A DNA stretch of 64,000 bases from Loxodes magnus (taxonomy: Eukaryota > Ciliophora > Karyorelictea > Loxodida > Loxodidae): the NCBI GenBank assembly GCA_946699065.1, contig CAMPDV010001466.1:52091-116090 (forward strand). The letters run 5' to 3'. Each line of letters starts with the position of its first letter. Within the stretch, counting starts at the first letter, position 1. Shown here in pieces: positions 1-64,000 of this stretch. A program made the position numbers and the translations under genes. The notes under the pieces are model-generated. The model was not told the DNA's origin. It worked only from the letters and a program-made list of their open reading frames with translations, and did not search any database.

Positions 1-405
1 AGGTTAGAACTAATAGATCTACCAAACTTTGAACTAATACACATATATGAGGCAGTTACAAATTTGATTGAGAATACATAATAAATAAGAAAAAGTTAAG
101 TAATAAATAGACTTTATAGTAAAAGATTACATTAAATAAATATTAGAAAAAGGAAGAAAAGATACATTGAAAGAATTTTATCATAATAAAAAGTAATTGG
201 CAAATATTTTTTTGGGATCTAATGAACATACATTATTATATAATGAATTAACTAAACAAAAAAAATAGAAACTAAGCAAGAGGAATTTTAGAGAAAAGTT
301 GAATATAATCTAAGATAAGTGTAAAAAAGATTAACAGACAGTAAAAATGAATTAATAACTCAGATTTAGCGTAAAAAAATTTCGAATTAGTTAATTATAT
401 ATATT
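1..405. other. AT-rich flank
   Basis: Very AT-rich sequence with no frame that looks protein-like for any length. I see nothing I can support here. Confidence 0.5.
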
Positions 406-1209
406 ATGCTTAATTAAAAGGCAATCATAAGCTAAAATAATATCTTATTTTAATGACTTATCTTTAATTGTATTAGCATAATCTGATTTCTACCATTATA
501 AATTAACTAAACTAAAGTTTCTAATTATTTTAATAAATCTATTTCAAACTAAAATTAAGTTTTCTAACAACTAAAAACAGGCTACCTTATATAATAGCTA
601 TGGATTAAATCTTTAAAAATTACTTATTTATACTAAATTTACTATCTCTCTTAATATTAAGCCTTTAGCTTTAGCTCACTTTACATTTCTTTAACTAAGA
701 CTAACAATTTATTCTATTATAAGCTATTTTACTATATAATTAAGGATCTCATTTTAATCATACTAGGTGTTGCTGTTAAACAATAAAATTAAAGCTAGTT
801 AAACATTATTCAAGAAAAGGATAACAGGGATAATATGATTAAAAGCTAATGAAAATCTATAATCTAATAAAATAAGAACTTCGTTAAATCAACCAAAATA
901 AATTACACCTAGAAAATTTATAACTAAGTAAATTATATTTAAGTTAAACCTGCAATTTTACATTCCTATTTTGAGCAAAATTACCTTCAAAAGCTTAAAA
1001 ATTATTGCCTAAAACAATTTTAGGAAAGATAAATAGAATAAAACAAAAGATAAAATGAGAGAAACAACAATAATAAAAAGTCAAATTTAAGAAAAAAACT
1101 GAGATGCTATAAAATTAAAAGAAGGCCTAAATCTATTGATAAAGTTATTTTGTGTAATTTTTCTGCTAGATATCAGTGCTAAAAGAAAAAGAAATATAAT
1201 GCATGCTGA
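406..1209 (+). CDS. hypothetical protein, hydrophobic N-terminus, basic C-terminus
   Basis: Reading TAA/TAG as Gln and TGA as Trp, one frame runs 267 codons from the ATG at 406. Residues about 13-32 form a hydrophobic stretch (contains FQWLIFNC), a possible membrane segment or signal anchor. The middle is rich in Tyr, Ile and Ser with a second hydrophobic patch (KDLILIILGVAV). The last 70 residues are strongly basic, with KKLRCYKIKRRPK and QKKKKYNAC. The TGA at 1207 is the proposed stop; the next in-frame TGA lies 18 nt downstream. I recognise no family. The frame was chosen on composition only, so the call is moderate at best. Confidence 0.4.
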
Positions 1210-1319
1210 ATATAAACATAACTATGAAAAGAACTTCATAAAATTTTAAGTTTTTCTAGCTTAGATAATTATAAATTACATTAATTTATATGTAATTAAA
1301 AAAATGTCAAACATCCGAT

Positions 1320-2215
1320 AGGGCTTCTTTGCCACCTCTTCAAAAGACATAAAAGAAGAGAGGAAGCGAGATACCATTTCTTCTAACCTCACGTCTTTTC
1401 TTTAATTAGACAAACCTTTTTATCAGCAAAAAAACTAATAATAGACCTAACAACTTCCAAAGCCGGGCAAACGACAGAAACAAACTTGGTAAACTCCAAA
1501 CACGAATGAGGCCTCGAAGGCAGTAGGAGATGGTATTGCGTGACTAGGAACGATCTTTTGGCTTTAACTCTGAGCAATTTGATGTAGCGTAGTTTGCATT
1601 AAGGGTGGTGAACTTCAATGAAGAGATTTAAAAGTTGAAATACTAGAATAAAAACTCATTTTCAAGCCACAAAGAAAAGAATTAAATGGATGGGGATCGT
1701 ATAGATTACTATGAACGCAAATGGATGCATTCTTCAGCATCCAACACCATTAGGATAAAAACACAACTTAGCTGAGGGATTAAGTAGTGAAATAAGAATA
1801 GGAAATTCAACTCCTAAAAGAATCAAGAATGGAATAGCTAAATACTGGATCGATCTCAATGATCGTCAAACCCTAAGCTTAATCTCAAATAAGACTAATT
1901 CTGATCAAGAAGAGATGCTTTCGCTTCTAAAACCAATAAAAGCTATATCGGAACTGTAAGAAGTTTCAATAGAAATAAAGGAATTTCTGATAAGCAAAGC
2001 GAACAGAAACAATTGGGCTGAACAAGATTTTTTGCACGAGAATGGAAGTATGAACAAGAGGAAGAATATGGAGTTATAACCAAGCCCGACAGGAATGTAG
2101 AAAGGTAAAACTATTAAAAAAAATCGCGGATGGGAACGTGTAATCTTTCTGTTGCCCCAAGTATTTTAACGAACAGCGAAAAGCTTGAAGCGCTGTACTT
2201 TTGAGAGGGTAAAAC
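1320..2215 (+). CDS. GC-elevated coding-like island, unrecognised
   Basis: This stretch is clearly richer in G and C than both flanks, which in this window usually marks coding DNA. One plus frame stays protein-like from about 1420 to 2215. It includes the patch CVTRNDLLALTLSN, an in-frame ATG at 1618 (MKRFKSWNTR), and a Leu/Glu-rich segment SDQEEMLSLLKP near 1900 that could form a short coiled coil. I recognise no domain. A weak resemblance in layout (basic region, then coiled coil) to the CCHC units at 9.2 and 15 kb is noted but not established. The 5' end, 3' end and even the strand are uncertain. Confidence 0.3.
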
Positions 2216-5200
2216 TCCTTAATAATGGAGAAACAATTTTATATAATAATAATTACAAAACCTAATATTTGTTGTTTTATCTAAAACTTTATAGTATCAA
2301 ATTATTTAATTTTAAGTATGCGTTTTCTCCTCATTAATTCCAAAGATATTTATTTTACTCCAAAAGTTAGAAGCTTTTATATAAAAAAGGATATCGGTAA
2401 TACAAATGAAAAATTAAAATAGTACTATTAAATAAACTATGAATTTCATTAAAACTTAATCATTCGATTCTAATTGAGAAAAAAACCTTGATCTGATACT
2501 GTGATAAATAAGATTTTAGTCAAATTTTTCTTGATATAAAAAAATTTAAGTGAAAAAATAAGCAAAAAATAACTTTTCTAACTTTATTAAACATCAGAGT
2601 AATTTTTTAATAGAATATATGACAATTTGAAATAACATAATTTAAAAATATAGAAAAAATAGATAATTTAATTTATTAGTGAAGAAACTTAATTTATTGG
2701 AAGATATTCGGTAGAATTAAATTAATTGGAGCTTAAATTTTAAGTAATATAATTACGATATTAATAAGTTATTATGACAAGAATTTAACAAATATAAGAT
2801 AATATTTAATCTAAAAGAATAAGATAAATATTATAAATAAAACAATTTAATAATAAAATTATAATGAAGAAAATTGTATTGAAACAATTAAATACTAAAT
2901 ATAAAATTTCACTATTAAAAATATTTAGAATCTAATAATAAAAATTATAAATAAATATGCATAAACAATAAAAATAATAAGAAATGAAAATGCTATAAAT
3001 ATAGTTTGAAAGAATTATATAAATTAAACTATTTGATTTATAATTTTTATTAAAATAATAATATTTATTTCTATATATAACTTAAAATTATCTAAAACTA
3101 TGCTTAAAATGTTTAAAAATAAAGAAAATTATTTTTTAAGCTATTAAATATATTAAATAAGTTTAATTATATTTTTTATATACGATACATAAATTTTATG
3201 CTTTCTTTTATTTCTAATTATATCTTAAAATAATATTATATTTTTATTACATTTTTAATCATTTTACTAATTAAATATTTTAAATTTGATATCTAAATTC
3301 TTTTTAATTTATAAAGATTTTGCTAGACTAAAGTTATATGAAAAATGAATTAAAACTATTTTATAAATATAAAAATATATTATTTTAATATATAATAAGA
3401 AATTAAATATTTTTATAATAGATAAACAGAATCCGATCATGATGTAAAATTGATTATTATTTTCTTTATTTACTTTATAATTTATTTGCTTAAATTTATT
3501 ATCTATAAATACATTTTTTTACAATGCAAAGGCTTTAAAATTCTAGTCTCACATTTTTTAATTTTTATATATATTTGAAAGTATGATAACAACTTGCTAT
3601 AATATAGTTAGAAAGAAATTCTCTTCGATAAAAGTATAAATATTACTTATCAACTTGACAGAGTTTTTAATTGATTACAAAATAGATTTTTATAATAAGT
3701 TTCGTCGAAAATGTTTAAAAAATAAATTTTAATAGAAAGGGATATTTTAAACTAAAAATAAGAAGGGATATATACTCTATTGATATAATTTATTTTATGA
3801 ATTAATAATTTTTCCTTATGTACCTATTTTAAGTAAAAAAATAGCATTTTTCCAGTCTGTTAAACCTAGAATTTGAAAACTTTGATTTTAATTATAATTA
3901 GTACAATTGCATTAATTATTAAATACTAATTATTATTAATTATTTTTCTATGAAATTTAATTTATAAAAATAATAAATATAAGATACGTAAATAAATTAT
4001 AAATAGTATTATAATAATATTATTTTCACTAATAATTAATAACTATAAATGAGTAAGTTTTTATATAATTTAATAACCAGAAATATTTTAATTAAAATAT
4101 TTAAATAATATTAAATTTTAAATAAGCAAGAATAATATTCAAACTTCTATCATTTATATTTTATTAAAAGAAATTTATCAAAAAGTTTAATTTCATTTAA
4201 TTTATTCATTTTTCTTAGACAATATTTAACTCTCCTTTTAATAAAAATGCTCCTGTTTCATGTTTTTTTATTTATAGGCATATTTTAATCAATAAAATTA
4301 AAAAATAAATATGTTTTTAATTCAAAATTTTAATTAATTTTGCTACTTTACTTAATATATAAAGTTAGAATTCTAATATTTAAATAATTAAATTATTTTA
4401 AAAAAATGAAGCTGGATTTCATATTAAGTTTAGAAAATAAAAAATTAAATAATTTTTACTTATTTATTCAAATATTGAAAAGTTTCCTCTTAAGTAGAAG
4501 TTTAAAATTTGAAACTAGTAAAAAAATTAGTACTTTTACCATATATACATCCATAAAGGATGAAAAATAGTAAAAATAAACTATTTTCGAATAGGCTGAT
4601 TATAAAAAACTGAGAGTTAGAGCATTTTTTAGCATTTTTAATTTTTTATATTTTGAAATTGAAAGTTTCTAAGAATAATTATTTTTTGTTGAATTTCTTT
4701 ATTTAAAAAGTCAATCGATGCTAGATTAATAAAATTTTTATTCTTTAATATTTATCTTTATCTCAAATATTGTTAAATATAAAATTTTAAATTATAATTT
4801 TTTTTAATTAATTAATTTATATTTTTTCTCTCTTAGTAATATTTATAAATATTTTAATATAAGTGATAGTATAATTAAATAATTAGTAAATTTTATATTC
4901 TCTTCTTATAGAAAAATTTAATTTCTTAAGTTTTCCTTATAATTTTTAATTTAACTTTTAAAAATATTTTACTAAATTTCTAAGTTAAAATATAGATTAC
5001 ATAATTTATTATATGTTTTATCTAAACATTAATAAAATATTAAAATATTTATTTATAATATCATTTAGAATTATAAATTTCTTAATATTTTTAAATTATA
5101 TTTAATTAATTATTTTGCATTTACTTTGGTTTTTTATAAAATATTAATATATTTTATATAATAAATTATTTTAAATATTTATTAAACAAAAAGAAAAATA

Positions 5201-7190
5201 TTAATTTTCCTTATTTTAATTTAAAATATTATTCTTCATTAATAAGAAATGCAATCACAGTTTTATTAAATATTTTATCTAGAGGATAAGAAAATTTCTT
5301 ATTAGTCTCTAATTAAACCCATCTTTAACTAGTTAAAATACTTAGAATATTTCCAAGTACAGTTAGAGTAAAAAGGAATTTTCTTTTAAGTTTTTATGAA
5401 TTAATATTATAAATGATTAAAGAAGGCTATAATATATTAAGCACTTGGTTTTAAGATAAATAGAGGATTTTAGATATATGAATAATTGACTCTAAAGAAG
5501 ATTTAAGCTAGCTTTTCTTTATTTAATTATATAAAAGAATAATGTTTTCTCTTTACTATTTATTTTAGTACATATAATTACCTAAATATTTTATAGAACT
5601 AGTATCATTAATACTTTAAATTTAATATATTCTTATACTCACTAAAATAAACTTAAATAAATTAAGACTAAATATTTTACAAAATGCATCTTTTTATCAG
5701 TTTTTCAAACAAAAGTTAATTACAAAAGATAGTTAATAAAAAGGAATATATAAATATAATTTAAATTAGGAAAATTATAAATAATCTAAAAATCTAGCTT
5801 ATTTTAATGTCTCAGCTTCAAATAATTCTATAACTATCTTTTTCATCTTTTTATGTTTTAATCTTTTGTAATAAGATTAATAAATGATGATGTGCTATAA
5901 AGCAAAACATGATGAATTGTTGATTAGGAACAATAAGATATAGAATAATAGTTGACTAATAAAATGTATTAAGTGTAAATAATAATCTGTTAGATTAGTT
6001 TTAAATAGCATATATTAGCTAATCTAATACTTATATTATCTCATACTACAAATAAGCATATTATGTTAAGTTTACTCTTTCTATTAATTCAGAAAATAGT
6101 AATAGAAGATAGTAAAAATATGCTTTCTTTCTTAAAAAAGGTTATAATTTTCTTAATAACAAACAAGTTATTTTAATAAAGAGAGTATTAATAGTGATAA
6201 CTATGTTTTTAGATTTGTATAGAATAATAGAATTAAGTTTTTATCTTTAAATAATCTAGAATAATTTAGGTATTATTAATTAGAAATGATAATTACAAAA
6301 ATAACATAAATAATAAATATAATATTAGTTTGCTATAAAAAGAGAAAGTCATCTAAATTTATTAATTATAACTAATCTAATATTTACTTTCTACTACTTC
6401 TATTTATTACATTTATATATTTTGCTTAGAATCAATATTAAAATAAATTATATTAGTTTATTATTATAAGAGAGACCTTTATAAATAAAAAGTTTTAATT
6501 AAATAGTAGTGAGAAAGTGTGCAATTAAAAGAGTTTATCTTATAAATTCTAAAAATACTTTGCTTTAAGTAATTTGATGTTTTTTAATATTTATTCAAAC
6601 TAATTAATAAGAAACTTATTTTATTTCATTTTTTAATTAGTAAAAAGCTTAAATAAATTATTTTTTTTGATTAAATGTAAATGAAAAGTAATAATTAATA
6701 ACAGTAAATTAAAAAAAATTGTAATATTTTATTTATAATTTAAAAGGGTCTATAAAGAAATAAGGTTTTCTTATTAAGAGTCTACGATTTAAAGCACAAA
6801 TAAGTTGCAATTAATAAATGCATATTAAAATTATTATAATAAGGATATAATTCTTCGTTATAAAACTTTTGATATAATAACTTATCCCTTTATTCAAAAG
6901 TAAAAAGAAATAAAATAATTAAAATTGTAAAAGTTTGTACACTATTAGTTTAATATATTGTCTTGTTTTAAGACAAAAATAGAAAAATCAATGTTTAAGA
7001 AATAAGATATTTATAAGTATGCTTAATAAATAATTTAATTGTTTAATTTTATTGAAATTAAGTAAGTAAAATTTATTGAGTTATTTAATTAATATTTATT
7101 AAAGTAAGTTATAAAAATTAAAATAGAGAAAAAAGAAAAGCAATTTACTAAAAGTATTTTTTTAAGAAAACTCTTAAGAGCGAGAAGCCA
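2216..7190. other. AT-rich desert without supported genes
   Basis: Almost 5 kb of extreme AT-rich sequence with short A/T runs, few G or C clusters and no protein-like frame that I can defend. No tRNA, tandem array or terminal repeat is visible. It ends abruptly at about 7190, where GC content rises at the WD40 gene. Confidence 0.6.
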
Positions 7191-7225
7191 CATCCTGGGG
7201 AAAATATCTCTACTTCATTTTAAGT

Positions 7226-8068
7226 ATGAAATTCTGCCTAACTTATGCTGCTAAAAGCTAATAAATAAGATCATTTATGACCAAAGTAAAGGTTTTTCTT
7301 TAATATTTTTTAGACTAAATCCTTAGTGGTCACACTTCGCCTATTTGCTCGGTAGCCATATCAAGGGATCTAAATTGAATTGTATCAGGTTCGTACAACC
7401 CTGAAAATTCGATAAAGATCTGGAATTTCCAGACAGGTGCTCTCATAAGAACTTTAACGGGGCATACTTCTCCTATTACTTCGGTAGTAATCTCCTATGA
7501 CTCTAGATATATTATATCGGGATCTGGAGATAAAACCATAAAGATCTGAAATTTCCACAATGGTGATCTCCAAAGAACTATAACGGGTCATACTGATATA
7601 ATTAAATCGGTAGTAATCTACTATGACTCTAGATATATTATATCGGGATCTTGGGATAAAACTATAAAGATTTGGGATTTCTAAACTGGTCAGCTTGTGC
7701 GAAATCTTACTGGGCATTCCGGCTGAGTTTTATCGGTAATAGTGTCTAAGGATAATAGGAATATAATATCGGGTTCTCGGGACAAGACAATTAAGATATG
7801 GGACTTCTTTTCTGGTTAGTGTATTCGTACTCTTCAAGGTCACTCAAGTTATGTATCAAGTAATCAGTTAAGAGTTGATTAAAGTGTTATCTTTTCTGGT
7901 TCAATTGATAATACAATCAAGATCTGGAACTTTGATAAAGGTGAGTGTATCTAGATTTTGTAAGGGCATACAGATGATATATAATCTATAGCATTGAGTG
8001 TTGACAATAGATGGTTGGTATCGGGAGGATGGGACAGGACAATTAGAAAGTGGAGAATTTCGAATTGA
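7226..8068 (+). CDS. WD40-repeat protein
   Basis: Six consecutive WD40 blades are visible, each with the GH...SV...SGS.D.TIKIW signature. Examples are GHTSPITSV, YIISGSWDKTIKIWDF and, in the last, VSGGWDRTIRKW. WD40 proteins form beta-propellers that scaffold protein complexes; the partner cannot be told. The frame is continuous for 280 codons from ATG 7226 to TGA 8066-8068, which falls just after the last blade (RISN). A later in-frame ATG at 7277 is an alternative start. In one blade the invariant Trp is encoded by TGA (ATC TGA AAT within IKIWNF), and another TGA sits in GHSGWVLSV, so TGA means Trp inside this gene and stop at its end. Gln is often TAG or TAA. Six blades is fewer than the usual seven, so the protein may be a short form or begin further upstream. 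Flanks are AT-rich on both sides. Confidence 0.88.
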
Positions 8069-8640
8069 GTAACTTGCTATTTGACTTAATTAAATTTTAC
8101 GATTAAATATATAAGATATTGGTTATTCATTTAAATGAATGTTTAATGATAATAATGTTTTTTGTTATATGAAGTTTTTGTTTTTTATTTATTTATTAAA
8201 AGGTTGTATATTCTTAAATATTCTTGGCTTAAAAAAAAGGGTGAGTAATATAGGTTATAGAAATTAGTGAGGTATGTTGATTTAAAGTGGGTAATATTTA
8301 AAAATATTTAAAATATAATTTTGGTAAAAGAAGATGTATAATAAGTTTAAGTTTAATTTTATTCTATAAAATTTTATAGATTTATTTTTAGATTTTGTAA
8401 ACATTTTAAGTTGCGTTTAAATTTTAGATTTTTTTGTGAAGTAGTTAAAATATTATTTATAAGGTTAAAGTTAGTTTATAATTTTGATTATTAATTTATA
8501 ATTAAAAAATTTAATTAAGTATTTCATTTATTTTATTTTTAATTAAATTTTGTTTTTTTATTATTTATTTTTGATGATTGATATTTATTATTGCTTATTA
8601 TTATTTATTAATTATAATTAATTATTATTATATATTATTA
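8069..8640. other. AT-rich intergenic stretch
   Basis: T-rich then AT-rich non-coding DNA following the WD40 gene, ending in short TTATTA-type runs near 8580-8650. No gene, RNA or repeat unit supported. Confidence 0.5.
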
Positions 8641-8690
8641 TATATTATTTTTTAAAACCGCCATAGTTGTTCGAAGGTGAACAACAAGGT

Positions 8691-8930
8691 CATCTTCATC
8701 AGAGGTTGGGGAAGTTAAGTACCCATAATCGACTTTATGTCTTCCTCTGCTTTAGTTTGACCTCGAGACATAAGATTCTTAGACCTTCGACACTGACTTG
8801 GCTTGGCTTCGTTTATTTTTAATTCTGGAACAAAAAGAAATAATATTGCGAACTTCATCAGAGGTGGGGAATTTAAGTACCCATAATTGACACATGTCGC
8901 CCTCTGCTTTGGTGATGCAATGAGACACAA
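8691..8930 (+). repeat. diverged direct repeat pair
   Basis: A segment beginning CTTCATCAGAGGT and running through TTAAGTACCCATAAT occurs at about 8693-8735 and again at about 8855-8892. The homology continues more weakly into the following CCTCTGCTTT stretch of each copy. Spacing is about 162 bp. GC content is higher than in the surroundings. Function unknown; it may be the remains of a tandem element. Confidence 0.55.
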
Positions 8931-8988
8931 TCCTGCCATGTCCTTGGACCTCCAGCAAGTATTAAAGATTACGAGTATTCTAAAATTA

Positions 8989-9104
8989 TATCAGTATTTA
9001 ACATTTTTATCAGTACTGAATAATTATACCAGTATTGAACAAGGTTTATCAGTATCTGATAATTTTATCAGTAACAAACATTCTTGTCAGTATGAAACAT
9101 TTTT
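8989..9104 (+). repeat. 19-20 bp minisatellite, six units
   Basis: Six degenerate units beginning TATCAGTA (variants TACCAGTA, TGTCAGTA) start at 8989, 9008, 9027, 9047, 9066 and 9085, so the period is 19 or 20 bp. Units share the core CAGTA followed by a TGAACA/TTAACA-like tail. The array ends against the GC-rich terminal repeat at 9107. Confidence 0.75.
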
Positions 9105-9106
9105 TT

Positions 9107-9150
9107 AAAGAGCTGCGCACCAACGAGAGTGCTACGCGCTCTATAATCAA
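9107..9150 (+). repeat. GC-rich terminal repeat (fold-back family end)
   Basis: The motif GCGCACCAACGAGAGTGC followed by TACGCGCTCTATAATC matches, in the same or inverted orientation, the repeats at 20547-20582, 34705-34745 and 35436-35474. The last two are the two ends of an inverted-repeat element, so this is probably a solo end of the same family. Confidence 0.6.
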
Positions 9151-9169
9151 ATTTATTTATTTATATAAA

Positions 9170-10051
9170 ATGGCTTCTAAGAAATAACAGAACTTTGAAC
9201 AAAACATTTAAACAGGAAAATTCTCTAAAAAATAAAAAAGCGAAATAATTACAATGAGTGAAAATGAGAAATATGATTGATATGACGAACATTAACCACT
9301 TGGAAATCCAGAATTAAAAAAACTTCCGACACAAACTCAAATAGAAATATTATCTAAGTCATTAAAAGAGTTTATGTTTAAAAATAGATACCTCACTGAT
9401 AAAGTAGAAAAATTAGAAAAACTAATAATGTCTTTACTTGAGAAACAATATTAATAATCATAAGAAATAGAAGACAAACTGGAACAAAGAATTCTTTAAA
9501 TTTAATAATAAATTCAGGTTACGCCATTTTCGTTTTAACAGAATTAATCAGATCCTATGAAAATAGAAAATGAAGCCTCAAATTAAAATAAACAGTAAAC
9601 GTTTATTTAAAATAAGTAGTAAATTTAAATTAAATAAGTGTTACAGGAATAATAGTTTAAAAGAAGAATAAAATGCTACGTGTGCAATAAACAACACCAA
9701 TGAAAATACTGCTACTAACTAAGCGAAATTTAAAGAAAGAATAAATAAGATATTTTTAGAAAACTATTTAGGATATATCCAACATAAAGCGGAAAAATTT
9801 ATAGAAAAAAATTCTTTAATTCAAATCTTAATCCTTGGAGAAATAATTAGGAACGCTACATGCAAGATGAAGACTATTCAGAATATTAAAGGATGGTGCG
9901 CTAATGAAGTGCTACACTGCCTAACTAAGCCTAGTAGAAATTCAAGACAAACTAATGGAGACAAGCTGATAGAATAGGTCAGATGACTGACTACTAAGGC
10001 TTTAACAAAGCTTTTTAACTTTAACTTTAACGTTCATGTTTCATTTGTTGA
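9170..10051 (+). CDS. coiled-coil protein with CCHC-like zinc knuckle, element-type ORF
   Basis: A continuous frame of 293 residues runs from ATG 9170 (a second in-frame ATG lies at 9254) to TGA 10049-10051. The order of parts is a basic Lys/Gln-rich N-terminus, a heptad-like helix around residues 65-110 (contains DKVEKLEKLIMSLLEK), a Gln-rich linker, then a Cys-x2-Cys-x3-His-x4-Cys cluster (KCYVCNKQHQWKYC) and an Arg/Gln-rich tail. Classical nucleic-acid-binding knuckles have four residues before the His, so this one is one residue short. The layout is like Gag or LINE ORF1 proteins that bind nucleic acid. The region after the knuckle resembles the unit at 14.9-15.6 kb. No reverse transcriptase is visible nearby, so the parent element family is not known. 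Confidence 0.55.
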
Positions 10052-10244
10052 AAAAATGTTTAATTCATTATCAAGGATAAATTATTATATTACCACCTGC
10101 TTACTAGCTAATGAGCTTATATTTACATGTCCTATTTTTATTTTCTTAGATTCTTGCGCTCCACCAGGGAGCCCTCCCTAATATATGCAAATTAATTTAG
10201 TCCCTTATGAATCTCTTTAAATATGTATCAGTTCTTTTTTATAC

Positions 10245-13203
10245 TCAGGATGCTGGTGGAAATACTAGATCAAAAATGTAAATTACTTAAATCGAATAAA
10301 ATTCTAGTAGTTTATTGTCTATTTTAATAACATTTTAGGTATTATCTACAGTGCCTTGAGTCAATTCTTTATTAATTGTTATATACCTTCCTTGAACATT
10401 GCACATTTAATATTAGTTCCTCCTTCATGAACCTTGTTTGATAAAATTTTAGAGTTGAGGAGATTAATAATTTTATTATCGTATTATCTTTTCACTTTCT
10501 CTTTCATTTTTTCATTTAATAGTGCGTTTAGCTGGAGTAATTTAAATTCCATCTTCTTCGTGTTTTCTTTTGAAAGTATTTGATTATTTAATAACAGTGC
10601 GATTCTAGTTTTCAATATAGTTAATGTTTGCTTAGCTTATTTAATCTTTTTATTAAGGCTTGGTTTTTAGATCAAATAATTCTTTCATTAATTTCTTATT
10701 ATTTTCTTAAATTTTACTCAAACTTTTAATTGTTACAAATGAAGTTCATATTTAACTAATGAAAGAATTACTGGAGTTTTATATAATTCTCATCAAGCAA
10801 ACTTGTCTAGCAAAATTGATTTTATTATTCGATTTTTATTGTACTATATGAAGCATTCGAACATTAAGCTTTTACTTATATTTTTTTATCCTAACATATA
10901 TTGTCTGTTTAAGTTTGACTAACTTTATGTGAATTTACTTTCATTTAAGTTCTCATTTCAACTTGAATTATTTTTTGTATTTGTAACTGATTAGTATAAA
11001 TTATTGTATTATTTTCTAATTCTCTTTGTTTTTATATTAATATATCTTAAATGATATTTTATGTTCATTGTAACTCTGCTTTCAACATCGCATATTACTT
11101 ATTTCCATCTTAATATTGCTTTTTTAATTCTTTACTCAAATATAAAGTTTAATTCTATAGCATTAAACACTAATCAGTAGATTATTGATTTAAATATTAA
11201 TAATTTTATAATTAAGCTTCAGTGTTTATTTTTTATTAATAAGCTTCTTAAAGTTCTTGTTAGATATGCTTTAATGCTTATTCTTATTATTTATATAATT
11301 CAATTTAAACTTGCAGGAAGTTTATTTCTTTAAGGGCTAGTATATCACTAGATTATAAATTAGTTTGTGTTTATTTATGACTTTTAACTAGTTCTGTTTA
11401 AGTAAATTATTCATTACTAAGAGTTTATTCAATATATTTCTTCATCTGCTTAAATTAACTCTTTTTTTGAGCTATTATAATTTATTTATATTGATTATTC
11501 ATTTCTTGCAGAAATGCTTATACCAGTCTAGACAATTTAATTAATAAGGCAAATTTAGGAATTTGCTTAAACTTCTTTATCTAAAAATTATATTTAACTT
11601 GTTTCAAAATTTAACTGTTTAGACCGTATTTTTAATTATTATTACTCTTATAGATCTAACATTAGCATCTAATTTTCATTTTTTATTTCCTTTATTTTCT
11701 TAGTAATTTTATTTATATAAGTCTTAAAAATTGCTTCATAAGAACTTTTTATTACTTAAATGTTTTGATTATTTTATGTAAGAATAGTGTTTAGTTTTTC
11801 TAAAGAATTGTAACTATCTGTTAATTGTTATATTTTAATCTTGAGTTCTTTTACTTCATTTAGAAACGTTTCATTTTATTTTTCAACTTAAAAAGTATCT
11901 AAAATACCCATAGTATTATTTACTGTTTTTAACTGGTAAGAAAATTAATTATCAAAAGTATCTTACTATGAAGAGATATTTTTGATACGAGTGTTGAGAC
12001 TGAGGTATCAATCTAGTTTTTTTAGCTATAAATATATTTTTGGGTTTTAGAGTTCTTGTTAGTTAATTTCCACTTCTTAAGGAATTTTGAAGTAATTTAA
12101 ACAGAATTCGAAGGAGTTTATAACTAGAGATTAACTAAAACTATTTAGTAAAGCTCTTAACAAGTTTATAATATGCTTTACGGATTTGAGTTGAAATTAA
12201 TCAGGATAAATTTTTAGAAAGTAGTCGAGCATCTGCATATGCTCATTTAATTAGATGGCAGCTTCTTTATTTTAGGTAAAGAAGAGTCGTCAAGATTTTA
12301 ATCCCACGGTATTTAGAAATAATTCGTTTTTTTATATAGATTTTCATTTATTAAATAATTTAATTATTTTATAGATTTTATATTTATTATTCAAGTTCTT
12401 TAATTTAATTTAAAAACAACTTTTACTAGTTTCAAAATCTTACTCCTAGGATTATATTTGATCCTTTACTTCAATAGGTTAAGCTTAAGGTTATATGTTT
12501 TTGATTTCAAGATTATTTAACTTTTTAGATTTAAATTTTCTTAATTCTCTTAGTTTAAAAGATTACTCAATTTTGAGTTTTAGTACTATACATGATTATA
12601 CTCTAAATTTTAAGTAAATATGGAATATTCTATAATTCCGTTATTATTTTCATTTTGATTAATTAAAATATTTTTTGTATCTTAAATATCTTTATTATTC
12701 CCCCTATTATTTAAATTTCCTGTAGATGTTTTTGATACCTTCTATTAAACTGTGGCGGAAAAATTAGTTTTCTTTGTTAAGTATATTTCTCAACTTTTAA
12801 AATAATCTTAAACTGATGACATTGCTCCAATGAATACTTAAGTTAGATTTAACTTTAAACTTAAAAGTTGTTAGCCTAAAAATGGTAGACCCATTATAAT
12901 CTATTATTTATCTGTATTTATTTATAATTATTTATTATTTTTATATATAATTGAAAATGAACATTTGTTCTAGTTTTCTGAGTTGATAATTTGGTGTTGT
13001 GAAGATTGCATCAAGAGTACTCTCATAAAAGATACCACCATAGATAAAAAAGAACGTGCCCTTTATGTGTAAGTCTTACTCTTTTGAGGGTTCTCTCTAA
13101 TGGTACGAGAAGCTAAATAATTAACACTGAAATCCAGGTATCAGAGTTCTCTTTCTTCACAAGTCTCTAATATGGGTAGGAGTATGAAAATAACTAAAGA
13201 CAT
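10245..13203 (-). CDS. long coiled-coil protein, with apparent short introns
   Basis: Read on the minus strand, the frame beginning at ATG 13203 (in frame with a later ATG at 12894, MGLPFLGQQ) encodes a Lys/Gln/Asn/Ser-rich protein of roughly 970 residues ending at TGA 10247-10245. The middle, from about 11880 to 11640, is a strong helical coiled coil (for example FLNEVKELKIKIQQLTD and ITKKIKEIKNENQ). A later basic stretch has KKAILRWKQ. Two frame switches are best explained by very small GT-AG introns. One is 23 nt at 11988-11966, whose removal restores a clean reading frame. A second is 14 or 20 nt near 10736-10720. Such proteins commonly serve in ciliate basal bodies or cytoskeleton, but no specific family is recognised. 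The N-terminal 100 residues are less certain because another minus frame there also looks protein-like. Confidence 0.6.
11966..11988 (-). other. candidate 23-nt intron
   Basis: On the minus strand the segment starts GTATCA and ends CATAG. Upstream sequence reads ...STL in one frame; downstream sequence reads QDTFDNQF... and then continues as a good coiled coil only if these 23 nt are removed. The TGA-poor, charged sequence on both sides supports splicing rather than a random frame change. Confidence 0.5.
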
Positions 13204-13247
13204 GACTGTGATAAATTATAATTTTTATTTTTTATTTAAAATTTAAT

Positions 13248-13430
13248 ATGATTGTGCCATTTAGCACAAAGATTGGTACTACATTAATTCCTTCTAACTC
13301 CAGCCTTCTTAAAGAACTTCAAGAATTAAGAGAAGAAGTAATCAAATTTGATTCTGAAAGCAGAGAAAGAAAAAATGATACAACGAAGTAAAAATAAATA
13401 AAGACAATGTGGATCAAAGAGACCAGGTAA
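13248..13430 (+). CDS. short coiled-coil ORF, possibly a first exon
   Basis: ATG at 13248 opens a frame of about 60 residues (MIVPFSTKIG, then a Glu/Leu-rich helix LLKELQELREEV and a basic end) before the sequence becomes AT-rich. No TGA follows closely; a GT-AG segment starting at about 13426 could be an intron. It lies divergently from the long minus-strand coiled-coil gene, about 45 bp from its start. No family recognised. Confidence 0.3.
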
Positions 13431-14039
13431 AATTAGAATCATTCTAGACTATTATAAATATTAAAATTTTGTTTTTTTGTAAATCATGGTTATCTTAACA
13501 TGGTTGTACTACGCTAATTTATTTATTATGATTATTTTCAAAAGGATATTTTTGCTAAATATTCTATTATTCTATTATTTCTAATATTTTTATTATCTCA
13601 AAAATTTTTAATTTTTAGTATTTCTTATAAAATTTTTTATGCAATTTTTTCAATATTTTAGTTAGATCAAGCAAAACATTACATTACTTTATATACATTC
13701 AAATATTTAGTTTCTTAATTATCAAAATTTATATAAAAGTTACATTATTAGCATGCATAAGATAAAAAATAAATAAACATTTAACTATAATTAAAAATTT
13801 TTTAAATATTCTAGTCTCACTTTATTAAGTTACAAAATAATGAGGCTAAAATTAACATTAAGTGATATTTAAATTTCACTTAAAATCATTTTACATATGA
13901 TTCAATATTGTACAGATTTTGCAAACTATTTTCTTTACGGTATGACAATCTTGAAATACTATATATCATAAATGTTGATTAAACAGATTCTAAGAGATAA
14001 ATTTATGGTATTTGGTTGCTATTTGCATTAAAATACCAA

Positions 14040-14830
14040 GTCCCTTATTCTAGGATCAAGGCAATAAAAGAAAGCTTTATTTGATTGCAAATGCCTGCAT
14101 TTTAGATCGCTTATGTTCATTTATAACCACCAATTTTATTTTTCAAGAAACGACGCCCAACGTCTCAGCATATCCGAGGTGTAAATTTGATTCAAAAGAA
14201 AGGTTGTTGGAATGAGCGGTTAAGCACAAACGAAGATCTTAATCAAGACTCAAACATTTGGCCTATTATGATCAATATACAGGTGTTTCGCGAGGATGCA
14301 ATCGTTGCACTAGATGAATGATGAGTATATATTTCTCAATCTTAAAATGGTTCAGTTCCTTATTGTATTTAAGCATGTGAATCTCACAGAAAATTGAGCA
14401 GGACAAGGCCAGAAAAAAGGATAAATATAAAGTGAAAATTTGCCAACTTCCCTGCCCAAGAATCTGTTTTTCTGTAAGGTTTTCTCTATTATGGAACAAA
14501 ACTTGATCTGGTGGAGATTTTTCTCGCACTGCTGTTTGTATAAAATCAAATCAGAGATTCTCAAAGTTTCTAACTCGATTTTGGTAACCTTTCCATAAAG
14601 CAGAAGACGAATCTAAGTTAAAGTCAGCAAATTAAGGGTAGACAAAGACTCGTCTTCATATTGCCGATTCTATAAAAGCTGAACTCATATATCTGTAGGA
14701 GACTTTAATAAATTAAAGGGAGGATTTCCGTTCATATTACTTGACTAAGATTGTTTAAAATCTTCCAATTTATTTGTTAAGATGCTAGAAAATTTTACTC
14801 TTTTATCTGATGTATTTTAACGAAAATTAT
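14040..14830. other. GC-elevated island, possible decayed coding DNA
   Basis: Richer in G and C than its flanks, so probably gene-derived. All three plus frames contain protein-like patches in different sub-regions, for example AEDESKLKSAN followed by TRLHIADSIKAEL at about 14605-14690, and INIQVFREDAIVALDE near 14270-14320. No single frame is good throughout. This could be a multi-intron gene or a decayed one. No domain recognised. Confidence 0.3.
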
Positions 14831-15645
14831 AAAAAATGACGAGATTAATTAAATTAAATTAAATTAAAAATTTTAAGGTTAATGGAGTGTTCCCTTAAAA
14901 AATCCATAACCCCCTGTATTACCTTTTACAGGGTCTCGGACTCCCCGGTGTCTCCACCCAAGTTCACTTCCGAGCTTTCCGAATGGTCTTTGATTTATCG
15001 TTTTCCGTCATAGCTAACCATCCGAGGATGGGTAAAACGTAGTCAATTCGTTTCAAATTTTTTATCTAATTTGCATATTCTCCTTGCATCGTCTTCAAAG
15101 GTGATATTAGCTGTCGCATATGTGGCACTTCTTTTTGAAGAACTTTTATTTAGTCATGGGCTGTTCTTCTATTATCATTTGATCTTGTATTTTTAGGATT
15201 GTTAATTCTCTAATTTTGCTAATCTTTATTTAATTTCTATAATTTGCTAGAAGGCATTTTCATATTTTTGAAAATCTATTCCCATTTGTTCATCTAGTCT
15301 TAGATATCGTATTCTATTTCTTAATACCTATTATTAATGTCCTATTTTTTATAATTTCAGGGTGCGGCTTCTCATCTTCGACATGATCTTGTAAGTCTTG
15401 TTATATGTTTATGACGTAGTGCTCGAGATTCTCTATTTTATCGACGTAGTCGAAAATGATCTCTACAAGTTATTCCTTATCTAACTTCATTAGTTATTCG
15501 AATGTATGCCTCTTTTTTGGAATTTTGGAAGGTAGTTATTTTTCTTCTGAGATTTGGCAATGTTGTTTTTTTTAGATCTTGGTTGGTGTTTGTTAGTTCT
15601 AGAAAGAATGATTAGAAGTGCTATGGATCGAAAAAATGACGAGAT
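14831..15645 (-). mobile_element. insertion flanked by 15-bp direct repeats, with CCHC ORF
   Basis: The 15-mer AAAAAATGACGAGAT occurs at 14831-14845 and again at 15631-15645, exactly 800 bp apart, which looks like a target-site duplication. On the minus strand the insert starts near 15630 and ends at a short (TTTAA)n run near 14850-14875, like the simple-repeat tail of a LINE or SINE. It encodes an Asn/Gln/Lys-rich start, a coiled coil (VEIIFDYVDKIENLEHYV) and a perfect Cys-x2-Cys-x4-His-x4-Cys knuckle (CHICDSQYHLWRRC). No reverse transcriptase lies within it, so it is either non-autonomous or a truncated copy. Family is uncertain between a LINE ORF1-type and a Gag-type element. Confidence 0.6.
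14905..15615 (-). CDS. coiled-coil plus CCHC zinc-knuckle protein of the element
   Basis: Minus-strand frame of about 235 residues within the 800-bp insertion. A polar N-terminus (NHSFQNQQTPTK) leads to a coiled coil near 15480-15400, a long basic region, then the CCHC knuckle at about 15115-15070 and a Gly/Arg-rich end. The CCHC fold binds single-stranded nucleic acid in Gag and LINE ORF1 proteins. No clear ATG was found at the 5' end and the TGA stop is not obvious, so the ends are approximate. The portion after the knuckle resembles the ORF at 9170-10051. Confidence 0.5.
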
Positions 15646-15659
15646 AATATAAAAAGTTG

Positions 15660-16600
15660 AATACAAAGTTTCTAATTTATTTAATAAAAGCTACTTTATT
15701 TTATTATTCTAATTAAATATTCGCAAATTTTCATGATTCGAATCAAAGATTTATTATTAAAGATATTTGTAAATTTAGTATACAAAACTAAAATTATTTG
15801 TTCTTCTATTTAAATTTGTTTTGTTAAATTTCTGACTTTATTTTCTATTTCTTAACGTTATTATTTCATTATGCATTAAAGATTGTTCTAATCATACTTA
15901 TACTTTTTTTTCAATATCTACCTCCTTTTCTCTATAGAATACCCTAGAGATGTTTTTAAAATTTATTTCTTATTTATTGTTTGACTTTTTCCAAGTATGT
16001 CAACTTACTCAAACTAACAGAAAGAATTGGATTTCAACTTAAATTAGGACATTGAAAATTAAAGAGCTTAAAACAGATTTTTTAATGTTTTAGTTCGCTT
16101 ATTGACTATGTAGAGCTGATTCTAAAATGTATTAGCTATTATTTTGAAATAAGATTTTAAAGAGTTAATACTTATTAGCTTGATAATTAAGTTAACTTTC
16201 TGTTTTATTTTAATAAAAAGGTTTAGTTTATTAAAGCATTTAAAGTGACTTGAAAATGTCTATCATTACTATTTATATTAATTGCTAGCATTAAAACTCA
16301 CCAATTTAGTTATTTAAATCACTAACTTTTTTTCTAAAATATTTATTAGCCTTATCACACATTTTCAATTAACTACTAATGAATATCAAAAATAAAATAG
16401 AAGTTTAAATAATTTTAACTCTAGTTATTTAATGCTTGCAATACAAATACCAATAAAATAAAAATAAGCTTTAACAGTAAAATTAGTTGCTAAATAAACA
16501 TTAATTAAAGAAATAAACCATTCAATGTAGAATAAAACATAATAGAGAGTAATTAGCTTCTTATATAGCATTCAGATTAGATCTATATTTAATTTACTAA
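15660..16600. other. AT-rich intergenic DNA
   Basis: T-rich then A-rich sequence between the CCHC insertion and the first TPR-pseudokinase gene. Nothing further can be supported; the promoter of the downstream gene presumably lies near 16550-16620 but shows no recognisable motif. Confidence 0.4.
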
Positions 16601-16622
16601 TAAATCTTTTAGTCTTTTAAAA

Positions 16623-19514
16623 ATGTCAGAAGCAACTTAATATAATCGATAAGGAATCTTAGCATGCCAATAAGGAAGATATCTTGAAGCTATTGAGCAT
16701 TTCAATATAGCTATAATATTAGATCCTAACTATGCAGATGCACATGCCAATAAAGGAAACGCATTGGAAAATTTAGGGAAAAACTAAGAAGCTATTTAGA
16801 ACTATGATATGGCTCTTAGACTTGATCCTAATTTAGAAGCTGCACATCATAATAGAGGGTCTGCATTGATGAACTTAGGAAAGTACTAAGAAGCAATTTA
16901 GAGCTTCGATAAAGCTATTAAAATAAATCCTTTCTTAGAAATTGCATACTGTAACAAAGGATCTGTATTGGAAACTTTAGGAAAATACTAAGAAGCTATT
17001 TAGAGCTATGATCTAGCTCTTAAAATAGATCCAAATAATGCAATAACACATCATAATAAAGGATCTGCGTTGGAAAAGTTAGAGAAATGCTAAGAAGCTG
17101 TTTAGAGCTTTGATATAGCTCTAAAACTTTAACCTAATTTAGCACCTGCACACTGTAACAAGGGCTTGGCATTAAAAAAGTTGGAGAAATACCAAGAAGC
17201 AATTTAGAGCTTTGATAAAGCTCTTAAAATAGATCCAAATATTGCAATTGCACATCATAATAAAGGATCTTCCATGGAAAAGTTAGGGAAATACTAAGAT
17301 GCGATATAGAGCTATAATATAGCTCTTAAATTAGACCCTAATTTAGTTACTGCACACTGTAGCAAAGGATCTTCACTTCTAAACTTAGGTGAATACTAAG
17401 AAGCGATTTAGAGCTATGATCTAGCTCTTAAATTAGACCCTAATGATGTAATTGCACATCATAGCAAGGGATTTTCCCTTCTTTAACTAGGAAAAAATTA
17501 AGAAGCGATTTAGAGCTTTAATGTAGCTCTAAAACTTGATCCTAATTTAGCACTTGCACATCATAATAAAGGATTTGCATTGAAAAACTTAAGAAATTAC
17601 TAAGAAGCAATTTAGAGCTTTGATAAAGCTCTTAAAATAAACCCAAATATTGCAGTTGCCCATCATAATAAAGGATCTGCGTTGGAAAATTTAGGGAAAT
17701 ACTAAGACGCTATTTAGAGCTATGATATAGCTCTTACAATAGATCCTAATTTAGTAACTACACATCATAATAAAGGTTCAGCATTTATAAACTTAGGTAA
17801 ATACTAAGAAGCAATTTAGAGTTATAATCTAGCCCTTAAACTAGATCCGAACTTAGAGACTGCGCACTGTAACAAAGGATTAGCACTTCTAAACTTAGGG
17901 AAATACTATTAAGCAATTTAGAGCTTTAATATATCTCTTAAATTAGATCCTGATAATTCGATTGCTCATCATAATAAAGGAACTGCCCTTCAAAACTTAG
18001 AAAAATACTAAGAAGCAATATAGAGCTATGATAAAGCTCTTTAATTAGGTTCTAATAATGGAATTACTCATAATAGCAAAGGAACTATACTTCTAAAATT
18101 AGGGAAATACTAAGAAGCAATTTAGAGTTTTAACTAAGCTATTAAACTTAATTCTATTCTCCCAGAGCCCTATAAGCATAAAGGTTATTCTCTTTTTAAG
18201 CTAAAAAATTTTTCTGAAGCAATCTAGTGTCTTAACATCGCTATTCAACTCAATTCCAATTATGCGGAAGCTTATCACGTCAAAGGTCAAGTTTTGCAAG
18301 CTTTAAATGAGAATAAAGAAGCACTTGAATGTTTTATTATAGCTAATAAATATGATTCCTAACTTAAAATTCCCTAAATAGATAATGATTCTTTAGATTG
18401 ATAGTAATAGAATTCCATTACTATTGAAAATGTTTGACAACTATTATATTAAAATGGGGCAGGATATGATAATACATCTCAAATTAGAATATTAAACTAT
18501 AAAATATTAATTCCCAATAATCAATATCTAGATGATTTATAAGTATTATCTAAAGATTAATACGGAATTGTATATCTTATTACTATCGATGGATATAATT
18601 ATGCACTTAAAGTGTTTAACTAAAAGAATGAATAACAGATGATAATAAATTAGTTCTATTTTGAGTGCAAAGAACTTCTACTGATAAATAGCTTAAGAGT
18701 TTAAAGACTTGCAGGAGTTGCTATTGATACTTAAAATTAAGGAAGTTACAATTTATGCCTTTTATTAGATTTTTAGTGAAAATGAAGTTTATTCTAATAA
18801 ATACAGACAAAATAACTATTCAAAGAAAGTCAAATAGGATCTCCTTTAAGATATTATTAGAAACTAAATTTACTTAGTTAAGTAGCAGAAGGATTAAAGG
18901 CAATACATTCTAGAAACTTTATTCATAAAGAATTGAAATCTCTAAGCATTCTACTAGATGAGAAATATTCTCCCTAAATAGTTATTTTTGGACTATTCGA
19001 TAATACAAACTGATTAACAACAATAGAATAAAGAGGATTTCATCAATGAATGGCACCTGAATAATTTGAAAAAAATGTGACTATGAAGAGTGATATCTGA
19101 TCTTTAGGCTGCATAGGGATAGAGATATTCAATGAAGAACTACTTTATCCAAATATAAATGAATAAGAATAACTAAAATAAGTAGTTTATATTAATAAAA
19201 TAATTCCTATGTTTTCAAGCGAAATATTATAAGAACCTGAATTAACTGATCTATTCTACAGATGCTTAGCTTTCGACCAGAACATTAGACCTGATATAGA
19301 TAGTTTCATAAATTAGATAGAAAAATTAAAATAAAAGTGAAATCCATAAAAATAAGATGGAGATATAAGTTAGTAGGGATAAAATAAAACGATGAAGTAA
19401 GAATAAAGTATAAAGTAATAAAGTTAAGATTAAGCTCTTTTATTAGAAGAAGGATCATAAGAAACAAAGTTTGAAAGTTTAAAGATAGATGAGATTAAAG
19501 AGAAGAAGAGTTGA
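16623..19514 (+). CDS. TPR-repeat protein with C-terminal pseudokinase-like domain
   Basis: One uninterrupted frame of 963 residues from ATG 16623 (MSEA) to TGA 19512-19514. Residues about 10-600 are some 16 tetratricopeptide repeats of 34 residues, each like LGKYQEAIQSYDLALKLDPN. From about residue 620 a protein-kinase fold follows: a weak nucleotide loop (SKDQYGIVYL), the beta-3 lysine in YALKVF, then HKELKS where HRDLK is expected, IFGL where DFG is expected, an intact MAPEQFE and SDIWSLGC. The catalytic Asp and the Mg-binding Asp are therefore both replaced, so a pseudokinase is likely. TPR arrays bind partner proteins, so the product is probably a scaffold or signalling adaptor. The tail is Gln/Lys-rich. 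TGA codes for Trp several times (LDWQQ, ENVWQLL, DIWSLG). The stop is supported because similarity to the paralogue at 39173 ends there (EKKS). TPRs here are more diverged from one another than in the paralogue. Confidence 0.88.
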
Positions 19515-20010
19515 AGGGAGAAACTTTATATAGATGAAACTATATAATTTAAGTTTTTTATAAAAGTTAAATAACTAGAAAAGTTTCTCTATTTATAGTA
19601 ATTGCGATTCTATTGAAATAAGTAATTTATACTAACTATGTAAAAATGATAATAATTATAGATTATTTAAATGCAACAATAACTCACTCTATTCTAATTT
19701 AAAAGCCCTCTTAACTAATTCAATTAAATATAAAAGAATATATTTATAAAACTCTATATTTACACTTTTATAATTATCTTGCCTTTATAATTTATTTGTA
19801 CCTTAAATTACTTATTTATAAGCATCTTCAAATAAACTTTATTAAAGCATTATTTCCATTTATTTAAACTGATAGATTATTAATTAATCAATAGAAATAC
19901 TTAAGGTAGTTCATAGAAGATAGTACCCTCCATACTTCAATCATTCTCCTTTAATTCCATCAAATAAAACGCTTCACATTTACAACTTCTTTTTTAAATC
20001 TTAATTTTAA
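19515..20010. other. intergenic region
   Basis: AT-rich DNA downstream of the TPR-pseudokinase gene. No gene supported; no terminator structure seen. Confidence 0.4.
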
Positions 20011-20014
20011 AAAT

Positions 20015-20188
20015 ATGTAGGACTTCAGAAAGAAATCTATGGCTGCTCTAAAAAAAAAGCTCAAGAACCAAAACAGCATTATGAAGAGACAAGAAATTAC
20101 AGAAAGCAACTTATGTTGCAATAACACCAACCACAGTGGAGAAACAGAGAAAATATAAGATTTCCGTTCTTCATTAGGAGGTCTTTGA
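20015..20188 (+). CDS. small basic hypothetical protein
   Basis: ATG 20015 opens a 57-residue frame ending at TGA 20186-20188. It has a basic helix (KKSMAALKKKLKNQN) followed by a polar, Cys- and Asn-containing segment (ESNLCCNNTNHSG). Reading the TGA as Trp would extend the product by another 30-odd Lys-rich residues, so the end is open to doubt. The opposite strand also holds a standard-code ORF here, which I take as a shadow. No family recognised. Confidence 0.4.
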
Positions 20189-20546
20189 ATTAAATTCTTC
20201 CTGAAGACTAGCATAAAGCAACTCATAAAAGAGAAACAGAAATTAAAATTAAAAATACCAATCAGCAAAAAATAATATTTTTATAAATTTTAGCATATAT
20301 AAAATTATTTAAAATAACCCTCTTATATTTTAGTTATTATTTATAAAAATATATTAAAAATTTAAAATTAAAATAGAAGCTAGTTTAAATATTCAAATTT
20401 CATTTGTAAATATAAAAAAATCATATTAATTAAAATATATAACGAAAAACTAGATTTTTTATAATTCTTAGGTATAAAATTCTTCTAAATACTAAGCTGA
20501 GTAAATTAATATTAAACATTTCGAAAATAATAAAAAGATAAATAAA

Positions 20547-20584
20547 TTGCGCGTAGCACTTTCGTTGATGCGCTGCTCTTCAAA
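20547..20584 (-). repeat. GC-rich terminal repeat (fold-back family end)
   Basis: Reverse-oriented copy of the 9107 repeat. On the minus strand it reads AGCAGCGCATCAACGAAAG followed by TGCTACGCGC. It is a solo end; no partner end is found within 1 kb. Confidence 0.6.
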
Positions 20585-20823
20585 TTAATTTTATTTAATC
20601 ATTTTATATCAACTCATATCTATAGACGAGGCAACAACACTTTTGATGTTTTTTTTCAGTCAAATTTATTATTAAGAAATCTCCAGCTTGTCATATTTTC
20701 TTCTATTTTGATTAGTTTTTAATTCTATGATCTATACTCAGTCCGCATAAAATTTTTGTTGCCTTACTGGGCCTTCAAGAAGAATAAATAAAACTATTAA
20801 GGATTTATAAAATTAATTTTAAA

Positions 20824-21825
20824 ATGTAGAAGCAGCTGTTAATTTGATATTTTCGTACTTAAATTAAAGTTCAGATAAATCCTTCGAGGTGAAAGAAGAA
20901 AAATAAGAATTAACGAAAGAGACGGAAAAAGCCCAAAAAGGTAAAGAAAGATGATAAAGATGATAAAGATGATAAAGGAGATAAAGATCCTTAAAACAAG
21001 GAAAAAGACCCAAAAAGGAAAAATTATACTTAATGTGATCCTGCATGAGTCTTGCTAACATCTAATCACTCAAGCGTTTCTTTCATAAAGTCTAATAAAA
21101 ACTTAATATTTGAAAATGCTTAGCATGTTATAAGTAATAGTGATAAATAGCAAACTGTTGTAATAGACAAAGAAATTGAAATCTTTTTTAAAAAAGTAGT
21201 ATTTCTTTAGTTTGGAATTTTACTTAAGGATAATTTATAAAATATTGAAAATATTGAGGACAACTTCTATGGTTTTTACTATAATAAAACAGAAATAAAG
21301 ATCTCTCTTGGGTTATTTGCTAGGAAGACAAATCTTTCTGGTAGTATAGAAATAGAGATAAACACAATTGAAGAGACAATGAGTTACAAATTTGATGATT
21401 AGGTACAAAAGATAGATGAGATTCCTTTCATATCAGTCACATTTTAACCGTTGGTTATTTATTTAACACTGGAGATGAAGTAAAGATGGTTAAATTCGAT
21501 AAAATTCCTTGAACTCTCATTTTAATTTTATCGTATGTTTTAATAAAATAGTTTTAAAAAGTATAACTTACTGGGATAGTAGATGAAATTTTATTTTTCA
21601 TTTAGGTACTTTGGAGATTTTTACAATTATTTTAATTTATTTTAGCAAAATTTATATGGATAAACTTCAAAGGAAATTAGTGATTACTTAACAAGATCTT
21701 ACTTAAACCATTTACATAAGTTTGATGTTCACAAACCTTAGGAGATAGACGAGTAGAACTAATGTAGATGGGTTACTACCTGAAGGCCAGCAAGCGTTGT
21801 TCCAATTGAGAGGATAAATGACTGA
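20824..21825 (+). CDS. SPRY-like domain protein with Lys/Asp-rich linker
   Basis: Single frame of 333 residues from ATG 20824 to TGA 21823-21825. The N-terminus is basic, then comes a run of Lys-Asp-Asp repeats (residues about 45-60, from a GATGATAAA microsatellite). A beta-rich domain follows, beginning CDPAWVLLTSNHSS and including VVIDKEIEIFF and a GILLKDN...YGFYYN segment. This order resembles SPRY/B30.2 domains, which bind protein partners, but the match is by eye. The C-terminal third is different and contains TTWRPASVVPIERIND. Four internal TGA codons read as Trp, including the one in CDPAWV. The single-pass membrane protein gene follows 132 bp downstream on the same strand. Confidence 0.6.
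20942..20979 (+). repeat. 9-bp coding microsatellite
   Basis: About four tandem copies of GATGATAAA (last copies degenerate), encoding the Lys-Asp-Asp run of the SPRY-like protein. Confidence 0.7.
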
Positions 21826-21957
21826 TAAAGATTGATATTATAGTTTTAAAATTTATGTTATATTATTAACTTTATAAAATATTAGAACAGTTATAAACCA
21901 CATATATTTTATATTATAATTTACTTTAAAAGCCTAAGATTATGTGAGATTTATAAA

Positions 21958-22260
21958 ATGCATAGGCCTTTCTTAAATTAAAACTCTTCAGGAGATAAGG
22001 AAGCTGAATAAGAAACTTCTTTCTCTGAAGACTCTACAAAAGAAAATACAGGAAAGATATATCAAAAATCGGAAGACGAAGCATTTTAGACTGAAAAATA
22101 TACTTCGATTGGCAACTAATCAGATTGAAAGAAAGCGATAGTATTTATTCTATTAGTTGTTATATTTTTAATTATTTTCGTTGTAATTTATTTGGAAAAC
22201 CCAAGCAAGTAAAACTAATAAATTAGTGAGACAAAAACATTGGAACAAAATCAAACTTGA
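21958..22260 (+). CDS. small single-pass membrane protein
   Basis: ATG 21958 to TGA 22258-22260 gives 100 residues. The first 60 are acidic and polar (contains GDKEAEQETSFSEDSTKE). A strong membrane helix follows at residues about 64-84 (KKAIVFILLVVIFLIIFVV), then a short polar tail ending TLEQNQT. The orientation, with positive charges just before the helix, fits a tail-anchored or type II membrane protein. No family is recognised. Immediately after the stop, the membrane-helix segment is present again as a partial tandem copy. Confidence 0.7.
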
Positions 22261-22392
22261 TTGGCAACTAATTAGATTGAAAGAAAGTTAAAGCAATAGT
22301 ATATATTCTATTAGTTGTTATTTTTTAATTTTTTTCGTTGTAATTTATTTGTAAAACACAATTAAGTAAAACTAAGACTAATAAACTAGCAA
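22106..22392 (+). repeat. partial tandem duplication of the membrane-helix segment
   Basis: The segment beginning TTGGCAACTAATCAGATTG at about 22111 recurs, slightly diverged, from 22260 (TTGGCAACTAATTAGATTG). Both continue through TATTCTATTAGTTGTTAT and TTTTCGTTGTAATTTATTTG. The unit is about 150 bp. The second copy lies after the TGA and has small length changes, so it looks like non-functional residue or a dispensable 3' exon. Confidence 0.75.
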
Positions 22393-22469
22393 TGATACTA
22401 GACATTTTTATCCATCGAATTATTCAAAATTTTTTTGTTAAGATCTTTTAGCAAAGCTCATTTACATCA

Positions 22470-24000
22470 TTTTCATTGCTTTAATGCTTTTTTCTTTCTG
22501 TCTTGTACTTTTATCATTTTTTTCTTATTATCCTTTTAGTTTAGTTTAAGAAGTATTTTCCTCCAAATCTACTTTGAGAAGCTTGAACATTCTTCACAAA
22601 GTCATAAAGTTTCAATTTACTAATTTCTATTCCCAAAAGTAGTTGTTCCTTCTTCATGGCAACGGATATTTAATTTAGACCTGTTTTCAGTTTTTTATAA
22701 GTTTATTTTTCAGAGCTATCCCTAAATCTTAAATTTGATATTTTTCTCAAATACTTATTTCCAATCTTAAAATTTAATTTTTTTTAAATATTTTTATTTT
22801 TTGTATCTTTACTGAACTCTCTAATAATTTTCTGATCTTAATTTCGGTAAAAAAAATATAAATTTCATTAAATTTTAAAACCCAAATTATTTAAATTTCT
22901 ATTTGGAAGTTTTTTTTTTTAATTAAATTTCTAAATTATAGAAGAAAAACAATTTTTTTTAGTTTTTAGATCTTTCAAGAAATCTTAAAATCATTTAGTG
23001 TGAAATTATCATATTGTATTTAAACAAAAATAAACAAATCTTTCTTATTTTTTATTTATGATTTTTCACCCTATAAAAAAATATTTTATATAACTAATTT
23101 TTTAATATTTTCTACTAATTCTTTAAACTTATTTTTCTTATATTTTCAAATCCAAAATCTTTGACAAAGCATATTTTCGATCTTTAAAAACGATTTTAGC
23201 TTTTTGAGAAATAAAATTGATTAACTTAAATATTTGCTAATTTAATTCACTTAACCAAAAATGTTTTTGTATTAAGCTTCTGATTTAAATCTCATACTTC
23301 AGTTTATTTAAGTTTATTATATCATACCTTTTACTCATCTTACTTCTTTCCTCTTTTTATTCTTCACCTTATCTTAAAAAACTGTTATTTTGTTCTTTTT
23401 ACTCCTCTAAATATCTTTACAAGCTTTTCCCAAATATTTATTGCCTTTTTCAGTAAATTCCTATGAAAATTTTGGATTCAAAAATCAATTTCTAATTACT
23501 TGTAAGAAGTAAATTTTATCGAAAGTATATTTATCATAAGTGATTAATTTTTCCAAGTTTTTTCCAGAAAATTCGTAGTAAAGATAACTAAATACATTCC
23601 TAAAAATAGCAACATTTGAAGATAAGTTTAAACATATCTTCCTAATTTAGCAAGCTAATCTTTCTTAAAAAATAGAGATAAAAAATAATAATCTTTCTGC
23701 TATTATTATAACTATTATAACTAGTAGTTATAGATTAACGCTTAGAATACTTATTTATAGCTAACTTTAATGAAATTATAATAATAATAATAAGATAAAA
23801 AAGTTTCAATACTTTGAGTATTGGGACATATGCCCTTCTTATATTTATATTCATGTGAATTATGTTAAGTATGAGAGTTTATGTAAGTTTATAATCAACC
23901 TCTAGTTAATTCTTCCTACTAATGTTCTTTTTTCTTCTTTAATAGTTCACAATTGTGTTCTCGTATTTTCCTCTCTTTATTCTTATTTTTAATTTTCTTT
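22470..24000 (-). CDS. Lys-rich coiled-coil hypothetical protein
   Basis: On the minus strand, protein-like sequence runs from about 24000 to 22490. The first part reads MSKRYDIINLNKLKYE from an ATG near 23325. A later part passes through FYRNQDQKIIREFSKD and ends with an in-frame ATG (MKKEQLLLGIEISKL at about 22658) and FGGKYFLNQTKR. The product is helical and basic. At least one frame change lies near 23080-23000, presumably an intron. TGA is scarce in the chosen frames, which supports the strand. The end is placed at a TGA near 22520 or slightly beyond. No family recognised. Confidence 0.45.
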
Positions 24001-24299
24001 TTAATTTTTTTGCTTAACCATTGCTTAAGTTTCTTTCTTAAAATATATTTTTTTCTTTTTTTTCAACTCTTAAAGTTTTTAAATTTCTATTCTTTTTTAA
24101 ATGAAATTGTAATAAAAATAAAATATTAATTCAACTTAATTTCTAAACCTTTTTAACCAAAAATGAGATATTAGTTAACTTTGATTTAAGAATAAGCCAA
24201 AATTGGAAATCTTAACGAAGAAACTAATTGTATTTATTTTAGTTTGATGCTTTTAATGTTTTAACATAACTTTAGATTAATTAATTATATTAGCATATT

Positions 24300-26500
24300 C
24301 ATAATTTTAATAAGATAAAATTACTTAAATTATCAAAGAACTTAGAATAGAATGAACCTTAAAATTATTTTCAGCAGGTTCATCATCTTACCAAGAACCA
24401 CTACTAGAAGACATCCTAAATAAATAAAAAATTTATAAAAGTAAAGATATAAATTTTAAGTTGCAAAGAGCTTTGGTATGCTAAATCTCCTATTTATATT
24501 ACCAAAATTTTAAATGGTGATTAAATGATATTTCTACCTATAAAATTTAGAAGTTTGTTTAATATAAGAGTTAAATGTCTAATTAGTTAATCTTATGTAT
24601 TGGATAAATTTGAATGTTTGAAGCCAGATAATTTCTCGCCTTACTGTTTTCTCTAAACTGTCTTTCTATAGATATAACGAGTATAATTTACTGATCAGTT
24701 TTTGCAAAAATAAACCACTATGAGTAATAAATACCTACTCCATAATCATAGATTTCAAGTCTATACTAAGGCAGGATAATCTTTCAGACTCGTTTCTTCA
24801 AGATCTTATATCGAAGCAGGGATCTCTTGAAAGCTAGAGGTATAATCAGTCAACTCAAATTATTGCTTCAAAGATTCTTTTGCTTATACTTAATTTAAAA
24901 CTTTTTATAGATATTACATAAAGTAATATCATCAGTTTACTGTTTAGATCTAAATAAAATATTAATTTAGATGAAAGTGTAAAAATAATAAAGATGTCAT
25001 TTACCAGAAAAGTGTGTAAAAAATCAAAACAAAACTAACTAGTTAGATACCATTTATTGCTAAATACTTTTTATGGTAAAAATTATGAAATTAGTCCTAA
25101 TTTTAGTAAACAAAAGTTTAGTCTCTATTCAAAAGTAAAGTAAGATACGAATATTTGAACTTCATTCAATCTTAACATTAGTAAGAAGAGTAAAAAAGCT
25201 GAGACCTTAATAAATAGAGCTACAGATGATAATCATTATATAGAATAGATAAAAATAACCTTTTACTAATTTTAAAATATTGTAATTAGTAACTACAAAG
25301 GTTTACAAATTTAGAACAAGAATTAGAGAAAATTAAAACTTATGAATTAATAATGTTTTTAAGAGAATTGTAGTAGATCTATTTTTGATGGTAAAGGATT
25401 TATTTATTCAATAGATGGAGAAAATACTTAGAAAGGGAAAGCTAATGATAACTTTCTTTAATGTTCCTAGAGAAGAGAAGAAAACTGAAGGGGTATATAA
25501 AGCTAAACCTAGGTCTAGCAAAGAAACTCTTCAAACTTTCTTACAAGCACCCCTACAACACATCTAGACTCTCCACCGACTGAGAAGTCTTTGAAGAAGA
25601 AATAAACTTAATTCTCCTTAATTATTCAATTTAAACTCCCAGGAAACAGATTTAAGAATAGTTGTGGCTTAGCTGTAGCAGGTAATACAGAAACTCAAGT
25701 GGAGCATGATCTGAATAAGGAGCTATCAATCAGATTCATGCAAAACTCCACTAGCATAGAGAATGGCTTGAGTTGGAGGTCCAGTTACTTAAGGAAGAGC
25801 TTAAAACTCTGAAAGAGGAAATAAAGGTAGCCTAGCTAATATATTTGGAAGCAAAAAAAAGAATGAAAATAATGTAATAGATGCATTAAAAACTAATTGG
25901 GTTCTATAAGTTCCAATGATTTTGTTGGAGTTTCAACAACATCATCCCTCCTAAACTGCTCAGCTGCTTCCCCTTATCAAAATTAAGACCTAAAAAAGAC
26001 CAAAGAAAAAATTCTATACTTGTTGAGAAGCTGTGAACCTCTACCAAAATTTATTGGAGATCGAAAAGTGGTAAAATTAGTACTGGAGCAAAATTTACTA
26101 GTAAGAACGAAGAAAGTAGCGGATGCGAAAAATCTACAATAGAATTTCTTGCAGTCATAAGAGTGGATAATAAAAGAAAGTCACCGGAAGCAAAAATAGA
26201 GCATAGATTAATAATGAGAAATATTTTCTACGAAGAAGAAAGCCAGTCTAACTTTGAGGATGGCCTATCCATCCAATTGGATTACCAGTAAAATCCTCCT
26301 GTTTATGGTTAGAATAGATAAAAAACAATCAGATGTTGAAATGTCCTAGAAATATTTCTATTTCTTAAATTCAGATATTTTAACATGAGAACATAAGAAT
26401 TTTCCCTGTCTAAGAGATTTTCCTTCAGCAACTAGAACTTTTGACTTTTTTCTGTAAAAAAAGTTTTTATATTTTTGGAAGCTTTAATTTTGATTAAAGA
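24300..26500 (+). CDS. hypothetical protein, at least two exons
   Basis: Two plus frames join into one plausible gene. From about 24300 to 24740 the best frame includes SAGSSSYQEPLLEDILNK and ARQFLALLFSLNCL. From about 24760 to 26500 a second frame is continuous for nearly 580 codons with few TGA codons, including RQDNLSDSFLQDLISKQG, FYGKNYEISPNFSK, SIFDGKGFIYSIDGEN and CEPLPKFIGDRKVVKLV. The switch near 24740-24760 suggests a short intron. Ser/Thr/Pro-rich linkers (NSSNFLTSTPTTHLDSPP) separate the segments. The sequence from 25440 on is richer in GC. No domain is recognised. An overlapping frame starting at ATG 24720 also looks protein-like for 50 codons but is rich in TGA further on. Confidence 0.5.
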
Positions 26501-26509
26501 TGGAGCTAA

Positions 26510-27165
26510 TAGCCCATTTATCCTTGCTCTTTATTAGATTGAAAATAGAGAAGTTTAGAACTTTAAAATTTAGGATTAAAATTTTTACAAACGCTACTTG
26601 TTTAAAAAAAGAATAAATGACCAAAAATTTATAGGTATGCGAAGTACTATACATTTAAATAAAATTAGACAAAGTAAGAATGTTAACAAAAAAATATAAT
26701 AAGTTTCTTAAGAGTGAGAAAGTTCTTAGAAGAAATCACTTTAATAAAAATGTTAATGAAATGAAGTTACTGATATAAATCAGATACTTCATTTTAATTA
26801 TGTTCATAAAGTTCAACCATCGTTCTTTCCATCTTCCAACTTTTCCCCGTTGTTTCTTGTGGTTTTTTATTGTTCTTCTTTAGGCTCCAATTATTTATCT
26901 TGAGAAAGTTCTTAATTTATTTTTTATAACATCTAAAAAATCTTATTTAAATTAAAAAATATATATTTATTTATTATTCATGTCTAAAAATATCAACTCT
27001 TCTCACTATATTTATAAGATAGTTGATCCAAGATGTTAGATTTAGGCGCTATTTTTTGGGGTGTAGGTTTAAATCCGATCACTTTTATCTTCTTTTTATT
27101 TGAATTAAGCAATTATATGATATTTAGTATTTATGATCATCATTACCAATTTTTTTTCATATAAA
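26510..27165. other. intergenic region before the tRNA cluster
   Basis: AT-rich DNA with a weak protein-like patch up to about 26650 that may be the 3' end of the upstream gene. Nothing else supported. Confidence 0.35.
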
Positions 27166-27168
27166 AAA

Positions 27169-27241
27169 CACCCTTGACGGGACTTGAACCCGCAATTTCT
27201 TCCTTAGGAGGGAAGCGCCTTATCCATTAGGCTACAAGGGC
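27169..27241 (-). tRNA. tRNA-Arg (anticodon CCT)
   Basis: The 73-nt minus-strand cloverleaf is complete. The acceptor GCCCTTG pairs with the 3' end, the D arm is AGCCTAATGGATAAGGC, and the anticodon stem CTTCC/GGAAG encloses loop CTCCTAA (anticodon CCT). The T arm is GCGGGTTCAAGTCCCGT, with a canonical B box GGTTCAAGTCC. It reads AGG codons. No intron. It lies 60 bp from tRNA-Ser on the same strand. Confidence 0.95.
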
Positions 27242-27301
27242 ATCTATAATTAATTGTTTCACTATAATAAGTATCATTTTTTATTAAGAATTTACTAAAA
27301 A

Positions 27302-27382
27302 CGACACCAGCAGGATTTGAACCTGCGCGGGAGAACCCAACAGATTTCAAGTCTGTCGCCTTAACCACTCGGCCATAGTGTC
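27302..27382 (-). tRNA. tRNA-Ser (anticodon TGA)
   Basis: An 81-nt minus-strand tRNA with the long variable arm typical of Ser (GGGTTCTCCCGC region). The acceptor GACACTA pairs with TGGTGTC, the D arm contains GAGTGGTTAAGG, the anticodon loop CTTGAAA gives anticodon TGA, and the T arm is GCAGGTTCAAATCCTGC. It decodes UCA. A T run in minus sense follows the 3' end only weakly. Confidence 0.95.
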
Positions 27383-28499
27383 TTATTTTTATATGTTTGA
27401 CCCCACTTATAAACCTTACTAAATATAGTTCTTGACCTAAAAGTTTGTTTACATAAGTTTACTCTCAATCTAGTTATAAAATGTATATAATGAAAATTAT
27501 ACTTTCTGTCTTTCAAATAAGTGACTATTATAAAAGGATTGCTTCAAAATTTTTTAAAAAGAGCTAGATTATTTTAGAAGCAAATGTTCCGTGTTTTTAA
27601 GCTAAATTAGATAACATTTTTAAAGTGAAATAATAAATTTAATATAAATAATATCAACAAAATAAACATCTAAATGTAAAAGATATAAGATTATAATAGC
27701 AATCAATAAATGCTTAATTATATCAAAGGTTTAGCAGCTGAATAATATCTAAATTAAGTTTCTCAATAATTGTATCATATCGCAAATAACTAAATAAAAT
27801 CGCTTAATTTGGTATAAGAAACGAAACTTTCTACTTGCTATGAAGATTTTTTTTGATTTTATTTTTTAAAAAGTATAAGAATATATAAAAAATCATAATA
27901 ATATGTTCTAACTTAAGATTATTTCTTAAGCAGCGTTAATTATTTTTTGCATATTATTTGACTCCATTTGAAATAGTCGAGAAAATCTGAGTAGGATTTT
28001 TATTTCGATTTCTAAAATATGATAGATCACGGATTTAAAACAAAAAAGGATTCTTATGCATATTCAAAGCAGATCATCAAAGATGGCTTTATGTTATTCT
28101 CTAAATTTTATGGAGATTTATATTTTATGAAATAAAGCAAGGAAAGTGAAAATCAATTTTTTAAGAATGAAGTAGATATAGAAATAAGCCTCAAATTTGA
28201 AGTAGTTTTTTTTTAATATTTATTAAGAGAAATTTATCTTAAGCTCATTTTAACTTTATAGCTTAGTATAGTTCAGTACTCTTATAGCAAATGTATTAAA
28301 TATATAGTAAATATGAATTCAAATGCTGAAACTTGAATAATTTTAAAGATTATTATATAATCATTTGCCTCATTTAAGACTTATATTTATATATGCATGA
28401 GAAATATTCTAGCAACTTAAGATAATTACTAAAGCGATGCTTTTCTTGTAACAATAAGGAAAAATAGTTTAAGTAAAACCTGTCATAAGTTTAATAACA

Positions 28500-28572
28500 G
28501 CCTCTATGGCTCAGTTGGCAGAGCATTCGCTTAGTAAGCGAAAGGTCCGTGGTTCGAGCCCGCGTGGAGGCT
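28500..28572 (+). tRNA. tRNA-Thr (anticodon AGT)
   Basis: The acceptor GCCTCTA pairs with TGGAGGC, the D arm is TGGCTCAGTTGGCAGAGC, and the anticodon stem TTCGC/GCGAA encloses loop TTAGTAA (anticodon AGT, read as IGU). The T arm is GTGGTTCGAGCCCGC. A run of seven T directly after the 3' end is a good RNA polymerase III terminator. No intron. Confidence 0.95.
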
Positions 28573-29230
28573 TTTTTTTAGAGGAAAAATAAAAAATAAT
28601 TAAATATTCTTAAATAAATATTTAAGCTCCCATTCAATTATCTAGTTTCATATTAGTTCTCTTTAATTAATATTAAACTTACTTTAACTTCTCTTTATAG
28701 CTTATTCATACTTATTTGATAAAGAAATTTCTAATAAATATTTTCCTCAAAAAAGGGAAACGCTTAGTTATAAAAAAGAGAGCAAAGAAATCAATCTTTA
28801 GATAAACTGTTTCGTATGCAGCTTTATCTAACGTTTTGTCTATTTAATAAGATATTAATTTTACACTTTTTATATCTGTAAACTTTTAAGAGTTCTGAAA
28901 TCACAAGATGAAATGAATAAACTAAATTTTAGTTATAATAAGTTTTATTGATTATCAAATAAAAAAGAAAGAAATATATATTAATTATGGATTAACTTAT
29001 TATGCGAAGTATATTTTCTTTAAAGCAGCTTTATTTTGATTCAAATTTTAATAGTTTTACAAAAGAAGGTAAAAAAGAAAAGAACTTGAACCTTTTTATA
29101 AACATTCATTTAAAAGCCTAAAATAAAATAAAGTGAATTAGTAAATTTATTGATTAAATAGAAAAATAAAAAAAGAGAGAATATAATAGAGTTTCCCAAT
29201 TATACTGAAAGCTTATTCAATTTTAAAAAA
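28573..29230. other. AT-rich intergenic DNA
   Basis: A/T-rich sequence with no supported feature after the tRNA-Thr terminator. Confidence 0.4.
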
Positions 29231-31568
29231 AACACAATAAAATAAATAAAATGACACATAGATAAAATGAAATATTTGAAAAACTAAAGTAAATCAATGA
29301 AAATAGTTAGAATTAATAATATTGATATATAAAGTAAAGTTGAAATAAGATGTAAAACATTGCTCAAAAATAAAATAGATAACTGAGTATATTCAAAAAT
29401 TTCATGCTTATATTAAGTATTTTTTGACAAAAAATTAGGAAAACAATTAGATTGATGATTTTATACATTTTCTCTTCTAAAAAATTCGAAAATTCCATTA
29501 TTTTAATTTATAAGACTCTAAAAAGAGCTTAATAAATCATAATATTATTAAACTTCCGCATCTAGTATAAAGAGTTTAAAATTTTAGAATTTGAGCTTAT
29601 TCTTAATAGCCAAATTTAAATATACTAGAAGTTTCAACTCAAAATATTAAGCTAGGAATATCTATTTTATTATTTATGTTATTTTATGTATCAGCAGTGA
29701 ATTTCTTAATAATTGTTGGACTATTATTTAAGATCATATTAAATGACATTTTTTTTGCTTCATTAGTTTTTCATTTTTTACCCATTTAAAGTTAGCAACG
29801 TATAGAATACCTGGTTCTGAAATAAATATACATTCTTAATGCATCTAGAATACAGCTTAATTAGCAGATCTTGGAAGCTTTTGAAGATACAATGGTTTGA
29901 GAACTAAGTTTTTAATCTGAACTAACAATTTGCAAAAGTTTTAATTGTGAACCACTTTCATGAATTGATCCAATTATGTTTGAAACAAATGCTTTTAATA
30001 GGCTAACTTAGCATAAATGTTTCTAGCTTGTTAAAAGTATTTTGGAACTATTATTATACTTCCCTTTATCTGAAATAAGTTTCATGAGTTATAAGCATTT
30101 TTCTATGTACTTCTATAATGAGTGGTGTTCATTGAAAATGACTATCCAGTGGTGAAATAATATTTTAAAAATGTTTCATAAGCTTAAACGAACTCTATAA
30201 GGAGTTTCTTAGCCTAAGTTATATCCTGTAGGTTCTAAATAGATTTCTCTGCCTTAGATATTTAGGAATAATAGTAAATGACCTAAGATTGAAAGTGTTA
30301 TAACATGGTAGTAAATGGCCTTGATAGGTAAAAAATAGTATAGTGAAGGAGTATTATTAGCTTTAAATAGGTAGATATAACAAAGTAAGCAAAATTACTT
30401 CATAAAGAACTAAACATATTAGCAAAATTAACATATATGAACTTACATAAAGTAATGAAGAAGATTTATTATAGCTTATGGTCTCTTAAACTTCATTGAA
30501 GAAATACTAACTTTAGCACTCTAAAGCTATCTTACAAAATTATACTAGCGTAATTCATAAAGTTTACAACATGATCAATGTTATTCAAAAGAATAGCCAA
30601 TACTTCTATAAAAGTAACTATCAAACCATGTAGAATAAACCAACTTAAATATTCTTAGTTGAAACAGGTTCACATAATAGGTATCTTCCTCGCAACCAGT
30701 TATACTGGTTTAGACTAGGAAATGTTGTGGCAAAAAATAAATTAATTACTTAATTATAAACAGTGAGATAGAATTTAAAGTAAGAAAAATTTACTTTATT
30801 AAGGTTTTTAGAAGAAAAAGTGATGAAAATAAAAAATGCAAGGTTTGATAGAGATGTTTAACTATACTTTAAGGAAGTCATTACGTTAAAGATATATAAA
30901 TTAAGCACTTTCTAATTCTTAAGTGAAAAGAATCGAATTTAGTATGTTATATGACTTTTTGTCCATAAAATTAATTTGATATATGCATATTATAAAATTC
31001 AAGAAAATAAAGAGATTAAGTATGATACATTATGTGCACATATACAAAGTTTAATCTGAATATCGTCAAAATTTATTTATATAATTAGTTACAAAATTAT
31101 CTAGATAAAGCTTCATGACGCTAGGTTAAGGCATAAGAATGGATAAAAGATTTATTTATAGCTAATTTTTATATTTTATGTATATGGGAATACTTGAATT
31201 CTAAACGACGCTTAATATAATGACAGAGTTAGAAAAAATATATCGAATTAAAAAACCGTCATAGTAAAGAGCATTAAAATATTAAGAAAATGTGCTAAAC
31301 TAGTATAGCGAATGAGAGTCAGTCCCTCTATTTTCATAATAGCCTAATAAAATTTAATAATTTAGATAGGAAAATAAAGTTAATTAACTATATTTAGATG
31401 AATCAAAACAGACATATACATTAGAAATTTAAATAGGGATATTTTAAATATAGTATCTATAACTTAGAATACTTTCGTTTTATTCATCTTTTTCGTTGCA
31501 AATAAAATATTTCTAAAATAACTCTTAAATTTATTTTCTTTATAATTTGTCTGATGAGTATATTCTGA
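29230..31568. CDS. coding-like region, strand unresolved
   Basis: A plus frame stays open and protein-like for over 700 codons, including a hydrophobic segment near 29655-29720 (SILLFMLFYVSAVNFLIIVG), and ends at TGA 31566-31568. It is, however, rich in TGA codons. On the minus strand between about 30160 and 29780 two frames look at least as good. One contains IFNEHHSLQKYIEKCLQLMK and SSKASKICQLSCILDALRM with no TGA at all. The other contains ECIFISEPGILYVANFKW. The minus strand is therefore somewhat more likely, with introns. I cannot name a family. The region should be treated as one or more host genes whose structure needs transcript evidence. Confidence 0.35.
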
Positions 31569-31731
31569 GATATACTAACCTTGCTTATGGTTATTATTTT
31601 TTAAATTGGTTGTAAACTCAAGAAAAATATATGAGTAAGGAGTATTAGTTTATATTATTTTTATTTTTAAGCTATGCAGTCATTTAAATTGAGACTTCAT
31701 TTAAATATTTTTAAATATAAATTTTATAAAA

Positions 31732-32190
31732 ATGTCAAAACCAAGAGTCTTTGTTAGTTCAATTGTTGATGCACCTTTAGAAAAATTATGGGCAGTGATA
31801 AGTGATTTTAATGGTTTGCCTATTTGGCTTCCTTTCTTTATTAAAGCCTCTGAAATAGAAGGAGGAAAGCCAGCGAATAAAGTTGGTTGCATTAGAAAAC
31901 TGACTACAGTTGAAGGAGTTATACGCGAAACTTTGCTATCTTTGGATGAATAAAACCACAGTGTTACATACAATATAATCGAAGGTCCTGAAAATCTTTT
32001 AAATTACTAAGTGACACTAGTATGCAAACCAATTACAATGCAACCAGAAAAATCTTACGTTGAAAGTTCAGCTTTCTTTGACGCACCAACGAAGCAAGAG
32101 CTAGATTTACTGATACAAGACATTCGCGATAATCTTTTCGTTGCAGGATTCAAAACTTTAAACGAGAAACTAAACTCCCAATAGCAATGA
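31732..32190 (+). CDS. SRPBCC/START-fold (polyketide cyclase-like) protein
   Basis: Single frame of 152 residues from ATG 31732 (MSKPRVFVSS) to TGA 32188-32190 (KLNSQQQ). The opening VSSIVDAPLEKLWAVISDF and LPIWLPFF are typical of the SRPBCC superfamily, whose members (Bet v 1, START, polyketide cyclases) form a helix-grip cavity that binds hydrophobic ligands. The second half has the expected alternating strands (GCIRKLTTVEGVIRETLLSLDE) and a C-terminal amphipathic helix (AGFKTLNEKL). Length fits the family. In the standard code it would appear cut at a TAA after residue 73, which here is Gln. The ligand cannot be inferred. No partner genes or shared promoter are evident. Confidence 0.85.
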
Positions 32191-32251
32191 AATTAGCAGT
32201 TAGCTATAAATTAATATTTTAATTCTTCTTTAAGATAATAACTAAAAATAA

Positions 32252-34440
32252 TTTGTTTACCTAATGCTATCACTATGCAATAATCTATTTAAGTATTCAA
32301 AAGAGATTTAATTATATCCATTTATTAATCTTCTTTAGCTTAAATTAGCTTAAGCTAAGAAAGTTATGATTATATATTCGGTTATATAGCTTTTAACTTT
32401 TTCCGACTTTCAATTAAAATTTGCTAAGATCTGACTTCTTATTTTCATTTAATCAGCAAAATAATCTACTTATTTCAGCTTGACTAACTATTTACTTCTT
32501 ATACTTTAAGAATAGCAGGGGATATTCCGAAAAATGTATAATCTATTAATGAAATAATTTTATCATTTTGCTTAGATAACTTTTCTATTTTTCTACTTGC
32601 TTCTTATGATTAAAAATAATGACTAAAACTAACCTTCTTTAAGAATCTAATTTCTTGTTCTTTTTATTTATGGATAAACCTAGAAGTTCTATTTATCTTA
32701 AGGTTTAATATTATAGATTAGAAAGGTTTGCTTAAGCTCTTCAATTTATTTATCTTAATCTAACAGAATTTTTATGCAACTTTTAAGACGTAAATTGTTA
32801 GCGTTTAATACATTACTAAAATTACTAAATAAGATTTAAAGGAAAAATAATTTTTTAGACTTGTGCAAACTTTAGATTCTATTCAGAATGATCAGCATAT
32901 TTATTTCAAATGGAACAAATTAAAATTTTATTAGATATCTAGTTACTATAACCAAATAGGTAAGCATTGGCTGAATTTAAGAACTAATCTTAGTCTATTT
33001 TTATAGATATTAGTTGCAATAATTTAGCTTTTTTGTATTAAAAAGAAGCTTTCCTCATCATATCTATAGCCTATTTAATAAAATAGAAACTGGTATATTT
33101 TAATAAGATTTAATTTAACTAAATAAAGAAATTTTATAACTAGTTTTGAGTTTCCTTATACAGCTTTATATTGATTTTTATCGCAAAATATTTGAAGAAA
33201 TTAGTTTAAAAAATAAATTTCTAAGATTTCTCTTACAATATAATTAGACTTATAGTACTGATTTACTAGCTTGCTATGGTTCAAATCATTCAAGATTTTT
33301 CATTTCTAACTATTTAAATGCGTTTATAAACTTTTGATTTATTAGCTCACTTTATAACAGTATTCTTTGAAGAAGATAAGTACTTACAGTCTCATATTTC
33401 CTAATATCAAATGTCTATTTTTATATCATATGCATTTTCACTTTTTAATAGTAATAAAGCAGAATTTGAATTGAACTTTATTGCAACTTTCTTGGATAGA
33501 ACACTATTTAAGGAACTTCTTTAATCAAACAAAATGTAGATCTGATATAGAGCGAAAACATAGAATTCATATCAAGCTTTGTATTTATTCTTGTGATAAA
33601 CAGGCAGGGCTAATGATATTGCAACGCATTTAATAGCAAACAGAAATAAATTCATTTTTGATTAGTTCTGTACAAAGTTCATGGGAATAATGTAACTGAT
33701 TCCTTAAATATTTATAAAGCAATTTATTAGATACTACAAGGTAAATATTAAACTATTTTCTTCAGTTTTGAAGAAATAATATATAAATGCTTAGAAGCTG
33801 ATGAATAACATTAAAGTCACTTCCGGTAATAATATCAACACAAGAGCTTTGGTATACTTAATTGTCAATATAAGAATATGAAGCGAGTAAATAAAGCATA
33901 TTAATGTAAAGCTTTCTAATTATCATTCATTATATACCTATCATATAGTTCCTATTATATCCAATATCTATTTTTATTTCTCATTTTGATAAGTAAAGAA
34001 GTATTATGAGCAAGACTCAAGTTAAGAAATAATAATCAAGACAATAAAACATGCTAGTTCTAATTTATGCCTAATAGTTATATTTATAGCCTTTTAATAC
34101 TATTTCATCATAAGCTAGCAATTACTTATACTACTTCATCGATAAAACTGTAGCAATGTATGGTATCTCAATGACTAAGTACATATTATAAATAAAAGTA
34201 GATATTTAGGCATATTCTTTAGTGAATAATTCAAGATAAGCAGTTTTGATTAAAGATATATGTCGCATATTAATGAGTTAAGGTGAAATGTATAAAATAA
34301 AATTTAGATTTTTTGATATATTCAGCGAGAATAAATTAATACATTGGTCTTGCTTTATACGAGTAAGCATTTAAAAGTTTTAAGTAATTGGAGGCTTCTA
34401 TAACTACCAAGTAGATATTAAATATAGTTTTATAATATGA
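32252..34440 (+). CDS. hypothetical multi-exon gene
   Basis: Three successive plus frames are protein-like and nearly free of TGA. The first, 32252-33000, includes LAQISLSQESYDYIFGY and RIAGDIPKNVQSINEIIL. The second, about 33000-33880, includes FFEEDKYLQSHISQYQMS, NKAEFELNFIATFLDRTL and GRANDIATHLIANRNKFIF. The third, about 33990-34440, includes KTVAMYGISMTKYILQIK and RILMSQGEMYKIKF, and ends near the TGA at about 34438. They fit one gene with two short introns, about 720 residues. The content of Phe, Tyr and Ile is high and there are several hydrophobic helices. It starts about 60 bp after the SRPBCC gene on the same strand. No family recognised. Confidence 0.45.
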
Positions 34441-34699
34441 TAAAATAAAAATAAACGTTTTTCTATGTAGAAGGCGACAAAAGAAGCATCAACTTCAACA
34501 ATAAGAAAAAAATTAAAACTTCTTAATTAAATAAATATTTCCAAAATCTGAGTCTAGACAATTTATATATGGGATAATTAAACAATCTTATAAATTTTGA
34601 AGTTATTTTAACTATTTATCTCCCTGCTAATATTTCTAATATTTTATCTTTATAATGCAATAATTTCCTTGAAACTAAAAGTATTAAAGAAAAAAACTT

Positions 34700-35472
34700 A
34701 CATTACAGAGCGTGTAACGCCTCAATAGCGCGCGACTCTCATAATACAATTTTTAAAGTTGTAAATGTTCGGATTTGAGAACTTCCTGTGTGATAGAACA
34801 CTCATTTGAACTTTTGTGTCTTCTATAGAGCTGTGATTGAAGTGCTATTCCAAGAGACCTTAGTGTTTGACATCTTTCAACAAAGATATTACTCGATGTC
34901 TCAAGTCCTGTCTTTTTTAAGTCTTGTCAAGATTATTGAACGATTCTTTATACACAGGATTCTTCCAGATACCGATGGTTTAGTTAATTTTCGTGGGAGG
35001 ATTGGTTTTCCCTATTTAAATTATAATATAATTAAAAATTTAATAACATTAATGAATTTCTATATTTTATAGAATGTTAAATATGTAATTTAAAGTTATT
35101 TAATCTAATGGATATTTGCTAGTTTTTATTATACCTGTTGCATATTATTATATCAAATAAATAGGGAGGAGCAATCCTACAACTGAAATTTACTTAAATT
35201 CTGATACCAGGAAGTACCCCATGGGTGAAGATCAGAACAAGGATCTTGGTAGAAACCAAGGAAAGACAAGATTGAATAGGCATCAAGTAGCGTTAATGAT
35301 GAAAGATATCAGATACTAAGGTCTCTTAGGGTAACATTCCAATTACAGCCTTATAGATGAAAAGATTCACAAGGGAACGCTAGTACTGTGGAAGATTTCA
35401 GCAAAAAAAATTTTATCTTAAAAATCTTTATTAAGATCTGCGCTCCATTGAGGTGCTACGCGCTCTATAATC

Positions 35473-35476
<4 letters not shown>
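34700..35476. mobile_element. fold-back (long inverted repeat) element, MITE-like
   Basis: The ends are inverted copies of one GC-rich motif: ATTACAGAGCGTGTAACGCC at the left, and GGTGCTACGCGCTCTATAAT at the right. Inside, the arms remain recognisably complementary: the left segment around 34825-34920 (contains AAGAGACCTTAGTGTTTGAC) matches the reverse complement of about 35260-35345 (AGATACTAAGGTCTC region) at roughly three bases in four. Arms are about 300 bp with an AT-rich centre of about 100 bp. No transposase is encoded, so it is non-autonomous. Solo ends of the same family lie at 9107 and 20547. Target-site duplication is not clear. The short standard-code ORF inside is not credible as a gene. 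Confidence 0.7.
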
Positions 35477-35481
<5 letters not shown>

Positions 35482-35503
<22 letters not shown>

Positions 35504-35512
35504 TTATTCATC
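35482..35512 (+). repeat. (TTTA)n microsatellite
   Basis: Seven or so tandem TTTA units directly next to the right end of the fold-back element; a shorter TTTATTTATTT run also adjoins the solo end at 9150, so the repeat may belong to the element's tail or its target preference. Confidence 0.7.
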
Positions 35513-36599
35513 TTATATTTCTATAGATAAAGAAGATGTAAATAAAATGACTAAAATGAGAATATATAGTTGCCTTTATACTCACTGCTCTTTTAAAGAT
35601 TTACTTTTGGTAACTCTGGAAGAAAGAGTGCAAAAATAGAATGTTTATCTCTTAGAAAAAAGGTTTAAGAGGCTTTATTATAAAATAGACTGAATTCCTA
35701 CATCACCAATATTATATGATCCTTTATTTCTTAACTACATATAGAATATCAAGTATATTATGATCCTTTTATTGGTTCTTATATTGATAGTTTAATTACT
35801 ACAAAAGAGAAAAATTTTTAAATCAAATATTTATATGGAAATTTGGATAAAAAACCTCAATATATAGAAGACTTAATTAAGATACATTAAATACTCAACC
35901 AGAAAAAGATGAAAACCAGAGATTCTAGGTAGCAGTAACACATAAATTTAGCTAAATAGCCTCATTTATGATTATTCAAGTTTAAAAATTAACAGATAAT
36001 CGAAATATATGGTATTAGGAGGGTTTGCATGCATAAAATTAAAAAATGAGAGAATTTAAAATTTTAGATGATATTGATTTTAAAATATATTACCTGTTGC
36101 TGCTTACATAATAATCAAACTAATTTAAACTTCTTAGATCTAAACTTGAGATACAAATTAAAAAGTTTAATGAGAAATTGGATTTATTATTACTTTATTC
36201 ACTTGTACTTGGAGTCCCGATATATTGTTGATGTTATTCAATTAAGAAACTCTATGTGATCCATACTCATATGAAGTTGTTTGATATAGTAGATTTATAA
36301 TGGTTTATAATCAGAGAATGGAGAATGGACATGATGAGTATTAAATTAAATCGATTTATTAATAATAAATCATGTTAAATAAAAAGTAAAGAGCACAGTA
36401 AATAAATATGCTGATTCTTGAAATTAAGCATGAAAAGAGGCTTTGATAGATTAAAAAAAATGAAAGGGAATGAGACTATTAAAATTTAAGAAGAAAAATA
36501 TTCAGTATAGAATAATAATTATAAATGGAAGGTTACTATACATTATTTTATGTCTCGTATAGATATAAAGTATTATTAGATTTCTAGGTTATAGTATTT

Positions 36600-36990
36600 C
36601 TAGAATTTTTCATATCATATAAATAAAAAAAAATAATGAAAGTAACTTGTCTGGAGGATAATTACATTCAAATAATGATGAAAACATTTAGTAGCTATCT
36701 AGAAAATTCTAATTTCAATTTTTTTAGTATTATGATCTAAATCCATTAAATAACTTATAAGGGACAAGAGGAATAAAATGTAGATTAAGAGGATTAAGCA
36801 TGAGAATAGAAATAGAAATGCGAATACAAATACAAAGTTAAATGTTTGGCGTTCTTGGGTATTTCGACTTCTATATTGTTTTAGATGCTAAATATAAAAG
36901 TTTAAATATCTCTACAAATCTTCTCCTTGCTATGCATAATGCCACTGAGGCATTCATTCACCTAGATAAGGATTAGTATCTTTGATCTTG
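36600..36990 (+). CDS. short coding-like stretch, frame unresolved
   Basis: Two overlapping plus frames look protein-like. One is from ATG 36637 (MKVTCLEDNYIQIMMKTF, then KGQEEQNVDQEDQAW). The other includes GVLGYFDFYIVLDAKYKSL and LLLAMHNATEAFIHLDKDQ. They may be two exons or a frame-shifted remnant. The 3' end overlaps the minus-strand coiled-coil ORF by about 30 bp. No family recognised. Confidence 0.3.
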
Positions 36991-37644
36991 CATATCACTC
37001 CAAATTTGTTGCAATATGATCTTTCTCTTTCACCTTTTAGTTTTAGTTATTGTTGTATCTTCTTTCTATTCTCTAACTTCTTCTAGTAGTTTCAGTATTC
37101 TTATTTAAATTTTTTAAATTTCTAGCACCTTTTCTACAAGATGCTTACGAGAATAGCATCTTTTTGCTTCTCGTTTGATCTAAATCTTGAGTTATTTTCT
37201 CCTTTTATTATTTTTGGGGTATTTCTTTGATCTTGTAAGTCCATTTAACGGTGCAATTTTTGCTGGTTTTCTTCTATTTTTTTGTTGTTGTTGTCATGTT
37301 CTTTCTGCTTCTATTATTAGTGTTATGATTAATTGTTCTAGCCTTGTGAAATGTTTTAAAATGTGTTAATGCTTCTTTCTTAGGTCATGATTCTCGCTTT
37401 CATTCCCTCTGGAAGTTCAAGTTTTTCCATTTAACTTCTTATTGTCTTTCTTCAACTTTTTGACATCTTCCTTGAGGTCCAGCACTATTTTGATCAGCTA
37501 ATCGTAGTTTATTTACTATTATGTGGTGTGATTGGAGACTTCCGATTAATCATATTTTTTACCATTTCCTAGGATTTTATTCAGAGGCAGGAGATTCAGC
37601 CTGATGGGTGACCTTTTTGGTACTCTTTTTCTGGTCCTAGCCAT
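36958..37644 (-). CDS. basic coiled-coil ORF, possible relative of the CCHC units
   Basis: Minus frame of 228 residues from ATG 37644 (MARTRKRVPKRSP) to TGA 36960-36958. A very basic N-terminus is followed by a coiled coil (KIVLDLKEDVKKLKKDNKKL) and a long Lys/Arg/Gln-rich C-terminal half. The general plan, size and GC elevation resemble the CCHC element ORFs at 9.2 and 15 kb, but no intact knuckle is seen in this frame, so it may be a decayed copy. This link is an inference. Confidence 0.4.
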
Positions 37645-37744
37645 TTTAGGATGTCTTTAACTCCTACCTTTTTGGATTTGCGAAGAATCCTGGTATCTTT
37701 TTTTAGGATGAGAATATAAATAAAGGAAAGAAAAGTAAGTTATA

Positions 37745-39060
37745 ATGAGATTATTAAAGAGCATTAGAAAATAAAAAGCTAATAACTTCAGCAAGAAATG
37801 CAACAGCTTCTTTCTATTTCTCAAGGATTTAAGTTAAATTATTTAAACCTTCAAGAGAATAGAGCCAAATAGAAAAATTATATCAAATAATGACTAAAAT
37901 CTTTCTTTATAAAGTAATACTATTTAATTTTAGGGGAATATAATAAATTCCTAGTAAAGCTTGAGTCAAGAATAAATTGAGGTAAATCAGGAGATTATAA
38001 AGTATAATAGAAAATGGAAATTAATCAAAGAATTAGATAAAAGCAAACTGATAAAGTGTTAAGAAACTAATAAAGCAGAAAAATGACTTAAATTGAGTTA
38101 AATTAAGAAAAGTTGTCTTATAAGAAGTTAAGGAAAAGAAGGAAAATTGAAAAAAATGAATTTTTAAATAGTAATGATATTACTTAAAAAAGAAAAAAGT
38201 TCACAAATCCTAAAAAACGAATAGGATAAATCTTTTCCACATAGAAAAATGATATTCTTAAAGGGCCTCATTTAAATAATACAGCTATTAATTAAAAAAT
38301 TATTATGAAGATATAGCTTTGCGAAGCAATTTTTTATATTAAATACTTAAATTGCAAGTTTGAACTTAAGTTGATATCATTAAATTAGTTTGCTTTTTAA
38401 ATAAAACTTTTATATTCAATTAAGATATTAGATAGTTGTGAATTTCTTCTCTTTAATATTTTTTATTATATAAGTAAGCGAAAATATCATTAATAAAATA
38501 TTTCTTAACTAATTTGCTTTAAATAGCATTTGAATTTTTTAACTACCTAAGAAAATGTTTCGATGCTTATATATAAAATTATCTTAAAATTCGTGGTTAA
38601 TCCTTTAATTTTTTTAAAAATAAATGTTAAATAAAAAAGGATCAAGAGAGTTTCAATAGTTTATTCTGTCAAATAGAAGAAAAAGCCAGAAATAAAACTA
38701 AAAATAAAGATATTATATCACTCCATTAAGATAGATAGCAAGCATTTATATCTAACAATGATTTAAACATAAATAAATTCAAAATAAAAAATAAAAAAAG
38801 GAGAAAGGAATAAGAGAAAGAAAATTCGCAAAAAACAATGATTTGAATTATCTGATTAAAGAACATATCCTTGAAATGAAGAAGAAAAGAAATCTAAAAT
38901 AATTTTCATTTAATAAGAAATTTTTTTAGCTGAAAGAAGTGAAAATAACTTTAAAGTGGTAAAAAAGAACTACAAATAGCACAAGCCAAATAAAATTTAA
39001 GTTAAAATATAAAGTAAATTCTAATATTGATATAATAAATAAGTTTCTTTATCTTAGAAT
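37745..39060 (+). CDS. Lys/Gln-rich hypothetical gene region
   Basis: Two Lys/Gln-rich stretches lie on the plus strand. One at about 37933-38320 contains KFLVKLESRINW, LSYKKLRKRRKIEKNEF and KKRIGQIFSTQKNDILKG. One from ATG 38624 (MLNKKGSREFQQFILSNRRK) contains KNNDLNYLIKEHILEMKKKR and ends before about 39060. The 300 bp between them is AT-rich and may be intronic or intergenic, so this may be one gene or two. The sequence is helical and basic. It lies just upstream of the second TPR-pseudokinase gene on the same strand. No family recognised. Confidence 0.35.
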
Positions 39061-39172
39061 TAAGCATAATAAAAAGTAAATATCTTCTATTTATTATTTC
39101 ATTATATTAATTAATATTTATTAATTAATATGAAACTTTAAATCTCATATTCAATCTATTAATATTTTTAAA

Positions 39173-41764
39173 ATGTCAGAAGCAGCTTAGTATAATCGAA
39201 AGGGAGTCTAATTAATCAAAGAAGGAAATTATCATGAGGCTATTGAGTACTTCAATATAGCAATAATATTAGATACTAATGATGCAACTGCGCATGGTAA
39301 CAAAGGATCTGCTCTTCTTTATTTAGGAAAACACACAGAAGCGATATAGAGCTTTGATATAGCTCTAAAACTAAACCCTAATAATGCAATTGTGCATGGT
39401 AACAAAGGATCTGTATTAGATAGATTAGAAAAACATACAGAAGCGATATAGAGCTTTGATATAGCTCTAAAACTAAACCCTAATAATGCAATTGTGCATC
39501 GTAACAAAGGATCTGCTCTTCTTTATTTAGGAAAACACACAGAAGCGATATAGAGCTTTGATATAGCTCTAAAACTAAACCCTAATAATGCAATTGTGCA
39601 TCGTAACAAAGGATCTGCTCTTCTTTATTTAGGAAAACACACAGAAGCGATATAGAGCTTTGATATAGCTCTAAAACTGGACCCTAATGATGCAACTGCA
39701 CATCGTAACAAAGGATCTGCTCTCTTTTATTTAGGAAAACACACAGAAGCGATATAGAGCTTTGATATAGCTCTAAAACTGGACCCTAATGATGCAACTG
39801 CACATCGTAACAAAGGATCTGCTCTCTTTTATTTAGGAAAACACACAGAAGCGATATAGAGCTTTGATATAGCTCTAAAACTAAACCCTAATGATGCAAT
39901 TGCGCATGGTAACAAAGGATCTGTATTAGATAAATTAGGAAAACATACAGAAGCGATATAGAGCTTTGATATAGCTCTAAAACTAAACCCTAAAGATGCA
40001 ACTGTACATCATAACAAAGGATCTGTATTTGATAAATTAGGAAAACACACAGAAGCGATATAGAGCTTTGATATAGCTCTAAAACTAAACCCTAATGATG
40101 CAATTGCGCATGGTAACAAAGGATCTGTATTAGATAAATTAGGAAAACATACAGAAGCGATATAGAGCTTTGATATAGCTCTAAAACTAAACCCTAAAGA
40201 TGCAACTGTACATCATAACAAAGGATCTGTATTTGATAAATTAGGAAAACACACAGAAGCGATATAGAGCTTTGATATAGCTCTAAAACTAAACCCTAAT
40301 AATGCAATTGTGCATGGTAACAAAGGATATGCTCTTCTTAAATTGAAAAAGTACTAGGAAGCGATTTTTAGCTTTAATTTAGCTATTAAACTAAATTCAA
40401 TTAAGCCAGAATTCTTCAAGCATAAAGGTTATTCTCTTTACAAGCTAAAAAATTTTTCTGAAGCTTTCTAATGTCTTAATAAAGCTATATAACTTAATTC
40501 CAATTACGCAGAAGCTTATTATGACAAAGGTCTAGTTTTGAAAGCTTTATGAAAACATAATGAAGCCCTTTAATGTTTTATTGAAGCTAACAAATTAAAT
40601 CCTTAGCTAAAAGTTCCCTAAATAGATAATGATTCTTTATATTTATAATAATAGAACTCCATTACTTTAGAAAATATTTGACAGCTTTTATATTAAAATG
40701 GCGCAGGCTAGGATAATAAATCCCAAATTAGAGTATTAAACTATAGAATCTTAATCCCTAATATTGAATTTCTAGATAGCTTATAAGTACTAGATAAAGA
40801 TTAATACGGAGTTGTCTATCTTATTACTATCGATGGGTCTAATTATGCACTTAAAGTATTTCACTAAAATACTGATCTTTAGATTTTATTAGACTAGTTC
40901 TATTTTGAGTGTAAATAACTTTTATTAATAAACAGTTCAAAAGTTTTAAAACTTAAGGGCGTTGCTATTGATACTTAAGAGCAAGAAAGATATAATTTAT
41001 GTCTTCTAACTGATTTTTAGTGTAAAACGAGTTTATTCTAATAAACTTAGACAAAATAGCTATTCAAAGAAAGTCTAAAAGGTTCTCCTTTAAGATATTA
41101 TTAGAAACTAAATTTGCTAAGCTAAATAGCAGGAGGTTTAAAGGCAATACACTCTAGAAACTTAATACATAAAGAATTGAAGTCTATAAATATTCTAATA
41201 GATGAAGTGTATTAACCTAAGATAGTTATTTTTGGATTATTCGATAATACAAAATGATTAACCACAATAGAACAAAGAGGATTTCATCAATGGATGGCTC
41301 CTGAGTAATTTGAAAAAAATGTGACTTTGAAAAGTGATATCTGATCTTTAGGTTGCGTAGGAATAGAGATATTCAACGAGGAAATGCTTTATCCAAATAT
41401 AAATGAATAGGAATAACTAAAATAAGTAGTTTATGTTAATAAAATGATTCCTAGATTTTCTTGCGAAATACTATAAGAACCTGAATTAACTGATCTATTC
41501 TACAGATGCTTAGCTTTCGACCAGAACATTAGACCAGATATAGATAATTTCATAAATTAGATAGAAAAATTAAAATAAAAGTGAAATCCATAAAAATAAG
41601 ATGGAGATATAAGTTAGTAGGGGCAAATTAAAACGATGAAATAAGGTCAAGGTGAAAGCATATATAGTTAAATCTAAGAGCGATAGAGTATATTGTAAGA
41701 AGGAATGCAAGAAGAAAAGCTTGAGAATTGGAAGATAAGAGAGATTGAAGAGAAGAAGAGTTGA
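39173..41764 (+). CDS. TPR-repeat protein with C-terminal pseudokinase-like domain (paralogue)
   Basis: Single frame of 863 residues from ATG 39173 (MSEAAQYNRKG) to TGA 41762-41764 (EKKS). Residues about 10-420 are TPRs, ten of them almost identical to one another. From about residue 520 the domain matches the protein at 16623 closely: YGVVYLITIDG, NYALKVF, LIHKELKSINIL (for HRDLK), VIFGLFDN (for DFG), MAPEQFE, SDIWSLGCVG. The catalytic and metal-binding Asp residues are replaced in the same way, so both genes descend from an already inactive ancestor. Expected role: TPR-mediated scaffold coupled to a kinase-fold regulatory domain. The two copies diverge only after the terminal TGA, which supports it as the stop. 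The C-terminal tail (SIYSQIQERQSIL) differs in length from the other copy. Confidence 0.88.
39290..40330 (+). repeat. 102-bp coding tandem array, ten near-identical TPR units
   Basis: The string GAAGCGATATAGAGCTTTG recurs at 39338, 39440, 39542, 39644, 39746, 39848, 39950, 40052, 40154 and 40256, a constant 102-bp period equal to one 34-residue TPR. Neighbouring units are identical or differ at a few bases. The 204-bp block from about 39885 appears to be repeated exactly from about 40089, and the unit at 39478 is repeated at 39580. This is the mark of very recent unequal exchange. Confidence 0.92.
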
Positions 41765-42140
41765 AGTGTTAAACTTTTTTAAGACAATATATAATTTTAA
41801 ATTCTTTATAAAATATTTACTAACAAGCTAAAGGCTTATAACTAAAAATAATTTAACTTTAGTTAATAAATTATTCTATACTATTTTGATTATTAAATTA
41901 AAGGTTGAGATATAATTAAAAAACTAAGGTAATTCTGAGATGAAATATTGTATTTGAAAGAAAATGATAAAGCTTATATGAAAATTACAGGAAAATACTT
42001 CTATGATTGTCTATTATATTTAAATCAAACTTACATAATATATCTAGTATCATTTTAGTTAGTAAGCTGAGAAAAAATGAATCATCAATATAAATACCTA
42101 AAGCTATTATTTTATTAAGATGTAACTTAATTTAATGCAC
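41765..42140. other. intergenic region between converging genes
   Basis: AT-rich DNA between the TPR-pseudokinase gene and the minus-strand TPR-like gene. No structure supported. Confidence 0.4.
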
Positions 42141-42147
42141 TGTTTAG

Positions 42148-43527
42148 TCATTAGGTGTATGTGATGTCTATTACTTCAATAGCGATAATAAGACCTTTAT
42201 TCCTAGCTAATTCATTATACCTATTAAGCAACCTATTTAAAGCATTTGAATCTATTTTCAATCACTTAATCTAGGTTTTATTTTTAGGTAAAACAATAAG
42301 TTTGAGATATATTAAGAGATTTTATTCCTCTAACATCTTTGAAGGTATTGAAAGGATTAGCACTGTATTCTTATATTGATCTTATAAAATGGTTGATTTG
42401 AAGAGAAAAATAAAGAGCTATATTCTTATTTTAAGTTCCTAAAGCCTTTTTTACACTTTTGATATCCTTCGTTCGGAGAATGTACTTATAATTGTTAATT
42501 TCTACATTGCATAATAAGCTTTCTATTTAATGGTTTTTTCTTATCTTTCTCTAGCGCTTATTTAAAATACTTCAAAACTTCTACCCCTTTTCCAAGTTTT
42601 ATTTATTTAGATTTCAGAATTTATAGCAAAGGGAATAGTGATTTTAAAATCATCTTCATCCCTATTAAAATATCTCATTATCTCCAATATATTAGTAATA
42701 ATGGAAATTTAGTATGTTTTAAGATACCTTGATTATTATTAATGCTTACCTAACTTTTTCAATAGCTTCTTATTATTATTCTGCAATTATAAAATGCATC
42801 CTTTTCTAAAAAGGAGCTTCTTATAACGGATCATTTTTTTTGCTTAGTCATAACGATTAACGACTTCTTCATTTTATCTAACATTAAGAAATTTCTTCAT
42901 AAACTTAGGTTTATTATATTAAGGATTTAATTATAAACTTTCGAAATTCCATAGCATCTTCATTTTTTGTATAGCCTTAAACTGTCTCCTCTTTTATTCT
43001 ATTCTGTTTCATTATATAGCTTATTTGTATCTCCAATTTAAAGAATCAAGAGTTTTTCACTTCTTCAAAAATATCTAAAATAAATCCTTATTTTTCTTAA
43101 CTCATCACTTCAGGACTTAATCTAATTACCACATTAACTATCTCTAAGCTTATTCATTTTTATTAAGCAAGTAAATCAATTCTTCTTTATAGTTAAATCC
43201 TTAGGATGTATATCCTACATTCTATAGCTTTACAAGACACTCATAAACATCTAAAATTTATCATCATTAAAGTATATAATATGCTAATATTACTTATTTT
43301 TCATAGCCATTTTTCAGACTTATCTATTTAATTCAAAAAAGACCCTTTAATTGTATTTATTTAAATTAGATAGGCATTTAAATACTCTTAGTTTAGGCTG
43401 CTTCTATAATACCTTATTCTTTATATTTATTTATATTTATTAAAGCTCTATTTTTCAAGATAGTGGTAATAGCATTTATTATCCTCACTATAGATTTATT
43501 TCAATGCGTTTTTATCTTAGCTGCCAT
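42148..43527 (-). CDS. degenerate TPR-like protein
   Basis: Minus frame of 459 residues from ATG 43527 (MAAKIKTHWNKSI) to TGA 42150-42148, without interruption. Helix-pair spacing and patches such as KNRALININKYKE, KLQNVGYTSQGFNYKEELIYLL and NRYNELARNKGLIIAIEV suggest very diverged tetratricopeptide repeats. The first 120 residues correspond to DNA in the right arm of the inverted duplication (about 55025-55370). The right-arm copy changes frame relative to this one. Function would be protein binding. The family assignment is tentative. Confidence 0.4.
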
Positions 43528-43615
43528 TTTTAGTTTTAAGTGGTTGTTAATCCAATATTTTATCAAGGAAGAAACAACAGGTTAATGAGATTATTATTTA
43601 TATACAATGAAAGAA

Positions 43616-45438
43616 TCAGACGGAAGTTATCTCTTGTGATTATATCTCTAAAGCTTCCTTAAAAGAATATCAGCAGTCTCCTTCTTCAAGAGGATCAAAA
43701 GCTTTTCGGCTAATAAAGAGAATTTATCAATTTAAGAAAGAGAGAGGTATCATTACTCTAGTAAAGTCTTTACTTTGACTGCCTTATAGACTATTAAAAA
43801 ACTTGGCATTTACCTTATAATATAAGTTTTTTAGTTACTTTACAACGATATTAGAAAGACATAAATTACCATATGATAGAAGAGGTTATTCACTGAAAGA
43901 TACTCTCATTATAAGAATTTCTGTTTTTTTTAATTTCGAGTGAATTAGACTAGATTTGGAACTTATCAATTTAATAGCTAATGAAGAAAAACCAAAAATA
44001 TGGAGCGAAAAAGTTGAATAAAACTGAGCATAAAGGAAACCAAGCGCATAAATGGAAGACTAAATCATCTGTCCCATATTTTCTTAGCTAAGCTGATCCA
44101 AAACTTGATATGATTTTATCAAAATCATATAAAAATCTTTTACCAAGATAGCAGAAGAAAGCTTTTGAGGATTCGATTAAATTAAAGTTTTTCTAGTATA
44201 AAAACTAGATTTCTATCTACTGTCTTTTTGTAGCATACAGGGCTTATAAGTATTTTCTATTTCAATAAAATTAAGTTGAGTGTGCTGCTCTTTTCTAAAG
44301 TATTTTCTATAGAGCTTCAAAAATATTTCCTTTTTCTTTTGATTCATGAATAGAGTCTAAGTAGCAATTCTGACAGTCCAGTTTCTTTTTTAGTAGCAAT
44401 CCTCTTATTTAGCATCAGATTAAAAACTTTAGAATTACTACCTTAGATTAAGCTGTAAATACTCGTGAAAAATCCATTTGGAAATGCTTAACTGAAGTAT
44501 TCTATCATTTTACTTGGAAATTCATCAGGGCAAGCTAATTAGCTCCCTCTCTTTTCGATCACACATAGATCAGATAGGAGATCTTGATCATACACAACAA
44601 GAATATTTGTTATTAAAGTTCTACTTGATACTCAATAAAAATAATAATACTTAATCTAGCATCTTAGCTCTATCTTTTCTTAAATATAAGTAAACAAATA
44701 CTTTATAAGTAAATTAGGATAAAAAACTGAAATAAAAAGGGTAATATACTAAGTTTAAGAATTGAAATAAATATTTGAGGTTGACATTAAGAACATAGAA
44801 ATTAGTCTTTTGCTTTCAAATAACCCTAAGACTTAAAGGCTCTTAAAACGAAAATTTAAACTTTAAATTATATTAAAGAGTTAGAGATTGAATTTTCAGC
44901 TAAGAAGCTGATTAAATTCTAAGTAAAGTGAAGATTCCTGAGATGTTGAAAAGGCAGTCTAAATAAAAGAAGTATTAGAGAGATCAGTCAGCTATTAGGT
45001 AAATTGAGAAATGTAGCTATAGTATAGGGATTGAAGACTGTCAGTATAAAATCAAATGTTAGAATTGATTAATTATTATTCTGTCTAGTCCTTAAGAAGA
45101 CGAGAAATGAGTTATTTTCCAGCAGTAGTAAAGATATCACACAAGAATAGCTGAAATTTTTCTGTGAAGCATAAGCAAGAAGCAACATTTTTGATAGATC
45201 TTAAAATTAGACAGTACTCCAAGTAGAACAGGAAGATAATCTCTCGTTTATATTAACATAGCAGGCTAAAAAAATACAAAGCAATGCTGAAAATGACTTG
45301 GAAATGAAAAAAATCAAAATTATTAGAAGATAAAATATCCAAAAACAGTCCTTAACTTTACTAAGACATACAGAAAGTAATTCTAAAAATTACCTTCTTA
45401 AGCAGCAGCACTAGAAAAGACTTGATTTACTCAAGCAT
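43616..45438 (-). CDS. multi-membrane-segment protein, left-arm copy
   Basis: From ATG 45438 (MLEQIKSFLVLLLKK) the minus frame is continuous to about 44350. It starts with several hydrophobic stretches (FFHFQVIFSIALYFFSLL, IIFLFYLEYCLIL). Next come soluble parts with SNTSFIQTAFSTSQESSLY and, near 44580-44390, CPDEFPSKMIEYFSQAFP followed by GFFTSIYSLIQGSNSKVFN. After a frame change near 44345 it continues as MNQKKKEIFLKLYRKYF through SSAILVKDFYMILIKSYQ to TGA 43618-43616. The junction TCATGA has a TGA in one frame and an ATG in the other, so an intron, a programmed shift or two overlapping ORFs are possible. Layout suits a membrane sensor of the kind ciliates have in large numbers; no family is firmly recognised. 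Confidence 0.5.
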
Positions 45439-45439
45439 T

Positions 45440-45800
45440 TAGATTTATAATAATTTTAATTTATTTTATAGTTAAATGATATGATCTATTTAAACCTATC
45501 CTTAGCATCTTAACATTAAATCTAATAGAGAATTTAAATTAAATATAGATTAATAGAGTAAGGTATTTAATTATTTAAACTGTATATCTTAATAATTAAT
45601 TATTAATACTACTATCTTCTTATTTAAATTAGACTTTAAACTTCAATTTATTAATTTAAGCTATATTTGATTACTTAATTCTGCTTAGAATGAGAGAGAC
45701 TAATTAGTAGACTTTAATATGCTAGCTTCAATTTAAAAAATGCTGTATCTTATTTTCATTTAGATATATAAATAATAAATTAACATAACTTGCTAAAAAG
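45440..45800. other. conserved AT-rich spacer, left arm
   Basis: About 360 bp between the two arm genes with no protein-like frame. It matches the right-arm spacer (52612-52970) over its whole length, as closely as or more closely than the flanking coding sequence. It probably holds the 3' region of one gene and the promoter of the next. Confidence 0.55.
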
Positions 45801-45839
45801 AATCAGCACAGAGACCGTAGCAGAGACATTCCTTTATAT

Positions 45840-46665
45840 TCAAATATTTTTGTATACTCTAAAATTCTTACTGTATAGTTGTAAATGTTCTTCTATCTTT
45901 GTCCACTACCCTCGTAAGCTCTTTAAAATTACAGCATAAAATCTTGATAATACAATGCTTCTATCAAAAATTTATATTGACTGATCTTATACAAATGCTT
46001 CTGATAAAAAACTAGGAACTTCAGGTTTTTGTCATTTATCTTGTGAGAATTCTTATAAATAAGGCGACTGTTGTATTTCATAAAATCTATCTATTAATCC
46101 GAAAATTCTATGTTGAAGAGGAATTTGTTGATTAGCTCCCTTCTATCCATATTGATCTTTTCCTTTGAATTCTAAAAGAAGATTTATATCTTATGTCTGA
46201 TTTTTTATTATTCATATAAATTAGAACTCCATTTGTTTTAAGTTAGTCTAGGGTATCTATTTTGATCATATAAGATTTTTCACTGTTGAAACTTATAATT
46301 CATCTTAGTATAAAACTTCATCTTAATTATTTTCTTCTTCGATGTATTGCTATGGATTCTAGTCTTGAGCTAAAATGCTTACATTGTTTTCATTTTCTTC
46401 AGATTTTTTTGATCTTCATTGCTTTTCATGACTTCATTCTTTTCTTGCTAACGCTATTTTCAATTAATTCAGTTCTTTGCTTACCTTCGATAATTTTAGT
46501 ATTTTTATTTTCTTTAATTCTTTCTCTACTTACATTATTTTCAGTATCTTCAGACTTTTCTTTATCCTTATTTTTTCTGAAATTTCTTTGATTTTATCAT
46601 ATTCTGGATTTTTTATCTCTTCTTCAGCTATTTCTAAATATTATAGCCTTTCATTCTAATTTCAT
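45840..46665 (-). CDS. hypothetical protein, left-arm copy lacking its N-terminal part
   Basis: Minus frame running without a break from about 46635 (AEEEIKNPEYDK) to TGA 45842-45840 (RVYKNI). It includes QDINLLLEFKGKDQYGQKG, HRIFGLIDRFYEIQQSPYLQ and FDRSIVLSRFYAVILKSLRG. The right-arm gene has a further 250 or so N-terminal residues that are absent here, because the duplicated segment begins at about 46665. The same TGA ends both copies, which supports it as a stop. Left copy keeps a single frame where the right copy changes frame in an A-run. Function unknown. Confidence 0.5.
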
Positions 46666-46879
46666 GCTTTTTATTTAATTTTATTTATTTAATATTACAT
46701 TGATATTGCTATCCTTTTATTTATAATTACTCTATAGCATTAAATTAGCTTTTTTTTCATTCCAAAAGATTGTAATAAGCTTCCTTATTAAAAACCGCAA
46801 CTCAATTATTTGACTAAATTAAAAAGCTTTATTAAACCTTTTATTGCTATTTAATATTTTCCAAATTTTTAAGCTTTTT

Positions 46880-47490
46880 TCCTTCACCTAATTATGATTC
46901 ATTAAAATTAGGAGCAAGATAATTTAATGCAATAAGCGTTACACTACTGATAGCTTTTTCTTTACTAACGAAAGAAATTTCTTTGCTATTAAAGATACCA
47001 AATTAAGTTGTTCTAGTTACAAAAGATTAAAATATTCTAGTTAATTTCTTCAAATTTCTTTTTCTTATGAAAGCAAAAAGATTATAAATATTAGGAATGC
47101 TTTATATTTGTCTAGATTCATTTTATAGAGCTTTGCTGCTTATTCGTTCTTTACTATTTTATAATGTGATTAGCTCTTCTATTATAAGCAACTCCATTAT
47201 TTTCCTTTATTTTAGTAACTCTTCCAAAACATCTTAGTCTTCTTTAGCTTTTCTAGTTTTTTAAGACTTTTTCCTTTTTCACAATGAAGTTAAAAGTAGT
47301 TAATCTTTATTTTAATTAACGCTTTAGAGCAATCTACAACATCTCAAAACATTCTACTTTTAAATTGTTTTACCTTTATCATATTAAGTTTCGAAATATT
47401 TAGAATCCAAATTTCTAGTATTATTATAGTGATAAACTGCTTTGCCCATACTTTGATGTAAAGAGTGTTTCCTTTTTCGTTTAATACTTG
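46880..47490 (-). repeat. 0.6-kb duplicated segment, copy 1
   Basis: Direct duplicate of about 56885-57470 with high similarity. Shared anchors include CAAATTAAGTTGTTCTAGTT (47000 and 56991) and AAGATTATAAATATTAGGAA. In the second copy it lies within a minus-strand TPR-like region, so this copy is probably a displaced fragment of that gene. Carries minus-strand protein-like sequence such as SSVTLIALNYLAPLMNHNK in copy 2. Confidence 0.8.
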
Positions 47491-47499
47491 CGAAAACTC

Positions 47500-49500
47500 C
47501 CCATTTATTTAACAAATAAGATAATGATTTCTAATTAAGTCACCGATGTCAAGAGAAAGAAAGGATTTAAAGTTCTAAATTTAAAATAGCTGAGATCTAA
47601 AACTTGCTGTTAGGCTTTGAGTTTTGGAAATGACAAAGAGCTAGATGAACATAAAATGAACGCTAGGAAGCTAAAATTCTAAATAATAAACAAAAGATTG
47701 AAATAAATAATAGTTTAGTAGTTAAGAAACATAAAAGTGTATTCAGTAGTAATAAAGAAATTACATAGTACAATAGCCAAATATATCAATAGTCAACATT
47801 ATTACAACCAAGTGCTAGTGTCTAATGCTTTAATTAAACTCCTTTATCAAATAATACTATCAGCCTCATATTTTTGGAAATAAATTGCTAAAAGATAATT
47901 AAGTCAGCTTAGAATAATATCACAAGAAGAAGTTAAGATGATATTTCTTAATCTGGATAGAAAGATATATTGTTGATAACTAACCAATATTAGAAAATTA
48001 GTATAATAGTCTAACAATAAATATACTAAATAGAACTAATTATAAGCAAGGTAACTTCTAATTTTATCTTAACTTCTAAATATCTACTTATTAATACTAT
48101 ATCAAAACACTGTCACTCTTGTCTATAAAGTCTCTATTCCAATCATCAAAGTCATCCTTAAATCTAATTCCTTTTAATTAATATAATAGCATACAGTAAA
48201 TCTATCTAAAATAAAGTTTATTTAAGTCTGCTCTTAGTTTGCCTCAGATATCTTTTAATAAAGCCTTCTCTAAAATTTTATTCATAAGATTAGAGGTAAA
48301 CTAATCTATTCCTATGAATATTATAATTAAAACCATTATTCATAATTAGGCTAAATAAAGCTCAAAACCAGATTAACATTATAATAGATATGCTTCATAT
48401 GTAGTTTGTCTTTTAAAAGAGATGCTTAAAACAGGGAATAAAAGTAATAATATCTAAGTTAAATGATTAGGCTAATTTATAAAGATATAAAAGATATCAT
48501 TCATTAATATCTTTTGTATTAGTAACTAATTTTAACTTTCTATTTCATATAATTAAGAATATTCTATTATCGATCCAGATAAACTTAATCATATGACTGT
48601 TTAAGATATTAAACTGTTATTTTAGACCTGTAGTCTAGAGAATAAAGATAACATACTTACATTTATATTAATTTTAATGTCTTTGAGTTTAGAGCTATTA
48701 TTAACGAGTTTGAGAGAGGATCAGTAAAAGATAATATATATCCTTCTAGTATCTTTAATAGTTCAGCTTATCATGCTATTTAACTATCTTTATGGCAAAA
48801 CATCTTTATCTCCTCCTTAGCTTTTATTCATTATAAGCAAGAAAAGCAGCATTTACATTCGTTTAAGACAGCTAATTTCTAAGCTCTTCTCCAAATATTT
48901 TTTAGAATCTCTTATAAATTTTAAATTTAAGTAACTATTATCTGAAACTTCATATCTTTCAACAATAAAATTAGGAAAATTATTTTTTTAATTCTTGAGT
49001 TTGCTTAATCTGCTTAAAGGTAACCAAATAATATAAGCAAATGCTTTAAATTTAGACTAAAGAGTCTTTAAATTAAGATTTGCAGTTATTTCTATCAATA
49101 TAAAAGATATATTTTATTGCAATTTGATGGAGACTATGCTTTTTTGTAAGATTCTACTACAGTCAAACAGAAGCAAGGGAGAGCTACAAAGCATGATATT
49201 AAAATAAGTCAAACTTATTTTAACTTAAAGGAAAACACTATGCTAGATATATTTGCTTTAGAATGTAACTTAATACTGAAGCAGAAATGAGGCTTAGAAA
49301 GCTAAATAATGCTAAATTTAAAGTTTATATATTGAAGTGCAATTAGCCTAAGGAAAAATAGAATAAGCTAGATAATTATATTTTAAGGTATCTTTATCCT
49401 CTATAAGATATAAACTTAATTTAGAAGGTTTAAAAATAATTACATTCAATAAAACTAAACTGATTATTTTCTCTATAAGATAATATATAAAAGCTATATA
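47500..49500. CDS. coding-like region between inverted arms, strand unresolved
   Basis: The minus strand reads well at about 48995-48880 (ERYEVSDNSYLNLKFIRD, KKYLEKSLEISCLK) and about 48780-48600 (AELLKILEGYILSFTDPL). A plus frame is also long and plausible (QDIKLLFQTCSLENKDN; MQLNTEAEMRLRKLNNAK from ATG 49263). The minus strand, matching the orientation of the left-arm genes, is slightly preferred for 47.9-49.0 kb. No family recognised and no boundaries can be set. Confidence 0.3.
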
Positions 49501-49789
49501 TTTAATTAATTCTCTATCATTTCAATAATTAATAATTATTATATCTATCTAATTTATAAACCCAAACTATTAAATTTTATTTCCCGCCTAACTTATTTAG
49601 ATTTAATTAAATTTAAATTTTAAAATTAAATCTTTAATTTTATATTCCTAAGTAATAATTTACCTACTTTTATTAATATATTTAATTAATAGCTTATGCT
49701 CAAATTAAGAAGCACATATTATAAAATGTTATTACTCTATCTTAAATACCAAGTGACTATACTTATTTCAATTTCAAATACTAAGATTT

Positions 49790-50560
49790 AACTGTAAATC
49801 TTCATTTTCATTTCAAGGAGGATAAGTCTATAAATGTTCTTTCGGACAATCAGGATCAATTTCTGCTTCTCTACACACCTTGTATGGTAATATTCTTGGA
49901 GCCATCTAAATTGTATCTTTTACTGGATATAAAGCTTAGCAAAAGAGCATCCGGTTCAGTGTTTTTAGAATATTTCAGTAAAACTTTGGAATTTTTAATT
50001 TGATTGACTGATACCAAGAATCTAGATAATAAGGTAGAATCTTCCAAATTTTAAGTATTTATAACTTTTGATTATTGGATTTTTAAACTATCCTTTATTA
50101 ATTTTTAGATAGGAGATATATACTTTAGTTTAGAACCTGCCAAATCAGTTATCTTGGGAGCTTCTTTATTTTCTTCATAATATTTAAGGTTTTAAATTTT
50201 ATCCAAATTTGCTGTTGAGAACTCAACAAGATGATTTTACTTCTAAAGATAAATATGAGCTTATAGGCTTTTTTAAGATAATAGAGCACTGTTGTAAAGT
50301 TTTATTTCTAAACAGAAGAACAAATCTATAACGCTTTTACTCGCTAATATATGAATTCAAGAGCATTATCTCCAGTAATTACTCCTCCACTTACAAAAAT
50401 ATAAGCTTCAGGAATACATTTTGCTACATAAGAATCTTTCTTAATGCCAAAGATCTCAACATTTTTCCTGATACTGTGGCACTAGTAAAAAGATTTGGTT
50501 CACCTATCAGTAAAATTGTATTGCACTTATAAAGTTGAGATTAGGCTCATATAATTTAAA
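49790..50560 (-). CDS. gene fragment, kelch-like at best
   Basis: Minus-strand patches in more than one frame: NVEIFGIKKDSYVAKCIPEA followed by YIFVSGGVITGDNALEFIYQ near 50480-50370, and NTEPDALLLSFISSKRYNLD near 49950-49890. The YIFVSGG motif recalls kelch repeats, but one motif is not enough to claim the family. Several introns or breaks would be needed to join the parts. Confidence 0.3.
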
Positions 50561-50984
50561 TAATTTAAGTTTTATTTAATGCTTATAGACTGTATGATTA
50601 TAGTGCTTATAGAGAAATACTATTTTTTATTTAATTTAATAATTGAATATCAATCATTATCTCTATTTAACTAATTTAATAAACAACTACTAAACTGAAA
50701 CTTTAGTGCATATGTAGGTAATTAGGAGTATCAAATTAACTAGTGGATAACCAAAAAATTCATTCAGATACAAATTATTCCTATAAGTAAAGGCACTTAC
50801 TCTAGCTTTTAAATGTAACTTAAGGAGTATAATACCTTTATAAACTCCTATAATCAACACCATTTCAACCACAGTTTTGAAAACCTTCTTTAAGTTAGAC
50901 TAACAAACTATAAGGCTTTTTAACGCTAGATAGTAAATAAATCCTCCTCAGCTTTTATTTATAAATGCAAGTTAAATAATTTTT

Positions 50985-52573
50985 AGTGAGGAGAATAACT
51001 AATCAGTGATAGAGTAAATTACTTTAGAAAATATTTAGGAACTAAATCCTGAAGTCTCTTCCTCAAAAATACCAAACAACTCAAAGAACCTACTATCTAA
51101 TGAGTTCTTAATCGAACAGAATAAATCCCAATCTTAAAGAATTGTTGATGAATAAGAATCCTATAGTCTTAAAAAGAAGCTAAATCTTTATCTACTGAGA
51201 TATCTAGAGTGCTTTATATAGGATAATATATATAAATTTGGGAGAAATTAGAGCTTAAAGCAGTTTAGCAAAAAAGATGAGAAGTTGATGATAAAAATTA
51301 GCAAAAGAAGTTTACGAGGAGTAGAATAAATAATAGTCAAGCCAGTTAAAAGTAAAAAGCTTTTAAAAGAAAGTAATGTTTCATAGATCTTAGCATTAAC
51401 TAATTAAACTCATTTGCCAGTAATTTAGAGATAGAGGATACTGTATTTTACAGTGATAGGAAGTTGCAGATAGAACAAAGAATTAAGTAGAAAAAAACTT
51501 AATAAAAGCTAGAAATTTAAATTTGGGAAAGTTAAAGATTAAAGAAAACTTTCTGTCAATTAACATGATAAGAGAAGATAACAGCATTCTATAAGAAAAT
51601 TTTCTATCTCCATAAGTACTTGAGGAGATAAAAGTGATAAGAATATAATTTAAAAGCCCCTAAGTTAGAATACTGAGAGCGGAGTAATATAAAGTTAATT
51701 TTAATTAATTCAATCGCAAAAAAGTTGTAGCTAGCATATAAGAAAAAAAAATTTACTTTAGAATATCAATTAGGAAAATAGAAACTAATAGAGAAAAACT
51801 TAATGCTAGCAGAAAAGTTATAATACTTAGAATTAGCTGAAGAAGAGAAAAAAATCCAGAATATGATAAAAGTAAAGAAATTTCAGAAAAAATAAAGATA
51901 AAGAAAAGTCTGAAAATACTAAAAATATCGAAGGTAAGCAAAAAACTGAAGTAATTGAAATAATATTAGTAGGGAAAGAATTGAAAACATGAAAGGTAAT
52001 GAAGATCGGGAAAAATCTGAAGAAAATGAAAATAATTAAAGTATTTAAAGACTAGAATTAATAGCAATTCATTGAATAAGAAAGTAGTTAAGATGAAGTA
52101 TGGACTAAGACGAGTTATAAGCTTCAATCAGTGAAAGTTTGTATGATCAAAGATAAATATCCTAGACTTACTTAACAAAAATGAAGTTCTAATTTATATG
52201 AAAAATAAAAAATCAGATATAAGATATCAATCTTCTTTTAGAACTCAAAGGAAAAGATCAGTATGGATAGAAGGGAGCTAATCAGAAAATCTTTCTACAA
52301 CAAAGAATTTTCGGATTAATAGATAGATTTTATGAAATAAAACATTGACCTTATTTATAAGAATTCTCACATGATAAATGAAAAAAATCTGAAGTTCTTA
52401 GTCTATTATCAGAAGCTTTTGCTTAAGATCAATCAATAAAAATTTTTGATAGAAGCATTGTATTATCAAGATTTTATGATATATTTGTAAAGAGTTTACG
52501 AGAGTAGTAGACAAAGGTAGAAGAATATTTACGAATTCGTAGTAAGAATACTAGAGTATACAAAAATATTTGA
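50985..52573 (+). CDS. hypothetical protein, right-arm copy with full N-terminus
   Basis: Plus-strand sequence starts near 50985 (SEENNQSVIEQITLENI) with no clear ATG. It runs through NSKNLLSNEFLIEQNKSQSQ and a Lys-rich middle in one frame to about 51860. It then continues in another frame as SMDQDELQASISESLYD, QDINLLLELKGKDQYGQKG and FDRSIVLSRFYDIFVKSLRE, to TGA 52571-52573 (RVYKNI). The frame change coincides with an A-run one base shorter than in the left-arm copy, so it is probably a frameshift, though a tiny intron is possible. The part before about 51790 has no counterpart in the left arm. Function unknown. Confidence 0.5.
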
Positions 52574-52611
52574 ATAAAAGGAATGTCTCTACTACGGTCT
52601 CTGTACTGATA

Positions 52612-52970
52612 TTTTTTAACAATTTATGTTAATTTATTATTTATATATCTAAATGAAAATAAGATTAAATATTTTCAAAATTGAAGCTAATTTTTAAAGT
52701 CTACTAATTAGTCTCTCTCGTTCTAAGCAAAATTAAGTAGTCAAATATAGCTTAAATTAATAAATTGAAGTTTAAAGTCTAATTTAAATAAGAAGATAGT
52801 AGTATTAATAATTAATTATTAAGATATACAGTTTAAATAATTAAATACCTTACTCTATTAATCTATTTTTAATTTAAGTTCTCTATAAGATTTAATGTTA
52901 AGATGCTAAGGATAGATTTAAATAGATCATATCATTTAACTATAAAATCAATTAAAATTATTATAAATCT
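52612..52970. other. conserved AT-rich spacer, right arm
   Basis: Counterpart of 45440-45800, non-coding and well conserved, lying between the TGA at 52573 and the ATG at 52973. Confidence 0.55.
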
Positions 52971-52972
52971 AA

Positions 52973-54950
52973 ATGCTTGAGTAAATCAAGTCTTTTCTAG
53001 TGTGTTACTGCTTAAGAATCTAATTTTTAGAATTACTTTCTTAATGTCTTAGTAGGGCTAAAGGGCCGTTTTTAGATATTTTCCCTTCTACTGGCGGTTT
53101 CTAATTTTTTTCATTTCCAAGTCATTTTCAGCATTGCTTTGTAATTTTTTGCTTTTACTATGCTAATATAAACGAGAGAGGTTCTTCATATTCTACTTGG
53201 CATACTGTCAAAATTTATAGACCTATCAAGAATGAAGTTTCGTACTTAAGCTTCACAGAAAAATTTCAGCTATTCTTATCTTTTTATTTTTGCTACTGTT
53301 TGAAAAAAACTCATTTCCGTTTTCTATAGAACAAGACCGGATAACAATTTTTCGATTCTATCATTGGATTTTAATATTGACAGTCTTCAATTTCTATATT
53401 ATAATTGCATTCCTCAATTTTATTAATAGCTGACTGATCTCTTTAATCTTTATTTAGATTGCCTTTTAAACTTCTCAGGACTCTTTTCTTTACTTAGAAT
53501 TACATTAACTTCTTGTCTGAAAATCCAGTCTCTAACTATTTAATATAATTTAAAGTTTAAATTTTCGTTCTAAGAATCTTTCAATCTAAGGGCTACTTGA
53601 AAGCAAAAGGTTTATTTCAGTGCTATTAGTGACAACCTAAAATATTTATAATCCTTAAACTTATAATATTAGCCTTTTTATTTTAGTTTTAATAATAAAA
53701 AGCAAATTTACTTATAAAGCATTTATTTGCTGTTATAAGAAAGGATAGAGTTAAGATGCTAGATTGTGTGATCGAAAAGAGAGGGAGTTAATTAGTTTGC
53801 CTGATTGAGATTCCTTACCAAAATACTAGAATACCCCAACCAAGCATTTCCAAATGGATTTTTCATGAATATTTACAGCTTAAACTAAGGTAGCTAATTC
53901 TCAAAGTATTTAATCTATGCTAAGCAAGAAATCTGTAAGCAAAAGAGTAATTAGACTGCCAGATTTGCTACTAAGACTCTATTCATGAATCAAAAGATAA
54001 AGGAAAGATGGTTAAAGCTCTTCAGAAAATACTTTAGTCTAGAGTAGCTTACTTAACTTAATTGTACTGAAATAGAAAAGAACTATAAGTCCAAGTATAA
54101 TAAAGCGATAGTAGCTAGAAATCTAGTTTTTATACTACAAAAACTTGAATTTATTCGAGTCCTCAAAACTTTCTTCTGTTATTTTGGCAAAAGATTTTTG
54201 TATGATTTTGATAAAATTATATCAAGTTTTAGTAGCTAAGAAGATCGGGACATACGATCTAGCCTTCCATTTATGTGTTTTATTTTCTTTATGCTCCGTT
54301 TTCTTACACTTTTTTGATCAATATCTTCATGCTTTTCTTTATTAGCTTTCAAATTTATAAGCTCTAAGTCCAGTCATTCACTAAAAATAAAGCATAGATT
54401 TTTTAAAGAAGACTGTGTTTCATATCTTGCAGTAAATAATCCCTTGTATCATAAGGTAATTTATGTCTTTCCAATATCTTTGGTAACTAATCTACTTAAA
54501 TAGAATTAAAAGGATCCAGTACGTTTGCATCTTATACTTATTAACTAGAACCCTTATAATCCTTGCTTTAGTTATATAATCTGTTTGCAGCTTAAGCTAT
54601 TATTTATATGTTACATTCTAAGACTTATAGTATTTTATAAGCTGAAAGTAGTATATAATAAAAGCTTGCTTCTTAGAATGGAGGATCTTTATATATAATA
54701 AGGTAAATGCTAAGCTTATTAATAGTCTATAAGGCAGTCAAAGCAATAACTTCGCTAGAGTTATGATACCTCTCTTTTTCTTTAAATTGCTCTTTATTAG
54801 TTGAAAGGCTTTTGATCTTCTATACTAAGGAGTATGTTGATATTCTTTTAAGCTAGCTTTAGCATTATGCTACGAACAATTAACTTATACCTTAATCTTT
54901 CATTGTATATTAGCAATTAATCTCATTAACCTGCTGCTTCTTAATAAAAC
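52973..54950 (+). pseudogene. multi-membrane-segment protein, right-arm copy, apparently broken
   Basis: Begins MLEQIKSFLV like the left-arm gene. A 2-bp length difference about 35 bp in (GTGTGTTACTG against GTGCTGCTG in the left arm) shifts the frame, and further differences follow. Homologous patches reappear in other frames, for example SSKLSSVILAKDFCMILIKL at about 54160-54230, matching SSAILVKDFYMILIKSYQ of the left copy. It looks like a decaying duplicate. Confidence 0.5.
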
Positions 54951-55024
54951 TAAGAAATTTAGTATAAAAGGAAAAAGCCTGAGACCAAAATTAGGCTGCT
55001 AAAATCTTAAATTAGCAGCTACTT

Positions 55025-55900
55025 AAAACTAAAGAATGGCAGCTAAGAACCAAAACACTTCTATATAAAGCTTTATTAAGCATTATGAATGCTATTAGCA
55101 CTAGTTTAAAATGCAGCTTTTTAAATATAATTAAATATAGAAAATTAGGTATTATAGAAATAGCCTAATCTAGCTTTAGGGTATCTAATAGCCTTTATAA
55201 TTTAAATAAATATATCTAAAGGGACTTTATTTAATCAAGCAGATAGTTTAGAAATGGCTATGAAAAATAAGTTTTATTAGCAATAGACATATGAAATGCT
55301 GTAATTATTATAGATTTTAAATGCTGATAGTGACAAACTATAGGACTATACATCCTAAGAATTCTAACTATAAATAAACATTGCTTTCATTTATTTTAAT
55401 ATTAATACAGTTCTAAAAGCAATATCTGAAAAAGCTATTAACTATCTGGTATGTATAAAGTTAAAAGAATAAGAGTAAAGGATTAAAAGCAATACTTTAT
55501 AAGTAAATAATAAACCTATATATTAATCTAAGGCATTCAATTAGTTTTACTTTTCAAGGTCATTTAACTTTTTTTGATAGCTCCTGTATAATCTATTACT
55601 ATCTACCTCATTTTGGAATCTATGTCTATGTTTACTTTAATTCAGACTAACTAATTATTATTCACTAATTTAAGATTTAAATGCAGCTATACAATCAGCA
55701 TTAGCAAGATTAGAACCTAGGTAAACAGTATTGCTCAAATATTCAATTTTCTTCTTAGAGCTTTTAATCTTCATAAAATCAAATTGTTTGTTATAATTTG
55801 AAGAAATAAAATCGAGCTTAATATCTACACTCAAGCATTTAATAGCTTCATCTTAGTTCCTAAAATAGGTAAAAGAAATTCCCTTATTTACTAGACTGTT
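55025..55900 (+). pseudogene. start of TPR-like gene, right-arm copy
   Basis: Begins MAAKNQNTSI, matching the MAAK start of the gene at 43527. The match soon continues in another frame (RKLGIIEIAQSSF against KEQGIIEAAQTKS). Similarity to the left arm fades at about 55370; beyond that the sequence is weakly coding-like without clear homology. Confidence 0.4.
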
Positions 55901-56199
55901 GTTTTATTGGATTAAGCTAATCAGAATACTTAGATCCCTAATACCTTTATCTTAAATACTTAAGCTATTTAGAACATTTTATTTATCACAGAATGTTATG
56001 CTAATGTTAACTTCCCTCTTATAACAATGCACCCAATTATTCCTCCTCTTGTATATATGAGTTGGGTAATTTGAAGATGTGCTTAAATGTTATTAGTGTA
56101 TAGATGATATGAAGTTAGTTAATATTAAAATAGTAAAGATATTTTAATAAAAATGCCTCTAGAGTTATAGGATGAACAGGGATTAGCAGTTAATTTTTA

Positions 56200-59100
56200 T
56201 AATCTAATTACTAAATCATTAATTGCAAATGCAGCTTTTATTCAAGTGTGTTTGTGAACAATTTTTAGGTTTCTATATAAATTACTTTCTAGAAACAGAA
56301 AACTAATGAAGAGATAATTAAGTTAAAAAGGTTTTTATTTAAGCTTTTAAAATATCTAATGTATACCATTAACTATCTTTTTTCCAGCTAAATTTATTGA
56401 AAATGCTAATCAAGAAATGTTTGTTTTGGGAGTTTTTAATTATACTAGAGAAATATATGGAAACTCTTATTTATTTCTTGCTTTTTTCCTATCTTATTGA
56501 GAGAAAGCTATTTATTTATTAAAGCTAAAGAAAATTATCATTTAGAGCTTTATTTTAACTTTCTATTTTACTTTATAATGCACTCTTAGTTTTACCTTTA
56601 TATGCTTCAAAGTTATCTGACTTAAGTCGAATAACAACTTGAAAGCTCTCAATATTTAATCATATTGACGTTACCATTGAAAATTTATTTTTATAGATTG
56701 CATAATTAGCGTTTTTTGGATTATGTTAAGAGGCAATATTATAGCACTCGATTGTTTTTTCATTCTGATTCTATTGTATAAAAATAGATGCATTAATGTG
56801 GAGCTCTAATTAAATTAGTATGACTAAGTTAAAAGAATGTGTTATACTTTTTATTTCTACTTAATATATTTCCAAGTTTTTAACCTTATTATGATTCATT
56901 AAAGGAGCCAGATAATTTAATGCAATAAGTGTTACACTGCTGATAACTTTTTCTTTACTAACGAAAGAATTCCTTTACTATTAAAGATACCAAATTAAGT
57001 TGTTCTAGTTACAAAAGATTTAGATATTCTAGTTAATTTCTTCAAATTTCTTTTTCTTATGAAAGCAAAAAGATTATAAATATTAGGAATGCTTTATATT
57101 TGTCTAGATTCATTTTATAGAGCTTTGCTGTTTATTCGTCCTTTACTATTTTATAATGTGATTAGCTCTTTTATTATAAGCAACGGCATCATTTTCCTTT
57201 ATTTTAGTAACTCTTCCAAAACTTCTATAACTTTTATACCATTGTAAGACCTTTCCCTTTTCCACAAAGAAGTTAAAAGTAATTAGCATTTATTTTAATT
57301 AACGCTTTAGAGCAATATACAACATCTCAAAAACTTTCTACTTTTAAATTGTTTTACCTTTATCATATTAAGTCTCAAAATATTTAGAATCCATATTTCT
57401 AGTATTATTATAGTGATAAACTGCTTTTTTCATACTCTGATGTAAAGAGTGTTTCTTTTTTCGTTTAATGCTTTTGATTACTTTGGGTTAAATTTAATAG
57501 TTGTACTGAAGCAATTAAGTGCTTCTTAATATCTTCCTAACTTATAGAGTGAATATTCTTTACTACTTCAAGCTTCAAATAAATTAAGTTTTTAGTTAAC
57601 AAAACTTTATATAATTCTATAGCTTTTTTATCTTTTCTACTTATAAAGAGGTTTTAACCATCTTATATGCAAAGATATCTTTAGGGCTAGGACCAAATAT
57701 TACGTTATAGAAGAGTGCTATTTATCTTTTCTTACTTTCTTCTAAAGCCTTTCCTTTTTTTCTTAAGTTTCTACGTAATCAACATTCAAGTTGTCTCAAA
57801 ACTCTCTGCTTTAATATGCTTATTTAAGTAAAAACAAATTTATCATTTTAAGCGTAAATAATATCCTTATTTAAATTTGCTTTATAAGCTATTTATTCTA
57901 TATTCTTTATTTTAATCCTATAAAACTAGTTTCCTTTTCAAATTAAAAAAAATTAGTCATAGTGCTAAATCCCTAGATTTTATATAATAGTTCTTTCTAC
58001 TAAATCTATTCTTCCTTTTAAATAGATATGCTGGTATACTCTTTTTAATAGCTGTTCTGGTATTTAAAATGCTTATAAAATTTTAGGTTTTAAGGAGTCT
58101 TCTTGATGTATAGTTAAGATAGTAATTAGCTAATACATTATATATCAGGCTTGTTATTTTACCTTTTTAAATTTCTTACCTATTTTAGAGTTCGTCAACA
58201 AACTAAATGTTATTAAGCTGATAATTCTTATGAACTAGCTTTTAAAATTACTTTTTGTTGCTCCTTCACCTAAATAACCAAGTTAGGTTGCACTTCTTGG
58301 TCTGTTTATGATAATCTATTATACTATCGTTAGAGTATTAGTCTGATTGTATCAGGTTGTATAAGTTTCCTTTAAACTAAAGTAGTAGAATGATAATAGT
58401 AATAATTAACCTAAACTGGCTTAATATATTAACTCCTTGATTTTAATATTCTTTAATCTTAGACTATTAATAGATTAATATGCCATATCCAGTATACAAG
58501 ATATCTCTTTTTAATATTTAGGAAGTTTAAGGTTTGTAATATACTCTCTTTATTGCTAAAAGATTCATCAAAGTTTGTTTTAGACTACTCAAAGCTTTCA
58601 TTTTATTCTTCATTCTAAACTAAAGTCTTCAATACGTTGCCAATATTGCTGTAAGCATTCATAAAATTAGGATTCAGCTTTAAATCTTTGTCAAAGCATT
58701 GCTTTACTTCTTCATTTTTACTTATAACTATTAGCGAATTTGCTATAATAAGCATCAATAATATCAAATTACTTTGGAAGCAACATTATAGCATTCTAGT
58801 GCTTCTTCATATTTACCCAAATATTAAAAAATAGTTGTCATTATTTTTGAAGACTAAGAGATATTAGGATTTTGCTGACTTGGAACATTAAGACATTTAA
58901 AATCTTCTTCAGTTTTTACTTAGTTTATCAATATTATCTCTTTGTTAATTTAAGTTTTCTCTTCGGATTTTTTGAAACACTCTAATACAACTTCGATTTA
59001 GACTACAATATTATCCTTATCGTATCATAAATTCTAAAGAATGAGATTAAACTTTATAGCGTCATTATAAAAATCCGCTGCTTTTAAGCTCTAATTTTAA

Positions 59101-60970
59101 TTCTTAATTGTATTTCCCTTAATAATAAGCTTCTGCCAATCTGTGGATTTCTCAAGCGACCGCGCTTTTTCTTTTAAAAGTTTCTTCATTAAATTTTTAA
59201 GTTTAAAGTGTATTTCCTTTATTATTATAAACTTCGATTAAGTTCAATGTTTGTTTATCAAGCATCATAACATTTAACAGTCTTCATACTAAAATAGATC
59301 TCTGTATGTATTTCTTTTAGTCAAGCCAGCATTGCTCGATTAAGCCTTTTAATATCATTATAGCATTCAATAATTACTTATGAAGAGCCTTTTCTTCGTT
59401 ACTGAAGATATTTTACTTTGCGTTTGCTTCAGCTTAAAGTTCTTATGTTTACTTTTATTAAATTCTTTAGCTTGTCAAGAGCAAAATTTTAAGTAATGGA
59501 TTATTAGAGTCCAGCTACTACGTAATTAGGCATTATTTAGCTCTTTTCCAAAGTGATTAAATCCTTACTTAAGCTTTCCTAGCTAGCAAAATTTAAGATT
59601 TTAGCAGATTATTTTAAATATTTTCAAGTAGAATAGAGAACTGTCTATATATATTGAACCATGGTAAGCAAGCTCCTTATCTAAAAGATTAGCTAATTTA
59701 AGTTGATAAAAAGAAGAACGAATCTCCAGTTAAAAATGGTCTAACTTCCTCTAAACTCTCCTCAAAGATTTAAGCTATTTGAGTATACTAGAAAAGCCAA
59801 ACAGAACAATAAAATCATTAAATTTCAATTAAAACTGACAAACTACAAAAATTATCATGCCTTAAGAGCATAAAAGAAAAACAGAGTTAATAGAGTTATT
59901 CTACTTTTATTGTACTAGCAATTTATCAGCAAAGCATTCATTACTAACCAGAAGTAGTAGCGGTCAAATAAAAGAAGAAAAGCAAATTTTTAAAGTAAAT
60001 ACTATAATTATTGTTGCTTATCTCCCTTTAACTTAATTAATCTTAATGTGATTATTTTTTATCTAATTGAAATAGCTATAATTTAGATTAGTTTTCTCAC
60101 TTCTAATGATTGAAACTTCTATCAAATGGTAATAATTTTATTTATTTTATTAAATATCTTTTTAAGTTTAATTTAGGGAGCGCATTTGAGCAGACAAATG
60201 TTAATGAATAAGGATTCTGTGATACTATCTTTAGTATCTTTAGTAGTTATCCTTTAGATGTAAGTTATTATTTTAAATTTACTAAAATCTAGCATTTAAT
60301 AGAATAGTTCTATTCATTTAACTACTATATACTTCTCAATTATTATCTACATCAAAGTTTCTTAATTCTTCCTATAATTTAAATAATTTACCTTTTATTA
60401 AAATAAGCTTCTCTATAATTAGGATCTAGTTTCAATGCTACTCGATTGCTTTTTCATATCTACCTAATTTGTCAAACAAGCTTGTTCTTAGTGTAGAAAG
60501 AAGTGCCGTAGCTTTGAAACTAAGCTTTAGATTCTATTTCCTCTTGATGTTTGCTTTCTTAAATAAATCTTTTTCCTTTTTAAAGCTGCATGATCCGATA
60601 AATTTAATTGCTAAAGTTAAAATTTTAAATTTCTTTTTCATTTTACCCAACATCTTCATAGCATCTCCTTTATTAGCATAAGCTTGAATCATAAAGGAAC
60701 TAAGTAAGCATATCTAAACACTCTATAGCTTCAATATTTTACCTTGGCTTTTTAAATCTTCAGCCTTATTATTGTAGACAAGAACAATTAGAATTTAGTC
60801 AAAGATCTCATGGAAACACTCAACAGTTTCTTCTTTCTTCTTTAAGTTTTTCATTGCAGCCTTTTTACTACAATAGCCTCATAAAGTGGGAATTGAATAT
60901 CACTATTAAAAGACTGGAATGGTTCATCCTTGTGACTAATCTTGAAAATACTAAGCATACCTGTTGCTAG
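56200..60970 (-). pseudogene. degenerate TPR cluster
   Basis: The minus strand carries many recognisable but imperfect tetratricopeptide units. Examples: SLYKLGRYQEALNCFSTTIK near 57560-57500, EKTIECYNIASQHNPKNANY near 56760-56690, and LGRYEKAIE directly joined to ALKLDPNYREAYFNKR near 60470-60390. The last lacks four codons of the normal repeat and changes frame. Units in different frames and with missing segments indicate one or more decaying relatives of the TPR genes at 16623 and 39173. Parts may still be transcribed. The 0.6-kb segment shared with 46880 lies inside this region. Confidence 0.5.
56885..57470 (-). repeat. 0.6-kb duplicated segment, copy 2
   Basis: Direct counterpart of 46880-47490, in the same orientation, about 10 kb away. 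Probably the source copy, since it is continuous with TPR-like sequence on its 5' (minus-strand) side. Confidence 0.8.
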
Positions 60971-60976
60971 ATACTT

Positions 60977-61032
60977 AAGAGTTTTACTCTTCAGTTTAGA
61001 AGACTGATAGGCTAACCATTGCGCCACAAACC
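60977..61032 (-). tRNA. tRNA-Arg (TCT) 5' fragment
   Basis: The minus strand reads GGTTTGT (acceptor), GGCGCAATGGTTAGCC (D arm), then a TCAGT/ACTGA stem around loop CTTCTAA (anticodon TCT). After the variable region there is no GGTTCGA B box and no 3' acceptor strand complementary to GGTTTGT, so this is a truncated tRNA or tRNA-derived fragment rather than a working gene. It sits at the edge of the degenerate TPR cluster. Confidence 0.7.
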
Positions 61033-61034
61033 TT

Positions 61035-62115
61035 ATGCTGTTTTTGTGAATTGTAAATTAAGGAAAGGAGACAGTTAATTTATGGTTAAATAGTTTGGCT
61101 GCATTACATTGAATGGTTGTTGTTATGAGGTGATGATTTAATGTTGGGTAGTTTTAAGGTGTTTAGAGGTAGGAATTCTACTGATTATAGTTGTAGCATG
61201 ATTAATTTGTAGGAGTTTTTTGTTGGTTATGAATCTTGTTTGTTATGAATTGAATGGTAGTTAGTTAATAACTATAACTGAATAAGGGCTGTAATAGTAA
61301 ATAGAGATGATTATATTAAATTAGTATAATTGATATAAGTTATTTGTGTATTTGAGTTATTTTAGCTATGCTTATAGCTATTTTAGTGGTTATGAAAGAA
61401 TAAGGAAGTTAGGATAAATATTGACTTAAGTTTGTTATTAGTTTAGATAAATGTGTATAATGATTTAGTTAGAATCTGCTTAATCTATCTCTCTAATTAC
61501 ATGCTTACTAATGTTGGTTGTTTTTACTAATTATACTATAATGGAGATAATGTAATAATAGTGTATACTTTGAATGATATGAAAACTAGTTTAAGTTGGT
61601 AATTATAATATTACTATCTAAGCATGTTTAATGATCTGCTTTATAATAAGCTTTTATCTTCTATATTTCCTAACTTCTTACATTTGATTATACTTCCTTA
61701 TTATTATTTCTAACTGCTTAATTAGATTATGAGCTGTATAATTGTGTTACCTTATATAAATAATCTATTTATAGCTACTACTTGTTACAACTAAGATACT
61801 CTTTATTTATCCATAATACCACTTACCTAAGAGTATTATTAGCTTAAAGTAAAAAACATATCTTTAAATTATTAAAGCTTAGGTAACTGATATTTAGTAG
61901 ATCTATTAAATAAGATCAAAGTCTACAAGGGATAATTAAATAAATAAGATAAATAACCTTAAGATATTACAACAATAATAATAGTCATTGCTTAGCTTAA
62001 CAACTAAGATAATATAATCAAGGCTTACAAGCATCAGCAAATCAACATCAACATACCACACATAACAAAACTAGTCTTTTCAAAACTTTAGATTCACAAT
62101 CTTTAAGATAAATCA
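61035..62115. other. strand-skewed non-coding region
   Basis: From about 61060 to 61600 the plus strand is rich in G and T and poor in C (for example TGGTTGTTGTTATGAGGTG). From about 61620 it turns to C/T- then A/C-rich. No protein-like frame supported in it. Confidence 0.45.
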
Positions 62116-62123
62116 ACTTAGCT

Positions 62124-62555
62124 ATGTCAGAAAAACTTAATTAGTAATCAATTTAATCAAGAAACCAAAACTAAATAGTAAGTAGATTTCCTAAATTAAC
62201 TATACAGGATAATCAAAGATTCAAGTATTCAGATTTTAAGCTTTACTAATCAAACAGCAACAACATTTTTACATCCATTTTCTAAAATCTATAAGGCTCA
62301 TTTAGTGGACTTTATATATCATTTAAACAAGCTAAATCTTTTATTAGACTAATTAAGAAAATCATTAGACCAAAGCAAGCTACCAAAAAGAAATTTTAGA
62401 TCTAAAAGAGAAGCAGAAAAACAGGAGACCAAACACTTAAAGAAAGCTTTAAGTTTGGAAGTAATATAAATTTATTTCTAGTATTAGAAACAGCGTAAAA
62501 TAGCATATTTAATGCCTTTTCAAGCCTAAATAATCAATAGAAGAACTTACTTTGA
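62124..62555 (+). CDS. small basic hypothetical protein
   Basis: Single frame of 143 residues from ATG 62124 (MSEKLNQQSIQSRNQNQ) to TGA 62553-62555. The centre reads RFKYSDFKLYQSNSNNIF and the second half is very basic (RLIKKIIRPKQATKKKFQIQ) before a hydrophobic end (NLFLVLETAQN). Only Gln-reassigned codons occur inside; there is no internal TGA, which supports both frame and stop. No family recognised. A stem-loop starts at the stop codon. Confidence 0.6.
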
Positions 62556-62583
62556 GAGTGTCATTTGCTAGGTTGCACTCTCT
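62554..62583 (+). terminator. stem-loop overlapping the stop codon
   Basis: GAGAGTG and CACTCTC form a perfect 7-bp stem around a 15-nt loop. The first arm begins with the GA of the TGA stop. It could mark the 3' end of the short gene at 62124 or be chance. Confidence 0.45.
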
Positions 62584-62589
62584 TAGTAT

Positions 62590-63440
62590 ATTAGCAGAAA
62601 CAATTAATTAAAGGTTTTGAAAGGAAGTTGGAAAAGTATAATATTAAGTAGTTTCGTAGTAAGTTGATAAGGTGTTAATTAATTATAGTGGAACTATAAA
62701 GCATAAGAGAAGGATATTAGTGGTAATTTATGAAAAGGTTGTAATAATTGAATCTATTTTGATGATAAATGTTTCTAGTAAAAGATTGTTACTTGACTTA
62801 AATGAATATTATGGGTTATAATTTGTTAAAGTTGTAAGCAATTGAATAATAATGTAGCTATGATTACAATTGATGTATAATAACTTAAATTAATTATTGA
62901 TCTGGTAGTTTGAAATAATTAAAATGGAGAGTCTAAATGTAATTAAAAAAGCCTATTAGTCTAAGTATTTTGATATAAATCAATTATAAGATTATACTAA
63001 CTAACTTTTAAGCATGCTATTATTATTACTAACTATATTACTATATCTTTATATAATTATCACTTATTTGCTTAACATATAAAGTTTATATAATTTAAGA
63101 TATCTTTATAGTAAGAAATTTAGTAAATTAGTAAATGCTTTATTAATTCAAGAATTTGAGGGATTGACTAAGGGGTTTTGATAATGTTATCTATTTAACT
63201 TTAAGTTTATTGCTTATAATAAACCTTAGTTTTCAATATTTGGATTTATTATATTATGGAAGAATTTTGATGAGATAAAAAGTTTAAATTATAAGAAGAG
63301 CTTTAGATCTAATTTTAGTGTTAGTTTTCTATTAATAGATTTGAAAATGCTATTAGATATTTAATTTCATACCTTACTTCTATGTTTCTATTATTTTCAT
63401 TTTATACACTGAAATTAAGTCTAATGGCATTGTTATAATT
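62590..63440. other. strand-skewed AT-rich DNA
   Basis: G/T-rich from about 62590 to 62950 (for example GGAAGTTGGAAAAGTATAAT), then AT-rich. No gene supported. Confidence 0.4.
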
Positions 63441-63459
63441 TTAATAAATTCAATCTTTT

Positions 63460-63640
63460 TTCCTAAGGGGGGTATAATCTTTTCATAATGAAAGCTTATA
63501 AAATATCAGGTTTGATTAAAAATAGCTTAGCAATATCGCAGCAGCTTAGCCTTCTAAATCTTAAATTGTGATTCCTTTATAATATAAGCTTATGCTAAGT
63601 TAATTTGCTATTAAAAGCTATAAATTTGTTTATTCATAAT
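63460..63640 (-). pseudogene. TPR remnant
   Basis: The minus strand carries a short patch (QKAKLLRYCQAIFNQ preceded by an AYIIKES-like segment) that recalls one tetratricopeptide unit of the local family. Too short to be a gene. Confidence 0.25.
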
Positions 63641-64000
63641 TAAAAACTCCTAAAAAGCTTTTTAACAAATGGACTTATTAATATTTAGATGAATAGTAAA
63701 TTTATTGTTTATTTAATGATTATACTTGCAGTATCAATAGTTTCTAGACTTAATAGATTTTAACTCTAAGTTATTATTTTATTGCTTCTATAACTTAAAA
63801 GGCTGAGTTACACCCACTCAATGTTATTAAGTTACTTAATAATTAGAAGTATAACTAAGAATTACTCTTAGCTTATTAAATCTCAAAATTATTCAAAGTG
63901 TCATTTCTATATCAATGTAATATCCTAGAATTAGATTTACTTTATACCCAATAACAGTCAAATAGACTAAGACCAATTTAATTCAATTACTATCATTTAT

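Follow-up and report, generated by a model that had tools for sequence, protein, structure and literature searches.

The nuclear code of the ciliate Loxodes has been described as NCBI table 27, in which UGA is the only stop codon and is read as tryptophan if a sufficient distance separates it from the poly-A tail downstream (PMC11441545). The same account gives a macronuclear (MAC) assembly of 706 Mbp for L. magnus and a median 3′ UTR length of 41 bp, UAR is reported to encode glutamine in karyorelicts (PMC10553269), and a tRNA-Trp(CCA) with a short anticodon stem has already been credited to Loxodes (PMC13092985, PMC12005148). Termination by nearness to the transcript end was proposed by Swart et al. 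(2016) for Condylostoma and the karyorelict Parduczia: translation is the default state, and proximity of the poly-A tail, probably acting via PABP, lets eRF1 terminate (PMC4967479). In both organisms UGA is said to display a codon triality, meaning tryptophan, stop or selenocysteine (Swart et al. 2016, PMC4967479).

Here we describe a 64,000-nucleotide stretch of DNA (the window; GC content 0.248), analysed together with a genome of 705,730,643 bases in 7,843 contigs. The window almost certainly comes from the macronucleus of Loxodes magnus or a very closely allied organism, and uses the ambiguous karyorelict nuclear code. Among the features found, those of table 27 are TAA and TAG as glutamine, and TGA as tryptophan inside genes and as the only stop of the genes examined; the genome also has a tRNA-Trp(CCA) with a 4-bp anticodon stem and tRNA-Sec. 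The likeness to the code as published for L. magnus (Seah et al. 2022, 2024) extends to the double use of TGA, the in-frame TAA and TAG, a probable short AT-rich 3′ UTR and the short-stem tRNA-Trp(CCA), and no differing feature was found.

Two further systems are close. In Condylostoma magnum (Swart et al. 2016) all three stop codons are likewise sense codons, termination is proposed to depend on nearness to the transcript end, and both a short-stem tRNA-Trp(CCA) (PMC13092985) and a tRNA-Sec(UCA) (PMC4967479) are reported; there, however, each of UAA, UAG and UGA is found as a stop (PMC4967479), whereas the window and control genes examined here use TGA alone. The nonstop code of Blastocrithidia (Kachale et al. 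2023) shares the three sense stops and a 4-bp-stem tRNA-Trp(CCA) for UGA (PMC13092985), but in that organism UAR is described as glutamate and UAA as the terminator (PMC12153298). The resemblance to the UGA triality of Swart et al. (2016) consists in the tRNA-Sec(TCA) genes.

Glutamine and tryptophan codons in the window and its paralogues

The window contains a WD40 gene, an SRPBCC gene and two paralogous genes, A and B, each encoding TPR repeats joined to a kinase-like domain (Table 1). Read with TAA and TAG as glutamine and TGA as tryptophan, the WD40 frame matches its Pfam family with an E value of 2.1e-64. For genes A and B the values are 3.4e-142 and 4.4e-115 for TPR_1 and 2.7e-28 and 4.1e-30 for Pkinase, respectively, and the SRPBCC frame matches Polyketide_cyc2/SRPBCC at 2.3e-14. 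Both kinases have HKE at the site of the HRD motif, so that pseudokinase is a fair name.

Table 1 Features of the window, with positions of in-frame and terminal TGA codons
Feature	Position	Strand	In-frame TGA	Terminal TGA	Remarks
WD40 gene	7226..8068	+	7376, 7547, 7724 (as Trp)	8066	Start putative; Pfam WD40
TPR-pseudokinase gene A	16623..19514	+	18399, 18435, 18777, 18783, 19011, 19047, 19098, 19338	19512	One exon; Pfam TPR_1 and Pkinase; paralogue comparison; B-RAF alignment
CDPA(TGA)V motif	21034..21051	+			Motif present; no Pfam or PDB match
SRPBCC (Polyketide_cyc2) gene	31732..32190	+	None	32188
TPR-pseudokinase gene B, paralogue of A	39173..41764	+	40550, 40679, 41255, 41342, 41582	41762	Pfam TPR_1 and Pkinase; paralogue comparison

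The Pfam search covered, on the plus strand, three frames of 8.2–12.7 and 19.5–39.3 kb and one frame each for the WD40 gene and the two TPR genes; on the minus strand, three frames of 8.2–18.1 and 19.9–39.2 kb; and, over both strands, six frames of 42.0–61.4 kb. Beyond the named genes, the covered frames gave only weak TPR matches, one of which is the start of gene B. A self-training gene finder was abandoned, since by its third round on the window it had collapsed onto the TPR repeats.

That TAA and TAG encode glutamine, as claimed in a preliminary description of this DNA, is upheld by the open WD40 and TPR frames with their strong domain matches, by the 76 and 54 TAA/TAG codons carried in frame by genes A and B and by the exchanges between the two genes. 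A and B are 78.6% identical over 2,598 aligned columns. TAA occurs in 55 of the aligned codon pairs, facing TAA in 20, ACA in eight, TAG in six, CAA in six, GAA in four and scattered codons in 11, that is, it stands opposite TAA, TAG or CAA in 32 of the 55. For TAG (28 pairs) the partner is TAG in 17, TAA in six, CAG in two and another codon in three, so that TAG, TAA and CAG make up 25 of the 28. Direct exchanges of TAR with CAA or CAG number eight.

The same description placed TGA at the conserved tryptophan of several motifs. All of these motifs lie where it put them. One is IKI(TGA)NF in the WD40 gene (at 7538): TGG occupies the equivalent place of the motif at 7412 and 7916, and a tryptophan faces TGA 7547 in an alignment to the solved WD40 structure 2ymu. 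In the repeat column of TGA 7547, TGG stands in the other five of the gene's six repeats; the TGA of the motif HSGw (lower-case w marking TGA) faces serine in the 2ymu alignment. In the kinase part of gene A, structure alignment sets the TGA of QwMAPE opposite the tryptophan of the B-RAF motif WMAPE and that of NTNw opposite a tryptophan. The motif SDI(TGA)SLG is present at 19089 in gene A and 41333 in gene B, but its TGA faces tyrosine in the structure. The CDPA(TGA)V motif fared less well; its frame matches nothing in Pfam or PDB and its TGA is thus unassignable.

Nine aligned codon pairs of A and B include a TGA: four are TGA/TGA, one is TGA/TGG (TGA 19047 of gene A against TGG 41291 of gene B) and the remaining four, which count against the tryptophan reading, set TGA against AAT, TTA, TGT and ACG, once each (N, L, C and T). 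We also compared nine copies of the kinase part, comprising A, B and seven copies from the 150 genomic matches that were scored, these seven being close relatives of A and hence not independent. In all nine, TGA occupies the terminal site and the motifs NTNw/NTKw, SDIw and KwNPQ; QwMAPE has it in eight, gene B having TGG. WD40 arrays on another contig (C1503) are neutral at best as a test of the tryptophan reading. Of 118 units found there, 112 with full flanks were kept; the conserved tryptophan column holds TGG in 110 of these and TGA in one, and most TGA codons fall in two other columns, opposite phenylalanine or serine.

Where the genes end

All the genes examined, a small sample of four in the window, three alpha-tubulin and two eRF1 copies, close at TGA, and no TAA or TAG terminator was seen among them. 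For the window genes the preliminary description had proposed just this, and profile ends, an alignment to a solved structure and indel phase bear it out. TGA 8066 is codon 281 of the WD40 gene, and several Pfam propeller profiles stop at residues 278–281. Residues 6–147 of the 152-residue SRPBCC protein align to residues 10–147 of the 150 amino acid structure 7tmu, and TGA 32188 follows. GC content falls from 0.25–0.37 in the 150 bases before the four window stops to 0.15–0.19 in the 150 bases after them. Three window genes have internal TGA codons, 16 in total, and none of these is nearer than 58 codons to the stop; this absence from the last 57 codons shows nothing, since it would arise by chance about one time in four (~0.26).

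Among the control genes, the three alpha-tubulin copies read (of five; 150 Tubulin_C matches were scored) are without internal TGA and end in EEGYGEEGV followed by TGA; they are alike up to this codon, and differences start within a few codons beyond it. Both eRF1 copies end in DEDFL followed by TGA, with 3′ flanks that are still similar, and have no internal TGA (none in the 432 codons of one copy, L018; the other, L019, was read by eye). eRF1 retains its NIKS motif.

The end of genes A and B can be followed in their alignment. Divergence at codon positions 1, 2 and 3 is 0.15, 0.11 and 0.23 over the linker and kinase, and 0.41, 0.46 and 0.46 downstream of the terminal TGA. When the alignment is divided into segments, the third position stays in excess over the internal TGA codons between 18150 and 19338, and past 19512 this excess is greatly reduced (0.39, 0.44 and 0.47). 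Upstream of the shared terminal TGA 19512, MAFFT places a single gap of 6 nt, and BLAST three more compensating gap pairs (1/1, 2/2 and 1/1 nt) with a net effect of zero; downstream, the MAFFT gaps are of 1, 2, 8, 7 and 1 nt and the BLAST gaps of 3 and 1 nt, the BLAST alignment stopping at 19565. A further 17-nt gap at the very end of the MAFFT alignment is an end effect.

Other copies in the genome also bear on the gene A stop. With a query running 81 codons past TGA 19512 (residue 245), 109 of 123 scored genomic matches stop at residues 256–271, 11–26 codons beyond this TGA, so that a short conserved stretch lies past the stop. The other 14 extend to residues 286–325 and comprise the seven best-scoring matches (query included) and seven distant copies with 63–65% identity. 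These match ends fit termination at residue 245, with a short conserved 3′ UTR beyond it.

Gene A might instead stop at TGA 19338, where the kinase domain ends. The A/B tail from 19338 to 19512 has no third-position excess (0.25, 0.23 and 0.21), and A/B identity already drops at about 19390. Against this, identity in the blocks flanking 19338 is 0.97 and 1.00, the net indel upstream of 19512 amounts to 6 nt, and three further copies (L090–L092) keep an identity to A of 0.965–0.971 over 19341–19512, which falls to 0.70–0.71 beyond; a stop at 19512 also implies a short untranslated stretch. Four other copies are no help in placing the stop: L086, L088 and L089 retain 0.95–1.00 identity to A past 19512, and L087 0.77. 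On these grounds 19512 appears the preferable stop.

Both readings of TGA, within genes and at their ends, are supported by homologues, paralogues, codon-position divergence and indel phase. Rival explanations are far less probable. The in-frame stops might be disabling mutations in dead gene copies, or sequencing errors, under the standard code, and the TPR-pseudokinase family, with its 150 scored genomic matches, is indeed large, which may also be true of dead repeats. Codon positions nevertheless show purifying selection across the internal TGA codons, and the tubulin matches contain TAG and TAA. The L018 copy of eRF1 carries 20 in-frame TAR codons (13 TAA and seven TAG), and 40 of the 58 codon differences between the eRF1 copies are synonymous if TAR is glutamine. 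eRF1 and tubulin are essential genes in eukaryotes. We consider that there is practically no chance of the pseudogene explanation being right.

A second explanation is that TGA is simply a tryptophan codon, as in codes where only TGA has changed, and that the terminators are something else. It shares the well-supported reading of internal TGA as tryptophan, but TAA and TAG are sense codons here, so that no other standard stop remains, and tubulin, eRF1, SRPBCC, WD40 and both paralogues close at TGA; it too is very improbable, if slightly less so. A third is that the DNA comes from another organism with an ambiguous code of this kind, such as a Condylostoma-like heterotrich or Amoebophrya, since the code by itself does not tell these apart. 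TGA alone closes the genes examined, unlike in C. magnum, and Amoebophrya genomes are far smaller; this origin is very improbable as well.

tRNA genes and the meanings of UGA

A pattern for tRNA-Trp(CCA) gave 238 matches in the genome against 63 in a reversed control; a stricter pattern, built on a 5-bp anticodon stem, had given none, and the 238 come from the looser one. A single matched string accounts for 67 of the 100 matches listed (of the 238), 48 of them on contig C67 and 19 on contig C148. The tRNA of the C67 array has a 4-bp anticodon stem with an A-C mismatch at 27:43; all 107 predictions there, from overlapping loci, have one sequence, and its structure was drawn once. Two genes read on C148 also have a 4-bp stem, with a T-C mismatch at 27:43, whilst two read on C110 have a 5-bp stem.

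The preliminary description had expected a tRNA-Trp(TCA). None was found among the 30 loci scanned out of 220 pattern matches, for which the reversed control gave 305. The tRNA-Gln search, by a pattern for anticodon TTA only, gave 375 matches against 800 in the reversed control. Three tRNA-Sec(TCA) genes score above the Rfam gathering threshold (of 52 matches) and are called tRNA-SeC(tca) by ARAGORN; selenocysteine is therefore a probable third meaning of TGA here.

How one codon might serve these ends can be outlined from published work. TAA and TAG are read as glutamine, and TGA by default as tryptophan within coding sequence, probably by the short-stem tRNA; TGA is also the sole stop of the genes examined, and would terminate when near the mRNA 3′ end. 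There, a very short AU-rich 3′ UTR would put the poly-A tail, with the proteins that it binds, close to the ribosome, and eRF1 could thereby outcompete the tRNA at the terminal TGA, so that poly-A proximity may act as the switch. The preliminary description had likewise made termination depend on nearness to the mRNA 3′ end, which agrees with the model as printed for Loxodes and karyorelicts (PMC11441545).

The tRNA genes suggest a more speculative elaboration, which we regard as unlikely but worth stating. Decoding by tRNA-Trp may be split between the amplified arrays with 4-bp stems (at least 48 and at least 19 copies) and the rare genes with 5-bp stems (two found), in which case tRNA dosage, and not only distance from the poly-A tail, would set the strength of UGA readthrough, with UGA also serving as selenocysteine and stop. 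The arrays of short-stem tRNA-Trp, the few full-stem genes and the three tRNA-Sec genes make the model of competition between eRF1 and tRNA testable.

The preliminary description correctly re-derived the already published code of L. magnus, which has been put forward in publications on this lineage and, it appears, on the very same assembly. What the present analysis adds is independent confirmation, obtained from nothing but genomic sequence, together with the tRNA facts. A codon that specifies an amino acid in the middle of a gene and a stop near its end is a striking exception to an unambiguous code, and as such bears on how genetic codes evolve.

Repeats and gene families in and around the window

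The two arms of the inverted duplicate gave no Pfam match in a six-frame search of 42.0-61.4 kb.

Features of the window, with coordinates counted from its start
Feature	Start	End	Strand	Remarks
Strongly AT-rich stretch	2001	6000		GC 0.15-0.18
TPR-pseudokinase gene A	16623	19514	+	
tRNA-Arg(CCT), tRNA-Ser(TGA) and tRNA-Thr(AGT) genes	27168	28573		within this interval
TPR-pseudokinase gene B	39173	41764	+	
Inverted duplicate, arm 1	43173	46652		~3.5 kb, 71-84% identity with arm 2
Inverted duplicate, arm 2	51812	55387		
Direct repeat, copy 1	46804	47489		88% identity with copy 2
Direct repeat, copy 2	56813	57473		

The TPR-pseudokinase genes, two of which lie in the window, form a large family of numerous closely similar copies. 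At least 150 genomic matches were found, each of those scored having an E-value of 1.8e-96 or better, and one of the 150 scored is located on the window's own contig, ~31 kb to the left of the window.

WD40 arrays, tubulin genes and a Pelota-like gene

Almost identical WD40 units are arranged in long tandem arrays on contig C1503 (L001-L008), and TGA is seen at two fixed columns in around half of the 112 units examined there. On contig C64, the region ~601-934 kb contains 22 Tubulin_C matches in both orientations, evidently a local tubulin cluster; 21 of these are very alike and the three that were read are alpha-tubulin. Locus L084, which we take to be a Pelota-like (Dom34) gene, has a single in-frame TGA and many in-frame TAA and TAG codons.

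tRNA-Trp and tRNA-Sec genes

Genes for tRNA-Trp(CCA) are found in tandem arrays on contigs C67 (L041-L049, spaced at 182-195 bp) and C148 (L082-L083, mostly at 241 bp). The anticodon stem is 4 bp in those array genes that were read and 5 bp in each of two dispersed tRNA-Trp(CCA) genes on C110 (L080-L081).

A tRNA-Sec model search identified three tRNA-Sec(TCA) genes (L009, L010 and L011) and numerous weaker matches, the first two of which to be inspected (L012 and L013) both proved to be tRNA-Ser(TGA). Because the genome encodes these three tRNA-Sec(TCA) genes, selenocysteine may be an additional meaning of TGA in it.
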